From contig OX421967.1 of assembly GCA_949128115.1 (NCBI GenBank), positions 59,842,855-59,906,854 on the forward strand: a DNA stretch of 64,000 nucleotides. The letters run 5' to 3'. Both the position numbers and the translations under genes were made by a program. Every line of letters begins with the position of its first letter. Positions within the stretch are counted from its first letter, which is position 1. Of this stretch, positions 1 to 64,000 are shown one piece after another. Below the pieces are notes generated by a model. It was given only the letters and a program-made list of their open reading frames with translations, was not told the origin of the DNA and made no database searches. This DNA is from Anaspis maculata. Its lineage: Eukaryota; Arthropoda; Insecta; Coleoptera; Scraptiidae.

Positions 1-18
1 CCCGAAACCGAAAAAACC

Positions 19-34
19 GGTTCTTTTCGGAACC
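19..34 (+). terminator. Histone-type stem-loop of the copy cut by the left edge
   Basis: This belongs to the unit whose ORF ends just before position 1. The 3' arm begins GG instead of AG, so the loop-closing pair is T-G instead of T-A. The other five pairs are intact and the TTTC loop is kept. Confidence 0.7.
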
Positions 35-256
35 AAAAATCATATAACACAAAGAAAATGATCACAAAACGTATCAATCGAGAGAGAAATCTCGGAATAA
101 TGGGAAACTATCGTTTCTAGGAAAAACACGGCCACGTGGATGGCCAAGTTTCACGTTTGAAGTTTTCAGACAGATCCAATTATTGTCACGCCTCACTGGT
201 CGGACAGACAGGTATAAATACTAGGTCGAGCTGGCCACGATTCATTTGTCATTGAA

Positions 257-493
257 ATGGCGCAAGGTGAAGTCGACCCAACTTTCAGCATTGTCCTTGG
301 ATATTTGAAATTGTTACAAGATGACATATTCGATCCGCTCGATTCGGTTCTGACAAGGAACAATCTCAGAATATTCTCGCGACAACTGACGGAAGCTCTG
401 GAGGAGATGACTGTGTCAGACAACACTGGGTCTTTGAGGGAGCTTCTGGAACCCGAGCTGGAACCAGTACAACGAATTCGGCCTCCGGGTTGA
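257..493 (+). CDS. 78-aa acidic protein of unknown family, copy 1 (reference copy)
   Basis: This copy has the majority protein sequence. It is 78 residues, has 14 D/E, 7 K/R and no Cys, and starts MAQGEVDP. I do not recognise the family and found no signal peptide or membrane span. By eye there are three helix-prone stretches, about residues 9-21, 27-51 and 59-69, separated by DDIFDP-like and TVSDNTG loops, then a Pro-rich tail (EPELEPVQRIRPPG). The start is chosen because it is the first ATG after TATA and Inr and has G at -3 and +4. The + strand is preferred to the longer antisense reading because TATA, Inr, stem-loop and downstream element all run this way. The promoter is standard and the stem-loop is intact. 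The downstream element reads ACAAAAAGAAAATG. Coding is likely but unproven. Confidence 0.65.
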   Translation: MAQGEVDPTFSIVLGYLKLLQDDIFDPLDSVLTRNNLRIFSRQLTEALEEMTVSDNTGSLRELLEPELEPVQRIRPPG

Positions 494-750
494 TCCCGAA
501 ACCGAAAAAACCGGTTCTTTTCAGAACCAAAAATCATATAACAAAAAGAAAATGATCACAAAACGTATCAATCGAGAGAGAAATCTCGGAATAATGGGAA
601 ACTTTCGTTTCTAGGGAAAACACGGCCACGTGGATGGCCAAGTTTCACGTGTGAAGTTTTCAGACAGATCTAATTATTGTCACGCCTCACTGGTCGGACA
701 GACAGGTATAAATACTAGGTCGAGCTGGCCACGATTCATTTGTCATTGAA

Positions 751-987
751 ATGGCGCAGGGTGAAGTCGACCCAACTTTCAGCATTGTCCTTGAATATTT
801 GAAATTGTTACAAGATGACATATTCGATCCGCTCGATTCTGTTCTGACAAGGAACAGTCTCAGAATATTCTCGCGACAACTGACGGAAGCTCTGGAGGAG
901 ATGACTGTGTCAGACAACACTGGGTCTTTGAGGGAGCTTCTGGAACCCGAGCTGGAACCAGTACAACGAATTCGGCCTCCGGGTTGA
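751..987 (+). CDS. 78-aa acidic protein, copy 2
   Basis: G15E, N36S (the only N36S in the window). CCAAT is lost (CTAAT). Stem-loop 1007-1022 is perfect. Confidence 0.6.
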   Translation: MAQGEVDPTFSIVLEYLKLLQDDIFDPLDSVLTRNSLRIFSRQLTEALEEMTVSDNTGSLRELLEPELEPVQRIRPPG

Positions 988-1244
988 TCCCGAAACCGAA
1001 AAAACCGGTTCTTTTCAGAACCAAAAATCATATAACACAAAGAAAATGATCACAAAACGTATCAATCGAGAGAGAAATCTCGGAATAATGGGAAACTTTC
1101 GTTTCTAGGAGAAACACGGCCACGTGGATGGCCAAGTTTCACGTGTAAAGTTTTCAGACAGATCCAATATTTGTCGCGCCTCACTGGTCGGACAGACAGG
1201 TATAAATACTAGGTCGAGCTGGCCACGATTCATTTGTCATTGAA

Positions 1245-1481
1245 ATGGCGCAGGGTGAAGTCGACCCAACTTTCAGCATTGTCCTTGAATATTTGAAATT
1301 GTTACAAGATGACATATTCGATCCGCTCGATTCTGTTCTGACAAGGAACAATCTCAGAATATTCTCGCGACAACTGACGGAAGCTCTGGAGGAGATGACT
1401 GTGTCAGACAACACTGGGTCTTTGAGGGAGCTTCTGGAACCCGAGCTGGAACCAGTACAACGAATTCGGCCTCCGGGTTGA
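1245..1481 (+). CDS. 78-aa acidic protein, copy 3
   Basis: G15E. CCAAT present. The outer stem pair is lost (first G of the stem-loop is A). Confidence 0.6.
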   Translation: MAQGEVDPTFSIVLEYLKLLQDDIFDPLDSVLTRNNLRIFSRQLTEALEEMTVSDNTGSLRELLEPELEPVQRIRPPG

Positions 1482-1738
1482 TCCCGAAACCGAAAAAACC
1501 AGTTCTTTTCAGAACCAAAAATCATATAACACAGAGAAAATGATCACAAAACGTATCAATCGAGAGAGAAATCTCGGAATAATGGGAAACTTTCGTTTCT
1601 AGGAGAAACACGGCCACGTGGATGGCCAAGTTTCACGTGTAAAGTTTTCAGACAGATCCAATATTTGTCGCGCCTCACTGGTCGGACAGACAGGTATAAA
1701 TACTAGGTCGAGCTGGCCACGATTCATTTGTCATTGAA

Positions 1739-1975
1739 ATGGCGCAGGGTGAAGTCGACCCAACTTTCAGCATTGTCCTTGAATATTTGAAATTGTTACA
1801 AGATGACATATTCGATCCGCTCGATTCTGTTCTGACAAGGAACAATCTCAGAATATTCTCGCGACAACTGACGGAAGCTCTGGAGGAGATGACTGTGTCA
1901 GACAACACTGGGTCTTTGAGGGAGCTTCTGGAACTCGAGCTGGAACCAGTACAACGAAATCGGCCTCCGGGTTGA
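1739..1975 (+). CDS. 78-aa acidic protein, copy 4
   Basis: G15E, P66L (creates a CTCGAG), I74N. The outer stem pair is A-C. Counterparts are copies 40 and 67. Confidence 0.6.
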   Translation: MAQGEVDPTFSIVLEYLKLLQDDIFDPLDSVLTRNNLRIFSRQLTEALEEMTVSDNTGSLRELLELELEPVQRNRPPG

Positions 1976-2232
1976 TCCCGAAACCGAAAAAACCAGTTCT
2001 TTTCAGAACCAAAAATCATATAACACAGAGAAAATGATCACAAAACGAATCAATCGAGAGAGAAATCTCGGAATAATGAGAAACTATCGTTTTTAGGAAA
2101 AACACGGCCACGTGGATGGCCAAGTTTCACGTTTGAAGTTTTCAGACAGATCCAGTTATTGTCACGCCTCACTGGTCGGACAGACAGGTATAAATACTAG
2201 GTCGAGCTGGCCACGATTCATTTGTCATTGAA

Positions 2233-2469
2233 ATGGCGCAAGGTGAAGTCGACCCAACTTTCAGCATTGTCCTTGGATATTTGAAATTGTTACAAGATGA
2301 CATATTCGATCCGCTCGATTCTGTTCTGACAAGGAACAATCTCAGAATATTCTCGCGACAACTGACGGAAGCTCTGGAGGAGATGACTGTGTCAGACAAC
2401 ACTGGGTTTTCGAGGGAGCTTCTGGAACCCGAGCTGGAACCAGTACAACGAATTCGGCCTCCGGGTTGA
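2233..2469 (+). CDS. 78-aa acidic protein, copy 5
   Basis: S59F, L60S. CCAAT is lost (CCAGT). The outer stem pair is A-C. Counterparts are copies 41 and 68. Confidence 0.6.
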   Translation: MAQGEVDPTFSIVLGYLKLLQDDIFDPLDSVLTRNNLRIFSRQLTEALEEMTVSDNTGFSRELLEPELEPVQRIRPPG

Positions 2470-2726
2470 TCCCGAAACCGAAAAAACCAGTTCTTTTCAG
2501 AACCAAAAATCATATAACACAGAGAAAATGATCACAAAACGAATCAATCGAGAGAGAAATCTCGGAATAATGAGAAACTATCGTTTCTAGGAAAAACACG
2601 GCCACGTGGATGGCAAAGTTTCACGTTTGAAGTTTTCAGACAGATCCAATATTTGTCACGCCTCACTGGTCGGACAGACAGGTATAAATACTAGGTCGAG
2701 CTGGCCACGATTCATTTGTCATTGAA

Positions 2727-2963
2727 ATGGCGCAGGGTGAAGTCGACCCAACTTTCAGCATTGTCCTTGGATATTTGAAATTGTTACAAGATGACATATT
2801 CGATCCGCTCGATTCTGTTCTGACAAGGAACAATCTCAGAATATTCTCGCGACAACTGACGGAAGCTCTGGAGGAGATGACTGTGTCAGACAACACTGGG
2901 TTTTTGAGGGAGCTTCTGGAACCCGAGCTGGAACCAGTACAACGAATTCGGCCTCCGGGTTGA
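2727..2963 (+). CDS. 78-aa acidic protein, copy 6
   Basis: S59F. The outer dyad beside the E-box is broken (TGGCAA). Stem-loop perfect. Confidence 0.6.
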   Translation: MAQGEVDPTFSIVLGYLKLLQDDIFDPLDSVLTRNNLRIFSRQLTEALEEMTVSDNTGFLRELLEPELEPVQRIRPPG

Positions 2964-3220
2964 TCCCGAAACCGAAAAAACCGGTTCTTTTCAGAACCAA
3001 AAATCATATAACACAAAGAAAGTGATCACAAAACGAATCAATCGAGAGAGAAATCTCGGAATAATGAGAAACTATCGTTTCTAGGAAAAACACGGCCACG
3101 TGGATGGCAAAGTTTCACGTTTGAAGTTTTCAGACAGATCCAATATTTGTCACGCCTCACTGGTCGGACAGACAGGTATAAATACTAGGTCGAGCTGGCC
3201 ACGATTCATTTGTCATTGAA

Positions 3221-3457
3221 ATGGCGCAGGGTGAAGTCGACCCAACTTTCAGCATTGTCCTTGGATATTTGAAATTGTTACAAGATGACATATTCGATCC
3301 GCTCGATTCTGTTCTGACAAGGAACAATCTCAGAATATTCTCGCGACAACTGACGGAAGCTCTGGAGGAGATGACTGTGTCAGACAACACTGGGTTTTTG
3401 AGGGAGCTTCTGGAACCCGAGCTGGAACCAGTACAACGAATTCGGCCTCCGGGTTGA
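3221..3457 (+). CDS. 78-aa acidic protein, copy 7
   Basis: S59F, nearly identical to copy 6, so a recent single-unit duplication. The 3' flank carries the rare ATAGAACAC also seen after copies 42 and 69. Confidence 0.6.
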   Translation: MAQGEVDPTFSIVLGYLKLLQDDIFDPLDSVLTRNNLRIFSRQLTEALEEMTVSDNTGFLRELLEPELEPVQRIRPPG

Positions 3458-3714
3458 TCCCGAAACCGAAAAAACCGGTTCTTTTCAGAACCAAAAATCA
3501 TAGAACACAAAGAAAATGATCACAAAACGGATCAATCGAAAGAGAAATCTCGGAATAATGGGAAACTATCTTTTCTAGGAAAAACACGGCCACGTGGATG
3601 GCCAAGTTTCACGTTTGAAGTTTTCAGACAGATCTAATATTTGTCACGCCTCACTGGTCGGACAAACAGGTATAAATACTAGGTCGAGCTGGCCACGATT
3701 CATTTGTCATTGAA

Positions 3715-3951
3715 ATGGCGCAAGGTGAAGTCGACCCAACATTCAGCATTGTCCTTGGATATTTGAAATTGTTACAAGATGACATATTCGATCCGCTCGA
3801 TTCGGTTCTGACAAGGAACAATCTCAGAATATTCTCGCGACAACTGACGGAAGCTCTGGAGGAGATGACTGTGTCAGACAACACTGGGTCTTTGAGGGAG
3901 CTTCTGGAACCCGAGCTGGAACCAGTACAACGAATTCGGCCTCCGGGTTGA
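3715..3951 (+). CDS. 78-aa acidic protein, copy 8
   Basis: Majority protein; Thr9 uses ACA. CCAAT is lost (CTAAT). The upstream spacer has the rare variants CGGATCAATCGAAAG and TATCTTTTCTAG shared with copies 43 and 70. Confidence 0.6.
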   Translation: MAQGEVDPTFSIVLGYLKLLQDDIFDPLDSVLTRNNLRIFSRQLTEALEEMTVSDNTGSLRELLEPELEPVQRIRPPG

Positions 3952-4208
3952 TCCCGAAACCGAAAAAACCGGTTCTTTTCAGAACCAAAAATCATATAAC
4001 ACAAAGAAAATGATCACAAAACGTATCAATCGAGAGAGAAATCTCGGAATAATGGGAAACATTCGTTTCTAGGAAAAACACGGCCACGTGGATGGCCAAG
4101 TTTCACGTGTAAAGTTTTCAGACAGATCCAATATTTGTCACGCCTCACTGGTCGGACAGACAAGTATAAATACTAGGTCGAGCTGGCCACGATTCATTTG
4201 TCATTGAA

Positions 4209-4445
4209 ATGGCGCAGGGTGAAGTCGACCCAACTTTCAGCATTGTCCTTGGATATTTGAAATTGTTACAAGATGACATATTCGATCCGCTCGATTCTGT
4301 TCTGACAAGGAACAATCTCAGAATATTCTCGCGACAACTGACGGAAGCTCTGGAGGAGATGACTGTGTCAGACAACACTGGGTTTTTGAGGGAGCTTCTG
4401 GAACCCGAGCTGGAACCAGTACAACGAATTCGGCCTCCGGGTTGA
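4209..4445 (+). CDS. 78-aa acidic protein, copy 9
   Basis: S59F. The base run before TATA is ACAAG instead of ACAGG. Otherwise standard. Confidence 0.6.
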   Translation: MAQGEVDPTFSIVLGYLKLLQDDIFDPLDSVLTRNNLRIFSRQLTEALEEMTVSDNTGFLRELLEPELEPVQRIRPPG

Positions 4446-4702
4446 TCCCGAAACCGAAAAAACCGGTTCTTTTCAGAACCAAAAATCATATAACACAAAG
4501 AAAGTGATCACAAAACGAATCAATCGAGAGAGAAATCTCGGAATAATGGGAAACAATCGTTTCAAGGAAAAACACGGCCACGTGGATGGCCAAGTTTCAC
4601 GTTTGAAGTTTTCAGACAGATCCAATATTTGTCACGCCTCACTGGTCGGACAGACATCTATAAATACTAGGTCGAGCTGGCCACGATTCAATTGTCATTG
4701 AA

Positions 4703-4939
4703 ATGGCGCAGGGTGAAGTCGACCCAACTTTCAGCATTGTCCTTGGATATTTGAAATTGTTACAAGATGACATATTCGATCCGCTCGATTCTGTTCTGAC
4801 AAGGAACAATCTCAGAATATTCTCGCGACAACTGACGGAAGCTCTGGAGGAGATGACTGTGTCAGACAACACTGGGTCTTTGAGGGAGCTTCTGGAACCC
4901 GAGCTGGAACCAGTACAACGAATTCGGCCTCCGGGTTGA
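4703..4939 (+). CDS. 78-aa acidic protein, copy 10
   Basis: Majority protein. Promoter variant with ATCTATAAATA and initiator TCAATT, which departs from TCAKTY. Confidence 0.6.
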   Translation: MAQGEVDPTFSIVLGYLKLLQDDIFDPLDSVLTRNNLRIFSRQLTEALEEMTVSDNTGSLRELLEPELEPVQRIRPPG

Positions 4940-5018
4940 TCCCGAAACCGAAAAAACCGGTTCTTTTCAGAACCAAAAATCATATAACACAAAGAAAATG
5001 ATCACAAAACGAATCAAT

Positions 5019-5034
5019 CGAGAGAGAAATCTCG
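5019..5034 (+). promoter_or_regulatory. GAGA dyad (representative, copy 11)
   Basis: CGAGAGAGAAATCTCG has 5-bp inverted arms (CGAGA/TCTCG) and contains GAGAGAGA. It sits about 165 bp upstream of the predicted start site in almost every unit. GAGAG is the core bound by GAGA factor and CLAMP in Drosophila, and CLAMP marks the Drosophila histone promoters. Binding here is inference. Confidence 0.4.
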
Positions 5035-5069
5035 GAATAATGGGAAACTATCGTTTCTAGGAGAAACAC

Positions 5070-5085
5070 GGCCACGTGGATGGCC
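5070..5085 (+). promoter_or_regulatory. E-box CACGTG within a GGCC dyad (representative, copy 11)
   Basis: GGCCACGTGGATGGCC contains the perfect palindrome CCACGTGG (CACGTG at 5073-5078) and outer arms GGCCA/TGGCC. CACGTG is the canonical site for bHLH-leucine-zipper proteins of the Myc/Max/USF class. It is kept in nearly all units and lost by substitution in the units of copies 48 and 74. Confidence 0.5.
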
Positions 5086-5115
5086 AAGTTTCACGTTTGA
5101 AGTTTTCAGACAGAT

Positions 5116-5120
5116 CCAAT
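5116..5120 (+). promoter_or_regulatory. CCAAT box (representative, copy 11)
   Basis: CCAAT lies 37 bp upstream of the TATA box and about 68 bp upstream of the predicted start site, the usual place for an NF-Y site in histone promoters. It is polymorphic across the array: 24 of 129 units carry CTAAT, CCAGT or CCGAT instead. Confidence 0.5.
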
Positions 5121-5152
5121 ATTTGTCACGCCTCACTGGTCGGACAGACAGG

Positions 5153-5160
5153 TATAAATA
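5153..5160 (+). promoter_or_regulatory. TATA box TATAAATA (representative, copy 11)
   Basis: TATAAATA starts 31 bp upstream of the A of the initiator, the textbook spacing. It is present in essentially all units. Twelve units, all stop-loss copies, have TATAAATT. Confidence 0.8.
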
Positions 5161-5181
5161 CTAGGTCGAGCTGGCCACGAT

Positions 5182-5187
5182 TCATTT
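5182..5187 (+). promoter_or_regulatory. Initiator TCATTT (representative, copy 11)
   Basis: TCATTT fits the arthropod initiator consensus TCAKTY with A(+1) at 5184. The 5' leader would then be only 13 nt. AGTCGA at 5211-5216 lies exactly at +28 to +33 and matches five of six positions of the downstream promoter element RGWYVT. That match is inside coding sequence and could be chance. The ATG context (G at -3, G at +4) is favourable. Confidence 0.55.
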
Positions 5188-5196
5188 GTCATTGAA

Positions 5197-5433
5197 ATGG
5201 CGCAGGGTGAAGTCGACCCAACTTTCAGCATTGTCCTTGAATATTTGAAATTGTTACAAGATGACATATTCGATCCGCTCGATTCTGTTCTGACAAGGAA
5301 CAATCTCAGAATATTCTCGCGACAACTGACGGAAGCTCTGGAGGAGATGACTGTGTCAGACAACACTGGGTCTTTGAGGGAGCTTCTGGAACCCGAGCTG
5401 GAACCAGTACAACGAATTCGGCCTCCGGGTTGA
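5197..5433 (+). CDS. 78-aa acidic protein, copy 11
   Basis: G15E. All regulatory elements are standard; this unit is used for the representative element entries. Confidence 0.65.
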   Translation: MAQGEVDPTFSIVLEYLKLLQDDIFDPLDSVLTRNNLRIFSRQLTEALEEMTVSDNTGSLRELLEPELEPVQRIRPPG

Positions 5434-5452
5434 TCCCGAAACCGAAAAAACC

Positions 5453-5468
5453 GGTTCTTTTCAGAACC
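5453..5468 (+). terminator. Histone mRNA 3' stem-loop (representative, copy 11)
   Basis: GGTTCTTTTCAGAACC forms a perfect 6-bp stem (GGTTCT/AGAACC) with a TTTC loop. This matches the metazoan replication-dependent histone stem-loop recognised by SLBP: GG start, pyrimidine-rich 5' arm, 4-nt U-rich loop, purine-rich 3' arm ending in CC, A-rich flanks. It starts 20 nt after the TGA stop. Processing would be expected about 5 nt after the stem. On the opposite strand the loop would be GAAA, which does not fit, so the motif also fixes the gene's orientation. Confidence 0.85.
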
Positions 5469-5483
5469 AAAAATCATATAACA

Positions 5484-5495
5484 CAAAGAAAGTGA
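5484..5495 (+). promoter_or_regulatory. Histone-downstream-element-like purine tract (representative, copy 11)
   Basis: CAAAGAAAGTGA begins 16 nt after the stem-loop and resembles the purine-rich element (CAAGAAAGA in sea urchin histone genes) that pairs with U7 snRNA. Units alternate between AAAGTGA and AAAATGA; a few read CAGAGAAAATGA. Position and composition fit, but the U7 RNA of this organism is not available to test the pairing. Confidence 0.6.
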
Positions 5496-5690
5496 TCACA
5501 AAACGAATCAATCGAGAGAGAAATCTCGGAATAATGGGAAACAATCGTTTCAAGGAAAAACACGGCCACGTGGATGGCCAAGTTTCACGTTTGAAGTTTT
5601 CAGACAGATCCAATATTTGTCACGCCTCACTGGTCGGACAGACATCTATAAATACTAGGTCGAGCTGGCCACGATTCAATTGTCATTGAA

Positions 5691-5927
5691 ATGGCGCAGG
5701 GTGAAGTCGACCCAACTTTCAGCATTGTCCTTGGATATTTGAAATTGTTACAAGATGACATATTCGATCCGCTCGATTCTGTTCTGACAAGGAACAATCT
5801 CAGAATATTCTCGCGACAACTGACGGAAGCTCTGGAGGAGATGACTGTGTCAGACAACACTGGGTCTTTGAGGGAGCTTCTGGAACCCGAGCTGGAACCA
5901 GTACAACGAATTCGGCCTCCGGGTTGA
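5691..5927 (+). CDS. 78-aa acidic protein, copy 12
   Basis: Majority protein, promoter as copy 10 (ATCTATAAATA, TCAATT). Part of the dimer pattern. Confidence 0.6.
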   Translation: MAQGEVDPTFSIVLGYLKLLQDDIFDPLDSVLTRNNLRIFSRQLTEALEEMTVSDNTGSLRELLEPELEPVQRIRPPG

Positions 5928-6184
5928 TCCCGAAACCGAAAAAACCGGTTCTTTTCAGAACCAAAAATCATATAACACAAAGAAAATGATCACAAAACGA
6001 ATCAATCGAGAGAGAAATCTCGGAATAATGGGAAACTATCGTTTCTAGGAGAAACACGGCCACGTGGATGGCCAAGTTTCACGTTTGAAGTTTTCAGACA
6101 GATCCAATATTTGTCACGCCTCACTGGTCGGACAGACAGGTATAAATACTAGGTCGAGCTGGCCACGATTCATTTGTCATTGAA

Positions 6185-6421
6185 ATGGCGCAGGGTGAAG
6201 TCGACCCAACTTTCAGCATTGTCCTTGAATATTTGAAATTGTTACAAGATGACATATTCGATCCGCTCGATTCTGTTCTGACAAGGAACAATCTCAGAAT
6301 ATTCTCGCGACAACTGACGGAAGCTCTGGAGGAGATGACTGTGTCAGACAACACTGGGTCTTTGAGGGAGCTTCTGGAACCCGAGCTGGAACCAGTACAA
6401 CGAATTCGGCCTCCGGGTTGA
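6185..6421 (+). CDS. 78-aa acidic protein, copy 13
   Basis: G15E, standard elements; near-identical to copy 11. Confidence 0.6.
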   Translation: MAQGEVDPTFSIVLEYLKLLQDDIFDPLDSVLTRNNLRIFSRQLTEALEEMTVSDNTGSLRELLEPELEPVQRIRPPG

Positions 6422-6678
6422 TCCCGAAACCGAAAAAACCGGTTCTTTTCAGAACCAAAAATCATATAACACAAAGAAAGTGATCACAAAACGAATCAAT
6501 CGAGAGAGAAATCTCGGAATAATGGGAAACAATCGTTTCAAGGAAAAACACGGCCACGTGGATGGCCAAGTTTCACGTTTGAAGTTTTCAGACAGATCCA
6601 ATATTTGTCACGCCTCACTGGTCGGACAGACATCTATAAATACTAGGTCGAGCTGGCCACGATTCATTTGTCATTGAA

Positions 6679-6915
6679 ATGGCGCAAGGTGAAGTCGACC
6701 CAACTTTCAGCATTGTCCTTGGATATTTGAAATTGTTACAAGATGACATATTCGATCCGCTCGATTCGGTTCTGACAAGGAACAATCTCAGAATATTCTC
6801 GCGACAACTGACGGAAGCTCTGGAGGAGATGACTGTGTCAGACAACACTGGGTCTTTGAGGGAGCTTCTGGAACCCGAGCTGGAACCAGTACAACGAATT
6901 CGGCCTCCGGGTTGA
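6679..6915 (+). CDS. 78-aa acidic protein, copy 14
   Basis: Majority protein. ATCTATAAATA promoter but initiator TCATTT; Gln3 CAA and Ser30 TCG distinguish it from copies 10, 12 and 16. Confidence 0.6.
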   Translation: MAQGEVDPTFSIVLGYLKLLQDDIFDPLDSVLTRNNLRIFSRQLTEALEEMTVSDNTGSLRELLEPELEPVQRIRPPG

Positions 6916-7172
6916 TCCCGAAACCGAAAAAACCGGTTCTTTTCAGAACCAAAAATCATATAACACAAAGAAAATGATCACAAAACGAATCAATCGAGAG
7001 AGAAATCTCGGAATAATGGGAAACTATCGTTTCTAGGAGAAACACGGCCACGTGGATGGCCAAGTTTCACGTTTGAAGTTTTCAGACAGATCCAATATTT
7101 GTCACGCCTCACTGGTCGGACAGACAGGTATAAATACTAGGTCGAGCTGGCCACGATTCATTTGTCATTGAA

Positions 7173-7409
7173 ATGGCGCAGGGTGAAGTCGACCCAACTT
7201 TCAGCATTGTCCTTGAATATTTGAAATTGTTACAAGATGACATATTCGATCCGCTCGATTCTGTTCTGACAAGGAACAATCTCAGAATATTCTCGCGACA
7301 ACTGACGGAAGCTCTGGAGGAGATGACTGTGTCAGACAACACTGGGTCTTTGAGGGAGCTTCTGGAACCCGAGCTGGAACCAGTACAACGAATTCGGCCT
7401 CCGGGTTGA
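7173..7409 (+). CDS. 78-aa acidic protein, copy 15
   Basis: G15E, standard elements; third repeat of the copy 11 type. Confidence 0.6.
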   Translation: MAQGEVDPTFSIVLEYLKLLQDDIFDPLDSVLTRNNLRIFSRQLTEALEEMTVSDNTGSLRELLEPELEPVQRIRPPG

Positions 7410-7666
7410 TCCCGAAACCGAAAAAACCGGTTCTTTTCAGAACCAAAAATCATATAACACAAAGAAAGTGATCACAAAACGAATCAATCGAGAGAGAAAT
7501 CTCGGAATAATGGGAAACAATCGTTTCAAGGAAAAACACGGCCACGTGGATGGCCAAGTTTCACGTTTGAAGTTTTCAGACAGATCCAATATTTGTCACG
7601 CCTCACTGGTCGGACAGACATCTATAAATACTAGGTCGAGCTGGCCACGATTCAATTGTCATTGAA

Positions 7667-7903
7667 ATGGCGCAGGGTGAAGTCGACCCAACTTTCAGCA
7701 TTGTCCTTGGATATTTGAAATTGTTACAAGATGACATATTCGATCCGCTCGATTCTGTTCTGACAAGGAACAATCTCAGAATATTCTCGCGACAACTGAC
7801 GGAAGCTCTGGAGGAGATGACTGTGTCAGACAACACTGGGTCTTTGAGGGAGCTTCTGGAACCCGAGCTGGAACCAGTACAACGAATTCGGCCTCCGGGT
7901 TGA
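7667..7903 (+). CDS. 78-aa acidic protein, copy 16
   Basis: Majority protein, promoter as copy 10 (initiator TCAATT). Confidence 0.6.
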   Translation: MAQGEVDPTFSIVLGYLKLLQDDIFDPLDSVLTRNNLRIFSRQLTEALEEMTVSDNTGSLRELLEPELEPVQRIRPPG

Positions 7904-8160
7904 TCCCGAAACCGAAAAAACCGGTTCTTTTCAGAACCAAAAATCATATAACACAAAGAAAGTGATCACAAAACGAATCAATCGAGAGAGAAATCTCGGA
8001 ATAATGGGAAACTATCGTTTCTAGGAGAAACACGGCCACGTGGATGGCCAAGTTTCACGTTTGAAGTTTTCAGACAGATCCAATATTTGTCACGCCTCAC
8101 TGGTCGGACAGACAGGTATAAATACTAGGTCGAGCTGGCCACGATTCAATTGTCATTGAA

Positions 8161-8445
8161 ATGGCGCAGGGTGAAGTCGACCCAATTTTCAGCATTGTCC
8201 TTGAATATTTGAAATTGTTACAAGATGACATATTCGATCCGCTCGATTCTGTTCTGACAAGGAACAATCTCAGAATATTCTCGCGACAACTGACGGAAGC
8301 TCTGGAGGAGATGACTGTGTCAGACAACACTGGGTCCTTGAGGGAGCTTCTGGAACCCGAGCTGGAACCAGTACAACGAATTCGGCCTCCGGGTTGTTCC
8401 CGAAACCGAAAAAACCGGTTCTTTTCAGAACCAAAAATCATATAA
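8161..8445 (+). CDS. 94-aa stop-loss form, copy 17
   Basis: T9I, G15E. First copy in the window in which the TGA stop is TGT (Cys79). The frame then adds CSRNRKNRFFSEPKII and ends at a TAA at 8443-8445. The added residues are basic and are encoded by the stem-loop (8417-8432) and its flanks. The new stop lies 11-13 nt after the stem, beyond the expected histone-type cleavage point, so a processed mRNA would lack it. Initiator TCAATT. Confidence 0.45.
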   Translation: MAQGEVDPIFSIVLEYLKLLQDDIFDPLDSVLTRNNLRIFSRQLTEALEEMTVSDNTGSLRELLEPELEPVQRIRPPGCSRNRKNRFFSEPKII

Positions 8446-8654
8446 CACAAAGAAAATGATCACAAAACGAATCAATCGAGAGAGAAATCTCGGAATAATG
8501 GGAAACTATCGTTTCTAGGAGAAACACGGCCACGTGGATGGCCAAGTTTCACGTTTGAAGTTTTCAGACAGATCCAATATTTGTCACGCCTCACTGGTCG
8601 GACAGACAGGTATAAATACTAGGTCGAGCTGGCCACGATTCATTTGTCATTGAA

Positions 8655-8891
8655 ATGGCGCAGGGTGAAGTCGACCCAACTTTCAGCATTGTCCTTGGAT
8701 ATTTGAAATTGTTACAAGATGACATATTCGATCAGCTCGATTCTGTTCTGACAAGGAACAATCTCAGAATATTCTCGCGACAACTGACGGAAGCTCTGGA
8801 GGAGATGACTGTGTCAGACAACACTGGGTCCTTGAGGGAGCTTCTGGAACCCGAGCTGGAACCAGTACAACGAAATCGGCCTCCGGGTTGA
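8655..8891 (+). CDS. 78-aa acidic protein, copy 18
   Basis: P27Q, I74N. The outer stem pair is A-C. Confidence 0.6.
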   Translation: MAQGEVDPTFSIVLGYLKLLQDDIFDQLDSVLTRNNLRIFSRQLTEALEEMTVSDNTGSLRELLEPELEPVQRNRPPG

Positions 8892-9148
8892 TCCCGAAAC
8901 CGAAAAAACCAGTTCTTTTCAGAACCAAAAATCATATAACACAGAGAAAATGATCACAAAACGAATCAATCGAGAGAGAAATCTCGGAATAATGAGAAAC
9001 TATCGTTTCTAGGAAAAACACGGCCACGTGGATGGCCAAGTTTCACGTTTGAAGTTTTCAGACAGATCCAGTTATTGTCACGCCTCACTGGTCGGACAGA
9101 CAGGTATAAATACTAGGTCGAGCTGGCCACGATTCATTTGTCATTGAA

Positions 9149-9433
9149 ATGGCGCAGGGTGAAGTCGACCCAATTTTCAGCATTGTCCTTGAATATTTGA
9201 AATTGTTACAAGATGACATATTCGATCAGCTCGATTCTGTTCTGACAAGGAACAATCTCAGAATATTCTCGCGACAACTGACGGAAGCTCTGGAGGAGAT
9301 GACTGTGTCAGACAACACTGGGTCCTTGAGGGAGCTTCTGGAACCCGAGCTGGAACCAGTACAACCAATTCGGCCTCCGGGTTGTTCCCGAAACCGAAAA
9401 AACCGGTTCTTTTCAGAACCAAAAATCATATAA
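9149..9433 (+). CDS. 94-aa stop-loss form, copy 19
   Basis: T9I, G15E, P27Q, R73P. CCAAT is lost (CCAGT). Stem-loop perfect. Confidence 0.45.
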   Translation: MAQGEVDPIFSIVLEYLKLLQDDIFDQLDSVLTRNNLRIFSRQLTEALEEMTVSDNTGSLRELLEPELEPVQPIRPPGCSRNRKNRFFSEPKII

Positions 9434-9642
9434 CACAAAGAAAATTATCACAAAACGAATCAATCGAGAGAGAAATCTCGGAATAATGGGAAACTATCGT
9501 TTCTAGGAGAAACACGGCCACGTGGATGGCCAAGTTTCACGTTTGAAGCTTTCAGACAGATCCAATATTTGTCACGCCTCACTGGTCGGACAGACAGGTA
9601 TAAATACTAGGTCGAGCTGGCCACGATTCATTTGTCATTGAA

Positions 9643-9879
9643 ATGGCGCAGGGTGAAGTCGACCCAACTTTCAGCATTGTCCTTGGATATTTGAAATTGT
9701 TACAAGATGACATATTCGATCCGCTCGATTCTGTTCTGACAAGGAACAATCTCAGAATATTCTCGCGACAACTGACGGAAGCTCCGGAGGAGATGACTGT
9801 GTCAGACAACACTGGGTTTTTGAGGGAGCTTCTGGAACCCGAGCTGGAACCAGTACAACAAATTCGGCCTCCGGGTTGA
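9643..9879 (+). CDS. 78-aa acidic protein, copy 20
   Basis: L48P, S59F, R73Q. Pro48 falls in the long predicted helix. The stem-loop is perfect but its 5' flank is AAACGG; the 3' flank reads CCAAGAATC. Confidence 0.55.
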   Translation: MAQGEVDPTFSIVLGYLKLLQDDIFDPLDSVLTRNNLRIFSRQLTEAPEEMTVSDNTGFLRELLEPELEPVQQIRPPG

Positions 9880-10136
9880 TCCCGAAACCAAAAAAAACGG
9901 TTCTTTTCAGAACCAAGAATCATATAACACAAAGAAAATGATCACAAAACGAATCAATCGAGAGAGAAATCTCGGAATAATGGGAAACTATCGTTTCTAG
10001 GAGAAACACGGCCACGTGGATGGCCAAGTTTCACGTTTGAAGTTTTCAGACAGATCCGATATTTGTCACGCCTCACCGGTCGGACAGACAGGTATAAATA
10101 CTAGGTCAAGCTGGCCACGATTCATTTGTCATTGAA

Positions 10137-10373
10137 ATGGCGCAGGGTGAAGTCGACCCAACTTTCAGCATTATCCTTGGATATTTGAAATTGTTACAAG
10201 ATGACATATTCGATCCGCTCGATTCTGTTCTGACAAGGAACAATCTCAGAATATTCTCGCGACAACTGACGGAAGCTCTGGGGGAGATGACTGAGTCAGA
10301 CAACACTGGGTCCTTGAGGGAGCTTCTGGAACCCGAGCTGGAACCAGTACAACGAATTCGGCCTCCGGGTTGA
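10137..10373 (+). CDS. 78-aa acidic protein, copy 21
   Basis: V13I, E49G, V53E. CCAAT is lost (CCGAT). Confidence 0.6.
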   Translation: MAQGEVDPTFSIILGYLKLLQDDIFDPLDSVLTRNNLRIFSRQLTEALGEMTESDNTGSLRELLEPELEPVQRIRPPG

Positions 10374-10630
10374 TCCCGAAACCGAAAAAACCGGTTCTTT
10401 TCAGAACCAAAAATCATATAACACAAAGAAAGTGATCACAAAACGAATCAATCGAGAGAGAAATCTCGGAATAATGGGAAACAATCGTTTCAAGGAAAAA
10501 CACGGCCACGTGGATGGCCAAGTTTCACGTTTGAAGTTTTCAGACAGATCCAATATTTGTCACGCCTCACTGGTCGGACAGACAGGTATAAATACTAGGT
10601 CGAGCTGGCCACGATTCAATTGTCATTGAA

Positions 10631-10867
10631 ATGGCGCAGGGTGAAGTCGACCCAATTTTCAGCATTGTCCTTGAATATTTGAAATTGTTACAAGATGACA
10701 TATTCGATCCGCTCGATTCTGTTCTGACAAGGAACAATCTCAGAATATTCTCGCGACAACTGACGGAAGCTCTGGAGAAGATGACTGTGTCAGACAACAC
10801 TGGGTCTTTGAGGGAGCTTCTGGAACCCGAGCTGGAACCAGTACAACGAATTCGGCCTCCGGGTTGA
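10631..10867 (+). CDS. 78-aa acidic protein, copy 22
   Basis: T9I, G15E, E50K. Initiator TCAATT. Confidence 0.6.
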   Translation: MAQGEVDPIFSIVLEYLKLLQDDIFDPLDSVLTRNNLRIFSRQLTEALEKMTVSDNTGSLRELLEPELEPVQRIRPPG

Positions 10868-11124
10868 TCCCGAAACCGAAAAAACCGGTTCTTTTCAGAA
10901 CCAAAAATCATATAACACAAAGAAAATGATCACAAAACGTATCAATCGAGAGAGAAATCTCGGAATAATGGGAAACTTTCATTTCTAGGAAAAACACGGC
11001 CACGTGGATGGCCAAGTTTCACGTGTGAAGTTTTCAGACAGATCCAATTATTGTCACGCCTTACTGGTCGGACAGACAGGTATAAATACTAGGTCGAGCT
11101 GGCCACGATTCATTTGTCATTGAA

Positions 11125-11361
11125 ATGGCGCAAGGTGAAGTCGACCCAACTTTCAGCATTGTCCTTGGATATTTGAAATTGTTACAAGATGACATATTCG
11201 ATCCGCTCGATTCTGTTCTGACAAGGAACAATCTCAGAATATTCTCGCGACAACTGACGGAAGCTCTGGAGGAGATGACTGTGTCAGACAACACTGGGTC
11301 TTTGAGGGAGCTTCTGGAACCCGAGCTGGAACCAGTACAACGAATTCGGCCTCCGGGTTGA
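11125..11361 (+). CDS. 78-aa acidic protein, copy 23
   Basis: Majority protein. CCAAT present followed by TATTG; a second CACGTG occurs in the spacer (TTTCACGTGTG). Confidence 0.6.
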   Translation: MAQGEVDPTFSIVLGYLKLLQDDIFDPLDSVLTRNNLRIFSRQLTEALEEMTVSDNTGSLRELLEPELEPVQRIRPPG

Positions 11362-11618
11362 TCCCGAAACCGAAAAAACCGGTTCTTTTCAGAACCAAAA
11401 ATCATATAACACAAAGAAAGTGATCACAAAACGAATCAATCGAGAGAGAAATCTCGGAATAATGGGAAACTATCGTTTCTAGGAGAAACACGGCCACGTG
11501 GATGGCCAAGTTTCACGTTTGAAGTTTTCAGACAGATCCAATATTTGTCACGCCTCACTGGTCGGACAGACAGGTATAAATACTAGGTCGAGCTGGCCAC
11601 GATTCAATTGTCATTGAA

Positions 11619-11903
11619 ATGGCGCAGGGTGAAGTCGACCCAATTTTCAGCATTGTCCTTGAATATTTGAAATTGTTACAAGATGACATATTCGATCCGC
11701 TCGATTCTGTTCTGACAAGGAACAATCTCAGAATATTCTCGCGACAACTGACGGAAGCTCTGGAGGAGATGACTGTGTCAGACAACACTGGGTCCTTGAG
11801 GGAGCTTCTGGAACCCGAGCTGGAACCAGTACAACGAATTCGGCCTCCGGGTTGTTCCCGAAACCGAAAAAACCGGTTCTTTTCAGAACCAAAAATCATA
11901 TAA
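11619..11903 (+). CDS. 94-aa stop-loss form, copy 24
   Basis: T9I, G15E. Initiator TCAATT; stem-loop perfect. Same type as copies 17 and 34. Confidence 0.45.
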   Translation: MAQGEVDPIFSIVLEYLKLLQDDIFDPLDSVLTRNNLRIFSRQLTEALEEMTVSDNTGSLRELLEPELEPVQRIRPPGCSRNRKNRFFSEPKII

Positions 11904-12112
11904 CACAAAGAAAATGATCACAAAACGAATCAGTCGAGAGAGAAATCTCGGAATAATGGGAAACTATCGTTTCTAGGAGAAACACGGCCACGTGGATGGC
12001 CAAGTTTCACGTTTGAAGTTTTCAGACAGATCCAATATTTGTCACGCCTCACTGGTCGGACAGACAGGTATAAATACTAGGTCGAGCTGGCCACGATTCA
12101 TTTGTCATTGAA

Positions 12113-12349
12113 ATGGCGCAGGGTGAAGTCGACCCAACTTTCAGCATTGTCCTTGGATATTTGAAATTGTTACAAGATGACATATTCGATCAGCTCGATT
12201 CTGTTCTGACAAGGAACAATCTCAGAATATTCTCGCGACAACTGACGGAAGCTGTGGAGGAGATGACTGTGTCAGACAACACTGGGTCCTTGAGGGAGCT
12301 TCTGGAACCCGAGCTGGAACCAGTACAACGAAATCGGCCTCCGGGTTGA
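12113..12349 (+). CDS. 78-aa acidic protein, copy 25
   Basis: P27Q, L48V, I74N. The outer stem pair is A-C. First member of the second dimer pattern. Confidence 0.6.
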   Translation: MAQGEVDPTFSIVLGYLKLLQDDIFDQLDSVLTRNNLRIFSRQLTEAVEEMTVSDNTGSLRELLEPELEPVQRNRPPG

Positions 12350-12606
12350 TCCCGAAACCGAAAAAACCAGTTCTTTTCAGAACCAAAAATCATATAACAC
12401 AGAGAAAATGATCACAAAACGAATCAATCGAGAGAGAAATCTCGGAATAATGAGAAACTATCGTTTCTAGGAAAAACACGGCCACGTGGATGGCCAAGTT
12501 TCACGTTTGAAGTTTTCAGACAGATCCAGTTATTGTCACGCCTCACTGGTCGGACAGACAGGTATAAATACTAGGTCGAGCTGGCCACGATTCATTTGTC
12601 ATTGAA

Positions 12607-12891
12607 ATGGCGCAGGGTGAAGTCGACCCAATTTTCAGCATTGTCCTTGAATATTTGAAATTGTTACAAGATGACATATTCGATCAGCTCGATTCTGTTC
12701 TGACAAGGAACAATCTCAGAATATTCTCGCGACAACTGACGGAAGCTCTGGAGGAGATGACTGTGTCAGACAACACTGGGTCCTTGAGGGAGCTTCTGGA
12801 ACCCGAGCTGGAACCAGTACAACCAATTCGGCCTCCGGGTTGTTCCCGAAACCGAAAAAACCGGTTCTTTTCAGAACCAAAAATCATATAA
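12607..12891 (+). CDS. 94-aa stop-loss form, copy 26
   Basis: T9I, G15E, P27Q, R73P. CCAAT is lost (CCAGT). Confidence 0.45.
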   Translation: MAQGEVDPIFSIVLEYLKLLQDDIFDQLDSVLTRNNLRIFSRQLTEALEEMTVSDNTGSLRELLEPELEPVQPIRPPGCSRNRKNRFFSEPKII

Positions 12892-13100
12892 CACAAAGAA
12901 AATGATCACAAAACGAATCAATCGAGAGAGAAATCTCGGAATAATGGGAAACTATCGTTTCTAGGAGAAACACGGCCACGTGGATGGCCAAGTTTCACGT
13001 TTGAAGTTTTCAGACAGATCCAATATTTGTCACGCCTCACTGGTCGGACAGACAGGTATAAATACTAGGTCGAGCTGGCCACGATTCATTTGTCATTGAA

Positions 13101-13337
13101 ATGGCGCAGGGTGAAGTCGACCCAACTTTCAGCATTGTCCTTGGATATTTGAAATTGTTACAAGATGACATATTCGATCAGCTCGATTCTGTTCTGACAA
13201 GGAACAATCTCAGAATATTCTCGCGACAACTGACGGAAGCTGTGGAGGAGATGACTGTGTCAGACAACACTGGGTCCTTGAGGGAGCTTCTGGAACCCGA
13301 GCTGGAACCAGTACAACGAAATCGGCCTCCGGGTTGA
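13101..13337 (+). CDS. 78-aa acidic protein, copy 27
   Basis: P27Q, L48V, I74N; same protein as copy 25. The outer stem pair is A-C. Confidence 0.6.
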   Translation: MAQGEVDPTFSIVLGYLKLLQDDIFDQLDSVLTRNNLRIFSRQLTEAVEEMTVSDNTGSLRELLEPELEPVQRNRPPG

Positions 13338-13594
13338 TCCCGAAACCGAAAAAACCAGTTCTTTTCAGAACCAAAAATCATATAACACAGAGAAAATGAT
13401 CACAAAACGAATCAATCGAGAGAGAAATCTCGGAATAATGAGAAACTATCGTTTCTAGGAAAAACACGGCCACGTGGATGGCCAAGTTTCACGTTTGAAG
13501 TTTTCAGACAGATCCAGTTATTGTCACGCCTCACTGGTCGGACAGACAGGTATAAATACTAGGTCGAGCTGGCCACGATTCATTTGTCATTGAA

Positions 13595-13879
13595 ATGGCG
13601 CAGGGTGAAGTCGACCCAATTTTCAGCATTGTCCTTGAATATTTGAAATTGTTACAAGATGACATATTCGATCAGCTCGATTCTGTTCTGACAAGGAACA
13701 ATCTCAGAATATTCTCGCGACAACTGACGGAAGCTCTGGAGGAGATGACTGTGTCAGACAACACTGGGTCCTTGAGGGAGCTTCTGGAACCCGAGCTGGA
13801 ACCAGTACAACGAATTCGGCCTCCGGGTTGTTCCCGAAACCGAAAAAACCGGTTCTTTTCAGAACCAAAAATCATATAA
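13595..13879 (+). CDS. 94-aa stop-loss form, copy 28
   Basis: T9I, G15E, P27Q, with Arg73 kept, unlike its dimer counterparts 26 and 30. CCAAT is lost (CCAGT). Confidence 0.45.
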   Translation: MAQGEVDPIFSIVLEYLKLLQDDIFDQLDSVLTRNNLRIFSRQLTEALEEMTVSDNTGSLRELLEPELEPVQRIRPPGCSRNRKNRFFSEPKII

Positions 13880-14088
13880 CACAAAGAAAATGATCACAAA
13901 ACGAATCAGTCGAGAGAGAAATCTCGGAATAATGGGAAACTATCGTTTCTAGGAGAAACACGGCCACGTGGATGGCCAAGTTTCACGTTTGAAGTTTTCA
14001 GACAGATCCAATATTTGTCACGCCTCACTGGTCGGACAGACAGGTATAAATACTAGGTCGAGCTGGCCACGATTCATTTGTCATTGAA

Positions 14089-14325
14089 ATGGCGCAGGGT
14101 GAAGTCGACCCAACTTTCAGCATTGTCCTTGGATATTTGAAATTGTTACAAGATGACATATTCGATCAGCTCGATTCTGTTCTGACAAGGAACAATCTCA
14201 GAATATTCTCGCGACAACTGACGGAAGCTGTGGAGGAGATGACTGTGTCAGACAACACTGGGTCCTTGAGGGAGCTTCTGGAACCCGAGCTGGAACCAGT
14301 ACAACGAAATCGGCCTCCGGGTTGA
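14089..14325 (+). CDS. 78-aa acidic protein, copy 29
   Basis: P27Q, L48V, I74N. The outer stem pair is A-C. Confidence 0.6.
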   Translation: MAQGEVDPTFSIVLGYLKLLQDDIFDQLDSVLTRNNLRIFSRQLTEAVEEMTVSDNTGSLRELLEPELEPVQRNRPPG

Positions 14326-14582
14326 TCCCGAAACCGAAAAAACCAGTTCTTTTCAGAACCAAAAATCATATAACACAGAGAAAATGATCACAAAACGAAT
14401 CAATCGAGAGAGAAATCTCGGAATAATGAGAAACTATCGTTTCTAGGAAAAACACGGCCACGTGGATGGCCAAGTTTCACGTTTGAAGTTTTCAGACAGA
14501 TCCAGTTATTGTCACGCCTCACTGGTCGGACAGACAGGTATAAATACTAGGTCGAGCTGGCCACGATTCATTTGTCATTGAA

Positions 14583-14867
14583 ATGGCGCAGGGTGAAGTC
14601 GACCCAATTTTCAGCATTGTCCTTGAATATTTGAAATTGTTACAAGATGACATATTCGATCAGCTCGATTCTGTTCTGACAAGGAACAATCTCAGAATAT
14701 TCTCGCGACAACTGACGGAAGCTCTGGAGGAGATGACTGTGTCAGACAACACTGGGTCCTTGAGGGAGCTTCTGGAACCCGAGCTGGAACCAGTACAACC
14801 AATTCGGCCTCCGGGTTGTTCCCGAAACCGAAAAAACCGGTTCTTTTCAGAACCAAAAATCATATAA
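14583..14867 (+). CDS. 94-aa stop-loss form, copy 30
   Basis: T9I, G15E, P27Q, R73P. CCAAT is lost (CCAGT). Confidence 0.45.
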   Translation: MAQGEVDPIFSIVLEYLKLLQDDIFDQLDSVLTRNNLRIFSRQLTEALEEMTVSDNTGSLRELLEPELEPVQPIRPPGCSRNRKNRFFSEPKII

Positions 14868-15076
14868 CACAAAGAAAATGATCACAAAACGAATCAATCG
14901 AGAGAGAAATCTCGGAATAATGGGAAACTATCGTTTCTAGGAGAAACACGGCCACGTGGATGGCCAAGTTTCACGTTTGAAGTTTTCAGACAGATCCGAT
15001 ATTTGTCACGCCTCACCGGTCGGACAGACAGGTATAAATACTAGGTCAAGCTGGCCACGATTCATTTGTCATTGAA

Positions 15077-15313
15077 ATGGCGCAGGGTGAAGTCGACCCA
15101 ACTTTCAGCATTGTCCTTGGATATTTGAAATTGTTACAAGATGACATATTCGATCCGCTCGATTCTGTTCTGACAAGGAACAATCTCAGAATATTCTCGC
15201 GACAACTGACGGAAGCTCTGGGGGAGATGACTGAGTCAGACAACACTGGGTCCTTGAGGGAGCTTCTGGAACCCGAGCTGGAACCAGTACAACGAATTCG
15301 GCCTCCGGGTTGA
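15077..15313 (+). CDS. 78-aa acidic protein, copy 31
   Basis: E49G, V53E. CCAAT is lost (CCGAT). Close to copy 21 but with Val13. Confidence 0.6.
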   Translation: MAQGEVDPTFSIVLGYLKLLQDDIFDPLDSVLTRNNLRIFSRQLTEALGEMTESDNTGSLRELLEPELEPVQRIRPPG

Positions 15314-15570
15314 TCCCGAAACCGAAAAAACCGGTTCTTTTCAGAACCAAAAATCATATAACACAAAGAAAGTGATCACAAAACGAATCAATCGAGAGAG
15401 AAATCTCGGAATAATGGGAAACAATCGTTTCAAGGAAAAACACGGCCACGTGGATGGCCAAGTTTCACGTTTGAAGTTTTCAGACAGATCCAATATTTGT
15501 CACGCCTCACTGGTCGGACAGACAGGTATAAATACTAGGTCGAGCTGGCCACGATTCAATTGTCATTGAA

Positions 15571-15807
15571 ATGGCGCAGGGTGAAGTCGACCCAACTTTC
15601 AGCATTGTCCTTGGATATTTGAAATTGTTACAAGATGACATATTCGATCCGCTCGATTCTGTTCTGACAAGGAACAATCTCAGACTATTCTCGCGACAAC
15701 TGACGGAAGCTCTGGAGGAGATGACTGTGTCAGACAACACTGGGTCCTTGAGGGAGCTTCTGGAACCCGAGCTGGAACCAGTACAACGAATTCGGCCTCC
15801 GGGTTGA
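15571..15807 (+). CDS. 78-aa acidic protein, copy 32
   Basis: I39L. Initiator TCAATT. Confidence 0.6.
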   Translation: MAQGEVDPTFSIVLGYLKLLQDDIFDPLDSVLTRNNLRLFSRQLTEALEEMTVSDNTGSLRELLEPELEPVQRIRPPG

Positions 15808-16064
15808 TCCCGAAACCGAAAAAACCGGTTCTTTTCAGAACCAAAAATCATATAACACAAAGAAAGTGATCACAAAACGAATCAATCGAGAGAGAAATCT
15901 CGGAATAATGGGAAACAATCGTTTCAAGGAAAAACACGGCCACGTGGATGGCCAAGTTTCACGTTTGAAGTTTTCAGACAGATCCAATATTTGTCACGCC
16001 TCACTGGTCGGACAGACAGGTATAAATACTAGGTCGAGCTGGCCACGATTCAATTGTCATTGAA

Positions 16065-16301
16065 ATGGCGCAGGGTGAAGTCGACCCAACTTTCAGCATT
16101 GTCCTTGGATATTTGAAATTGTTACAAGATGACATATTCGATCCGCTCGATTCTGTTCTGACAAGGAACAATCTCAGAATATTCTCGCGACAACTGACGG
16201 AAGCTCTGGAGAAGATGACTGTGTCAGACAACACTGGGTCTTTGAGGGAGCTTCTGGAACCCGAGCTGGAACCAGTACAACGAATTCGGCCTCCGGGTTG
16301 A
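16065..16301 (+). CDS. 78-aa acidic protein, copy 33
   Basis: E50K. Initiator TCAATT. Confidence 0.6.
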   Translation: MAQGEVDPTFSIVLGYLKLLQDDIFDPLDSVLTRNNLRIFSRQLTEALEKMTVSDNTGSLRELLEPELEPVQRIRPPG

Positions 16302-16558
16302 TCCCGAAACCGAAAAAACCGGTTCTTTTCAGAACCAAAAATCATATAACACAAAGAAAATGATCACAAAACGTATCAATCGAGAGAGAAATCTCGGAAT
16401 AATGGGAAACTTTCATTTCTAGGAAAAACACGGCCACGTGGATGGCCAAGTTTCACGTGTGAAGTTTTCAGACAGATCCAATTATTGTCACGCCTTACTG
16501 GTCGGACAGACAGGTATAAATACTAGGTCGAGCTGGCCACGATTCAATTGTCATTGAA

Positions 16559-16843
16559 ATGGCGCAGGGTGAAGTCGACCCAATTTTCAGCATTGTCCTT
16601 GAATATTTGAAATTGTTACAAGATGACATATTCGATCCGCTCGATTCTGTTCTGACAAGGAACAATCTCAGAATATTCTCGCGACAACTGACGGAAGCTC
16701 TGGAGGAGATGACTGTGTCAGACAACACTGGGTCCTTGAGGGAGCTTCTGGAACCCGAGCTGGAACCAGTACAACGAATTCGGCCTCCGGGTTGTTCCCG
16801 AAACCGAAAAAACCGGTTCTTTTCAGAACCAAAAATCATATAA
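16559..16843 (+). CDS. 94-aa stop-loss form, copy 34
   Basis: T9I, G15E. Initiator TCAATT; CCAAT followed by TATTG. Confidence 0.45.
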   Translation: MAQGEVDPIFSIVLEYLKLLQDDIFDPLDSVLTRNNLRIFSRQLTEALEEMTVSDNTGSLRELLEPELEPVQRIRPPGCSRNRKNRFFSEPKII

Positions 16844-17052
16844 CACAAAGAAAATGATCACAAAACGAATCAATCGAGAGAGAAATCTCGGAATAATGGG
16901 AAACTATCGTTTCTAGGAGAAACACGGCCACGTGGATGGCCAAGTTTCACGTTTGAAGTTTTCAGACAGATCCAATATTTGTCACGCCTCACTGGTCGGA
17001 CAGACAGGTATAAATACTAGGTCGAGCTGGCCACGATTCATTTGTCATTGAA

Positions 17053-17289
17053 ATGGCGCAGGGTGAAGTCGACCCAACTTTCAGCATTGTCCTTGGATAT
17101 TTGAAATTGTTACAAGATGACATATTCGATCAGCTCGATTCTGTTCTGACAAGGAACAATCTCAGAATATTCTCGCGACAACTGACGGAAGCTCTGGAGG
17201 AGATGACTGTGTCAGACAACACTGGGTCCTTGAGGGAGCTTCTGGAACCCGAGCTGGAACCAGTACAACGAAATCGGCCTCCGGGTTGA
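17053..17289 (+). CDS. 78-aa acidic protein, copy 35
   Basis: P27Q, I74N. The outer stem pair is A-C. Same protein as copy 18. Confidence 0.6.
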   Translation: MAQGEVDPTFSIVLGYLKLLQDDIFDQLDSVLTRNNLRIFSRQLTEALEEMTVSDNTGSLRELLEPELEPVQRNRPPG

Positions 17290-17546
17290 TCCCGAAACCG
17301 AAAAAACCAGTTCTTTTCAGAACCAAAAATCATATAACACAGAGAAAATGATCACAAAACGAATCAATCGAGAGAGAAATCTCGGAATAATGAGAAACTA
17401 TCGTTTCTAGGAAAAACACGGCCACGTGGATGGCCAAGTTTCACGTTTGAAGTTTTCAGACAGATCCAGTTATTGTCACGCCTCACTGGTCGGACAGACA
17501 GGTATAAATACTAGGTCGAGCTGGCCACGATTCATTTGTCATTGAA

Positions 17547-17783
17547 ATGGCGCAGGGTGAAGTCGACCCAATTTTCAGCATTGTCCTTGAATATTTGAAA
17601 TTGTTACAAGATGACATATTCGATCAGCTCGATTCTGTTCTGACAAGGAACAATCTCAGAATATTCTCGCGACAACTGACGGAAGCTCCGGAGGAGATGA
17701 CTGTGTCAGACAACACTGGGTCCTTGAGGGAGCTTCTGGAACCCGAGCTGGAACCAGTACAACAAATTCGGCCTCCGGGTTGA
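17547..17783 (+). CDS. 78-aa acidic protein, copy 36
   Basis: T9I, G15E, P27Q, L48P, R73Q: a mosaic of the copy 19 front and copy 20 back. CCAAT is lost (CCAGT). Confidence 0.55.
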   Translation: MAQGEVDPIFSIVLEYLKLLQDDIFDQLDSVLTRNNLRIFSRQLTEAPEEMTVSDNTGSLRELLEPELEPVQQIRPPG

Positions 17784-18040
17784 TCCCGAAACCAAAAAAA
17801 CCGGTTCTTTTCAGAACCAAGAATCATATAACACAAAGAAAATGATCACAAAACGAATCAATCGAGAGAGAAATCTCGGAATAATGGGAAACTATCGTTT
17901 CTAGGAGAAACACGGCCACGTGGATGGCCAAGTTTCACGTTTGAAGTTTTCAGACAGATCCGATATTTGTCACGCCTCACCGGTCGGACAGACAGGTATA
18001 AATACTAGGTCAAGCTGGCCACGATTCATTTGTCATTGAA

Positions 18041-18277
18041 ATGGCGCAGGGTGAAGTCGACCCAACTTTCAGCATTGTCCTTGGATATTTGAAATTGTTA
18101 CAAGATGACATATTCGATCCGCTCGATTCTGTTCTGACAAGGAACAATCTCAGAATATTCTCGCGACAACTGACGGAAGCTCTGGAGGAGATGACTGTGT
18201 CAGACAACACTGGGTCCTTGAGGGAGCTTCTGGAACCCGAGCTGGAACCAGTACAACGAATTCGGCCTCCGGGTTGA
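18041..18277 (+). CDS. 78-aa acidic protein, copy 37
   Basis: Majority protein. CCAAT is lost (CCGAT). Confidence 0.6.
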   Translation: MAQGEVDPTFSIVLGYLKLLQDDIFDPLDSVLTRNNLRIFSRQLTEALEEMTVSDNTGSLRELLEPELEPVQRIRPPG

Positions 18278-18534
18278 TCCCGAAACCGAAAAAACCGGTT
18301 CTTTTCAGAACCAAAAATCATATAACACAAAGAAAGTGATCACAAAACGAATCAATCGAGAGAGAAATCTCGGAATAATGGGAAACTATCGTTTCTAGGA
18401 GAAACACGGCCACGTGGATGGCCAAGTTTCACGTTTGAAGTTTTCAGACAGATCCAATATTTGTCACGCCTCACTGGTCGGACAGACAGGTATAAATACT
18501 AGGTCGAGCTGGCCACGATTCATTTGTCATTGAA

Positions 18535-18771
18535 ATGGCGCAAGGTGAAGTCGACCCAACTTTCAGCATTGTCCTTGGATATTTGAAATTGTTACAAGAT
18601 GACATATTCGATCCGCTCGATTCTGTTCTGACAAGGAACAATCTCAGAATATTCTCGCGACAACTGACGGAAGCTCTGGAGGAGATGACTGTGTCAGACA
18701 ACACTGGGTTTTTGAGGGAGCTTCTGGAACCCGAGCTGGAACCAGTACAACGGATTCGGCCTCCGGGTTGA
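18535..18771 (+). CDS. 78-aa acidic protein, copy 38
   Basis: S59F; Arg73 uses CGG. Stem-loop has loop TTTT. Counterpart is copy 65. Confidence 0.6.
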   Translation: MAQGEVDPTFSIVLGYLKLLQDDIFDPLDSVLTRNNLRIFSRQLTEALEEMTVSDNTGFLRELLEPELEPVQRIRPPG

Positions 18772-19028
18772 TCCCGAAACCGAAAAAACCGGTTCTTTTT
18801 AGAACCAAAAATCATATAACACAAAGAAAATGATCACAAAACGAATCAATCGAGAGAGAAATCTCGGAATAATGGGAAACTATCGTTTCTAGGAAAAACA
18901 CGGCCACGTGGACGGCCAAGTTTCACGTTTGAAGTTTTCAGACAGATCCAATATTTGTCACGCCTCACTGGTCGGACAGACAGGTATAAATACTAGGTCG
19001 AGCTGGCCACGATTCATTTGTCATTGAA

Positions 19029-19265
19029 ATGGCGCAAGGTGAAGTCGACCCAACTTTCAGCATTGTCCTTGGATATTTGAAATTGTTACAAGATGACATA
19101 TTCGATCCGCTCGATTCGGTTCTGACAAGGAACAATCTCAGAATATTCTCGCGACAACTGACGGAAGCTCTGGAGGAGATGACTGTGTCAGACAACACTG
19201 GGTCTTTGAGGGAGCTTCTGGAACCCGAGCTGGAACCAGCACAACGAATTCGGCCTCCGGGTTGA
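19029..19265 (+). CDS. 78-aa acidic protein, copy 39
   Basis: V71A (seen only here and in copy 66). Stem-loop has loop TTTT. Confidence 0.6.
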   Translation: MAQGEVDPTFSIVLGYLKLLQDDIFDPLDSVLTRNNLRIFSRQLTEALEEMTVSDNTGSLRELLEPELEPAQRIRPPG

Positions 19266-19522
19266 TCCCGAAACCGAAAAAACCGGTTCTTTTTAGAACC
19301 AAAAATCATATAACACAAAGAAAATGATCACAAAACGTATCAATCGAGAGAGAAATCTCGGAATAATGGGAAACTTTCGTTTCTAGGGAAAAAACGGCCA
19401 CGTGGATGGCCAAGTTTCACGTGTGAAGTTTTCAGACAGATCTAATTATTGTCACGCCTCACTGGTCGGACAGACAGGTATAAATACTAGGTCGAGCTGG
19501 CCACGATTCATTTGTCATTGAA

Positions 19523-19759
19523 ATGGCGCAGGGTGAAGTCGACCCAACTTTCAGCATTGTCCTTGAATATTTGAAATTGTTACAAGATGACATATTCGAT
19601 CCGCTCGATTCTGTTCTGACAAGGAACAATCTCAGAATATTCTCGCGACAACTGACGGAAGCTCTGGAGGAGATGACTGTGTCAGACAACACTGGGTCTT
19701 TGAGGGAGCTTCTGGAACTCGAGCTGGAACCAGTACAACGAAATCGGCCTCCGGGTTGA
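19523..19759 (+). CDS. 78-aa acidic protein, copy 40
   Basis: G15E, P66L, I74N. CCAAT is lost (CTAAT). The outer stem pair is A-C. Confidence 0.6.
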   Translation: MAQGEVDPTFSIVLEYLKLLQDDIFDPLDSVLTRNNLRIFSRQLTEALEEMTVSDNTGSLRELLELELEPVQRNRPPG

Positions 19760-20016
19760 TCCCGAAACCGAAAAAACCAGTTCTTTTCAGAACCAAAAAT
19801 CATATAACACAGAGAAAATGATCACAAAACGAATCAATCGAGAGAGAAATCTCGGAATAATGAGAAACTATCGTTTCTAGGAAAAACACGGCCACGTGGA
19901 TGGCCAAGTTTCACGTTTGAAGTTTTCAGACAGATCCAGTTATTGTCACGCCTCACTGGTCGGACAGACAGGTATAAATACTAGGTCGAGCTGGCCACGA
20001 TTCATTTGTCATTGAA

Positions 20017-20253
20017 ATGGCGCAAGGTGAAGTCGACCCAACTTTCAGCATTGTCCTTGGATATTTGAAATTGTTACAAGATGACATATTCGATCCGCTC
20101 GATTCTGTTCTGACAAGGAACAATCTCAGAATATTCTCGCGACAACTGACGGAAGCTCTGGAGGAGATGACTGTGTCAGACAACACTGGGTTTTCGAGGG
20201 AGCTTCTGGAACCCGAGCTGGAACCAGTACAACGAATTCGGCCTCCGGGTTGA
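20017..20253 (+). CDS. 78-aa acidic protein, copy 41
   Basis: S59F, L60S. CCAAT is lost (CCAGT). The outer stem pair is A-C. Confidence 0.6.
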   Translation: MAQGEVDPTFSIVLGYLKLLQDDIFDPLDSVLTRNNLRIFSRQLTEALEEMTVSDNTGFSRELLEPELEPVQRIRPPG

Positions 20254-20510
20254 TCCCGAAACCGAAAAAACCAGTTCTTTTCAGAACCAAAAATCATATA
20301 ACACAGAGAAAATGATCACAAAACGAATCAATCGAGAGAGAAATCTCGGAATAATGAGAAACTATCGTTTCTAGGAAAAACACGGCCACGTGGATGGCAA
20401 AGTTTCACGTTTGAAGTTTTCAGACAGATCCAATATTTGTCACGCCTCACTGGTCGGACAGACAGGTATAAATACTAGGTCGAGCTGGCCACGATTCATT
20501 TGTCATTGGA

Positions 20511-20747
20511 ATGGCGCAGGGTGAAGTCGACCCAACTTTCAGCATTGTCCTTGGATATTTGAAATTGTTACAAGATGACATATTCGATCCGCTCGATTCT
20601 GTTCTGACAAGGAACAATCTCAGAATATTCTCGCGACAACTGACGGAAGCTCTGGAGGAGATGACTGTGTCAGACAACACTGGGTTTTTGAGGGAGCTTC
20701 TGGAACCCGAGCTGGAACCAGTACAACGAATTCGGCCTCCGGGTTGA
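20511..20747 (+). CDS. 78-aa acidic protein, copy 42
   Basis: S59F. Leader reads TTGGAATGG, so G replaces A at -2. Stem-loop perfect. Confidence 0.6.
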   Translation: MAQGEVDPTFSIVLGYLKLLQDDIFDPLDSVLTRNNLRIFSRQLTEALEEMTVSDNTGFLRELLEPELEPVQRIRPPG

Positions 20748-21004
20748 TCCCGAAACCGAAAAAACCGGTTCTTTTCAGAACCAAAAATCATAGAACACAA
20801 AGAAAATGATCACAAAACGGATCAATCGAAAGAGAAATCTCGGAATAATGGGAAACTATCTTTTCTAGGAAAAACACGGCCACGTGGATGGCCAAGTTTC
20901 ACGTTTGAAGTTTTCAGACAGATCTAATATTTGTCACGCCTCACTGGTCGGACAAACAGGTATAAATACTAGGTCGAGCTGGCCACGATTCATTTGTCAT
21001 TGAA

Positions 21005-21241
21005 ATGGCGCAAGGTGAAGTCGACCCAACTTTCAGCATTGTCCTTGGATATTTGAAATTGTTACAAGATGACATATTCGATCCGCTCGATTCGGTTCTG
21101 ACAAGGAACAATCTCAGAATATTCTCGCGACAACTGACGGAAGCTCTGGAGGAGATGACTGTGTCAGACAACACTGGGTCTTTGAGGGAGCTTCTGGAAC
21201 CCGAGCTGGAACCAGTACAACGAATTCGGCCTCCGGGTTGA
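21005..21241 (+). CDS. 78-aa acidic protein, copy 43
   Basis: Majority protein, Ser30 TCG. CCAAT is lost (CTAAT). Carries the rare CGGATCAATCGAAAG spacer variants. Confidence 0.6.
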   Translation: MAQGEVDPTFSIVLGYLKLLQDDIFDPLDSVLTRNNLRIFSRQLTEALEEMTVSDNTGSLRELLEPELEPVQRIRPPG

Positions 21242-21498
21242 TCCCGAAACCGAAAAAACCGGTTCTTTTCAGAACCAAAAATCATATAACACAAAGAAAA
21301 TGATCACAAAACGTATCAATCGAGAGAGAAATCTCGGAATAATGGGAAACTTTCGTTTCTAGGAAAAACACGGCCACGTGGATGGCCAAGTTTCACGTTT
21401 GAAGTTTTCAGACAGATCTAATATTTGTCACGCCTCACTGGTCGGACAAACAGGTATAAATACTAGGTCGAGCTGGCCACGATTCATTTGTCATTGAA

Positions 21499-21735
21499 AT
21501 GGCGCAAGGTGAAGTCGACCCAACTTTCAGCATTGTCCTTGGATATTTGAAATTGTTACAAGATGACATATTCGATCCGCTCGATTCGGTTCTGACAAGG
21601 AACAATCTCAGAATATTCTCGCGACAACTGACGGAAGCTCTGGAGGAGATGACTGTGTCAGACAACACTGGGTCTTTGAGGGAGCTTCTGGAACCCGAGC
21701 TGGAACCAGTACAACGAATTCGGCCTCCGGGTTGA
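21499..21735 (+). CDS. 78-aa acidic protein, copy 44
   Basis: Majority protein, Ser30 TCG. CTAAT promoter. First of four near-identical units. Confidence 0.6.
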   Translation: MAQGEVDPTFSIVLGYLKLLQDDIFDPLDSVLTRNNLRIFSRQLTEALEEMTVSDNTGSLRELLEPELEPVQRIRPPG

Positions 21736-21992
21736 TCCCGAAACCGAAAAAACCGGTTCTTTTCAGAACCAAAAATCATATAACACAAAGAAAATGATCA
21801 CAAAACGTATCAATCGAGAGAGAAATCTCGGAATAATGGGAAACTTTCGTTTCTAGGAAAAACACGGCCACGTGGATGGCCAAGTTTCACGTTTGAAGTT
21901 TTCAGACAGATCTAATATTTGTCACGCCTCACTGGTCGGACAAACAGGTATAAATACTAGGTCGAGCTGGCCACGATTCATTTGTCATTGAA

Positions 21993-22229
21993 ATGGCGCA
22001 AGGTGAAGTCGACCCAACTTTCAGCATTGTCCTTGGATATTTGAAATTGTTACAAGATGACATATTCGATCCGCTCGATTCGGTTCTGACAAGGAACAAT
22101 CTCAGAATATTCTCGCGACAACTGACGGAAGCTCTGGAGGAGATGACTGTGTCAGACAACACTGGGTCTTTGAGGGAGCTTCTGGAACCCGAGCTGGAAC
22201 CAGTACAACGAATTCGGCCTCCGGGTTGA
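21993..22229 (+). CDS. 78-aa acidic protein, copy 45
   Basis: As copy 44. Confidence 0.6.
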   Translation: MAQGEVDPTFSIVLGYLKLLQDDIFDPLDSVLTRNNLRIFSRQLTEALEEMTVSDNTGSLRELLEPELEPVQRIRPPG

Positions 22230-22486
22230 TCCCGAAACCGAAAAAACCGGTTCTTTTCAGAACCAAAAATCATATAACACAAAGAAAATGATCACAAAAC
22301 GTATCAATCGAGAGAGAAATCTCGGAATAATGGGAAACTTTCGTTTCTAGGAAAAACACGGCCACGTGGATGGCCAAGTTTCACGTTTGAAGTTTTCAGA
22401 CAGATCTAATATTTGTCACGCCTCACTGGTCGGACAAACAGGTATAAATACTAGGTCGAGCTGGCCACGATTCATTTGTCATTGAA

Positions 22487-22723
22487 ATGGCGCAAGGTGA
22501 AGTCGACCCAACTTTCAGCATTGTCCTTGGATATTTGAAATTGTTACAAGATGACATATTCGATCCGCTCGATTCGGTTCTGACAAGGAACAATCTCAGA
22601 ATATTCTCGCGACAACTGACGGAAGCTCTGGAGGAGATGACTGTGTCAGACAACACTGGGTCTTTGAGGGAGCTTCTGGAACCCGAGCTGGAACCAGTAC
22701 AACGAATTCGGCCTCCGGGTTGA
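22487..22723 (+). CDS. 78-aa acidic protein, copy 46
   Basis: As copy 44. Confidence 0.6.
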   Translation: MAQGEVDPTFSIVLGYLKLLQDDIFDPLDSVLTRNNLRIFSRQLTEALEEMTVSDNTGSLRELLEPELEPVQRIRPPG

Positions 22724-22980
22724 TCCCGAAACCGAAAAAACCGGTTCTTTTCAGAACCAAAAATCATATAACACAAAGAAAATGATCACAAAACGTATCA
22801 ATCGAGAGAGAAATCTCGGAATAATGGGAAACTTTCGTTTCTAGGAAAAACACGGCCACGTGGATGGCCAAGTTTCACGTTTGAAGTTTTCAGACAGATC
22901 TAATATTTGTCACGCCTCACTGGTCGGACAAACAGGTATAAATACTAGGTCGAGCTGGCCACGATTCATTTGTCATTGAA

Positions 22981-23217
22981 ATGGCGCAAGGTGAAGTCGA
23001 CCCAACTTTCAGCATTGTCCTTGGATATTTGAAATTGTTACAAGATGACATATTCGATCCGCTCGATTCGGTTCTGACAAGGAACAATCTCAGAATATTC
23101 TCGCGACAACTGACGGAAGCTCTGGAGGAGATGACTGTGTCAGACAACACTGGGTCTTTGAGGGAGCTTCTGGAACCCGAGCTGGAACCAGTACAACGAA
23201 TTCGGCCTCCGGGTTGA
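22981..23217 (+). CDS. 78-aa acidic protein, copy 47
   Basis: As copy 44, except that the downstream element reads CAGAGAAAATGA. Confidence 0.6.
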   Translation: MAQGEVDPTFSIVLGYLKLLQDDIFDPLDSVLTRNNLRIFSRQLTEALEEMTVSDNTGSLRELLEPELEPVQRIRPPG

Positions 23218-23474
23218 TCCCGAAACCGAAAAAACCGGTTCTTTTCAGAACCAAAAATCATATAACACAGAGAAAATGATCACAAAACGTATCAATCGAG
23301 AGAGAAATCTCGGAATAATGTGAAACTTTCGTTTCTAGGAAAAACACGGCCACGGGAATGGCCAAGTTTCACGTGTAAAGTTTTCAGACAGATCCAATTA
23401 TTGTCACGCCTCACTGGTCGGACAGACAGGTATAAATACTAGGTCGAGCTGGCCACGATTCATTTGTCATTGAA

Positions 23475-23711
23475 ATGGCGCAGGGTGAAGTCGACCCAAC
23501 TTTCAGCATTGTCCTTGAATATTTGAAATTGTTACAAGATGACATATTCGATCCGCTCGATTCTGTTCTGACAAGGAACAATCTCAGAATATTCTCGCGA
23601 CAACTGACGGAAGCTCTGGAGGAGATGACTGTGTCAGACAACACTGGGTCTTTGAGGGAGCTTCTGGAACCCGAGCTGGAACCAGTACAACGAATTCGGC
23701 CTCCGGGTTGA
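23475..23711 (+). CDS. 78-aa acidic protein, copy 48
   Basis: G15E. The E-box is destroyed (CACGGG at 23351-23356). CCAAT present. Confidence 0.55.
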   Translation: MAQGEVDPTFSIVLEYLKLLQDDIFDPLDSVLTRNNLRIFSRQLTEALEEMTVSDNTGSLRELLEPELEPVQRIRPPG

Positions 23712-23968
23712 TCCCGAAACCGAAAAAACCGGTTCTTTTCAGAACCAAAAATCATATAACACAAAGAAAATGATCACAAAACGAATCAATCGAGAGAGAA
23801 ATCTCGGAATAATGGGAAACTATCGTTTCTAGGAGAAACACGGCCACGTGGATGGCCAAGTTTCACGTTTGAAGTTTTCAGACAAATCCAATATTTGTCA
23901 CGCCTCACTGGTCGGACAGACAGGTATAAATTCTAGGTCGAGCTGGCCACGATTCATTTGTCATTGAA

Positions 23969-24253
23969 ATGGCGCAGGGTGAAGTCGACCCAACTTTCAG
24001 CATTGTCCTTGGATATTTGAAATTGTTACAAGATGACATATTCGATCCGCTCGATTCTGTTCTGACAAGGAACAATCTCAGAATATTCTCGCGACAACTG
24101 ACGGAAGCTCTGGAGGAGATGACTGTGTCAGACAACACTGGGTCCTTGAGGGAGCTTCTGGAACCCGAGCTGGAACCAGTGCAACGAATTCGGCCTCCGG
24201 GTTGTTCCCGAAACCGAAAAAACCGGTTCTTTTCAGAACCAAAAATCATATAA
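23969..24253 (+). CDS. 94-aa stop-loss form, copy 49
   Basis: Majority core; Val71 GTG. TATA reads TATAAATT. Stem-loop perfect. Confidence 0.45.
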   Translation: MAQGEVDPTFSIVLGYLKLLQDDIFDPLDSVLTRNNLRIFSRQLTEALEEMTVSDNTGSLRELLEPELEPVQRIRPPGCSRNRKNRFFSEPKII

Positions 24254-24462
24254 CACAAAGAAAATGATCACAAAACGAATCAATCGAAAGAGAAATCTCG
24301 GAATAATGGGAAACTATTGTTTCTAGGAGAAACACGGCCACGTGGATGGCCAAGTTTCACGTTTGAAGTTTTCAGACAGATCCAATATTTGTCACGCCTC
24401 ACCGGTCGGACAGACAGGTATAAATTCTAGGTCGAGCTGGCCACGATTCATTTGTCATTGAA

Positions 24463-24747
24463 ATGGCGCAGGGTGAAGTCGACCCAACTTTCAGCATTGT
24501 CCTTGGATATTTGAAATTGTTACAAGATGACATATTCGATCCGCTCGATTCTGTTCTGACAAGGAACAATCTCAGAATATTCTCGCGACAACTGACGGAA
24601 GCTCTGGAGGAGATGACTGTGTCAGACAACACTGGGTCCTTGAGGGAGCTTCTGGAACCCGAGCTGGAACCAGTGCAACGAATTCGGCCTCCGGGTTGTT
24701 CCCGAAACCGAAAAAACCGGTTCTTTTCAGAACCAAAAATCATATAA
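24463..24747 (+). CDS. 94-aa stop-loss form, copy 50
   Basis: Majority core; Val71 GTG. TATAAATT. Stem-loop perfect. Confidence 0.45.
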   Translation: MAQGEVDPTFSIVLGYLKLLQDDIFDPLDSVLTRNNLRIFSRQLTEALEEMTVSDNTGSLRELLEPELEPVQRIRPPGCSRNRKNRFFSEPKII

Positions 24748-24956
24748 CACAAAGAAAATGATCACAAAACGAATCAATCGAGAGAGAAATCTCGGAATAA
24801 TGGGAAACTATCGTTTCTAGGAGAAACACGGCCACGTGGATGGCCAAGTTTCACGTTTGAAGTTTTCAGACAGATCCAATATTTGTCACGCCTCACTGGT
24901 CGGACAGACAGGTATAAATATTAGGTCGAGCTGGCCACGATTCACTTGTCATTGAA

Positions 24957-25193
24957 ATGGCGCAGGGTGAAGTCGACCCAACTTTCAGCATTGTCCTTGG
25001 ATATTTGAAATGGTTACAAGATGACATATTCGATCCGCTCGATTCTGTTCTGACAAGGAACAATCTCAGAATATTCTCGCGACAACTGACGGAAGCTCTG
25101 GGGGAGATGACTGAGTCAGACAACACTGGGTCCTTGAGGGAGCTTCTGGAACCCGAGCTGGAACCAGTACAACGAATTCGGCCTCCGGGTTGA
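24957..25193 (+). CDS. 78-aa acidic protein, copy 51
   Basis: L19W, E49G, V53E. Initiator TCACTT. The only Trp-containing type, shared with copy 52. Confidence 0.6.
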   Translation: MAQGEVDPTFSIVLGYLKWLQDDIFDPLDSVLTRNNLRIFSRQLTEALGEMTESDNTGSLRELLEPELEPVQRIRPPG

Positions 25194-25450
25194 TCCCGAA
25201 ACCGAAAAAACCGGTTCTTTTCAGAACCAAAAATCATATAACACAAAGAAAGTGATCACAAAACGAATCAATCGAGAGAGAAATCTCAGAATAATGGGAA
25301 ACTATCGTTTCTAGGAGAAACACGGCCACGTGGATGGCCAAGTTTCACGTTTGAAGTTTTCAGACAGATCCAATATTTGTCACGCCTCACTGGTCGGACA
25401 GACAGGTATAAATATTAGGTCGAGCTGGCCACGATTCACTTGTCATTGAA

Positions 25451-25687
25451 ATGGCGCAGGGTGAAGTCGACCCAACTTTCAGCATTGTCCTTGGATATTT
25501 GAAATGGTTACAAGATGACATATTCGATCCGCTCGATTCTGTTCTGACAAGGAACAATCTCAGAATATTCTCGCGACAACTGACGGAAGCTCTGGGGGAG
25601 ATGACTGAGTCAGACAACACTGGGTCCTTGAGGGAGCTTCTGGAACCCGAGCTGGAACCAGTACAACGAATTCGGCCTCCGGGTTGA
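25451..25687 (+). CDS. 78-aa acidic protein, copy 52
   Basis: L19W, E49G, V53E; tandem twin of copy 51. The GAGA dyad is weakened (CTCAG). Confidence 0.6.
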   Translation: MAQGEVDPTFSIVLGYLKWLQDDIFDPLDSVLTRNNLRIFSRQLTEALGEMTESDNTGSLRELLEPELEPVQRIRPPG

Positions 25688-25944
25688 TCCCGAAACCGAA
25701 AAAACCGGTTCTTTTCAGAACCAAAAATCATATAACACAAAGAAAGTGATCACAAAACGAATCAATCGAGAGAGAAATCTCAGAATAATGGGAAACTATC
25801 GTTTCTAGGAAAAACACGGCCACGTGGATGGCCAAGTTTAACGTTTGAAGTTTTCAGACAGATCCAATATTTGTCACGCCTCACTGGTCGGACAGACAGG
25901 TATAAATACTAGGTCGAGCTGGCCACGATTCATTTGTCATTGAA

Positions 25945-26181
25945 ATGGCGCAGGGTGAAGTCGACCCAACTTTCAGCATTGTCCTTGGATATTTGAAATT
26001 GTTACAAGATGACATATTCGATCCGCTCGATTTTGTTCTGACAAGGAACAATCTCAGAATATTCTCGCGACAACTGACGGAAGCTCTGGAGGAGATGACT
26101 GTGTCAGACAACACTGGGTCTTCGAGGGAGCTTCTGGAACCCGAGCTGGAACCAGTACAACGAACTCGGCCTCCGGGTTGA
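25945..26181 (+). CDS. 78-aa acidic protein, copy 53
   Basis: S30F, L60S, I74T. Spacer has TTTAACG for TTTCACG. Confidence 0.6.
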   Translation: MAQGEVDPTFSIVLGYLKLLQDDIFDPLDFVLTRNNLRIFSRQLTEALEEMTVSDNTGSSRELLEPELEPVQRTRPPG

Positions 26182-26438
26182 TCCCGAAACCGAAAAAACC
26201 GGTTCTTTTCAGAACCAAAAATCATATAACACAAAGAAAATGATCACAAAACGAATCAATCGAGAGAGAAATCTCGGAATAATGGGAAACAATCGTTTCA
26301 AGGAAAAACACGGCCACGTGGATGGCCAAGTTTCACGTTTGAAGTTTTCAGACAGATCCAATATTTGTCACGCCTCACTGGTCGGACAGACAGGTATAAA
26401 TACTAGGTCGAGCTGGCCACGATTCATTTGTCATTGAA

Positions 26439-26675
26439 ATGGCGCAGGGTGAAGTCGACCCAACTTTCAGCATTGTCCTTGGATATTTGAAATTGTTACA
26501 AGATGACATATTCGATCCGCTCGATTCTGTTCTGACAAGGAACAATCTCAGAATATTCTCGCTACAACTGACGGAAGCTCTGGAGGAAATGACTGTGTCA
26601 GACAACACTGGGTCTTCGAGGGAGCTTCTGGAACCCGAGCTGGAACCAGTACAACGAACTCGGCCTCCGGGTTGA
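26439..26675 (+). CDS. 78-aa acidic protein, copy 54
   Basis: R42L, L60S, I74T; Glu50 GAA. Standard elements; the 3' flank reads CATAAAACAC. Confidence 0.6.
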   Translation: MAQGEVDPTFSIVLGYLKLLQDDIFDPLDSVLTRNNLRIFSLQLTEALEEMTVSDNTGSSRELLEPELEPVQRTRPPG

Positions 26676-26932
26676 TCCCGAAACCGAAAAAACCGGTTCT
26701 TTTCAGAACCAAAAATCATAAAACACAAAGAAAGTGATCACAAAACGAATCAATCGAGAGAGAAATCTCGGAATAATGGGAAACTATCGTTTCTAGGAGA
26801 AACACGGCCACGTGGATGGCCAAGTTTCACGTTTGAAGTTTTCAGACAGATCCAATATTTGTCACGCCTCACTGGTCGGACAGACAGGTATAAATACTAG
26901 GTCGAGCTGGCCACGATTCATTTGTCATTGAA

Positions 26933-27169
26933 ATGGCGCAGGGTGAAGTCGACCCAACTTTCAGCATTGTCCTTGGATATTTGAAATTGTTACAAGATGA
27001 CATATTCGATCCGCTCGATTCTGTTCTGACAAGGAACAATCTCAGAATATTCTCGCGACAACTGACGGAAGCTCTGGGGGAGATGACTGAGTCAGACAAC
27101 ACTGGGTCCTTGAGGGAGCTTCTGGAACCCGAGCTGGAACCAGTACAACGAATTCGGCCTCCGGGTTGA
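26933..27169 (+). CDS. 78-aa acidic protein, copy 55
   Basis: E49G, V53E. Standard elements. Confidence 0.6.
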   Translation: MAQGEVDPTFSIVLGYLKLLQDDIFDPLDSVLTRNNLRIFSRQLTEALGEMTESDNTGSLRELLEPELEPVQRIRPPG

Positions 27170-27426
27170 TCCCGAAACCGAAAAAACCGGTTCTTTTCAG
27201 AACCAAAAATCATATAACACAAAGAAAGTGATCACAAAACGAATCAATCGAGAGAGAAATCTCGGAATAATGGGAAACTATCGTTTCTAGGAGAAACACG
27301 GCCACGTGGATGGCCAAGTTTCACGTTTGAAGTTTTCAGACAGATCCAATATTTGTCACGCCTCACTGGTCGGACAGACAGGTATAAATACTAGGTCGAG
27401 CTGGCCACGATTCATTTGTCATTGAA

Positions 27427-27711
27427 ATGGCGCAGGGTGAAGTCGACCCAATTTTCAGCATTGTCCTTGAATATTTGAAATTGTTACAAGATGACATATT
27501 CGATCCGCTCGATTCTGTTCTGACAAGGAACAATCTCAGAATATTCTCGCGACAACTGACGGAAGCTCTGGAGGAGATGACTGTGTCAGACAACACTGGG
27601 TCCTTGAGGGAGCTTCTGGAACCCGAGCTGGAACCAGTACAACGAATTCGGCCTCCGGGTTGTTCCCGAAACCAAAAAAACCGGTTCTTTTCAGAACCAA
27701 AAATCATATAA
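27427..27711 (+). CDS. 94-aa stop-loss form, copy 56
   Basis: T9I, G15E, and R83Q in the extension. Stem-loop perfect. Confidence 0.45.
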   Translation: MAQGEVDPIFSIVLEYLKLLQDDIFDPLDSVLTRNNLRIFSRQLTEALEEMTVSDNTGSLRELLEPELEPVQRIRPPGCSRNQKNRFFSEPKII

Positions 27712-27920
27712 CACAAAGAAAATGATCACAAAACGAATCAATCGAGAGAGAAATCTCGGAATAATGGGAAACTATCGTTTCTAGGAGAAACACGGCCACG
27801 TGGATGGCCAAGTTTCACGTTTGAAGTTTTCAGACAGATCCAATATTTGTCACGCCTCACTGGTCGGACAGACAGGTATAAATACTAGGTCAAGCTGGCC
27901 ACGATTCATTTGTCATTGAA

Positions 27921-28157
27921 ATGGCGCAGGGTGAAGTCGACCCAACTTTCAGCATTGTCCTTGGATATTTGAAATTGTTACAAGATGACATATTCGATCC
28001 GCTCGATTCTGTTCTGACAAGGAACAATCTCAGAATATTCTCGCGACAACTGACGGAAGCTCTGGAGGAGATGACTGTGTCAGACAACACTGGGTCTTCG
28101 AGGGAGCTTCTGGAACCCGAGCTGGAACCAGTACAACGAACTCGGCCTCCGGGTTGA
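27921..28157 (+). CDS. 78-aa acidic protein, copy 57
   Basis: L60S, I74T. Standard elements. Confidence 0.6.
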   Translation: MAQGEVDPTFSIVLGYLKLLQDDIFDPLDSVLTRNNLRIFSRQLTEALEEMTVSDNTGSSRELLEPELEPVQRTRPPG

Positions 28158-28414
28158 TCCCGAAACCGAAAAAACCGGTTCTTTTCAGAACCAAAAATCA
28201 TATAACACAAAGAAAATGATCACAAAACGAATCAATCGAGAGAGAAATCTCGGAATAATGGGAAACAATCGTTTCAAGGAAAAACACGGCCACGTGGATG
28301 GCCAAGTTTCACGTTTGAAGTTTTCAGACAGATCCAATATTTGTCACGCCTCACTGGTCGGACAGACAGGTATAAATACTAGGTCGAGCTGGCCACGATT
28401 CATTTGTCATTGAA

Positions 28415-28651
28415 ATGGCGCAGGGTGAAGTCGACCCAACTTTCAGCATTGTCCTTGGATATTTGAAATTGTTACAAGATGACATATTCGATCCGCTCGA
28501 TTCTGTTCTGACAAGGAACAATCTCAGAATATTCTCGCGACAACTGACGGAAGCTCTGGGGGAGATGACTGAGTCAGACAACACTGGGTCCTTGAGGGAG
28601 CTTCTGGAACCCGAGCTGGAACCAGTACAACGAATTCGGCCTCCGGGTTGA
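28415..28651 (+). CDS. 78-aa acidic protein, copy 58
   Basis: E49G, V53E. Standard elements. Confidence 0.6.
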   Translation: MAQGEVDPTFSIVLGYLKLLQDDIFDPLDSVLTRNNLRIFSRQLTEALGEMTESDNTGSLRELLEPELEPVQRIRPPG

Positions 28652-28908
28652 TCCCGAAACCGAAAAAACCGGTTCTTTTCAGAACCAAAAATCATATAAC
28701 ACAAAGAAAGTGATCACAAAACGAATCAATCGAGAGAGAAATCTCGGAATAATGGGAAACTATCGTTTCTAGGAGAAACACGGCCACGTGGATGGCCAAG
28801 TTTCACGTTTGAAGTTTTCAGACAGATCCAATATTTGTCACGCCTCACTGGTCGGACAGACAGGTATAAATACTAGGTCGAGCTGGCCACGATTCATTTG
28901 TCATTGAA

Positions 28909-29193
28909 ATGGCGCAGGGTGAAGTCGACCCAATTTTCAGCATTGTCCTTGAATATTTGAAATTGTTACAAGATGACATATTCGATCCGCTCGATTCTGT
29001 TCTGACAAGGAACAATCTCAGAATATTCTCGCGACAACTGACGGAAGCTCTGGAGGAGATGACTGTGTCAGACAACACTGGGTCCTTGAGGGAGCTTCTG
29101 GAACCCGAGCTGGAACCAGTACAACGAATTCGGCCTCCGGGTTGTTCCCGAAACCGAAAAAACCGGTCTTTTTCAGAACCAAAAATCATATAA
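28909..29193 (+). CDS. 94-aa stop-loss form with damaged stem-loop, copy 59
   Basis: T9I, G15E, F87S. The F87S change is the protein trace of a stem-loop mutation, GGTCTTTTTCAGAACC at 29165-29180. Confidence 0.4.
   Translation: MAQGEVDPIFSIVLEYLKLLQDDIFDPLDSVLTRNNLRIFSRQLTEALEEMTVSDNTGSLRELLEPELEPVQRIRPPGCSRNRKNRSFSEPKII
29165..29180 (+). terminator. Damaged stem-loop type GGTCTTTTTCAGAACC (first of ten)
   Basis: The 5' arm TTCT has become TCTT. The stem must either take a C-A mismatch plus a T-G pair, or bulge an A and open a 5-nt loop. The same form occurs at 29659, 38550, 42512, 43006, 45969, 46957, 50909, 52885 and 55355. All ten are in stop-loss copies. Confidence 0.7.
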
Positions 29194-29402
29194 CACAAAG
29201 AAAATGATCACAAAACGAATCAATCGAGAGAGAAATCTCGGAATAATGGGAAACTATCGTTTCTAGGAGAAACACGGCCACGTGGATGGCCAAGTTTCAC
29301 GTTTGAAGTTTTCAGACAGATCCAATATTTGTCACGCCTCACTGGTCGGACAGACAGGTATAAATACTAGGTCAAGCTGGCCACGATTCATTTGTCATTG
29401 AA

Positions 29403-29687
29403 ATGGCGCAGGGTGAAGTCGACCCAACTTTCAGCATTGTCCTTGGATATTTGAAATTGTTACAAGATGACATATTCGATCCGCTCGATTCTGTTCTGAC
29501 AAGGAACAATCTCAGAATATTCTCGCGACAACTGACGGAAGCTCTGGAGGAGATGACTGTGTCAGACAACACTGGGTCCTTGAGGGAGCTTCTGGAACCC
29601 GAGCTGGAACCAGTACAACGAATTCGGCCTCCGGGTTGTTCCCGAAACCGAAAAAACCGGTCTTTTTCAGAACCAAAAATCATATAA
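29403..29687 (+). CDS. 94-aa stop-loss form with damaged stem-loop, copy 60
   Basis: F87S only. Damaged stem-loop at 29659-29674. Confidence 0.4.
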   Translation: MAQGEVDPTFSIVLGYLKLLQDDIFDPLDSVLTRNNLRIFSRQLTEALEEMTVSDNTGSLRELLEPELEPVQRIRPPGCSRNRKNRSFSEPKII

Positions 29688-29896
29688 CACAAAGAAAGTG
29701 ATCACAAAACGAATCAATCGAGAGAGAAATCTCGGAATAATGGGAAACTATCGTTTCTAGGAGAAACACGGCCACGTGGATGGCCAAGTTTCACGTTTGA
29801 AGTTTTCAGACAGATCCAATATTTGTCACGCCTCACTGGTCGGACAGACAGGTATAAATACTAGGTCGAGCTGGCCACTATTCATTTGTCATTGAA

Positions 29897-30133
29897 ATGG
29901 CGCAGGGTGAAGTCGACCCAACTTTCAGCATTGTCCTTGGATATTTGAAATTGTTACAAGATGACATATTCGATCCGCTCGATTCTGTTCTGACAAGGAA
30001 CAATCTCAGAATATTCTCGCGACAACTGACGGAAGCTCTGGAGGAGATGACTGTGTCAGACAACACTGGGTCCTTGAGGGAGCTTCTGGAACCCGAGCTG
30101 GAACCAGTACAACGAATTCGGCCTCCGGGTTGA
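29897..30133 (+). CDS. 78-aa acidic protein, copy 61
   Basis: Majority protein. The base before the initiator is changed (CCACTATTCATTT). Confidence 0.6.
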   Translation: MAQGEVDPTFSIVLGYLKLLQDDIFDPLDSVLTRNNLRIFSRQLTEALEEMTVSDNTGSLRELLEPELEPVQRIRPPG

Positions 30134-30389
30134 TCCCGAAACCGAAAAAACCGGTTCTTTTCAGAACCAAAAATCATATAACACAAAGAAAGTGATCACA
30201 AAACGAATCAATCGAGAGAGAAATCTCGGAATAATGGGAAACTATCGTTTCTAGGAGAAACACGGCCACGTGGATGGCCAAGTTTCACGTTTGAAGTTTT
30301 CAGACAGATCCAATATTTGTCACGCCTCACTGGTCGGACAGACAGGTATAAATACTAGGTCGAGCTGGCACGATTCATTTGTCATTGAA

Positions 30390-30626
30390 ATGGCGCAGGG
30401 TGAAGTCGACCCAACTTTCAGCATTGTCCTTGGATATTTGAAATTGTTACAAGATGACATATTCGATCCGCTCGATTCTGTTCTGACAAGGAACAATCTC
30501 AGAATATTCTCGCGACAACTGACGGAAGCTCCGGAGGAGATGACTGTGTCAGACAACACTGGGTCCTTGAGGGAGCTTCTGGAACCCGAGCTGGAACCAG
30601 TACAACAAATTCGGCCTCCGGGTTGA
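30390..30626 (+). CDS. 78-aa acidic protein, copy 62
   Basis: L48P, R73Q. One base is missing between TATA and Inr (GGCACG at about 30368), which shortens the spacing to 30 bp. It also puts an upstream reading frame from 30270 in phase with the ORF. That longer reading would start upstream of TATA, so I keep the usual ATG. Confidence 0.55.
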   Translation: MAQGEVDPTFSIVLGYLKLLQDDIFDPLDSVLTRNNLRIFSRQLTEAPEEMTVSDNTGSLRELLEPELEPVQQIRPPG

Positions 30627-30883
30627 TCCCGAAACCAAAAAAACCGGTTCTTTTCAGAACCAAGAATCATATAACACAAAGAAAATGATCACAAAACGAA
30701 TCAATCAAGAGAGAAATCTCGGAATAATGGGAAACTATCGTTTCTAGGAGAAACACGGCCACGTGGATGGCCAAGTTTCACGTTTGAAGTTTTCAGACAG
30801 ATCCGATATTTGTCACGCCTCACCGGTCGGACAGACAGGTATAAATACTAGGTCAAGCTGGCCACGATTCATTTGTCATTGAA

Positions 30884-31168
30884 ATGGCGCAGGGTGAAGT
30901 CGACCCAACATTCAGCATTGTCCTTGGATATTTGAAATTGTTACAAGATGACATATTCGATCCGCTCGATTCTGTTCTGACAAGGAACAATCTCAGACTA
31001 TTCTTGCGACAACTGACGGAAGCTCTGGAGGAGATGACTGTGTCAGACAACACTGGGTCCTTGAGGGAGCTTCTGGAACCCGAGCTGGAACCAGTACAAC
31101 GAATTCGGCCTCCGGGTTGTTCCCGAAACCGAAAAAACCGGTTCTTTTCAGAACCAAAAATCATATAA
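30884..31168 (+). CDS. 94-aa stop-loss form, copy 63
   Basis: I39L, S41L. CCAAT is lost (CCGAT). Stem-loop perfect. Thr9 ACA. Confidence 0.45.
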   Translation: MAQGEVDPTFSIVLGYLKLLQDDIFDPLDSVLTRNNLRLFLRQLTEALEEMTVSDNTGSLRELLEPELEPVQRIRPPGCSRNRKNRFFSEPKII

Positions 31169-31377
31169 CACAAAGAAAGTGATCACAAAACGAATCAATC
31201 GAGAGAGAAATCTCGGAATAATGGGAAACTATCGTTTCTAGGAGAAACACGGCCACGTGGATGGCCAAGTTTCACGTTTGAAGTTTTCAGACAGATCCAA
31301 TATTTGTCACGCCTCACTGGTCGGACAGACAGGTATAAATACTAGGTCGAGCTGGCCACGATTCATTTGTCATTGAA

Positions 31378-31614
31378 ATGGCGCAAGGTGAAGTCGACCC
31401 AACTTTCAGCATTGTCCTTGGATATTTGAAATTGTTACAAGATGACATATTCGATCCGCTCGATTCTGTTCTGACAAGGAACAATCTCAGAATATTCTCG
31501 CGACAACTGACGGAAGCTCTGGAGGAGATGACTGTGTCAGACAACACTGGGTCCTTGAGGGAGCTTCTGGAACCCGAGCTGGAACCAGTACAACGAATTC
31601 GGCCTCCGGGTTGA
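31378..31614 (+). CDS. 78-aa acidic protein, copy 64
   Basis: Majority protein, standard elements. Confidence 0.6.
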   Translation: MAQGEVDPTFSIVLGYLKLLQDDIFDPLDSVLTRNNLRIFSRQLTEALEEMTVSDNTGSLRELLEPELEPVQRIRPPG

Positions 31615-31871
31615 TCCCGAAACCGAAAAAACCGGTTCTTTTCAGAACCAAAAATCATATAACACAAAGAAAGTGATCACAAAACGAATCAATCGAGAGA
31701 GAAATCTCGGAATAATGGGAAACTATCGTTTCTAGGAGAAACACGGCCACGTGGATGGCCAAGTTTCACGTTTGAAGTTTTCAGACAGATCCAATATTTG
31801 TCACGCCTCACTGGTCGGACAGACAGGTATAAATACTAGGTCGAGCTGGCCACGATTCATTTGTCATTGAA

Positions 31872-32108
31872 ATGGCGCAAGGTGAAGTCGACCCAACTTT
31901 CAGCATTGTCCTTGGATATTTGAAATTGTTACAAGATGACATATTCGATCCGCTCGATTCTGTTCTGACAAGGAACAATCTCAGAATATTCTCGCGACAA
32001 CTGACGGAAGCTCTGGAGGAGATGACTGTGTCAGACAACACTGGGTTTTTGAGGGAGCTTCTGGAACCCGAGCTGGAACCAGTACAACGGATTCGGCCTC
32101 CGGGTTGA
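31872..32108 (+). CDS. 78-aa acidic protein, copy 65
   Basis: S59F; Arg73 CGG. Loop TTTT. Twin of copy 38. Confidence 0.6.
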   Translation: MAQGEVDPTFSIVLGYLKLLQDDIFDPLDSVLTRNNLRIFSRQLTEALEEMTVSDNTGFLRELLEPELEPVQRIRPPG

Positions 32109-32365
32109 TCCCGAAACCGAAAAAACCGGTTCTTTTTAGAACCAAAAATCATATAACACAAAGAAAATGATCACAAAACGAATCAATCGAGAGAGAAATC
32201 TCGGAATAATGGGAAACTATCGTTTCTAGGAAAAACACGGCCACGTGGACGGCCAAGTTTCACGTTTGAAGTTTTCAGACAGATCCAATATTTGTCACGC
32301 CTCACTGGTCGGACAGACAGGTATAAATACTAGGTCGAGCTGGCCACGATTCATTTGTCATTGAA

Positions 32366-32602
32366 ATGGCGCAAGGTGAAGTCGACCCAACTTTCAGCAT
32401 TGTCCTTGGATATTTGAAATTGTTACAAGATGACATATTCGATCCGCTCGATTCGGTTCTGACAAGGAACAATCTCAGAATATTCTCGCGACAACTGACG
32501 GAAGCTCTGGAGGAGATGACTGTGTCAGACAACACTGGGTCTTTGAGGGAGCTTCTGGAACCCGAGCTGGAACCAGCACAACGAATTCGGCCTCCGGGTT
32601 GA
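32366..32602 (+). CDS. 78-aa acidic protein, copy 66
   Basis: V71A. Loop TTTT. Twin of copy 39. Confidence 0.6.
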   Translation: MAQGEVDPTFSIVLGYLKLLQDDIFDPLDSVLTRNNLRIFSRQLTEALEEMTVSDNTGSLRELLEPELEPAQRIRPPG

Positions 32603-32859
32603 TCCCGAAACCGAAAAAACCGGTTCTTTTTAGAACCAAAAATCATATAACACAAAGAAAATGATCACAAAACGTATCAATCGAGAGAGAAATCTCGGAA
32701 TAATGGGAAACTTTCGTTTCTAGGGAAAAAACGGCCACGTGGATGGCCAAGTTTCACGTGTGAAGTTTTCAGACAGATCTAATTATTGTCACGCCTCACT
32801 GGTCGGACAGACAGGTATAAATACTAGGTCGAGCTGGCCACGATTCATTTGTCATTGAA

Positions 32860-33096
32860 ATGGCGCAGGGTGAAGTCGACCCAACTTTCAGCATTGTCCT
32901 TGAATATTTGAAATTGTTACAAGATGACATATTCGATCCGCTCGATTCTGTTCTGACAAGGAACAATCTCAGAATATTCTCGCGACAACTGACGGAAGCT
33001 CTGGAGGAGATGACTGTGTCAGACAACACTGGGTCTTTGAGGGAGCTTCTGGAACTCGAGCTGGAACCAGTACAACGAAATCGGCCTCCGGGTTGA
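32860..33096 (+). CDS. 78-aa acidic protein, copy 67
   Basis: G15E, P66L, I74N. CTAAT promoter. The outer stem pair is A-C. Confidence 0.6.
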   Translation: MAQGEVDPTFSIVLEYLKLLQDDIFDPLDSVLTRNNLRIFSRQLTEALEEMTVSDNTGSLRELLELELEPVQRNRPPG

Positions 33097-33353
33097 TCCC
33101 GAAACCGAAAAAACCAGTTCTTTTCAGAACCAAAAATCATATAACACAGAGAAAATGATCACAAAACGAATCAATCGAGAGAGAAATCTCGGAATAATGA
33201 GAAACTATCGTTTCTAGGAAAAACACGGCCACGTGGATGGCAAAGTTTCACGTTTGAAGTTTTCAGACAGATCCAATATTTGTCACGCCTCACTGGTCGG
33301 ACAGACAGGTATAAATACTAGGTCGAGCTGGCCACGATTCATTTGTCATTGGA

Positions 33354-33590
33354 ATGGCGCAGGGTGAAGTCGACCCAACTTTCAGCATTGTCCTTGGATA
33401 TTTGAAATTGTTACAAGATGACATATTCGATCCGCTCGATTCTGTTCTGACAAGGAACAATCTCAGAATATTCTCGCGACAACTGACGGAAGCTCTGGAG
33501 GAGATGACTGTGTCAGACAACACTGGGTTTTCGAGGGAGCTTCTGGAACCCGAGCTGGAACCAGTACAACGAATTCGGCCTCCGGGTTGA
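33354..33590 (+). CDS. 78-aa acidic protein, copy 68
   Basis: S59F, L60S as copy 41. Its upstream half (TGGCAA, CCAAT, TTGGAATGG, Gln3 CAG) is of the copy 42 type, so it looks like a conversion product. The outer stem pair is A-C. Confidence 0.6.
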   Translation: MAQGEVDPTFSIVLGYLKLLQDDIFDPLDSVLTRNNLRIFSRQLTEALEEMTVSDNTGFSRELLEPELEPVQRIRPPG

Positions 33591-33847
33591 TCCCGAAACC
33601 GAAAAAACCAGTTCTTTTCAGAACCAAAAATCATATAACACAGAGAAAATGATCACAAAACGAATCAATCGAGAGAGAAATCTCGGAATAATGAGAAACT
33701 ATCGTTTCTAGGAAAAACACGGCCACGTGGATGGCAAAGTTTCACGTTTGAAGTTTTCAGACAGATCCAATATTTGTCACGCCTCACTGGTCGGACAGAC
33801 AGGTATAAATACTAGGTCGAGCTGGCCACGATTCATTTGTCATTGGA

Positions 33848-34084
33848 ATGGCGCAGGGTGAAGTCGACCCAACTTTCAGCATTGTCCTTGGATATTTGAA
33901 ATTGTTACAAGATGACATATTCGATCCGCTCGATTCTGTTCTGACAAGGAACAATCTCAGAATATTCTCGCGACAACTGACGGAAGCTCTGGAGGAGATG
34001 ACTGTGTCAGACAACACTGGGTTTTTGAGGGAGCTTCTGGAACCCGAGCTGGAACCAGTACAACGAATTCGGCCTCCGGGTTGA
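33848..34084 (+). CDS. 78-aa acidic protein, copy 69
   Basis: S59F. Leader TTGGAATGG. Twin of copy 42. Confidence 0.6.
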   Translation: MAQGEVDPTFSIVLGYLKLLQDDIFDPLDSVLTRNNLRIFSRQLTEALEEMTVSDNTGFLRELLEPELEPVQRIRPPG

Positions 34085-34341
34085 TCCCGAAACCGAAAAA
34101 ACCGGTTCTTTTCAGAACCAAAAATCATAGAACACAAAGAAAATGATCACAAAACGGATCAATCGAAAGAGAAATCTCGGAATAATGGGAAACTATCTTT
34201 TCTAGGAAAAACACGGCCACGTGGATGGCCAAGTTTCACGTTTGAAGTTTTCAGACAGATCTAATATTTGTCACGCCTCACTGGTCGGACAAACAGGTAT
34301 AAATACTAGGTCGAGCTGGCCACGATTCATTTGTCATTGAA

Positions 34342-34578
34342 ATGGCGCAAGGTGAAGTCGACCCAACTTTCAGCATTGTCCTTGGATATTTGAAATTGTT
34401 ACAAGATGACATATTCGATCCGCTCGATTCTGTTCTGACAAGGAACAATCTCAGAATATTCTCGCGACAACTGACGGAAGCTCTGGAGGAGATGACTGTG
34501 TCAGACAACACTGGGTCTTTGAGGGAGCTTCTGGAACCCGAGCTGGAACCAGTACAACGAATTCGGCCTCCGGGTTGA
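34342..34578 (+). CDS. 78-aa acidic protein, copy 70
   Basis: Majority protein, Ser30 TCT. CTAAT promoter with the rare CGGATCAATCGAAAG spacer. Confidence 0.6.
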   Translation: MAQGEVDPTFSIVLGYLKLLQDDIFDPLDSVLTRNNLRIFSRQLTEALEEMTVSDNTGSLRELLEPELEPVQRIRPPG

Positions 34579-34835
34579 TCCCGAAACCGAAAAAACCGGT
34601 TCTTTTCAGAACCAAAAATCATATAACACAAAGAAAATGATCACAAAACGTATCAATCGAGAGAGAAATCTCGGAATAATGGGAAACTTTCGTTTCTAGG
34701 AAAAACACGGCCACGTGGATGGCCAAGTTTCACGTTTGAAGTTTTCAGACAGATCTAATATTTGTCACGCCTCACTGGTCGGACAAACAGGTATAAATAC
34801 TAGGTCGAGCTGGCCACGATTCATTTGTCATTGAA

Positions 34836-35072
34836 ATGGCGCAAGGTGAAGTCGACCCAACTTTCAGCATTGTCCTTGGATATTTGAAATTGTTACAAGA
34901 TGACATATTCGATCCGCTCGATTCGGTTCTGACAAGGAACAATCTCAGAATATTCTCGCGACAACTGACGGAAGCTCTGGAGGAGATGACTGTGTCAGAC
35001 AACACTGGGTCTTTGAGGGAGCTTCTGGAACCCGAGCTGGAACCAGTACAACGAATTCGGCCTCCGGGTTGA
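34836..35072 (+). CDS. 78-aa acidic protein, copy 71
   Basis: Majority protein, Ser30 TCG, CTAAT promoter. Confidence 0.6.
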   Translation: MAQGEVDPTFSIVLGYLKLLQDDIFDPLDSVLTRNNLRIFSRQLTEALEEMTVSDNTGSLRELLEPELEPVQRIRPPG

Positions 35073-35329
35073 TCCCGAAACCGAAAAAACCGGTTCTTTT
35101 CAGAACCAAAAATCATATAACACAAAGAAAATGATCACAAAACGTATCAATCGAGAGAGAAATCTCGGAATAATGGGAAACTTTCGTTTCTAGGAAAAAC
35201 ACGGCCACGTGGATGGCCAAGTTTCACGTTTGAAGTTTTCAGACAGATCTAATATTTGTCACGCCTCACTGGTCGGACAAACAGGTATAAATACTAGGTC
35301 GAGCTGGCCACGATTCATTTGTCATTGAA

Positions 35330-35566
35330 ATGGCGCAAGGTGAAGTCGACCCAACTTTCAGCATTGTCCTTGGATATTTGAAATTGTTACAAGATGACAT
35401 ATTCGATCCGCTCGATTCGGTTCTGACAAGGAACAATCTCAGAATATTCTCGCGACAACTGACGGAAGCTCTGGAGGAGATGACTGTGTCAGACAACACT
35501 GGGTCTTTGAGGGAGCTTCTGGAACCCGAGCTGGAACCAGTACAACGAATTCGGCCTCCGGGTTGA
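35330..35566 (+). CDS. 78-aa acidic protein, copy 72
   Basis: As copy 71. Confidence 0.6.
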   Translation: MAQGEVDPTFSIVLGYLKLLQDDIFDPLDSVLTRNNLRIFSRQLTEALEEMTVSDNTGSLRELLEPELEPVQRIRPPG

Positions 35567-35823
35567 TCCCGAAACCGAAAAAACCGGTTCTTTTCAGAAC
35601 CAAAAATCATATAACACAAAGAAAATGATCACAAAACGTATCAATCGAGAGAGAAATCTCGGAATAATGGGAAACTTTCGTTTCTAGGAAAAACACGGCC
35701 ACGTGGATGGCCAAGTTTCACGTTTGAAGTTTTCAGACAGATCTAATATTTGTCACGCCTCACTGGTCGGACAAACAGGTATAAATACTAGGTCGAGCTG
35801 GCCACGATTCATTTGTCATTGAA

Positions 35824-36060
35824 ATGGCGCAAGGTGAAGTCGACCCAACTTTCAGCATTGTCCTTGGATATTTGAAATTGTTACAAGATGACATATTCGA
35901 TCCGCTCGATTCGGTTCTGACAAGGAACAATCTCAGAATATTCTCGCGACAACTGACGGAAGCTCTGGAGGAGATGACTGTGTCAGACAACACTGGGTCT
36001 TTGAGGGAGCTTCTGGAACCCGAGCTGGAACCAGTACAACGAATTCGGCCTCCGGGTTGA
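35824..36060 (+). CDS. 78-aa acidic protein, copy 73
   Basis: As copy 71, with downstream element CAGAGAAAATGA. Twin of copy 47. Confidence 0.6.
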   Translation: MAQGEVDPTFSIVLGYLKLLQDDIFDPLDSVLTRNNLRIFSRQLTEALEEMTVSDNTGSLRELLEPELEPVQRIRPPG

Positions 36061-36317
36061 TCCCGAAACCGAAAAAACCGGTTCTTTTCAGAACCAAAAA
36101 TCATATAACACAGAGAAAATGATCACAAAACGTATCAATCGAGAGAGAAATCTCGGAATAATGTGAAACTTTCGTTTCTAGGAAAAACACGGCCACGGGA
36201 ATGGCCAAGTTTCACGTGTAAAGTTTTCAGACAGATCCAATTATTGTCACGCCTCACTGGTCGGACAGACAGGTATAAATACTAGGTCGAGCTGGCCACG
36301 ATTCATTTGTCATTGAA

Positions 36318-36554
36318 ATGGCGCAGGGTGAAGTCGACCCAACTTTCAGCATTGTCCTTGAATATTTGAAATTGTTACAAGATGACATATTCGATCCGCT
36401 CGATTCTGTTCTGACAAGGAACAATCTCAGAATATTCTCGCGACAACTGACGGAAGCTCTGGAGGAGATGACTGTGTCAGACAACACTGGGTCTTTGAGG
36501 GAGCTTCTGGAACCCGAGCTGGAACCAGTACAACGAATTCGGCCTCCGGGTTGA
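36318..36554 (+). CDS. 78-aa acidic protein, copy 74
   Basis: G15E. The E-box is destroyed (CACGGG at 36194-36199). Twin of copy 48. Confidence 0.55.
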   Translation: MAQGEVDPTFSIVLEYLKLLQDDIFDPLDSVLTRNNLRIFSRQLTEALEEMTVSDNTGSLRELLEPELEPVQRIRPPG

Positions 36555-36811
36555 TCCCGAAACCGAAAAAACCGGTTCTTTTCAGAACCAAAAATCATAT
36601 AACACAAAGAAAATGATCACAAAACGAATCAATCGAGAGAGAAATCTCGGAATAATGGGAAACTATCGTTTCTAGGAGAAACACGGCCACGTGGATGGCC
36701 AAGTTTCACGTTTGAAGTTTTCAGACAAATCCAATATTTGTCACGCCTCACTGGTCGGACAGACAGGTATAAATACTAGGTCGAGCTGGCCACGATTCAT
36801 TTGTCATTGAA

Positions 36812-37048
36812 ATGGCGCAGGGTGAAGTCGACCCAACTTTCAGCATTGTCCTTGGATATTTGAAATTGTTACAAGATGACATATTCGATCCGCTCGATTC
36901 TGTTCTGACAAGGAACAATCTCAGAATATTCTCGCGACAACTGACGGAAGCTCTGGGGGAGATGACTGAGTCAGACAACACTGGGTCCTTGAGGGAGCTT
37001 CTGGAACCCGAGCTGGAACCAGTACAACGAATTCGGCCTCCGGGTTGA
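36812..37048 (+). CDS. 78-aa acidic protein, copy 75
   Basis: E49G, V53E. Standard elements. Confidence 0.6.
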   Translation: MAQGEVDPTFSIVLGYLKLLQDDIFDPLDSVLTRNNLRIFSRQLTEALGEMTESDNTGSLRELLEPELEPVQRIRPPG

Positions 37049-37305
37049 TCCCGAAACCGAAAAAACCGGTTCTTTTCAGAACCAAAAATCATATAACACA
37101 AAGAAAGTGATCACAAAACGAATCAATCGAGAGAGAAATCTCGGAATAATGGGAAACTATCGTTTCTAGGAGAAACACGGCCACGTGGATGGCCAAGTTT
37201 CACGTTTGAAGTTTTCAGACAGATCCAATATTTGTCACGCCTCACTGGTCGGACAGACAGGTATAAATACTAGGTCGAGCTGGCCACGATTCATTTGTCA
37301 TTGAA

Positions 37306-37542
37306 ATGGCGCAGGGTGAAGTCGACCCAATTTTCAGCATTGTCCTTGAATATTTGAAATTGTTACAAGATGACATATTTGATCCGCTCGATTCTGTTCT
37401 GACAAGGAACAATCTCAGAATATTCTCGCGACAACTGACGGAAGCTCTGGGGGAGATGACTGAGTCAGACAACACTGGGTCCTTGAGGGAGCTTCTGGAA
37501 CCCGAGCTGGAACCAGTACAACGAATTCGGCCTCCGGGTTGA
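37306..37542 (+). CDS. 78-aa acidic protein, copy 76
   Basis: T9I, G15E, E49G, V53E; Phe25 TTT. Confidence 0.6.
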   Translation: MAQGEVDPIFSIVLEYLKLLQDDIFDPLDSVLTRNNLRIFSRQLTEALGEMTESDNTGSLRELLEPELEPVQRIRPPG

Positions 37543-37799
37543 TCCCGAAACCGAAAAAACCGGTTCTTTTCAGAACCAAAAATCATATAACACAAAGAAA
37601 GTGATCACAAAACGAATCAATCGAGAGAGAAATCTCGGAATAATGGGAAACTATCGTTTCAAGGAAAAACACGGCCACGTGGATGGCCAAGTTTCACGTT
37701 TGAAGTTTTCAGACAGATCCAATATTTGTCACGCCTCACTGGTCGGACAGACAGGTATAAATACTAGGTCGAGCTGGCCACGATTCATTTGTCATTGAA

Positions 37800-38036
37800 A
37801 TGGCGCAGGGTGAAGTCGACCCAATTTTCAGCATTGTCCTTGAATATTTGAAATTGTTACAAGATGACATATTTGATCCGCTCGATTCTGTTCTGACAAG
37901 GAACAATCTCAGAATATTCTCGCGACAACTGACGGAAGCTCTGGGGGAGATGACTGAGTCAGACAACACTGGGTCCTTGAGGGAGCTTCTGGAACCCGAG
38001 CTGGAACCAGTACAACGAATTCGGCCTCCGGGTTGA
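37800..38036 (+). CDS. 78-aa acidic protein, copy 77
   Basis: T9I, G15E, E49G, V53E; Phe25 TTT. Tandem twin of copy 76. Confidence 0.6.
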   Translation: MAQGEVDPIFSIVLEYLKLLQDDIFDPLDSVLTRNNLRIFSRQLTEALGEMTESDNTGSLRELLEPELEPVQRIRPPG

Positions 38037-38293
38037 TCCCGAAACCGAAAAAACCGGTTCTTTTCAGAACCAAAAATCATATAACACAAAGAAAGTGATC
38101 ACAAAACGAATCAATCGAGAGAGAAATCTCGGAATAATGGGAAACTATCGTTTCAAGGAAAAACACGGCCACGTGGATGGCCAAGTTTCACGTTTGAAGT
38201 TTTCAGACAGATCCAATATTTGTCACGCCTCACTGGTCGGACAGACAGGTATAAATACTAGGTCAAGCTGGCCACGATTCATTTGTCATTGAA

Positions 38294-38578
38294 ATGGCGC
38301 AGGGTGAAGTCGACCCAACTTTCAGCATTGTCCTTGGATATTTGAAATTGTTACAAGATGACATATTCGATCCGCTCGATTCTGTTCTGACAAGGAACAA
38401 TCTCAGAATATTCTCGCGACAACTGACGGAAGCTCTGGAGGAGATGACTGTGTCAGACAACACTGGGTCCTTGAGGGAGCTTCTGGAACCCGAGCTGGAA
38501 CCAGTACAACGAATTCGGCCTCCGGGTTGTTCCCGAAACCGAAAAAACCGGTCTTTTTCAGAACCAAAAATCATATAA
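38294..38578 (+). CDS. 94-aa stop-loss form with damaged stem-loop, copy 78
   Basis: F87S. Damaged stem-loop at 38550-38565. Confidence 0.4.
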   Translation: MAQGEVDPTFSIVLGYLKLLQDDIFDPLDSVLTRNNLRIFSRQLTEALEEMTVSDNTGSLRELLEPELEPVQRIRPPGCSRNRKNRSFSEPKII

Positions 38579-38787
38579 CACAAAGAAAGTGATCACAAAA
38601 CGAATCAATCGAGAGAGAAATCTCGGAATAATGGGAAACTATCGTTTCTAGGAGAAACACGGCCACGTGGATGGCCAAGTTTCACGTTTGAAGTTTTCAG
38701 ACAGATCCAATATTTGTCACGCCTCACTGGTCGGACAGACAGGTATAAATACTAGGTCAAGCTGGCCACGATTCATTTGTCATTGAA

Positions 38788-39024
38788 ATGGCGCAGGGTG
38801 AAGTCGACCCAACTTTCAGCATTGTCCTTGAATATTTGAAATTGTTACAAGATGACATATTCGATCCGCTCGATTCTGTTCTGACAAGGAACAATCTCAG
38901 AATATTCTCGCGACAACTGACGGAAGCTCTGGGGGAGATGACTGAGTCAGACAACACTGGGTCCTTGAGGGAGCTTCTGGAACCCGAGCTGGAACCAGTA
39001 CAACGAATTCGGCCTCCGGGTTGA
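38788..39024 (+). CDS. 78-aa acidic protein, copy 79
   Basis: G15E, E49G, V53E. Standard elements. Confidence 0.6.
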   Translation: MAQGEVDPTFSIVLEYLKLLQDDIFDPLDSVLTRNNLRIFSRQLTEALGEMTESDNTGSLRELLEPELEPVQRIRPPG

Positions 39025-39281
39025 TCCCGAAACCGAAAAAACCGGTTCTTTTCAGAACCAAAAATCATATAACACAAAGAAAGTGATCACAAAACGAATC
39101 AATCGAGAGAGAAATCTCAGAATAATGGGAAACTATCGTTTCTAGGAAAAACACGGCCACGTGGATGGCCAAGTTTAACGTTTGAAGTTTTCAGACAGAT
39201 CCAATATTTGTCACGCCTCACTGGTCGGACAGACAGGTATAAATACTAGGTCGAGCTGGCCACGATTCATTTGTCATTGAA

Positions 39282-39518
39282 ATGGCGCAGGGTGAAGTCG
39301 ACCCAACTTTCAGCATTGTCCTTGGATATTTGAAATTGTTACAAGATGACATATTCGATCCGCTCGATTTTGTTCTGACAAGGAACAATCTCAGAATATT
39401 CTCGCGACAACTGACGGAAGCTCTGGAGGAGATGACTGTGTCAGACAACACTGGGTCTTCGAGGGAGCTTCTGGAACCCGAGCTGGAACCAGTACAACGA
39501 ACTCGGCCTCCGGGTTGA
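39282..39518 (+). CDS. 78-aa acidic protein, copy 80
   Basis: S30F, L60S, I74T. Spacer TTTAACG. Twin of copy 53. Confidence 0.6.
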   Translation: MAQGEVDPTFSIVLGYLKLLQDDIFDPLDFVLTRNNLRIFSRQLTEALEEMTVSDNTGSSRELLEPELEPVQRTRPPG

Positions 39519-39775
39519 TCCCGAAACCGAAAAAACCGGTTCTTTTCAGAACCAAAAATCATATAACACAAAGAAAATGATCACAAAACGAATCAATCGA
39601 GAGAGAAATCTCGGAATAATGGGAAACAATCGTTTCAAGGAAAAACACGGCCACGTGGATGGCCAAGTTTCACGTTTGAAGTTTTCAGACAGATCCAATA
39701 TTTGTCACGCCTCACTGGTCGGACAGACAGGTATAAATACTAGGTCGAGCTGGCCACGATTCATTTGTCATTGAA

Positions 39776-40012
39776 ATGGCGCAGGGTGAAGTCGACCCAA
39801 CTTTCAGCATTGTCCTTGGATATTTGAAATTGTTACAAGATGACATATTCGATCCGCTCGATTCTGTTCTGACAAGGAACAATCTCAGAATATTCTCGCT
39901 ACAACTGACGGAAGCTCTGGAGGAAATGACTGTGTCAGACAACACTGGGTCTTCGAGGGAGCTTCTGGAACCCGAGCTGGAACCAGTACAACGAACTCGG
40001 CCTCCGGGTTGA
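39776..40012 (+). CDS. 78-aa acidic protein, copy 81
   Basis: R42L, L60S, I74T; Glu50 GAA. Twin of copy 54. Confidence 0.6.
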   Translation: MAQGEVDPTFSIVLGYLKLLQDDIFDPLDSVLTRNNLRIFSLQLTEALEEMTVSDNTGSSRELLEPELEPVQRTRPPG

Positions 40013-40225
40013 TCCCGAAACCGAAAAAACCGGTTCTTTTCAGAACCAAAAATCATAAAACACAAAGAAAGTGATCACAAAACGAATCAATCGAGAGAGA
40101 AATCTCGGAATAATGGGAAACTATCGTTTCTAGGAGAAACACGGCCACGTGGATGGCCAAGTTTCACGTTTGAAGTTTTCAGACAGATCCAATATTTGTC
40201 ACGCCTCACCGGTCGGACAGACAGG

Positions 40226-40247
40226 TATAAATACTAGTAAATACTAG
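40226..40247 (+). promoter_or_regulatory. TATA region with 10-bp tandem duplication
   Basis: TAAATACTAG is present twice (40228-40237 and 40238-40247). The only complete TATAAATA is at 40226-40233, 41 bp before the initiator A at 40267. The sequence at the normal -31 place is AGTAAATA. Confidence 0.85.
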
Positions 40248-40279
40248 GTCGAGCTGGCCACGATTCATTTGTCATTGAA

Positions 40280-40516
40280 ATGGCGCAGGGTGAAGTCGAC
40301 CCAACTTTCAGCATTGTCCTTGGATATTTGAAATTGTTACAAGATGACATATTCGATCCGCTCGATTCTGTTCTGACAAGGAACAATCTCAGAATATTCT
40401 CGCGACAACTGACGGAAGCTCTGGGGGAGATGACTGAGTCAGACAACACTGGGTCCTTGAGGGAGCTTCTGGAACCCGAGCTGGAACCAGTACAACGAAT
40501 TCGGCCTCCGGGTTGA
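40280..40516 (+). CDS. 78-aa acidic protein, copy 82
   Basis: E49G, V53E. A 10-bp tandem duplication in the promoter moves TATA to 41 bp before the initiator A. Confidence 0.55.
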   Translation: MAQGEVDPTFSIVLGYLKLLQDDIFDPLDSVLTRNNLRIFSRQLTEALGEMTESDNTGSLRELLEPELEPVQRIRPPG

Positions 40517-40773
40517 TCCCGAAACCGAAAAAACCGGTTCTTTTCAGAACCAAAAATCATATAACACAAAGAAAGTGATCACAAAACGAATCAATCGAGA
40601 GAGAAATCTCGGAATAATGGGAAACTATCGTTTCTAGGAGAAACACGGCCACGTGGATGGCCAAGTTTCACGTTTGAAGTTTTCAGACAGATCCAATATT
40701 TGTCACGCCTCACTGGTCGGACAGACAGGTATAAATACTAGGTCGAGCTGGCCACGATTCATTTGTCATTGAA

Positions 40774-41058
40774 ATGGCGCAGGGTGAAGTCGACCCAATT
40801 TTCAGCATTGTCCTTGAATATTTGAAATTGTTACAAGATGACATATTCGATCCGCTCGATTCTGTTCTGACAAGGAACAATCTCAGAATATTCTCGCGAC
40901 AACTGACGGAAGCTCTGGAGGAGATGACTGTGTCAGACAACACTGGGTCCTTGAGGGAGCTTCTGGAACCCGAGCTGGAACCAGTACAACGAATTCGGCC
41001 TCCGGGTTGTTCCCGAAACCAAAAAAACCGGTTCTTTTCAGAACCAAAAATCATATAA
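40774..41058 (+). CDS. 94-aa stop-loss form, copy 83
   Basis: T9I, G15E, R83Q. Stem-loop perfect. Twin of copy 56. Confidence 0.45.
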   Translation: MAQGEVDPIFSIVLEYLKLLQDDIFDPLDSVLTRNNLRIFSRQLTEALEEMTVSDNTGSLRELLEPELEPVQRIRPPGCSRNQKNRFFSEPKII

Positions 41059-41267
41059 CACAAAGAAAATGATCACAAAACGAATCAATCGAGAGAGAAA
41101 TCTCGGAATAATGGGAAACTATCGTTTCTAGGAGAAACACGGCCACGTGGATGGCCAAGTTTCACGTTTGAAGTTTTCAGACAGATCCAATATTTGTCAC
41201 GCCTCACTGGTCGGACAGACAGGTATAAATACTAGGTCAAGCTGGCCACGATTCATTTGTCATTGAA

Positions 41268-41504
41268 ATGGCGCAGGGTGAAGTCGACCCAACTTTCAGC
41301 ATTGTCCTTGGATATTTGAAATTGTTACAAGATGACATATTCGATCCGCTCGATTCTGTTCTGACAAGGAACAATCTCAGAATATTCTCGCGACAACTGA
41401 CGGAAGCTCTGGAGGAGATGACTGTGTCAGACAACACTGGGTCTTCGAGGGAGCTTCTGGAACCCGAGCTGGAACCAGTACAACGAACTCGGCCTCCGGG
41501 TTGA
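41268..41504 (+). CDS. 78-aa acidic protein, copy 84
   Basis: L60S, I74T. Standard elements. Confidence 0.6.
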   Translation: MAQGEVDPTFSIVLGYLKLLQDDIFDPLDSVLTRNNLRIFSRQLTEALEEMTVSDNTGSSRELLEPELEPVQRTRPPG

Positions 41505-41761
41505 TCCCGAAACCGAAAAAACCGGTTCTTTTCAGAACCAAAAATCATATAACACAAAGAAAATGATCACAAAACGAATCAATCGAGAGAGAAATCTCGG
41601 AATAATGGGAAACAATCGTTTCAAGGAAAAACACGGCCACGTGGATGGCCAAGTTTCACGTTTGAAGTTTTCAGACAGATCCAATATTTGTCACGCCTCA
41701 CTGGTCGGACAGACAGGTATAAATACTAGGTCGAGCTGGCCACGATTCATTTGTCATTGAA

Positions 41762-41998
41762 ATGGCGCAGGGTGAAGTCGACCCAACTTTCAGCATTGTC
41801 CTTGGATATTTGAAATTGTTACAAGATGACATATTCGATCCGCTCGATTCTGTTCTGACAAGGAACAATCTCAGAATATTCTCGCGACAACTGACGGAAG
41901 CTCTGGGGGAGATGACTGAGTCAGACAACACTGGGTCCTTGAGGGAGCTTCTGGAACCCGAGCTGGAACCAGTACAACGAATTCGGCCTCCGGGTTGA
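41762..41998 (+). CDS. 78-aa acidic protein, copy 85
   Basis: E49G, V53E. Standard elements. Confidence 0.6.
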   Translation: MAQGEVDPTFSIVLGYLKLLQDDIFDPLDSVLTRNNLRIFSRQLTEALGEMTESDNTGSLRELLEPELEPVQRIRPPG

Positions 41999-42255
41999 TC
42001 CCGAAACCGAAAAAACCGGTTCTTTTCAGAACCAAAAATCATATAACACAAAGAAAGTGATCACAAAACGAATCAATCGAGAGAGAAATCTCGGAATAAT
42101 GGGAAACTATCGTTTCTAGGAGAAACACGGCCACGTGGATGGCCAAGTTTCACGTTTGAAGTTTTCAGACAGATCCAATATTTGTCACGCCTCACTGGTC
42201 GGACAGACAGGTATAAATACTAGGTCGAGCTGGCCACGATTCATTTGTCATTGAA

Positions 42256-42540
42256 ATGGCGCAGGGTGAAGTCGACCCAATTTTCAGCATTGTCCTTGAA
42301 TATTTGAAATTGTTACAAGATGACATATTCGATCCGCTCGATTCTGTTCTGACAAGGAACAATCTCAGAATATTCTCGCGACAACTGACGGAAGCTCTGG
42401 AGGAGATGACTGTGTCAGACAACACTGGGTCCTTGAGGGAGCTTCTGGAACCCGAGCTGGAACCAGTACAACGAATTCGGCCTCCGGGTTGTTCCCGAAA
42501 CCGAAAAAACCGGTCTTTTTCAGAACCAAAAATCATATAA
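42256..42540 (+). CDS. 94-aa stop-loss form with damaged stem-loop, copy 86
   Basis: T9I, G15E, F87S. Damaged stem-loop at 42512-42527. Twin of copy 59. Confidence 0.4.
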   Translation: MAQGEVDPIFSIVLEYLKLLQDDIFDPLDSVLTRNNLRIFSRQLTEALEEMTVSDNTGSLRELLEPELEPVQRIRPPGCSRNRKNRSFSEPKII

Positions 42541-42749
42541 CACAAAGAAAGTGATCACAAAACGAATCAATCGAGAGAGAAATCTCGGAATAATGGGAAA
42601 CTATCGTTTCTAGGAGAAACACGGCCACGTGGATGGCCAAGTTTCACGTTTGAAGTTTTCAGACAGATCCAATATTTGTCACGCCTCACTGGTCGGACAG
42701 ACAGGTATAAATACTAGGTCAAGCTGGCCACGATTCATTTGTCATTGAA

Positions 42750-43034
42750 ATGGCGCAGGGTGAAGTCGACCCAACTTTCAGCATTGTCCTTGGATATTTG
42801 AAATTGTTACAAGATGACATATTCGATCCGCTCGATTCTGTTCTGACAAGGAACAATCTCAGAATATTCTCGCGACAACTGACGGAAGCTCTGGAGGAGA
42901 TGACTGTGTCAGACAACACTGGGTCCTTGAGGGAGCTTCTGGAACCCGAGCTGGAACCAGTACAACGAATTCGGCCTCCGGGTTGTTCCCGAAACCGAAA
43001 AAACCGGTCTTTTTCAGAACCAAAAATCATATAA
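42750..43034 (+). CDS. 94-aa stop-loss form with damaged stem-loop, copy 87
   Basis: F87S. Damaged stem-loop at 43006-43021. Twin of copy 60. Confidence 0.4.
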   Translation: MAQGEVDPTFSIVLGYLKLLQDDIFDPLDSVLTRNNLRIFSRQLTEALEEMTVSDNTGSLRELLEPELEPVQRIRPPGCSRNRKNRSFSEPKII

Positions 43035-43243
43035 CACAAAGAAAGTGATCACAAAACGAATCAATCGAGAGAGAAATCTCGGAATAATGGGAAACTATCG
43101 TTTCTAGGAGAAACACGGCCACGTGGATGGCCAAGTTTCACGTTTGAAGTTTTCAGACAGATCCAATATTTGTCACGCCTCACTGGTCGGACAGACAGGT
43201 ATAAATACTAGGTCGAGCTGGCCACGATTCATTTGTCATTGAA

Positions 43244-43480
43244 ATGGCGCAGGGTGAAGTCGACCCAACTTTCAGCATTGTCCTTGGATATTTGAAATTG
43301 TTACAAGATGACATATTCGATCCGCTCGATTTTGTTCTGACAAGGAACAATCTCAGAATATTCTCGCGACAACTGACGGAAGCTCTGGAGGAGATGACTG
43401 TGTCAGACAACACTGGGTCTTCGAGGGAGCTTCTGGAACCCGAGCTGGAACCAGTACAACGAACTCGGCCTCCGGGTTGA
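43244..43480 (+). CDS. 78-aa acidic protein, copy 88
   Basis: S30F, L60S, I74T. Spacer TTTCACG, unlike the other S30F copies. Confidence 0.6.
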   Translation: MAQGEVDPTFSIVLGYLKLLQDDIFDPLDFVLTRNNLRIFSRQLTEALEEMTVSDNTGSSRELLEPELEPVQRTRPPG

Positions 43481-43737
43481 TCCCGAAACCGAAAAAACCG
43501 GTTCTTTTCAGAACCAAAAATCATATAACACAAAGAAAGTGATCACAAAACGAATCAATCGAGAGAGAAATCTCGGAATAATGGGAAACTATCGTTTCTA
43601 GGAGAAACACGGCCACGTGGATGGCCAAGTTTCACGTTTGAAGTTTTCAGACAGATCCAATATTTGTCACGCCTCACTGGTCGGACAGACAGGTATAAAT
43701 ACTAGGTCGAGCTGGCCACGATTCATTTGTCATTGAA

Positions 43738-43974
43738 ATGGCGCAGGGTGAAGTCGACCCAACTTTCAGCATTGTCCTTGGATATTTGAAATTGTTACAA
43801 GATGACATATTCGATCCGCTCGATTCTGTTCTGACAAGGAACAATCTCAGAATATTCTCGCTACAACTGACGGAAGCTCTGGAGGAAATGACTGTGTCAG
43901 ACAACACTGGGTCTTCGAGGGAGCTTCTGGAACCCGAGCTGGAACCAGTACAACGAACTCGGCCTCCGGGTTGA
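43738..43974 (+). CDS. 78-aa acidic protein, copy 89
   Basis: R42L, L60S, I74T; Glu50 GAA. Confidence 0.6.
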   Translation: MAQGEVDPTFSIVLGYLKLLQDDIFDPLDSVLTRNNLRIFSLQLTEALEEMTVSDNTGSSRELLEPELEPVQRTRPPG

Positions 43975-44231
43975 TCCCGAAACCGAAAAAACCGGTTCTT
44001 TTCAGAACCAAAAATCATATAACACAAAGAAAGTGATCACAAAACGAATCAATCGAGAGAGAAATCTCGGAATAATGGGAAACTATCGTTTCTAGGAGAA
44101 ACACGGCCACGTGGATGGCCAAGTTTCACGTTTGAAGTTTTCAGACAGATCCAATATTTGTCACGCCTCACTGGTCGGACAGACAGGTATAAATACTAGG
44201 TCGAGCTGGCCACGATTCATTTGTCATTGAA

Positions 44232-44468
44232 ATGGCGCAGGGTGAAGTCGACCCAACTTTCAGCATTGTCCTTGGATATTTGAAATTGTTACAAGATGAC
44301 ATATTCGATCCGCTCGATTCTGTTCTGACAAGGAACAATCTCAGAATATTCTCGCGACAACTGACGGAAGCTCTGGGGGAGATGACTGAGTCAGACAACA
44401 CTGGGTCCTTGAGGGAGCTTCTGGAACCCGAGCTGGAACCAGTACAACGAATTCGGCCTCCGGGTTGA
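44232..44468 (+). CDS. 78-aa acidic protein, copy 90
   Basis: E49G, V53E. Standard elements. Confidence 0.6.
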   Translation: MAQGEVDPTFSIVLGYLKLLQDDIFDPLDSVLTRNNLRIFSRQLTEALGEMTESDNTGSLRELLEPELEPVQRIRPPG

Positions 44469-44725
44469 TCCCGAAACCGAAAAAACCGGTTCTTTTCAGA
44501 ACCAAAAATCATATAACACAAAGAAAGTGATCACAAAACGAATCAATCGAGAGAGAAATCTCGGAATAATGGGAAACTATCGTTTCTAGGAGAAACACGG
44601 CCACGTGGATGGCCAAGTTTCACGTTTGAAGTTTTCAGACAGATCCAATATTTGTCACGCCTCACTGGTCGGACAGACAGGTATAAATACTAGGTCGAGC
44701 TGGCCACGATTCATTTGTCATTGAA

Positions 44726-44962
44726 ATGGCGCAGGGTGAAGTCGACCCAATTTTCAGCATTGTCCTTGGATATTTGAAATTGTTACAAGATGACATATTC
44801 GATCCGCTCGATTCTGTTCTGACAAGGAACAATCTCAGAATATTCTCGCGACAACTGACGGAAGCTCTGGGGGAGATGACTGAGTCAGACAACACTGGGT
44901 CCTTGAGGGAGCTTCTGGAACCCGAGCTGGAACCAGTACAACGAATTCGGCCTCCGGGTTGA
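44726..44962 (+). CDS. 78-aa acidic protein, copy 91
   Basis: T9I, E49G, V53E, with Gly15. T9I without G15E is unique here and indicates a recombinant. Confidence 0.6.
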   Translation: MAQGEVDPIFSIVLGYLKLLQDDIFDPLDSVLTRNNLRIFSRQLTEALGEMTESDNTGSLRELLEPELEPVQRIRPPG

Positions 44963-45219
44963 TCCCGAAACCGAAAAAACCGGTTCTTTTCAGAACCAAA
45001 AATCATATAACACAAAGAAAGTGATCACAAAACGAATCAATCGAGAGAGAAATCTCGGAATAATGGGAAACTATCGTTTCTAGGAGAAACACGGCCACGT
45101 GGATGGCCAAGTTTCACGTTTGAAGTTTTCAGACAGATCCAATATTTGTCACGCCTCACTGGTCGGACAGACAGGTATAAATACTAGGTCGAGCTGGCCA
45201 CGATTCATTTGTCATTGAA

Positions 45220-45576
45220 ATGGCGCAGGGTGAAGTCGACCCAATTTTCAGCATTGTCCTTGAATATTTGAAATTGTTACAAGATGACATATTCGATCCG
45301 CTCGATTCTGTTCTGACAAGGAACAATCTCAGAATATTCTCGCGACAACTGACGGAAGCTCTGGAGGAGATGACTGAGTCAGACAACACTGGGTCCTTGA
45401 GGGAGCTTCTGGAACCCGAGCTGGAACCAGTACAACGAATTCGGCCTCCGGGTTGTTCCCGAAACCGAAAAAACCGGTCTTTTCAGAACCAAAAATCATA
45501 TAACACAAAGAAAATGATCACAAAACGAATCAATCGAGAGAGAAATCTCGGAATAATGGGAAACTATCGTTTCTAG
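45220..45576 (+). CDS. Stop-loss and frameshifted form, 118 codons, copy 92
   Basis: T9I, G15E, V53E. The TGA stop is TGT and one T is missing in the stem-loop (45476-45490). The frame therefore shifts after about residue 87 and continues through the downstream element and GAGA dyad into the next unit's spacer before stopping. Probably non-functional beyond residue 78. Confidence 0.35.
   Translation: MAQGEVDPIFSIVLEYLKLLQDDIFDPLDSVLTRNNLRIFSRQLTEALEEMTESDNTGSLRELLEPELEPVQRIRPPGCSRNRKNRSFQNQKSYNTKKMITKRINRERNLGIMGNYRF
45476..45490 (+). terminator. 15-nt shortened stem-loop
   Basis: GGTCTTTTCAGAACC lacks one T. It can still fold as five pairs with a bulged A and a TTTC loop. The missing base also shifts the extended frame of copy 92. 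Confidence 0.7.
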
Positions 45577-45712
45577 GAGAAACACGGCCACGTGGATGGC
45601 CAAGTTTCACGTTTGAAGTTTTCAGACAGATCCAATATTTGTCACGCCTCACTGGTCGGACAGACAGGTATAAATACTAGGTCGAGCTGGCCACGATTCA
45701 TTTGTCATTGAA

Positions 45713-45997
45713 ATGGCGCAGGGTGAAGTCGACCCAACTTTCAGCATTGTCCTTGGATATTTGAAATTGTTACAAGATGACATATTCGATCCGCTCGATT
45801 CTGTTCTGACAAGGAACAATCTCAGAATATTCTCGCGACAACTGACGGAAGCTCTGGAGGAGATGACTGTGTCAGACAACACTGGGTCCTTGAGGGAGCT
45901 TCTGGAACCCGAGCTGGAACCAGTACAACGAATTCGGCCTCCGGGTTGTTCCCGAAACCGAAAAAACCGGTCTTTTTCAGAACCAAAAATCATATAA
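45713..45997 (+). CDS. 94-aa stop-loss form with damaged stem-loop, copy 93
   Basis: F87S. Damaged stem-loop at 45969-45984. Confidence 0.4.
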   Translation: MAQGEVDPTFSIVLGYLKLLQDDIFDPLDSVLTRNNLRIFSRQLTEALEEMTVSDNTGSLRELLEPELEPVQRIRPPGCSRNRKNRSFSEPKII

Positions 45998-46206
45998 CAC
46001 AAAGAAAGTGATCACAAAACGAATCAATCGAGAGAGAAATCTCGGAATAATGGGAAACTATCGTTTCTAGGAGAAACACGGCCACGTGGATGGCCAAGTT
46101 TCACGTTTGAAGTTTTCAGACAGATCCAATATTTGTCACGCCTCACTGGTCGGACAGACAGGTATAAATACTAGGTCGAGCTGGCCACGATTCATTTGTC
46201 ATTGAA

Positions 46207-46491
46207 ATGGCGCAGGGTGAAGTCGACCCAACTTTCAGCATTGTCCTTGGATATTTGAAATTGTTACAAGATGACATATTCGATCCGCTCGATTCTGTTC
46301 TGACAAGGAACAATCTCAGAATATTCTCGCGACAACTGACGGAAGCTCTGGAGGAGATGACTGTGTCAGACAACACTGGGTCCTTGAGGGAGCTTCTGGA
46401 ACCCGAGCTGGAACCAGTGCAACGAATTCGGCCTCCGGGTTGTTCCCGAAACCGAAAAAACCGGTTCTTTTCAGAACCAAAAATCATATAA
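46207..46491 (+). CDS. 94-aa stop-loss form, copy 94
   Basis: Majority core; Val71 GTG. Stem-loop perfect. Confidence 0.45.
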   Translation: MAQGEVDPTFSIVLGYLKLLQDDIFDPLDSVLTRNNLRIFSRQLTEALEEMTVSDNTGSLRELLEPELEPVQRIRPPGCSRNRKNRFFSEPKII

Positions 46492-46700
46492 CACAAAGAA
46501 AATGATCACAAAACGAATCAATCGAGAGAGAAATCTCGGAATAATGGGAAACTATCGTTTCTAGGAGAAACACGGCCACGTGGATGGCCAAGTTTCACGT
46601 TTGAAGTTTTCAGACAGATCCAATATTTGTCACGCCTCACTGGTCGGACAGACAGGTATAAATACTAGGTCAAGCTGGCCACGATTCATTTGTCATTGAA

Positions 46701-46985
46701 ATGGCGCAGGGTGAAGTCGACCCAACTTTCAGCATTGTCCTTGGATATTTGAAATTGTTACAAGATGACATATTCGATCCGCTCGATTCTGTTCTGACAA
46801 GGAACAATCTCAGAATATTCTCGCGACAACTGACGGAAGCTCTGGAGGAGATGACTGTGTCAGACAACACTGGGTCCTTGAGGGAGCTTCTGGAACCCGA
46901 GCTGGAACCAGTACAACGAATTCGGCCTCCGGGTTGTTCCCGAAACCGAAAAAACCGGTCTTTTTCAGAACCAAAAATCATATAA
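46701..46985 (+). CDS. 94-aa stop-loss form with damaged stem-loop, copy 95
   Basis: F87S. Damaged stem-loop at 46957-46972. Confidence 0.4.
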   Translation: MAQGEVDPTFSIVLGYLKLLQDDIFDPLDSVLTRNNLRIFSRQLTEALEEMTVSDNTGSLRELLEPELEPVQRIRPPGCSRNRKNRSFSEPKII

Positions 46986-47194
46986 CACAAAGAAAATGAT
47001 CACAAAACGAATCAATCGAGAGAGAAATCTCGGAATAATGGGAAACTATCGTTTCTAGGAGAAACACGGCCACGTGGATGGCCAAGTTTCACGTTTGAAG
47101 TTTTCAGACAGATCCAATATTTGTCACGCCTCACTGGTCGGACAGACAGGTATAAATACTAGGTCAAGCTGGCCACGATTCATTTGTCATTGAA

Positions 47195-47431
47195 ATGGCG
47201 CAGGGTGAAGTCGACCCAACTTTCAGCATTGTCCTTGGATATTTGAAATTGTTACAAGATGACATATTCGATCCGCTCGATTCTGTTCTGACAAGGAACA
47301 ATCTCAGAATATTCTCGCGACAACTGACGGAAGCTCTGGAGGAGATGACTGAGTCAGACAACACTGGGTCCTTGAGGGAGCTTCTGGAACCCGAGCTGGA
47401 ACCAGTACAACGAATTCGGCCTCCGGGTTGA
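47195..47431 (+). CDS. 78-aa acidic protein, copy 96
   Basis: V53E without E49G. Stem-loop has loop TTGT (47451-47466). Confidence 0.55.
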   Translation: MAQGEVDPTFSIVLGYLKLLQDDIFDPLDSVLTRNNLRIFSRQLTEALEEMTESDNTGSLRELLEPELEPVQRIRPPG

Positions 47432-47688
47432 TCCCGAAACCGAAAAAACCGGTTCTTTGTAGAACCAAAAATCATATAACACAAAGAAAGTGATCACAAA
47501 ACGAATCAATCGAGAGAGAAATCTCGGAATAATGGGAAACTATCGTTTCTAGGAGAAACACGGCCACGTGGATGGCCAAGTTTCACGTTTGAAGTTTTCA
47601 GACAGATCCAATATTTGTCACGCCTCACTGGTCGGACAGACAGGTATAAATACTAGGTCGAGCTGGCCACTATTCATTTGTCATTGAA

Positions 47689-47973
47689 ATGGCGCAGGGT
47701 GAAGTCGACCCAACTTTCAGCATTGTCCTTGGATATTTGAAATTGTTACAAGATGACATATTCGATCCGCTCGATTCTGTTCTGACAAGGAACAATCTCA
47801 GAATATTCTCGCGACAACTGACGGAAGCTCTGGAGGAGATGACTGAGTCAGACAACACTGGGTCCTTGAGGGAGCTTCTGGAACCCGAGCTGGAACCAGT
47901 ACAACGAATTCGGCCTCCGGGTTGTTCCCGAAACCAAAAAAACCGGTTCTTTTCAGAACCAAAAATCATATAA
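47689..47973 (+). CDS. 94-aa stop-loss form, copy 97
   Basis: V53E, R83Q. CCACTATTCATTT before the leader. Stem-loop perfect. Confidence 0.45.
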   Translation: MAQGEVDPTFSIVLGYLKLLQDDIFDPLDSVLTRNNLRIFSRQLTEALEEMTESDNTGSLRELLEPELEPVQRIRPPGCSRNQKNRFFSEPKII

Positions 47974-48182
47974 CACAAAGAAAATGATCACAAAACGAAT
48001 CAATCGAGAGAGAAATCTCGGAATAATGGGAAACTATCGTTTCTAGGAGAAACACGGCCACGTGGATGGCCAAGTTTCACGTTTGAAGTTTTCAGACAGA
48101 TCCAATATTTGTCACGCCTCACTGGTCGGACAGACAGGTATAAATACTAGGTCGAGCTGGCCACTATTCATTTGTCATTGAA

Positions 48183-48467
48183 ATGGCGCAGGGTGAAGTC
48201 GACCCAACTTTCAGCATTGTCCTTGGATATTTGAAATTGTTACAAGATGACATATTCGATCCGCTCGATTCTGTTCTGACAAGGAACAATCTCAGAATAT
48301 TCTCGCGACAACTGACGGAAGCTCTGGAGGAGATGACTGAGTCAGACAACACTGAGTCCTTGAGGGAGCTTCTGGAACCCGAGCTGGAACCAGTACAACG
48401 AATTCGGCCTCCAGGTTGTTCCCGAAACCAAAAAAACCGGTTCTTTTCAGAACCAAAAATCATATAA
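48183..48467 (+). CDS. 94-aa stop-loss form, copy 98
   Basis: V53E, G58E, R83Q; Pro77 CCA. Stem-loop perfect. Confidence 0.45.
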   Translation: MAQGEVDPTFSIVLGYLKLLQDDIFDPLDSVLTRNNLRIFSRQLTEALEEMTESDNTESLRELLEPELEPVQRIRPPGCSRNQKNRFFSEPKII

Positions 48468-48676
48468 CACAAAGAAAATGATCACAAAACGAATCAATCG
48501 AGAGAGAAATCTCGGAATAATGGGAAACTATCGTTTCTAGGAGAAACACGGCCACGTGGATGGCCAAGTTTCACGTTTGAAGTTTTCAGACAGATCCAAT
48601 ATTTGTCACGCCTCACTGGTCGGACAGACAGGTATAAATACTAGGTCAAGCTGGCCACGATTCATTTGTAATTGAA

Positions 48677-48913
48677 ATGGCGCAGGGTGAAGTCGACCCA
48701 ACTTTCAGCATTGTCCTTGGATATTTGAAATTGATACAAGATGACATATTCGATCCGCTCGATTCTGTTCTGACAAGGAACAATCTCAGAATATTCTCGC
48801 GACAACTGACGGAAGCTCCGGAGGAGATGACTGTGTCAGACAACACTGGGTTTTTGAGGGAGCTTCTGGAACCCGAGCTGGAACCAGTACAACGAATTCG
48901 GCCTCCGGGTTGA
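48677..48913 (+). CDS. 78-aa acidic protein, copy 99
   Basis: L20I, L48P, S59F. Leader GTAATTG. First stem base is T (T-C mismatch) at 48933-48948. Confidence 0.55.
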   Translation: MAQGEVDPTFSIVLGYLKLIQDDIFDPLDSVLTRNNLRIFSRQLTEAPEEMTVSDNTGFLRELLEPELEPVQRIRPPG

Positions 48914-49170
48914 TCCCGAAACCAAAAAAACCTGTTCTTTTCAGAACCAAGAATCATATAACATAAAGAAAATGATCACAAAACGAATCAATCGAGAGAG
49001 AAATCTCGGAATAATGGGAAACTATCGTTTCTAGGAGAAACACGGCCACGTGGATGGCCAAGTTTCACGTTTGAAGTTTTCAGACAGATCCAATATTTGT
49101 CACGCCTCACTGGTCGGACAGACAGGTATAAATACTAGGTCGAGCTGGCCACGATTCATTTGTCATTGAA

Positions 49171-49407
49171 ATGGCGCAGGGTGAAGTCGACCCAACTTTC
49201 AGCATTGTCCTTGGATATTTGAAATTGTTACAAGATGACATATTCGATCCGCTCGATTCTGTTCTGACAAGGAACAATCTCAGAATATTCTCGCGACAAC
49301 TGACGGAAGCTCTGGAGGAGATGACTGTGTCAGACAACACTGGGTCCTTGAGGGAGCTTCTGGAACCCGAGCTGGAACCAGTACAACGAATTCGGCCTCC
49401 GGGTTGA
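49171..49407 (+). CDS. 78-aa acidic protein, copy 100
   Basis: Majority protein, standard elements. Confidence 0.6.
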   Translation: MAQGEVDPTFSIVLGYLKLLQDDIFDPLDSVLTRNNLRIFSRQLTEALEEMTVSDNTGSLRELLEPELEPVQRIRPPG

Positions 49408-49664
49408 TCCCGAAACCGAAAAAACCGGTTCTTTTCAGAACCAAAAATCATATAACACAAAGAAAATGATCACAAAACGAATCAATCGAGAGAGAAATCT
49501 CGGAATAATGGGAAACTATCGTTTCTAGGAGAAACACGGCCACGTGGATGGCCAAGTTTCACGTTTGAAGTTTTCAGACAGATCCAATATTTGTCACGCC
49601 TCACCGGTCGGACAGACAGGTATAAATTCTAGGTCGAGCTGGCCACGATTCATTTGTCATTGAA

Positions 49665-49949
49665 ATGGCGCAGGGTGAAGTCGACCCAACTTTCAGCATT
49701 GTCCTTGGATATTTGAAATTGTTACAAGATGACATATTCGATCCGCTCGATTCTGTTCTGACAAGGAACAATCTCAGAATATTCTCGCGACAACTGACGG
49801 AAGCTCTGGAGGAGATGACTGTGTCAGACAACACTGGGTCCTTGAGGGAGCTTCTGGAACCCGAGCTGGAACCAGTGCAACGAATTCGGCCTCCGGGTTG
49901 TTCCCGAAACCGAAAAAACCGGTTCTTTTCAGAACCAAAAATCATATAA
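49665..49949 (+). CDS. 94-aa stop-loss form, copy 101
   Basis: Majority core; Val71 GTG. TATAAATT. Confidence 0.45.
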   Translation: MAQGEVDPTFSIVLGYLKLLQDDIFDPLDSVLTRNNLRIFSRQLTEALEEMTVSDNTGSLRELLEPELEPVQRIRPPGCSRNRKNRFFSEPKII

Positions 49950-50158
49950 CACAAAGAAAATGATCACAAAACGAATCAATCGAGAGAGAAATCTCGGAAT
50001 AATGGGAAACTATCGTTTCTAGGAGAAACACGGCCACGTGGATGGCCAAGTTTCACGTTTGAAGTTTTCAGACAGATCCAATATTTGTCACGCCTCACCG
50101 GTCGGACAGACAGGTATAAATTCTAGGTCGAGCTGGCCACGATTCATTTGTCATTGAA

Positions 50159-50443
50159 ATGGCGCAGGGTGAAGTCGACCCAACTTTCAGCATTGTCCTT
50201 GGATATTTGAAATTGTTACAAGATGACATATTCGATCCGCTCGATTCTGTTCTGACAAGGAACAATCTCAGAATATTCTCGCGACAACTGACGGAAGCTC
50301 TGGAGGAGATGACTGTGTCAGACAACACTGGGTCCTTGAGGGAGCTTCTGGAACCCGAGCTGGAACCAGTGCAACGAATTCGGCCTCCGGGTTGTTCCCG
50401 AAACCGAAAAAACCGGTTCTTTTCAGAACCAAAAATCATATAA
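50159..50443 (+). CDS. 94-aa stop-loss form, copy 102
   Basis: As copy 101. Confidence 0.45.
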   Translation: MAQGEVDPTFSIVLGYLKLLQDDIFDPLDSVLTRNNLRIFSRQLTEALEEMTVSDNTGSLRELLEPELEPVQRIRPPGCSRNRKNRFFSEPKII

Positions 50444-50652
50444 CACAAAGAAAATGATCACAAAACGAATCAATCGAGAGAGAAATCTCGGAATAATGGG
50501 AAACTATCGTTTCTAGGAGAAACACGGCCACGTGGATGGCCAAGTTTCACGTTTGAAGTTTTCAGACAGATCCAATATTTGTCACGCCTCACTGGTCGGA
50601 CAGACAGGTATAAATACTAGGTCAAGCTGGCCACGATTCATTTGTCATTGAA

Positions 50653-50937
50653 ATGGCGCAGGGTGAAGTCGACCCAACTTTCAGCATTGTCCTTGGATAT
50701 TTGAAATTGTTACAAGATGACATATTCGATCCGCTCGATTCTGTTCTGACAAGGAACAATCTCAGAATATTCTCGCGACAACTGACGGAAGCTCTGGAGG
50801 AGATGACTGTGTCAGACAACACTGGGTCCTTGAGGGAGCTTCTGGAACCCGAGCTGGAACCAGTACAACGAATTCGGCCTCCGGGTTGTTCCCGAAACCG
50901 AAAAAACCGGTCTTTTTCAGAACCAAAAATCATATAA
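50653..50937 (+). CDS. 94-aa stop-loss form with damaged stem-loop, copy 103
   Basis: F87S. TATAAATA. Damaged stem-loop at 50909-50924. Confidence 0.4.
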   Translation: MAQGEVDPTFSIVLGYLKLLQDDIFDPLDSVLTRNNLRIFSRQLTEALEEMTVSDNTGSLRELLEPELEPVQRIRPPGCSRNRKNRSFSEPKII

Positions 50938-51146
50938 CACAAAGAAAGTGATCACAAAACGAATCAATCGAGAGAGAAATCTCGGAATAATGGGAAACTA
51001 TCGTTTCTAGGAGAAACACGGCCACGTGGATGGCCAAGTTTCACGTTTGAAGTTTTCAGACAGATCCAATATTTGTCACGCCTCACTGGTCGGACAGACA
51101 GGTATAAATACTAGGTCAAGCTGGCCACGATTCATTTGTCATTGAA

Positions 51147-51431
51147 ATGGCGCAGGGTGAAGTCGACCCAACTTTCAGCATTGTCCTTGAATATTTGAAA
51201 TTGTTACAAGATGACATATTCGATCCGCTCGATTCTGTTCTGACAAGGAACAATCTCAGAATATTCTCGCGACAACTGACGGAAGCTCTGGAGGAGATGA
51301 CTGTGTCAGACAACACTGGGTCCTTGAGGGAGCTTCTGGAACCCGAGCTGGAACCAGTGCAACGAATTCGGCCTCCGGGTTGTTCCCGAAACCGAAAAAA
51401 CCGGTTCTTTTCAGAACCAAAAATCATATAA
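51147..51431 (+). CDS. 94-aa stop-loss form, copy 104
   Basis: G15E. TATAAATA. Stem-loop perfect. Confidence 0.45.
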   Translation: MAQGEVDPTFSIVLEYLKLLQDDIFDPLDSVLTRNNLRIFSRQLTEALEEMTVSDNTGSLRELLEPELEPVQRIRPPGCSRNRKNRFFSEPKII

Positions 51432-51640
51432 CACAAAGAAAATGATCACAAAACGAATCAATCGAGAGAGAAATCTCGGAATAATGGGAAACTATCGTTT
51501 CTAGGAGAAACACGGCCACGTGGATGGCCAAGTTTCACGTTTGAAGTTTTCAGACAGATCCAATATTTGTCACGCCTCACCGGTCGGACAGACAGGTATA
51601 AATTCTAGGTCGAGCTGGCCACGATTCATTTGTCATTGAA

Positions 51641-51925
51641 ATGGCGCAGGGTGAAGTCGACCCAACTTTCAGCATTGTCCTTGGATATTTGAAATTGTTA
51701 CAAGATGACATATTCGATCCGCTCGATTCTGTTCTGACAAGGAACAATCTCAGAATATTCTCGCGACAACTGACGGAAGCTCTGGAGGAGATGACTGTGT
51801 CAGACAACACTGGGTCCTTGAGGGAGCTTCTGGAACCCGAGCTGGAACCAGTGCAACGAATTCGGCCTCCGGGTTGTTCCCGAAACCGAAAAAACCGGTT
51901 CTTTTCAGAACCAAAAATCATATAA
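51641..51925 (+). CDS. 94-aa stop-loss form, copy 105
   Basis: Majority core. TATAAATT. The 3' flank reads ATAAAACAA in place of ATAACACAA. Confidence 0.45.
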   Translation: MAQGEVDPTFSIVLGYLKLLQDDIFDPLDSVLTRNNLRIFSRQLTEALEEMTVSDNTGSLRELLEPELEPVQRIRPPGCSRNRKNRFFSEPKII

Positions 51926-52134
51926 AACAAAGAAAATGATCACTAAACGAATCAATCGAGAGAGAAATCTCGGAATAATGGGAAACTATCGTTTCTAGGA
52001 GAAACACGGCCACGTGGATGGCCAAGTTTCACGTTTGAAGTTTTCAGACAGATCCAATATTTGTCACGCCTCACTGGTCGGACAGACAGGTATAAATACT
52101 AGGTCAAGCTGGCCACGATTCATTTGTCATTGAA

Positions 52135-52419
52135 ATGGCGCAGGGTGAAGTCGACCCAACTTTCAGCATTGTCCTTGGATATTTGAAATTGTTACAAGAT
52201 GACATATTCGATCCGCTCGATTCTGTTCTGACAAGGAACAATCTCAGAATATTCTCGCGACAACTGACGGAAGCTCTGGAGGAGATGACTGTGTCAGACA
52301 ACACTGGGTCCTTGAGGGAGCTTCTGGAACCCGAGCTGGAACCAGTGCAACGAATTCGGCCTCCGGGTTGTTCCCGAAACCGAAAAAACCGGTTCTTTTC
52401 AGAACCAAAAATCATATAA
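52135..52419 (+). CDS. 94-aa stop-loss form, copy 106
   Basis: Majority core; Val71 GTG. TATAAATA. The GATCAC before the GAGA dyad carries the variant CACTAAACG. Confidence 0.45.
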   Translation: MAQGEVDPTFSIVLGYLKLLQDDIFDPLDSVLTRNNLRIFSRQLTEALEEMTVSDNTGSLRELLEPELEPVQRIRPPGCSRNRKNRFFSEPKII

Positions 52420-52628
52420 CACAAAGAAAATGATCACAAAACGAATCAATCGAGAGAGAAATCTCGGAATAATGGGAAACTATCGTTTCTAGGAGAAACA
52501 CGGCCACGTGGATGGCCAAGTTTCACGTTTGAAGTTTTCAGACAGATCCAATATTTGTCACGCCTCACCGGTCGGACAGACAGGTATAAATTCTAGGTCG
52601 AGCTGGCCACGATTCATTTGTCATTGAA

Positions 52629-52913
52629 ATGGCGCAGGGTGAAGTCGACCCAACTTTCAGCATTGTCCTTGGATATTTGAAATTGTTACAAGATGACATA
52701 TTCGATCCGCTCGATTCTGTTCTGACAAGGAACAATCTCAGAATATTCTCGCGACAACTGACGGAAGCTCTGGAGGAGATGACTGTGTCAGACAACACTG
52801 GGTCCTTGAGGGAGCTTCTGGAACCCGAGCTGGAACCAGTACAACGAATTCGGCCTCCGGGTTGTTCCCGAAACCGAAAAAACCGGTCTTTTTCAGAACC
52901 AAAAATCATATAA
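52629..52913 (+). CDS. 94-aa stop-loss form with damaged stem-loop, copy 107
   Basis: F87S with TATAAATT, the only copy combining both. Damaged stem-loop at 52885-52900. Confidence 0.4.
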   Translation: MAQGEVDPTFSIVLGYLKLLQDDIFDPLDSVLTRNNLRIFSRQLTEALEEMTVSDNTGSLRELLEPELEPVQRIRPPGCSRNRKNRSFSEPKII

Positions 52914-53122
52914 CACAAAGAAAGTGATCACAAAACGAATCAATCGAGAGAGAAATCTCGGAATAATGGGAAACTATCGTTTCTAGGAGAAACACGGCCA
53001 CGTGGATGGCCAAGTTTCACGTTTGAAGTTTTCAGACAGATCCAATATTTGTCACGCCTCACTGGTCGGACAGACAGGTATAAATACTAGGTCAAGCTGG
53101 CCACGATTCATTTGTCATTGAA

Positions 53123-53407
53123 ATGGCGCAGGGTGAAGTCGACCCAACTTTCAGCATTGTCCTTGGATATTTGAAATTGTTACAAGATGACATATTCGAT
53201 CCGCTCGATTCTGTTCTGACAAGGAACAATCTCAGAATATTCTCGCGACAACTGACGGAAGCTCTGGAGGAGATGACTGTGTCAGACAACACTGGGTCCT
53301 TGAGGGAGCTTCTGGAACCCGAGCTGGAACCAGTGCAACGAATTCGGCCTCCGGGTTGTTCCCGAAACCGAAAAAACCGGTTCTTTTCAGAACCAAAAAT
53401 CATATAA
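53123..53407 (+). CDS. 94-aa stop-loss form, copy 108
   Basis: Majority core; Val71 GTG. TATAAATA. Confidence 0.45.
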   Translation: MAQGEVDPTFSIVLGYLKLLQDDIFDPLDSVLTRNNLRIFSRQLTEALEEMTVSDNTGSLRELLEPELEPVQRIRPPGCSRNRKNRFFSEPKII

Positions 53408-53616
53408 CACAAAGAAAATGATCACAAAACGAATCAATCGAGAGAGAAATCTCGGAATAATGGGAAACTATCGTTTCTAGGAGAAACACGGCCACGTGGA
53501 TGGCCAAGTTTCACGTTTGAAGTTTTCAGACAGATCCAATATTTGTCACGCCTCACCGGTCGGACAGACAGGTATAAATTCTAGGTCGAGCTGGCCACGA
53601 TTCATTTGTCATTGAA

Positions 53617-53901
53617 ATGGCGCAGGGTGAAGTCGACCCAACTTTCAGCATTGTCCTTGGATATTTGAAATTGTTACAAGATGACATATTCGATCCGCTC
53701 GATTCTGTTCTGACAAGGAACAATCTCAGAATATTCTCGCGACAACTGACGGAAGCTCTGGAGGAGATGACTGTGTCAGACAACACTGGGTCCTTGAGGG
53801 AGCTTCTGGAACCCGAGCTGGAACCAGTGCAACGAATTCGGCCTCCGGGTTGTTCCCGAAACCGAAAAAACCGGTTCTTTTCAGAACCAAAAATCATATA
53901 A
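53617..53901 (+). CDS. 94-aa stop-loss form, copy 109
   Basis: Majority core; Val71 GTG. TATAAATT. Confidence 0.45.
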   Translation: MAQGEVDPTFSIVLGYLKLLQDDIFDPLDSVLTRNNLRIFSRQLTEALEEMTVSDNTGSLRELLEPELEPVQRIRPPGCSRNRKNRFFSEPKII

Positions 53902-54110
53902 CACAAAGAAAATGATCACAAAACGAATCAATCGAGAGAGAAATCTCGGAATAATGGGAAACAATCGTTTCAAGGAAAAACACGGCCACGTGGATGGCCA
54001 AGTTTCACGTTTGAAGTTTTCAGACAGATCCAATATTTGTCACGCCTCACCGGTCGGACAGACAGGTATAAATTCTAGGTCGAGCTGGCCACGATTCATT
54101 TGTCATTGAA

Positions 54111-54395
54111 ATGGCGCAGGGTGAAGTCGACCCAACTTTCAGCATTGTCCTTGGATATTTGAAATTGTTACAAGATGACATATTCGATCCGCTCGATTCT
54201 GTTCTGACAAGGAACAATCTCAGAATATTCTCGCGACAACTGACGGAAGCTCTGGAGGAGATGACTGTGTCAGACAACACTGGGTCCTTGAGGGAGCTTC
54301 TGGAACCCGAGCTGGAACCAGTGCAACGAATTCGGCCTCCGGGTTGTTCCCGAAACCGAAAAAACCGGTTCTTTTCAGAACCAAAAATCATATAA
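54111..54395 (+). CDS. 94-aa stop-loss form, copy 110
   Basis: Majority core; TATAAATT. Upstream spacer has AACAATCGTTTCAAGG. Confidence 0.45.
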   Translation: MAQGEVDPTFSIVLGYLKLLQDDIFDPLDSVLTRNNLRIFSRQLTEALEEMTVSDNTGSLRELLEPELEPVQRIRPPGCSRNRKNRFFSEPKII

Positions 54396-54604
54396 CACAA
54401 AGAAAATGATCACAAAACGAATCAATCGAGAGAGAAATCTCGGAATAATGGGAAACTATCGTTTCTAGGAGAAACACGGCCACGTGGATGGCCAAGTTTC
54501 ACGTTTGAAGTTTTCAGACAGATCCAATATTTGTCACGCCTCACCGGTCGGACAGACAGGTATAAATTCTAGGTCGAGCTGGCCACGATTCATTTGTCAT
54601 TGAA

Positions 54605-54889
54605 ATGGCGCAGGGTGAAGTCGACCCAACTTTCAGCATTGTCCTTGGATATTTGAAATTGTTACAAGATGACATATTCGATCCGCTCGATTCTGTTCTG
54701 ACAAGGAACAATCTCAGAATATTCTCGCGACAACTGACGGAAGCTCTGGAGGAGATGACTGTGTCAGACAACACTGGGTCCTTGAGGGAGCTTCTGGAAC
54801 CCGAGCTGGAACCAGTGCAACGAATTCGGCCTCCGGGTTGTTCCCGAAACCGAAAAAACCGGTTCTTTTCAGAACCAAAAATCATATAA
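54605..54889 (+). CDS. 94-aa stop-loss form, copy 111
   Basis: Majority core; TATAAATT. Confidence 0.45.
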   Translation: MAQGEVDPTFSIVLGYLKLLQDDIFDPLDSVLTRNNLRIFSRQLTEALEEMTVSDNTGSLRELLEPELEPVQRIRPPGCSRNRKNRFFSEPKII

Positions 54890-55098
54890 CACAAAGAAAA
54901 TGATCACAAAACGAATCAATCGAGAGAGAAATCTCGGAATAATGGGAAACTATCGTTTCTAGGAGAAACACGGCCACGTGGATGGCCAAGTTTCACGTTT
55001 GAAGTTTTCAGACAGATCCAATATTTGTCACGCCTCACTGGTCGGACAGACAGGTATAAATACTAGGTCAAGCTGGCCACGATTCATTTGTCATTGAA

Positions 55099-55383
55099 AT
55101 GGCGCAGGGTGAAGTCGACCCAACTTTCAGCATTGTCCTTGGATATTTGAAATTGTTACAAGATGACATATTCGATCCGCTCGATTCTGTTCTGACAAGG
55201 AACAATCTCAGAATATTCTCGCGACAACTGACGGAAGCTCTGGAGGAGATGACTGTGTCAGACAACACTGGGTCCTTGAGGGAGCTTCTGGAACCCGAGC
55301 TGGAACCAGTACAACGAATTCGGCCTCCGGGTTGTTCCCGAAACCGAAAAAACCGGTCTTTTTCAGAACCAAAAATCATATAA
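55099..55383 (+). CDS. 94-aa stop-loss form with damaged stem-loop, copy 112
   Basis: F87S. Damaged stem-loop at 55355-55370. Confidence 0.4.
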   Translation: MAQGEVDPTFSIVLGYLKLLQDDIFDPLDSVLTRNNLRIFSRQLTEALEEMTVSDNTGSLRELLEPELEPVQRIRPPGCSRNRKNRSFSEPKII

Positions 55384-55592
55384 CACAAAGAAAGTGATCA
55401 CAAAACGAATCAATCGAGAGAGAAATCTCGGAATAATGGGAAACTATCGTTTCTAGGAGAAACACGGCCACGTGGATGGCCAAGTTTCACGTTTGAAGTT
55501 TTCAGACAGATCCAATATTTGTCACGCCTCACTGGTCGGACAGACAGGTATAAATACTAGGTCAAGCTGGCCACGATTCATTTGTCATTGAA

Positions 55593-55829
55593 ATGGCGCA
55601 GGGTGAAGTCGACCCAACTTTCAGCATTGTCCTTGAATATTTGAAATTGTTACAAGATGACATATTCGATCCGCTCGATTCTGTTCTGACAAGGAACAAT
55701 CTCAGAATATTCTCGCGACAACTGACGGAAGCTCTGGGGGAGATGACTGAGTCAGACAACACTGGGTCCTTGAGGGAGCTTCTGGAACCCGAGCTGGAAC
55801 CAGTACAACGAATTCGGCCTCCGGGTTGA
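55593..55829 (+). CDS. 78-aa acidic protein, copy 113
   Basis: G15E, E49G, V53E. Twin of copy 79. Confidence 0.6.
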   Translation: MAQGEVDPTFSIVLEYLKLLQDDIFDPLDSVLTRNNLRIFSRQLTEALGEMTESDNTGSLRELLEPELEPVQRIRPPG

Positions 55830-56086
55830 TCCCGAAACCGAAAAAACCGGTTCTTTTCAGAACCAAAAATCATATAACACAAAGAAAGTGATCACAAAAC
55901 GAATCAATCGAGAGAGAAATCTCAGAATAATGGGAAACTATCGTTTCTAGGAAAAACACGGCCACGTGGATGGCCAAGTTTAACGTTTGAAGTTTTCAGA
56001 CAGATCCAATATTTGTCACGCCTCACTGGTCGGACAGACAGGTATAAATACTAGGTCGAGCTGGCCACGATTCATTTGTCATTGAA

Positions 56087-56323
56087 ATGGCGCAGGGTGA
56101 AGTCGACCCAACTTTCAGCATTGTCCTTGGATATTTGAAATTGTTACAAGATGACATATTCGATCCGCTCGATTTTGTTCTGACAAGGAACAATCTCAGA
56201 ATATTCTCGCGACAACTGACGGAAGCTCTGGAGGAGATGACTGTGTCAGACAACACTGGGTCTTCGAGGGAGCTTCTGGAACCCGAGCTGGAACCAGTAC
56301 AACGAACTCGGCCTCCGGGTTGA
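56087..56323 (+). CDS. 78-aa acidic protein, copy 114
   Basis: S30F, L60S, I74T. Spacer TTTAACG. Confidence 0.6.
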   Translation: MAQGEVDPTFSIVLGYLKLLQDDIFDPLDFVLTRNNLRIFSRQLTEALEEMTVSDNTGSSRELLEPELEPVQRTRPPG

Positions 56324-56580
56324 TCCCGAAACCGAAAAAACCGGTTCTTTTCAGAACCAAAAATCATAAAACACAAAGAAAGTGATCACAAAACGAATCA
56401 ATCGAGAGAGAAATCTCGGAATAATGGGAAACTATCGTTTCTAGGAGAAACACGGCCACGTGGATGGCCAAGTTTCACGTTTGAAGTTTTCAGACAGATC
56501 CAATATTTGTCACGCCTCACTGGTCGGACAGACAGGTATAAATACTAGGTCGAGCTGGCCACGATTCATTTGTCATTGAA

Positions 56581-56817
56581 ATGGCGCAGGGTGAAGTCGA
56601 CCCAACTTTCAGCATTGTCCTTGGATATTTGAAATTGTTACAAGATGACATATTCGATCCGCTCGATTCTGTTCTGACAAGGAACAATCTCAGAATATTC
56701 TCGCGACAACTGACGGAAGCTCTGGGGGAGATGACTGAGTCAGACAACACTGGGTCCTTGAGGGAGCTTCTGGAACCCGAGCTGGAACCAGTACAACGAA
56801 TTCGGCCTCCGGGTTGA
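56581..56817 (+). CDS. 78-aa acidic protein, copy 115
   Basis: E49G, V53E. Standard elements. Confidence 0.6.
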   Translation: MAQGEVDPTFSIVLGYLKLLQDDIFDPLDSVLTRNNLRIFSRQLTEALGEMTESDNTGSLRELLEPELEPVQRIRPPG

Positions 56818-57074
56818 TCCCGAAACCGAAAAAACCGGTTCTTTTCAGAACCAAAAATCATATAACACAAAGAAAGTGATCACAAAACGAATCAATCGAG
56901 AGAGAAATCTCAGAATAATGGGAAACTATCGTTTCTAGGAAAAACACGGCCACGTGGATGGCCAAGTTTAACGTTTGAAGTTTTCAGACAGATCCAATAT
57001 TTGTCACGCCTCACTGGTCGGACAGACAGGTATAAATACTAGGTCGAGCTGGCCACGATTCATTTGTCATTGAA

Positions 57075-57311
57075 ATGGCGCAGGGTGAAGTCGACCCAAC
57101 TTTCAGCATTGTCCTTGGATATTTGAAATTGTTACAAGATGACATATTCGATCCGCTCGATTCTGTTCTGACAAGGAACAATCTCAGAATATTCTCGCTA
57201 CAACTGACGGAAGCTCTGGAGGAAATGACTGTGTCAGACAACACTGGGTCTTCGAGGGAGCTTCTGGAACCCGAGCTGGAACCAGTACAACGAACTCGGC
57301 CTCCGGGTTGA
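57075..57311 (+). CDS. 78-aa acidic protein, copy 116
   Basis: R42L, L60S, I74T. Spacer TTTAACG, elsewhere typical of S30F copies. Confidence 0.6.
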   Translation: MAQGEVDPTFSIVLGYLKLLQDDIFDPLDSVLTRNNLRIFSLQLTEALEEMTVSDNTGSSRELLEPELEPVQRTRPPG

Positions 57312-57568
57312 TCCCGAAACCGAAAAAACCGGTTCTTTTCAGAACCAAAAATCATAAAACACAAAGAAAGTGATCACAAAACGAATCAATCGAGAGAGAA
57401 ATCTCGGAATAATGGGAAACTATCGTTTCTAGGAGAAACACGGCCACGTGGATGGCCAAGTTTCACGTTTGAAGTTTTCAGACAGATCCAATATTTGTCA
57501 CGCCTCACTGGTCGGACAGACAGGTATAAATACTAGGTCGAGCTGGCCACGATTCATTTGTCATTGAA

Positions 57569-57805
57569 ATGGCGCAGGGTGAAGTCGACCCAACTTTCAG
57601 CATTGTCCTTGGATATTTGAAATTGTTACAAGATGACATATTCGATCCGCTCGATTCTGTTCTGACAAGGAACAATCTCAGAATATTCTCGCGACAACTG
57701 ACGGAAGCTCTGGGGGAGATGACTGAGTCAGACAACACTGGGTCCTTGAGGGAGCTTCTGGAACCCGAGCTGGAACCAGTACAACGAATTCGGCCTCCGG
57801 GTTGA
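57569..57805 (+). CDS. 78-aa acidic protein, copy 117
   Basis: E49G, V53E. Standard elements. Confidence 0.6.
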   Translation: MAQGEVDPTFSIVLGYLKLLQDDIFDPLDSVLTRNNLRIFSRQLTEALGEMTESDNTGSLRELLEPELEPVQRIRPPG

Positions 57806-58062
57806 TCCCGAAACCGAAAAAACCGGTTCTTTTCAGAACCAAAAATCATATAACACAAAGAAAGTGATCACAAAACGAATCAATCGAGAGAGAAATCTCG
57901 GAATAATGGGAAACTATCGTTTCTAGGAGAAACACGGCCACGTGGATGGCCAAGTTTCACGTTTGAAGTTTTCAGACAGATCCAATATTTGTCACGCCTC
58001 ACTGGTCGGACAGACAGGTATAAATACTAGGTCGAGCTGGCCACGATTCATTTGTCATTGAA

Positions 58063-58299
58063 ATGGCGCAGGGTGAAGTCGACCCAATTTTCAGCATTGT
58101 CCTTGAATATTTGAAATTGTTACAAGATGACATATTCGATCCGCTCGATTCTGTTCTGACAAGGAACAATCTCAGAATATTCTCGCGACAACTGACGGAA
58201 GCTCTGGGGGAGATGACTGAGTCAGACAACACTGGGTCCTTGAGGGAGCTTCTGGAACCCGAGCTGGAACCAGTACAACGAATTCGGCCTCCGGGTTGA
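58063..58299 (+). CDS. 78-aa acidic protein, copy 118
   Basis: T9I, G15E, E49G, V53E. Confidence 0.6.
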   Translation: MAQGEVDPIFSIVLEYLKLLQDDIFDPLDSVLTRNNLRIFSRQLTEALGEMTESDNTGSLRELLEPELEPVQRIRPPG

Positions 58300-58556
58300 T
58301 CCCGAAACCGAAAAAACCGGTTCTTTTCAGAACCAAAAATCATATAACACAAAGAAAGTGATCACAAAACGAATCAATCGAGAGAGAAATCTCGGAATAA
58401 TGGGAAACTATCGTTTCTAGGAGAAACACGGCCACGTGGATGGCCAAGTTTCACGTTTGAAGTTTTCAGACAGATCCAATATTTGTCACGCCTCACTGGT
58501 CGGACAGACAGGTATAAATACTAGGTCGAGCTGGCCACGATTCATTTGTCATTGAA

Positions 58557-58793
58557 ATGGCGCAGGGTGAAGTCGACCCAACTTTCAGCATTGTCCTCGG
58601 ATATTTGAAATTGTTACAAGATGACATATTCGATCCGCTCGATTCTGTTCTGACAAGGAACAATCTCAGAATATTCTCGCGACAACTGACGGAAGCTCTG
58701 GGGGAGATGACTGAGTCAGACAACACTGGGTCCTTGAGGGAGCTTCTGGAACCCGAGCTGGAACCAGTACAACGAATTCGGCCTCCGGGTTGA
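58557..58793 (+). CDS. 78-aa acidic protein, copy 119
   Basis: E49G, V53E; Leu14 CTC, unique. Confidence 0.6.
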   Translation: MAQGEVDPTFSIVLGYLKLLQDDIFDPLDSVLTRNNLRIFSRQLTEALGEMTESDNTGSLRELLEPELEPVQRIRPPG

Positions 58794-59050
58794 TCCCGAA
58801 ACCGAAAAAACCGGTTCTTTTCAGAACCAAAAATCATATAACACAAAGAAAGTGATCACAAAACGAATCAATCGAGAGAGAAATCTCGGAATAATGGGAA
58901 ACTATCGTTTCTAGGAGAAACACGGCCACGTGGATGGCCAAGTTTCACGTTTGAAGTTTTCAGACAGATCCAATATTTGTCACGCCTCACTGGTCGGACA
59001 GACAGGTATAAATACTAGGTCGAGCTGGCCACGATTCATTTGTCATTGAA

Positions 59051-59287
59051 ATGGCGCAGGGTGAAGTCGACCCAACTTTCAGCATTGTCCTTGGATATTT
59101 GAAATTGTTACAAGATGACATATTCGATCCGCTCGATTCTGTTCTGACAAGGAACAATCTCAGAATATTCTCGCGACAACTGACGGAAGCTCTGGAGGAG
59201 ATGACTGTGTCAGACAACACTGGGTCTTCGAGGAAGCTTCTGGAACCCGAGCTGGAACCAGTACAACGAACTCGGCCTCCGGGTTGA
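59051..59287 (+). CDS. 78-aa acidic protein, copy 120
   Basis: L60S, E62K, I74T. E62K is unique. Confidence 0.6.
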   Translation: MAQGEVDPTFSIVLGYLKLLQDDIFDPLDSVLTRNNLRIFSRQLTEALEEMTVSDNTGSSRKLLEPELEPVQRTRPPG

Positions 59288-59544
59288 TCCCGAAACCGAA
59301 AAAACCGGTTCTTTTCAGAACCAAAAATCATATAACACAAAGAAAATGATCACAAAACGAATCAATCGAGAGAGAAATCTCGGAATAATGGGAAACAATC
59401 GTTTCAAGGAAAAACACGGCCACGTGGATGGCCAAGTTTCACGTTTGAAGTTTTCAGACAGATCCAATATTTGTCACGCCTCACTGGTCGGACAGACAGG
59501 TATAAATACTAGGTCGAGCTGGCCACGATTCATTTGTCATTGAA

Positions 59545-59829
59545 ATGGCGCAGGGTGAAGTCGACCCAACTTTCAGCATTGTCCTTGGATATTTGAAATT
59601 GTTACAAGATGACATATTCGATCCGCTCGATTCTGTTCTGACAAGGAACAATCTCAGAATATTCTCGCGACAACTGACGGAAGCTCTGGAGGAGATGACT
59701 GTGTCAGACAACACTGGGTCCTTGAGGGAGCTTCTGGAACCCGAGCTGGAACCAGTGCAACGAATTCGGCCTCCGGGTTGTTCCCGAAACCGAAAAAACC
59801 GGTTCTTTTCAGAACCAAAAATCATATAA
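59545..59829 (+). CDS. 94-aa stop-loss form, copy 121
   Basis: Majority core; Val71 GTG. TATAAATA. Stem-loop perfect. Confidence 0.45.
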   Translation: MAQGEVDPTFSIVLGYLKLLQDDIFDPLDSVLTRNNLRIFSRQLTEALEEMTVSDNTGSLRELLEPELEPVQRIRPPGCSRNRKNRFFSEPKII

Positions 59830-60038
59830 CACAAAGAAAATGATCACAAAACGAATCAATCGAGAGAGAAATCTCGGAATAATGGGAAACTATCGTTTCT
59901 AGGAGAAACACGGCCACGTGGATGGCCAAGTTTCACGTTTGAAGTTTTCAGACAGATCCAATATTTGTCACGCCTCACTGGTCGGACAGACAGGTATAAA
60001 TACTAGGTCAAGCTGGCCACGATTCATTTGTCATTGAA

Positions 60039-60323
60039 ATGGCGCAGGGTGAAGTCGACCCAACTTTCAGCATTGTCCTTGGATATTTGAAATTGTTACA
60101 AGATGACATATTCGATCCGCTCGATTCTGTTCTGACAAGGAACAATCTCAGAATATTCTCGCGACAACTGACGGAAGCTCTGGAGGAGATGACTGTGTCA
60201 GACAACACTGGGTCCTTGAGGGAGCTTCTGGAACCCGAGCTGGAACCAGTGCAACGAATTCGGCCTCCGGGTTGTTCCCGAAACCGAAAAAACCGGTTCT
60301 TTTCAGAACCAAAAATCATATAA
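60039..60323 (+). CDS. 94-aa stop-loss form, copy 122
   Basis: Majority core; Val71 GTG. TATAAATA. Confidence 0.45.
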   Translation: MAQGEVDPTFSIVLGYLKLLQDDIFDPLDSVLTRNNLRIFSRQLTEALEEMTVSDNTGSLRELLEPELEPVQRIRPPGCSRNRKNRFFSEPKII

Positions 60324-60532
60324 CACAAAGAAAATGATCACAAAACGAATCAATCGAGAGAGAAATCTCGGAATAATGGGAAACAATCGTTTCAAGGAAA
60401 AACACGGCCACGTGGATGGCCAAGTTTCACGTTTGAAGTTTTCAGACAGATCCAATATTTGTCACGCCTCACCGGTCGGACAGACAGGTATAAATTCTAG
60501 GTCGAGCTGGCCACGATTCATTTGTCATTGAA

Positions 60533-60817
60533 ATGGCGCAGGGTGAAGTCGACCCAACTTTCAGCATTGTCCTTGGATATTTGAAATTGTTACAAGATGA
60601 CATATTCGATCCGCTCGATTCTGTTCTGACAAGGAACAATCTCAGAATATTCTCGCGACAACTGACGGAAGCTCTGGAGGAGATGACTGTGTCAGACAAC
60701 ACTGGGTCCTTGAGGGAGCTTCTGGAACCCGAGCTGGAACCAGTGCAACGAATTCGGCCTCCGGGTTGTTCCCGAAACCGAAAAAACCGGTTCTTTTCAG
60801 AACCAAAAATCATATAA
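60533..60817 (+). CDS. 94-aa stop-loss form, copy 123
   Basis: Majority core; TATAAATT; upstream spacer AACAATCGTTTCAAGG as copy 110. Confidence 0.45.
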   Translation: MAQGEVDPTFSIVLGYLKLLQDDIFDPLDSVLTRNNLRIFSRQLTEALEEMTVSDNTGSLRELLEPELEPVQRIRPPGCSRNRKNRFFSEPKII

Positions 60818-61026
60818 CACAAAGAAAATGATCACAAAACGAATCAATCGAGAGAGAAATCTCGGAATAATGGGAAACTATCGTTTCTAGGAGAAACACG
60901 GCCACGTGGATGGCCAAGTTTCACGTTTGAAGTTTTCAGACAGATCCAATATTTGTCACGCCTCACCGGTCGGACAGACAGGTATAAATTCTAGGTCGAG
61001 CTGGCCACGATTCATTTGTCATTGAA

Positions 61027-61311
61027 ATGGCGCAGGGTGAAGTCGACCCAACTTTCAGCATTGTCCTTGGATATTTGAAATTGTTACAAGATGACATATT
61101 CGATCCGCTCGATTCTGTTCTGACAAGGAACAATCTCAGAATATTCTCGCGACAACTGACGGAAGCTCTGGAGGAGATGACTGTGTCAGACAACACTGGG
61201 TCCTTGAGGGAGCTTCTGGAACCCGAGCTGGAACCAGTGCAACGAATTCGGCCTCCGGGTTGTTCCCGAAACCGAAAAAACCGGTTCTTTTCAGAACCAA
61301 AAATCATATAA
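61027..61311 (+). CDS. 94-aa stop-loss form, copy 124
   Basis: Majority core; TATAAATT. Confidence 0.45.
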   Translation: MAQGEVDPTFSIVLGYLKLLQDDIFDPLDSVLTRNNLRIFSRQLTEALEEMTVSDNTGSLRELLEPELEPVQRIRPPGCSRNRKNRFFSEPKII

Positions 61312-61520
61312 CACAAAGAAAATGATCACAAAACGAATCAATCGAGAGAGAAATCTCGGAATAATGGGAAACTATCGTTTCTAGGAGAAACACGGCCACG
61401 TGGATGGCCAAGTTTCACGTTTGAAGTTTTCAGACAGATCCAATATTTGTCACGCCTCACTGGTCGGACAGACAGGTATAAATACTAGGTCAAGCTGGCC
61501 ACGATTCATTTGTCATTGAA

Positions 61521-61805
61521 ATGGCGCAGGGTGAAGTCGACCCAACTTTCAGCATTGTCCTTGGATATTTGAAATTGTTACAAGATGACATATTCGATCC
61601 GCTCGATTCTGTTCTGACAAGGAACAATCTCAGAATATTCTCGCGACAACTGACGGAAGCTCTGGAGGAGATGACTGTGTCAGACAACACTGGGTCCTTG
61701 AGGGAGCTTCTGGAACCCGAGCTGGAACCAGTGCAACGAATTCGGCCTCCGGGTTGTTCCCGAAACCGAAAAAACCGGTTCTTTTCAGAACCAAAAATCA
61801 TATAA
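61521..61805 (+). CDS. 94-aa stop-loss form, copy 125
   Basis: Majority core; TATAAATA. Confidence 0.45.
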   Translation: MAQGEVDPTFSIVLGYLKLLQDDIFDPLDSVLTRNNLRIFSRQLTEALEEMTVSDNTGSLRELLEPELEPVQRIRPPGCSRNRKNRFFSEPKII

Positions 61806-62014
61806 CACAAAGAAAGTGATCACAAAACGAATCAATCGAGAGAGAAATCTCGGAATAATGGGAAACAATCGTTTCAAGGAAAAACACGGCCACGTGGATG
61901 GCCAAGTTTCACGTTTGAAGTTTTCAGACAGATCCAATATTTGTCACGCCTCACTGGTCGGACAGACAGGTATAAATTCTAGGTCGAGCTGGCCACGATT
62001 CATTTGTCATTGAA

Positions 62015-62299
62015 ATGGCGCAGGGTGAAGTCGACCCAACTTTCAGCATTGTCCTTGGATATTTGAAATTGTTACAAGATGACATATTCGATCCGCTCGA
62101 TTCTGTTCTGACAAGGAACAATCTCAGAATATTCTCGCGACAACTGACGGAAGCTCTGGGGGAGATGACTGTGTCAGACAACACTGGGTCCTTGAGGGAG
62201 CTTCTGGAACCCGAGCTGGAACCAGTGCAACGAATTCGGCCTCCGGGTTGTTCCCGAAACCGAAAAAACCGGTTCTTTTCAGAACCAAAAATCATATAA
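62015..62299 (+). CDS. 94-aa stop-loss form, copy 126
   Basis: E49G without V53E; TATAAATT. Confidence 0.45.
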   Translation: MAQGEVDPTFSIVLGYLKLLQDDIFDPLDSVLTRNNLRIFSRQLTEALGEMTVSDNTGSLRELLEPELEPVQRIRPPGCSRNRKNRFFSEPKII

Positions 62300-62508
62300 C
62301 ACAAAGAAAATGATCACAAAACGAATCAATCGAGAGAGAAATCTCGGAATAATGGGAAACTATCGTTTCTAGGAGAAACACGGCCACGTGGATGGCCAAG
62401 TTTCACGTTTGAAGTTTTCAGACAGATCCAATATTTGTCACGCCTCACTGGTCGGACAGACAGGTATAAATACTAGGTCGAGCTGGCCACGATTCATTTG
62501 TCATTGAA

Positions 62509-62793
62509 ATGGCGCAGGGTGAAGTCGACCCAACTTTCAGCATTGTCCTTGGATATTTGAAATTGTTACAAGATGACATATTCGATCCGCTCGATTCTGT
62601 TCTGACAAGGAACAATCTCAGAATATTCTCGCGACAACTGACGGAAGCTCTGGAGGAGATGACTGTGTCAGACAACACTGGGTCCTTGAGGGAGCTTCTG
62701 GAACCCGAGCTGGAACCAGTGCAACGAATTCGGCCTCCGGGTTGTTCCCGAAACCGAAAAAACCGGTTCTTTTCAGAACCAAAAATCATATAA
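62509..62793 (+). CDS. 94-aa stop-loss form, copy 127
   Basis: Majority core; Val71 GTG; TATAAATA. Confidence 0.45.
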   Translation: MAQGEVDPTFSIVLGYLKLLQDDIFDPLDSVLTRNNLRIFSRQLTEALEEMTVSDNTGSLRELLEPELEPVQRIRPPGCSRNRKNRFFSEPKII

Positions 62794-63002
62794 CACAAAG
62801 AAAGTGATCACAAAACGAATCAATCGAGAGAGAAATCTCGGAATAATGGGAAACTATCGTTTCTAGGAGAAACACGGCCACGTGGATGGCCAAGTTTCAC
62901 GTTTGAAGTTTTCAGACAGATCCAATATTTGTCACGCCTCACTGGTCGGACAGACAGGTATAAATACTAGGTCAAGCTGGCCACGATTCATTTGTCATTG
63001 AA

Positions 63003-63239
63003 ATGGCGCAGGGTGAAGTCGACCCAACTTTCAGCATTGTCCTTGAATATTTGAAATTGTTACAAGATGACATATTCGATCCGCTCGATTCTGTTCTGAC
63101 AAGGAACAATCTCAGAATATTCTCGCGACAACTGACGGAAGCTCTGGAGGAGATGACTGAGTCAGACAACACTGGGTCCTTGAGGGAGCTTCTGGAACCC
63201 GAGCTGGAACCAGTACAACGAATTCGGCCTCCGGGTTGA
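63003..63239 (+). CDS. 78-aa acidic protein, copy 128
   Basis: G15E, V53E without E49G. Standard elements. Confidence 0.6.
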   Translation: MAQGEVDPTFSIVLEYLKLLQDDIFDPLDSVLTRNNLRIFSRQLTEALEEMTESDNTGSLRELLEPELEPVQRIRPPG

Positions 63240-63496
63240 TCCCGAAACCGAAAAAACCGGTTCTTTTCAGAACCAAAAATCATATAACACAAAGAAAGTG
63301 ATCACAAAACGAATCAATCGAGAGAGAAATCTCGGAATAATGGGAAACTATCGTTTCTAGGAAAAACACGGCCACGTGGATGGCCAAGTTTAACGTTTGA
63401 AGTTTTCAGACAGATCCAATATTTGTCACGCCTCACTGGTCGGACAGACAGGTATAAATACTAGGTCGAGCTGGCCACGATTCATTTGTCATTGAA

Positions 63497-63733
63497 ATGG
63501 CGCAGGGTGAAGTCGACCCAACTTTCAGCATTGTCCTTGGATATTTGAAATTGTTACAAGATGACATATTCGATCCGCTCGATTTTGTTCTGACAAGGAA
63601 CAATCTCAGAATATTCTCGCGACAACTGACGGAAGCTCTGGAGGAGATGACTGTGTCAGACAACACTGGGTCTTCGAGGGAGCTTCTGGAACCCGAGCTG
63701 GAACCAGTACAACGAACTCGGCCTCCGGGTTGA
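63497..63733 (+). CDS. 78-aa acidic protein, copy 129
   Basis: S30F, L60S, I74T. Spacer TTTAACG. Confidence 0.6.
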   Translation: MAQGEVDPTFSIVLGYLKLLQDDIFDPLDFVLTRNNLRIFSRQLTEALEEMTVSDNTGSSRELLEPELEPVQRTRPPG

Positions 63734-63990
63734 TCCCGAAACCGAAAAAACCGGTTCTTTTCAGAACCAAAAATCATATAACACAAAGAAAATGATCACA
63801 AAACGAATCAATCGAGAGAGAAATCTCGGAATAATGGGAAACAATCGTTTCAAGGAAAAACACGGCCACGTGGATGGCCAAGTTTCACGTTTGAAGTTTT
63901 CAGACAGATCCAATATTTGTCACGCCTCACTGGTCGGACAGACAGGTATAAATACTAGGTCGAGCTGGCCACGATTCATTTGTCATTGAA

Positions 63991-64000
63991 ATGGCGCAGG
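63991..64000 (+). CDS. First codons of copy 130, cut by the right edge
   Basis: ATGGCGCAGG is visible after a standard TATA and initiator. The array continues beyond the window. Confidence 0.6.

Follow-up and report, generated by a model that had tools for sequence, protein, structure and literature searches.

A tandem array of a putative orphan gene with a histone-type 3′ end in a beetle genome

Overview

The window, by which we mean the whole analysed stretch of DNA (1..64000, + strand), is a single head-to-tail array of a 494-bp unit in 130 copies. The unit combines an open reading frame (ORF) for an acidic, non-histone protein with the stem-loop and histone downstream element (HDE) of the host histone genes. 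A sequence-only reading had proposed a tandem non-histone gene with the layout of a histone gene, and this proposal is borne out by the same loop, HDE and spacing in the host's own histone genes. The explanation that we favour, with little more than even confidence, is an orphan acidic-protein gene that carries an H4-type 3′ cassette, has been amplified to at least two arrays and would yield a message processed by SLBP and U7.

Layout of the array and of one unit

The array lies on chromosome C7 at about 59.49–59.92 Mb of a 758 Mb genome, which its histone H1 assigns to a beetle, and extends past both ends of the window. The earlier claim of a 494-bp unit repeated at least 129 times agrees with the 130 TATA/ATG anchors found here, which are separated by 494 bp in 126 of 129 intervals (the remainder are 493, 493 and 504 bp), and TRF returns a period of 494 with 98% matches in the first 10 kb. 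The second unit in the window (495..988, +) is taken as representative. Judged by its motifs, each unit is a compact Pol II gene layout of TATA box and initiator, ORF, stem-loop and downstream element. The TATA box TATAAATA (707..714, +) occurs in exact form upstream of 117 of the 129 copies. The A of the putative initiator TCATTT (736..741, +) is 31 nt past the first T of the TATA box, which is the canonical TATA/Inr spacing. A candidate CCAAT box is seen in the third unit (1164..1168, +), 32 nt upstream of the TATAAATA of the same unit (1201–1208). Thus, the upstream CCAAT, TATA and Inr motifs named in the sequence-only reading are present, the CCAAT box being variant in some units. With an uninterrupted ORF and TATA/Inr motifs of its own, the unit resembles the intronless replication-dependent histone genes, and these motifs would serve as its own promoter. 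AATAAA and ATTAAA are absent from the + strand of the window, which is weak evidence because the unit is only 494 bp.

The ORF and its product

The ORF (751..987, +) runs from the ATG at 751 to the TGA at 985–987 and encodes 78 residues with a computed pI of 4.30. A 78-codon ORF had been assigned to every unit; this holds for 87 of the 129 complete copies in the window and fails for the others, in which the ORF has 94 codons (41 copies) or 118 codons (one copy). These 42 copies, which partly occur in runs, have lost the normal TGA, and the ORF crosses the stem-loop, so that the next stop lies past the site at which the message is presumably cleaved; the first of the 94-codon copies is at 8161..8445 (+). 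Under dinucleotide shuffling, 78 open codons arise by chance with a P of about 0.025, and the ORF by itself is therefore only modest evidence.

The protein had been described as acidic and as none of the five histones, and a search for its relatives had been proposed. The description is upheld: the unit does not encode H1, H2A, H2B, H3 or H4, and BLASTP against the five histones gives a best E of 0.68, showing no similarity. The search, now run, found no relative among 5.8 billion proteins, by a method that requires three shared 5-residue words and thus excludes only fairly close relatives, and none in the PDB or among viral contigs; the best Pfam match, a TTI1 repeat (E 0.17), is below the cut-off. 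As a control, host H1 gave at least 2,398 matches in the same protein search (7,991 best candidates scored). The named top entries among the 120 matches listed are beetles (the best with 78% identity across 50% of the query), so the database includes beetle proteins, and no entry among those listed resembles the source species. AlphaFold run on the single sequence gives three helices with a mean pLDDT of 59, which is too weak for fold comparison, and the product is probably a small acidic helical protein. On its sequence, the ORF is best read as a beetle-lineage orphan gene to which these databases contain no recognizable relative. A viral origin was dropped, since there is no viral-contig relative and the 3′ signal is of the cellular histone type. 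A degenerate histone gene was rejected for the coding part, which has no histone similarity, and was retained for the 3′ cassette.

The 3′ end compared with the host histone genes

The stem-loop GGTTCTTTTCAGAACC (1007..1022, +), with 6 bp and a 4-nt loop, lies 19 nt past the stop, and the HDE CAAAGAAAATGATC (1038..1051, +) follows 15 nt past the loop. Exact GGTTCTTTTCAGAACC is found 100 times on the + strand of the window and never on the − strand; 29 of the 129 copies carry loop variants, and full 6-bp pairing is absent from 24. There are 64 exact window copies of the HDE. Its 13-nt core AAAGAAAATGATC is present in 65 of 129 copies, and 63 of the remaining 64 differ by a single A-to-G change. 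Of the 129 copies, 34 combine a TATA box, a 78-codon ORF, a loop that pairs and the HDE core. In the whole genome the exact loop occurs 1,108 times, against 3 for the loop read backwards, and up to 1,096 of the exact loops are on C6, C7 or later contigs as compared with 11 on C4, with their places listed in part.

Model R1, for which the host's five true histone 3′ ends were the sole input, matches all 130 window loops with E values from 1.2e-6 to 0.012. Across eight sources, its best match beyond the arrays and one histone-derived site (L012) reaches 21 bits (E 0.21). The Rfam Histone3 model scores 19–32 bits on the seven loops in the first 3 kb, below its gathering score of 34, and hence gives no match at that score in 1–20000. 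R1 and the host histone genes together support the histone stem-loop and downstream purine-rich element recognized in the sequence-only reading.

The host histone cluster is on C4 (14.905–14.946 Mb) and contains 16 genes within the 60 kb searched: four for H4 and three each for H1, H2A, H2B and H3. The unit is like these replication-dependent genes in its uninterrupted coding part, its CCAAT/TATA/Inr motifs and its tandem arrangement, and the likeness is closest at the 3′ end. The 16-nt loop is identical in host H2B, H3 and H4, and the 14 letters of CAAAGAAAATGATC are also present in the H4 genes. The loop-to-HDE distance is 15 nt in the unit, H2A, H2B and H3 (in these three histone genes with a CAAAGAA core) and 14 nt in H4. 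Unit positions 11–64 align to the H4 3′ end with 85% identity over 54 nt (E 1e-10); the remainder of the unit has no match to the cluster at E ≤ 1. The unit also departs from the histone genes in several respects. Its loop is 19 nt past the stop, whereas that of H2B, H3 and H4 is 64–80 nt past it; the loop flanks are CC...AAAAA rather than TC...ACAA; the protein is acidic and resembles none of the five histones; and the located arrays are on C6 and C7, outside the C4 cluster.

SLBP and U7

On C3, two stretches lying near each other exceed the cut-off for the SLBP domain (PF15247), which nothing in 14 control genomes does, so the host carries this domain. One of the two stretches contains a TGA and a TAA, probably at an exon edge, and the gene model is thus not proven. 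The Rfam U7 model gives four matches in the host genome, the best with 26 bits and all below the cut-off, as also occur in 12 of the 14 controls; near the best of them (L050), no anti-HDE sequence with an Sm site was recognized.

A second array and variation among copies

A second array of the unit is present on another chromosome, C6, giving at least two arrays of, by length, about 114 and 860–890 copies. Matches L046 and L048 in the C6 samples are chance matches and not array units. The frame is open in all 79 sampled C6 copies, and at least 78 codons are open in 211 of 212 sampled C7 copies. Small indels were compared in 287 intervals from seven C7 and four C6 stretches, and all eight distinct events fall outside the ORF (p 0.008). 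A transposon is inserted in one ORF (L013) and, when included, brings the tally to one event within the ORF among nine (p 0.026). The ORF also has fewer variable sites (35 of 237) than the sequence outside it (57 of 256; p 0.04).

Between the consensus sequences of the two arrays, 15 of the 494 sites differ, and the first 120 nt, with the loop and HDE, are free of differences (p 0.015); nine differences are strictly fixed in the samples, six of them within the ORF. C7 has 39 replacement and 12 silent variants (p 0.54) and C6 has 7 of each (p 0.08), where the expected ratio is 659:256; the arrays differ from each other by 8 replacement and 2 silent changes (p 0.74). These ratios are near neutral and therefore reveal no clear protein constraint within or between arrays. 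Together with the lost stops, they count against a simple reading in which the array supplies protein in bulk. On C7, many of the copies are likely to be passengers in decay.

Possible origin and alternative explanations

In the explanation that we favour, a lineage-specific orphan gene would have acquired the H4-type stem-loop and downstream element, and unequal exchange would have amplified it into at least two arrays. Pol II would transcribe each unit from its own TATA/Inr promoter to give a message of about 300 nt. SLBP would bind this message, a U7-guided cut would follow past the stem-loop and no poly(A) would be added; the supply may then track replication, or else a stage in the germline or the embryo.

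The near-neutral ratios, the lost stops, the loop variants and a block duplication spanning 27 units can also be accommodated by a satellite-like passive array, in which a small gene, formerly functional and with a 3′ end of the histone type, was swept into unequal exchange and is now drifting, and its copies are mostly silent or give RNA or protein without a role. We regard this as a serious but rather unlikely alternative, given that small indels avoid the ORF, the C6 frames are all open, the ORF is the less variable part and the loop and HDE are the same in both consensus sequences. The avoidance of the ORF by small indels also counts against a role at the RNA level, in which the RNA rather than the protein would matter: the hundreds of loop/HDE copies could compete with the true histone genes for SLBP and U7 and thereby tune the production of histone mRNA or disturb it. 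That C4 carries so few of the exact loops, and that the two consensus sequences agree in the 3′ signal while differing in the protein, is consistent with such competition, but the loop itself varies in 29 window copies, and we consider the idea improbable. By analogy with Stellate-type arrays, a selfish germline amplicon (a drive gene or its suppressor) might use replication-linked 3′ processing for germline expression; the orphan protein and the fixed differences between arrays on two chromosomes would suit it, and it seems to us the least probable of these possibilities.

To our knowledge, the histone-type 3′ signal is restricted to histone messages in animals, and a literature search by titles returned no report of such an array. 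It is possible, although we propose it tentatively, that a non-histone gene in about a thousand copies is here wholly under SLBP/U7 processing through a captured H4 3′ end; no other class of replication-type mRNA gene in the beetle would then come near it in number, and it would be the first non-histone gene to be a natural client of the pathway. A non-histone gene carrying the complete signal in many hundred copies lets one ask, in a natural setting, whether the specificity of the pathway is by design or lies only in gene content. Set against the 16 histone genes in the cluster searched, it also raises the question of how the cell manages when potential substrates of SLBP and U7 are in large excess.

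Among known systems, Stellate-type genes are amplified germline genes. Like the unit, they form a large tandem array built from a single small gene, include many imperfect copies and occupy two chromosomal sites; the unit differs in its histone-type 3′ end. The array is like satellite DNA in its head-to-tail 494-bp repeat, local homogenization and block duplication. Unlike satellite DNA, the unit holds a complete gene layout, with the frame open in nearly all sampled copies.

The 3′ end of the repeat unit

Judged by comparison within the same genome, the 3′ end of the 494 bp unit is a genuine histone 3′ end. In 60 kb searched, the histone cluster on contig C4 contains four H4, three H3, three H2B, three H2A and three H1 genes. 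The H2B, H3 and H4 genes carry the loop GGTTCTTTTCAGAACC, which is identical to the loop of the unit, and the H1 and H2A loops are GGCCCTTCTAAGGGCC and GGCCCTTCTCAGGGCC. The core of the histone downstream element (HDE), CAAAGAA, lies 15 nt after the loop in the unit as in H2A, H2B and H3, and 14 nt after it in H4. The unit resembles replication-dependent histone genes in both its loop and its HDE spacing, and the element expected to pair with U7 lies 3′ of the loop as the sequence-only reading had proposed. The H4 3′ end aligns with positions 11–64 of the unit at 85% identity (E = 1e-10); outside these positions, no match to the histone cluster was found at E ≤ 1. The histone-type 3′ end recognized earlier from the unit alone is therefore borne out.

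A covariance model built from a single 3′ end of each histone type (H1, H2A, H2B, H3 and H4) recovered all 130 window loops at 27–45 bits. In the eight sources searched, nothing exceeded 21 bits outside the arrays and a histone-derived site in the sampled stretch L012; with the Rfam Histone3 model, the loops in the first 20 kb of the window stayed below the gathering score. In 24 of the 129 complete window copies, the stem is not fully paired. The L012 site (4755–4785; C5:39203762) is a dispersed copy of the H4 3′ UTR with its stem-loop, truncated just before the HDE, and no H4 gene accompanies this fragment in L012. Therefore, histone 3′ ends have moved at least once more in this genome.

Some features of the histone genes were also observed. 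The H2B matches PDB H2B chains over its full length, the best of which we take to be from Drosophila nucleosomes. The named proteins listed as closest to its H1 come from beetles such as Tenebrio (78% across half of the protein), and we regard the genome as that of a beetle. Two of the four H4 genes (C4 14914010 and 14932451) lack the upstream promoter stretch common to the other two, and reverse-transcriptase-like ORFs lie upstream of both. In the sampled stretch L015 (C4:14540607), a solitary H3-like 3′ end carrying both a stem-loop and an HDE adjoins apparently degraded H3 sequence, also with a reverse-transcriptase-like ORF upstream, and is a probable H3 pseudogene.

Array extent and copy number

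The whole window (C7:59,842,855–59,906,854) is one tandem array. TATA/ATG anchors number 130, with 126 of 129 intervals exactly 494 bp, which agrees with the at least 129 copies claimed; TRF on the first 10 kb gave a period of 494 bp with 98% matches. Six additional samples from C7, lying between 59.533 and 59.917 Mb, were all array, so the array exceeds the window on both sides; samples at 59.483 and 59.927 Mb were not array. Among the protein matches listed, it starts at 59.4933 Mb. Estimated from length rather than counted, it would hold about 860–890 copies if uninterrupted. A second array at about C6:1,225.8–1,282.1 kb holds ∼114 copies by length; its copies among the matches listed all have open frames, and a C6-type promoter allele occurs 98 times genome-wide, always on C6.

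In the whole assembly (757,842,296 bp, 50 contigs), exact copies of GGTTCTTTTCAGAACC number 1,100 in the forward and eight in the reverse direction. Among the first 100 places, which were those listed, C4 and C5 account for four forward and all eight reverse occurrences; if, as it seems, places run in contig order, this leaves up to 1,096 forward loops for C6, C7 and the contigs after them. Because the length estimates for C6 and C7 fall short of the genome-wide total, more copies are likely on contigs beyond those among the places listed. Among titles in the open-licence literature, we found no report of a comparable array, and none is described in passages of PMC3156773 and PMC1924863.

Putative promoter, predicted processing and open frame

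The upstream half of the unit looks like a core promoter by its motifs and is predicted to be active. It contains CCAAT, TATAAATA and TCATTT, followed by a leader of ∼13 nt. The A of TCATTT lies 31 nt after the initial T of TATA, and the CCAAT, TATA and Inr motifs named in the earlier reading are present. A short GAGAGAG stretch also occurs between the HDE and the promoter (unit positions ∼79–85 in the window); in Drosophila, GA repeats mark the H3/H4 promoter.

Each unit would be transcribed by Pol II, with stem-loop binding protein (SLBP) binding the loop and U7 pairing with the HDE. The transcript would be cut between the two, giving a non-polyadenylated message of ∼300 nt. On C3, two neighbouring stretches encode an SLBP domain, and one of them has internal stops, probably at the edge of an exon; a search of the genome with the Rfam U7 model did not identify U7 snRNA. 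AATAAA and ATTAAA are absent from the forward strand of the window, which carries little weight because the unit is short. If transcribed, the array would supply many more loops than the histone genes found; therefore, silencing, or expression confined to certain stages or tissues, is predicted.

The 78-codon ORF claimed for each unit is present in 87 of the 129 complete window copies; loss of the TGA extends it to 94 codons in 41 and to 118 in one. Counting sampled copies only where at least 360 bases remain before the stretch end, 155 of 212 on C7 have 78 codons (94 in 55, 118 in one and 27 in one), as do all 79 on C6. Histone cleavage is expected ∼5 nt after the stem. The stop of the 94-codon ORF lies beyond this position, so copies of this form should yield non-stop messages.

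Selection and homogenization

Across 190 aligned C7 units, excluding those that adjoin irregular spacings or stand at the end of a stretch, variants comprise 39 replacement, 12 silent, one stop-gain and one stop-loss; the replacement:silent ratio is 7:7 in 69 C6 units, and the expectation is 659:256 (transition weight 2). The C6 and C7 consensus sequences differ at five non-coding, eight replacement and two silent sites. For the protein, none of these tests (C7, C6 or between arrays) shows a significant departure from neutrality; C6 leans to silent changes (p = 0.08). None of eight distinct small indel events falls within the ORF (p = 0.008; one of nine counting the transposon described below, p = 0.026), none of the 15 consensus differences lies in the first 120 nt (p = 0.015) and variable sites are fewer in the ORF (p = 0.04), p values that are optimistic because copies share history and indels were registered only where spacing changed. 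Our reading is weak constraint on the open frame and 3′ signal, with a loose or changing protein sequence.

The array also has higher-order structure, a recent block duplication at ∼17.8–29 and 30.6–42 kb of the window, located from matching scores of the covariance-model search. Similarity is greatest between units separated by 27 positions (13.3 kb), with 19% of 102 pairs differing at no more than one of 480 sites. The stop-lost copies (window 8161–62793) lie partly in runs, for example at 50.2–55.4 and 59.5–62.8 kb, a sign of local homogenization. One transposon interrupts the C7 array, in the sampled stretch L013 (C7:59833000–59842854). This 2,235 bp DNA-transposon-like insert (4007–6241) splits the ORF of one unit, the 27-codon copy, and has perfect 30 bp terminal inverted repeats with ATAT flanking both sides.
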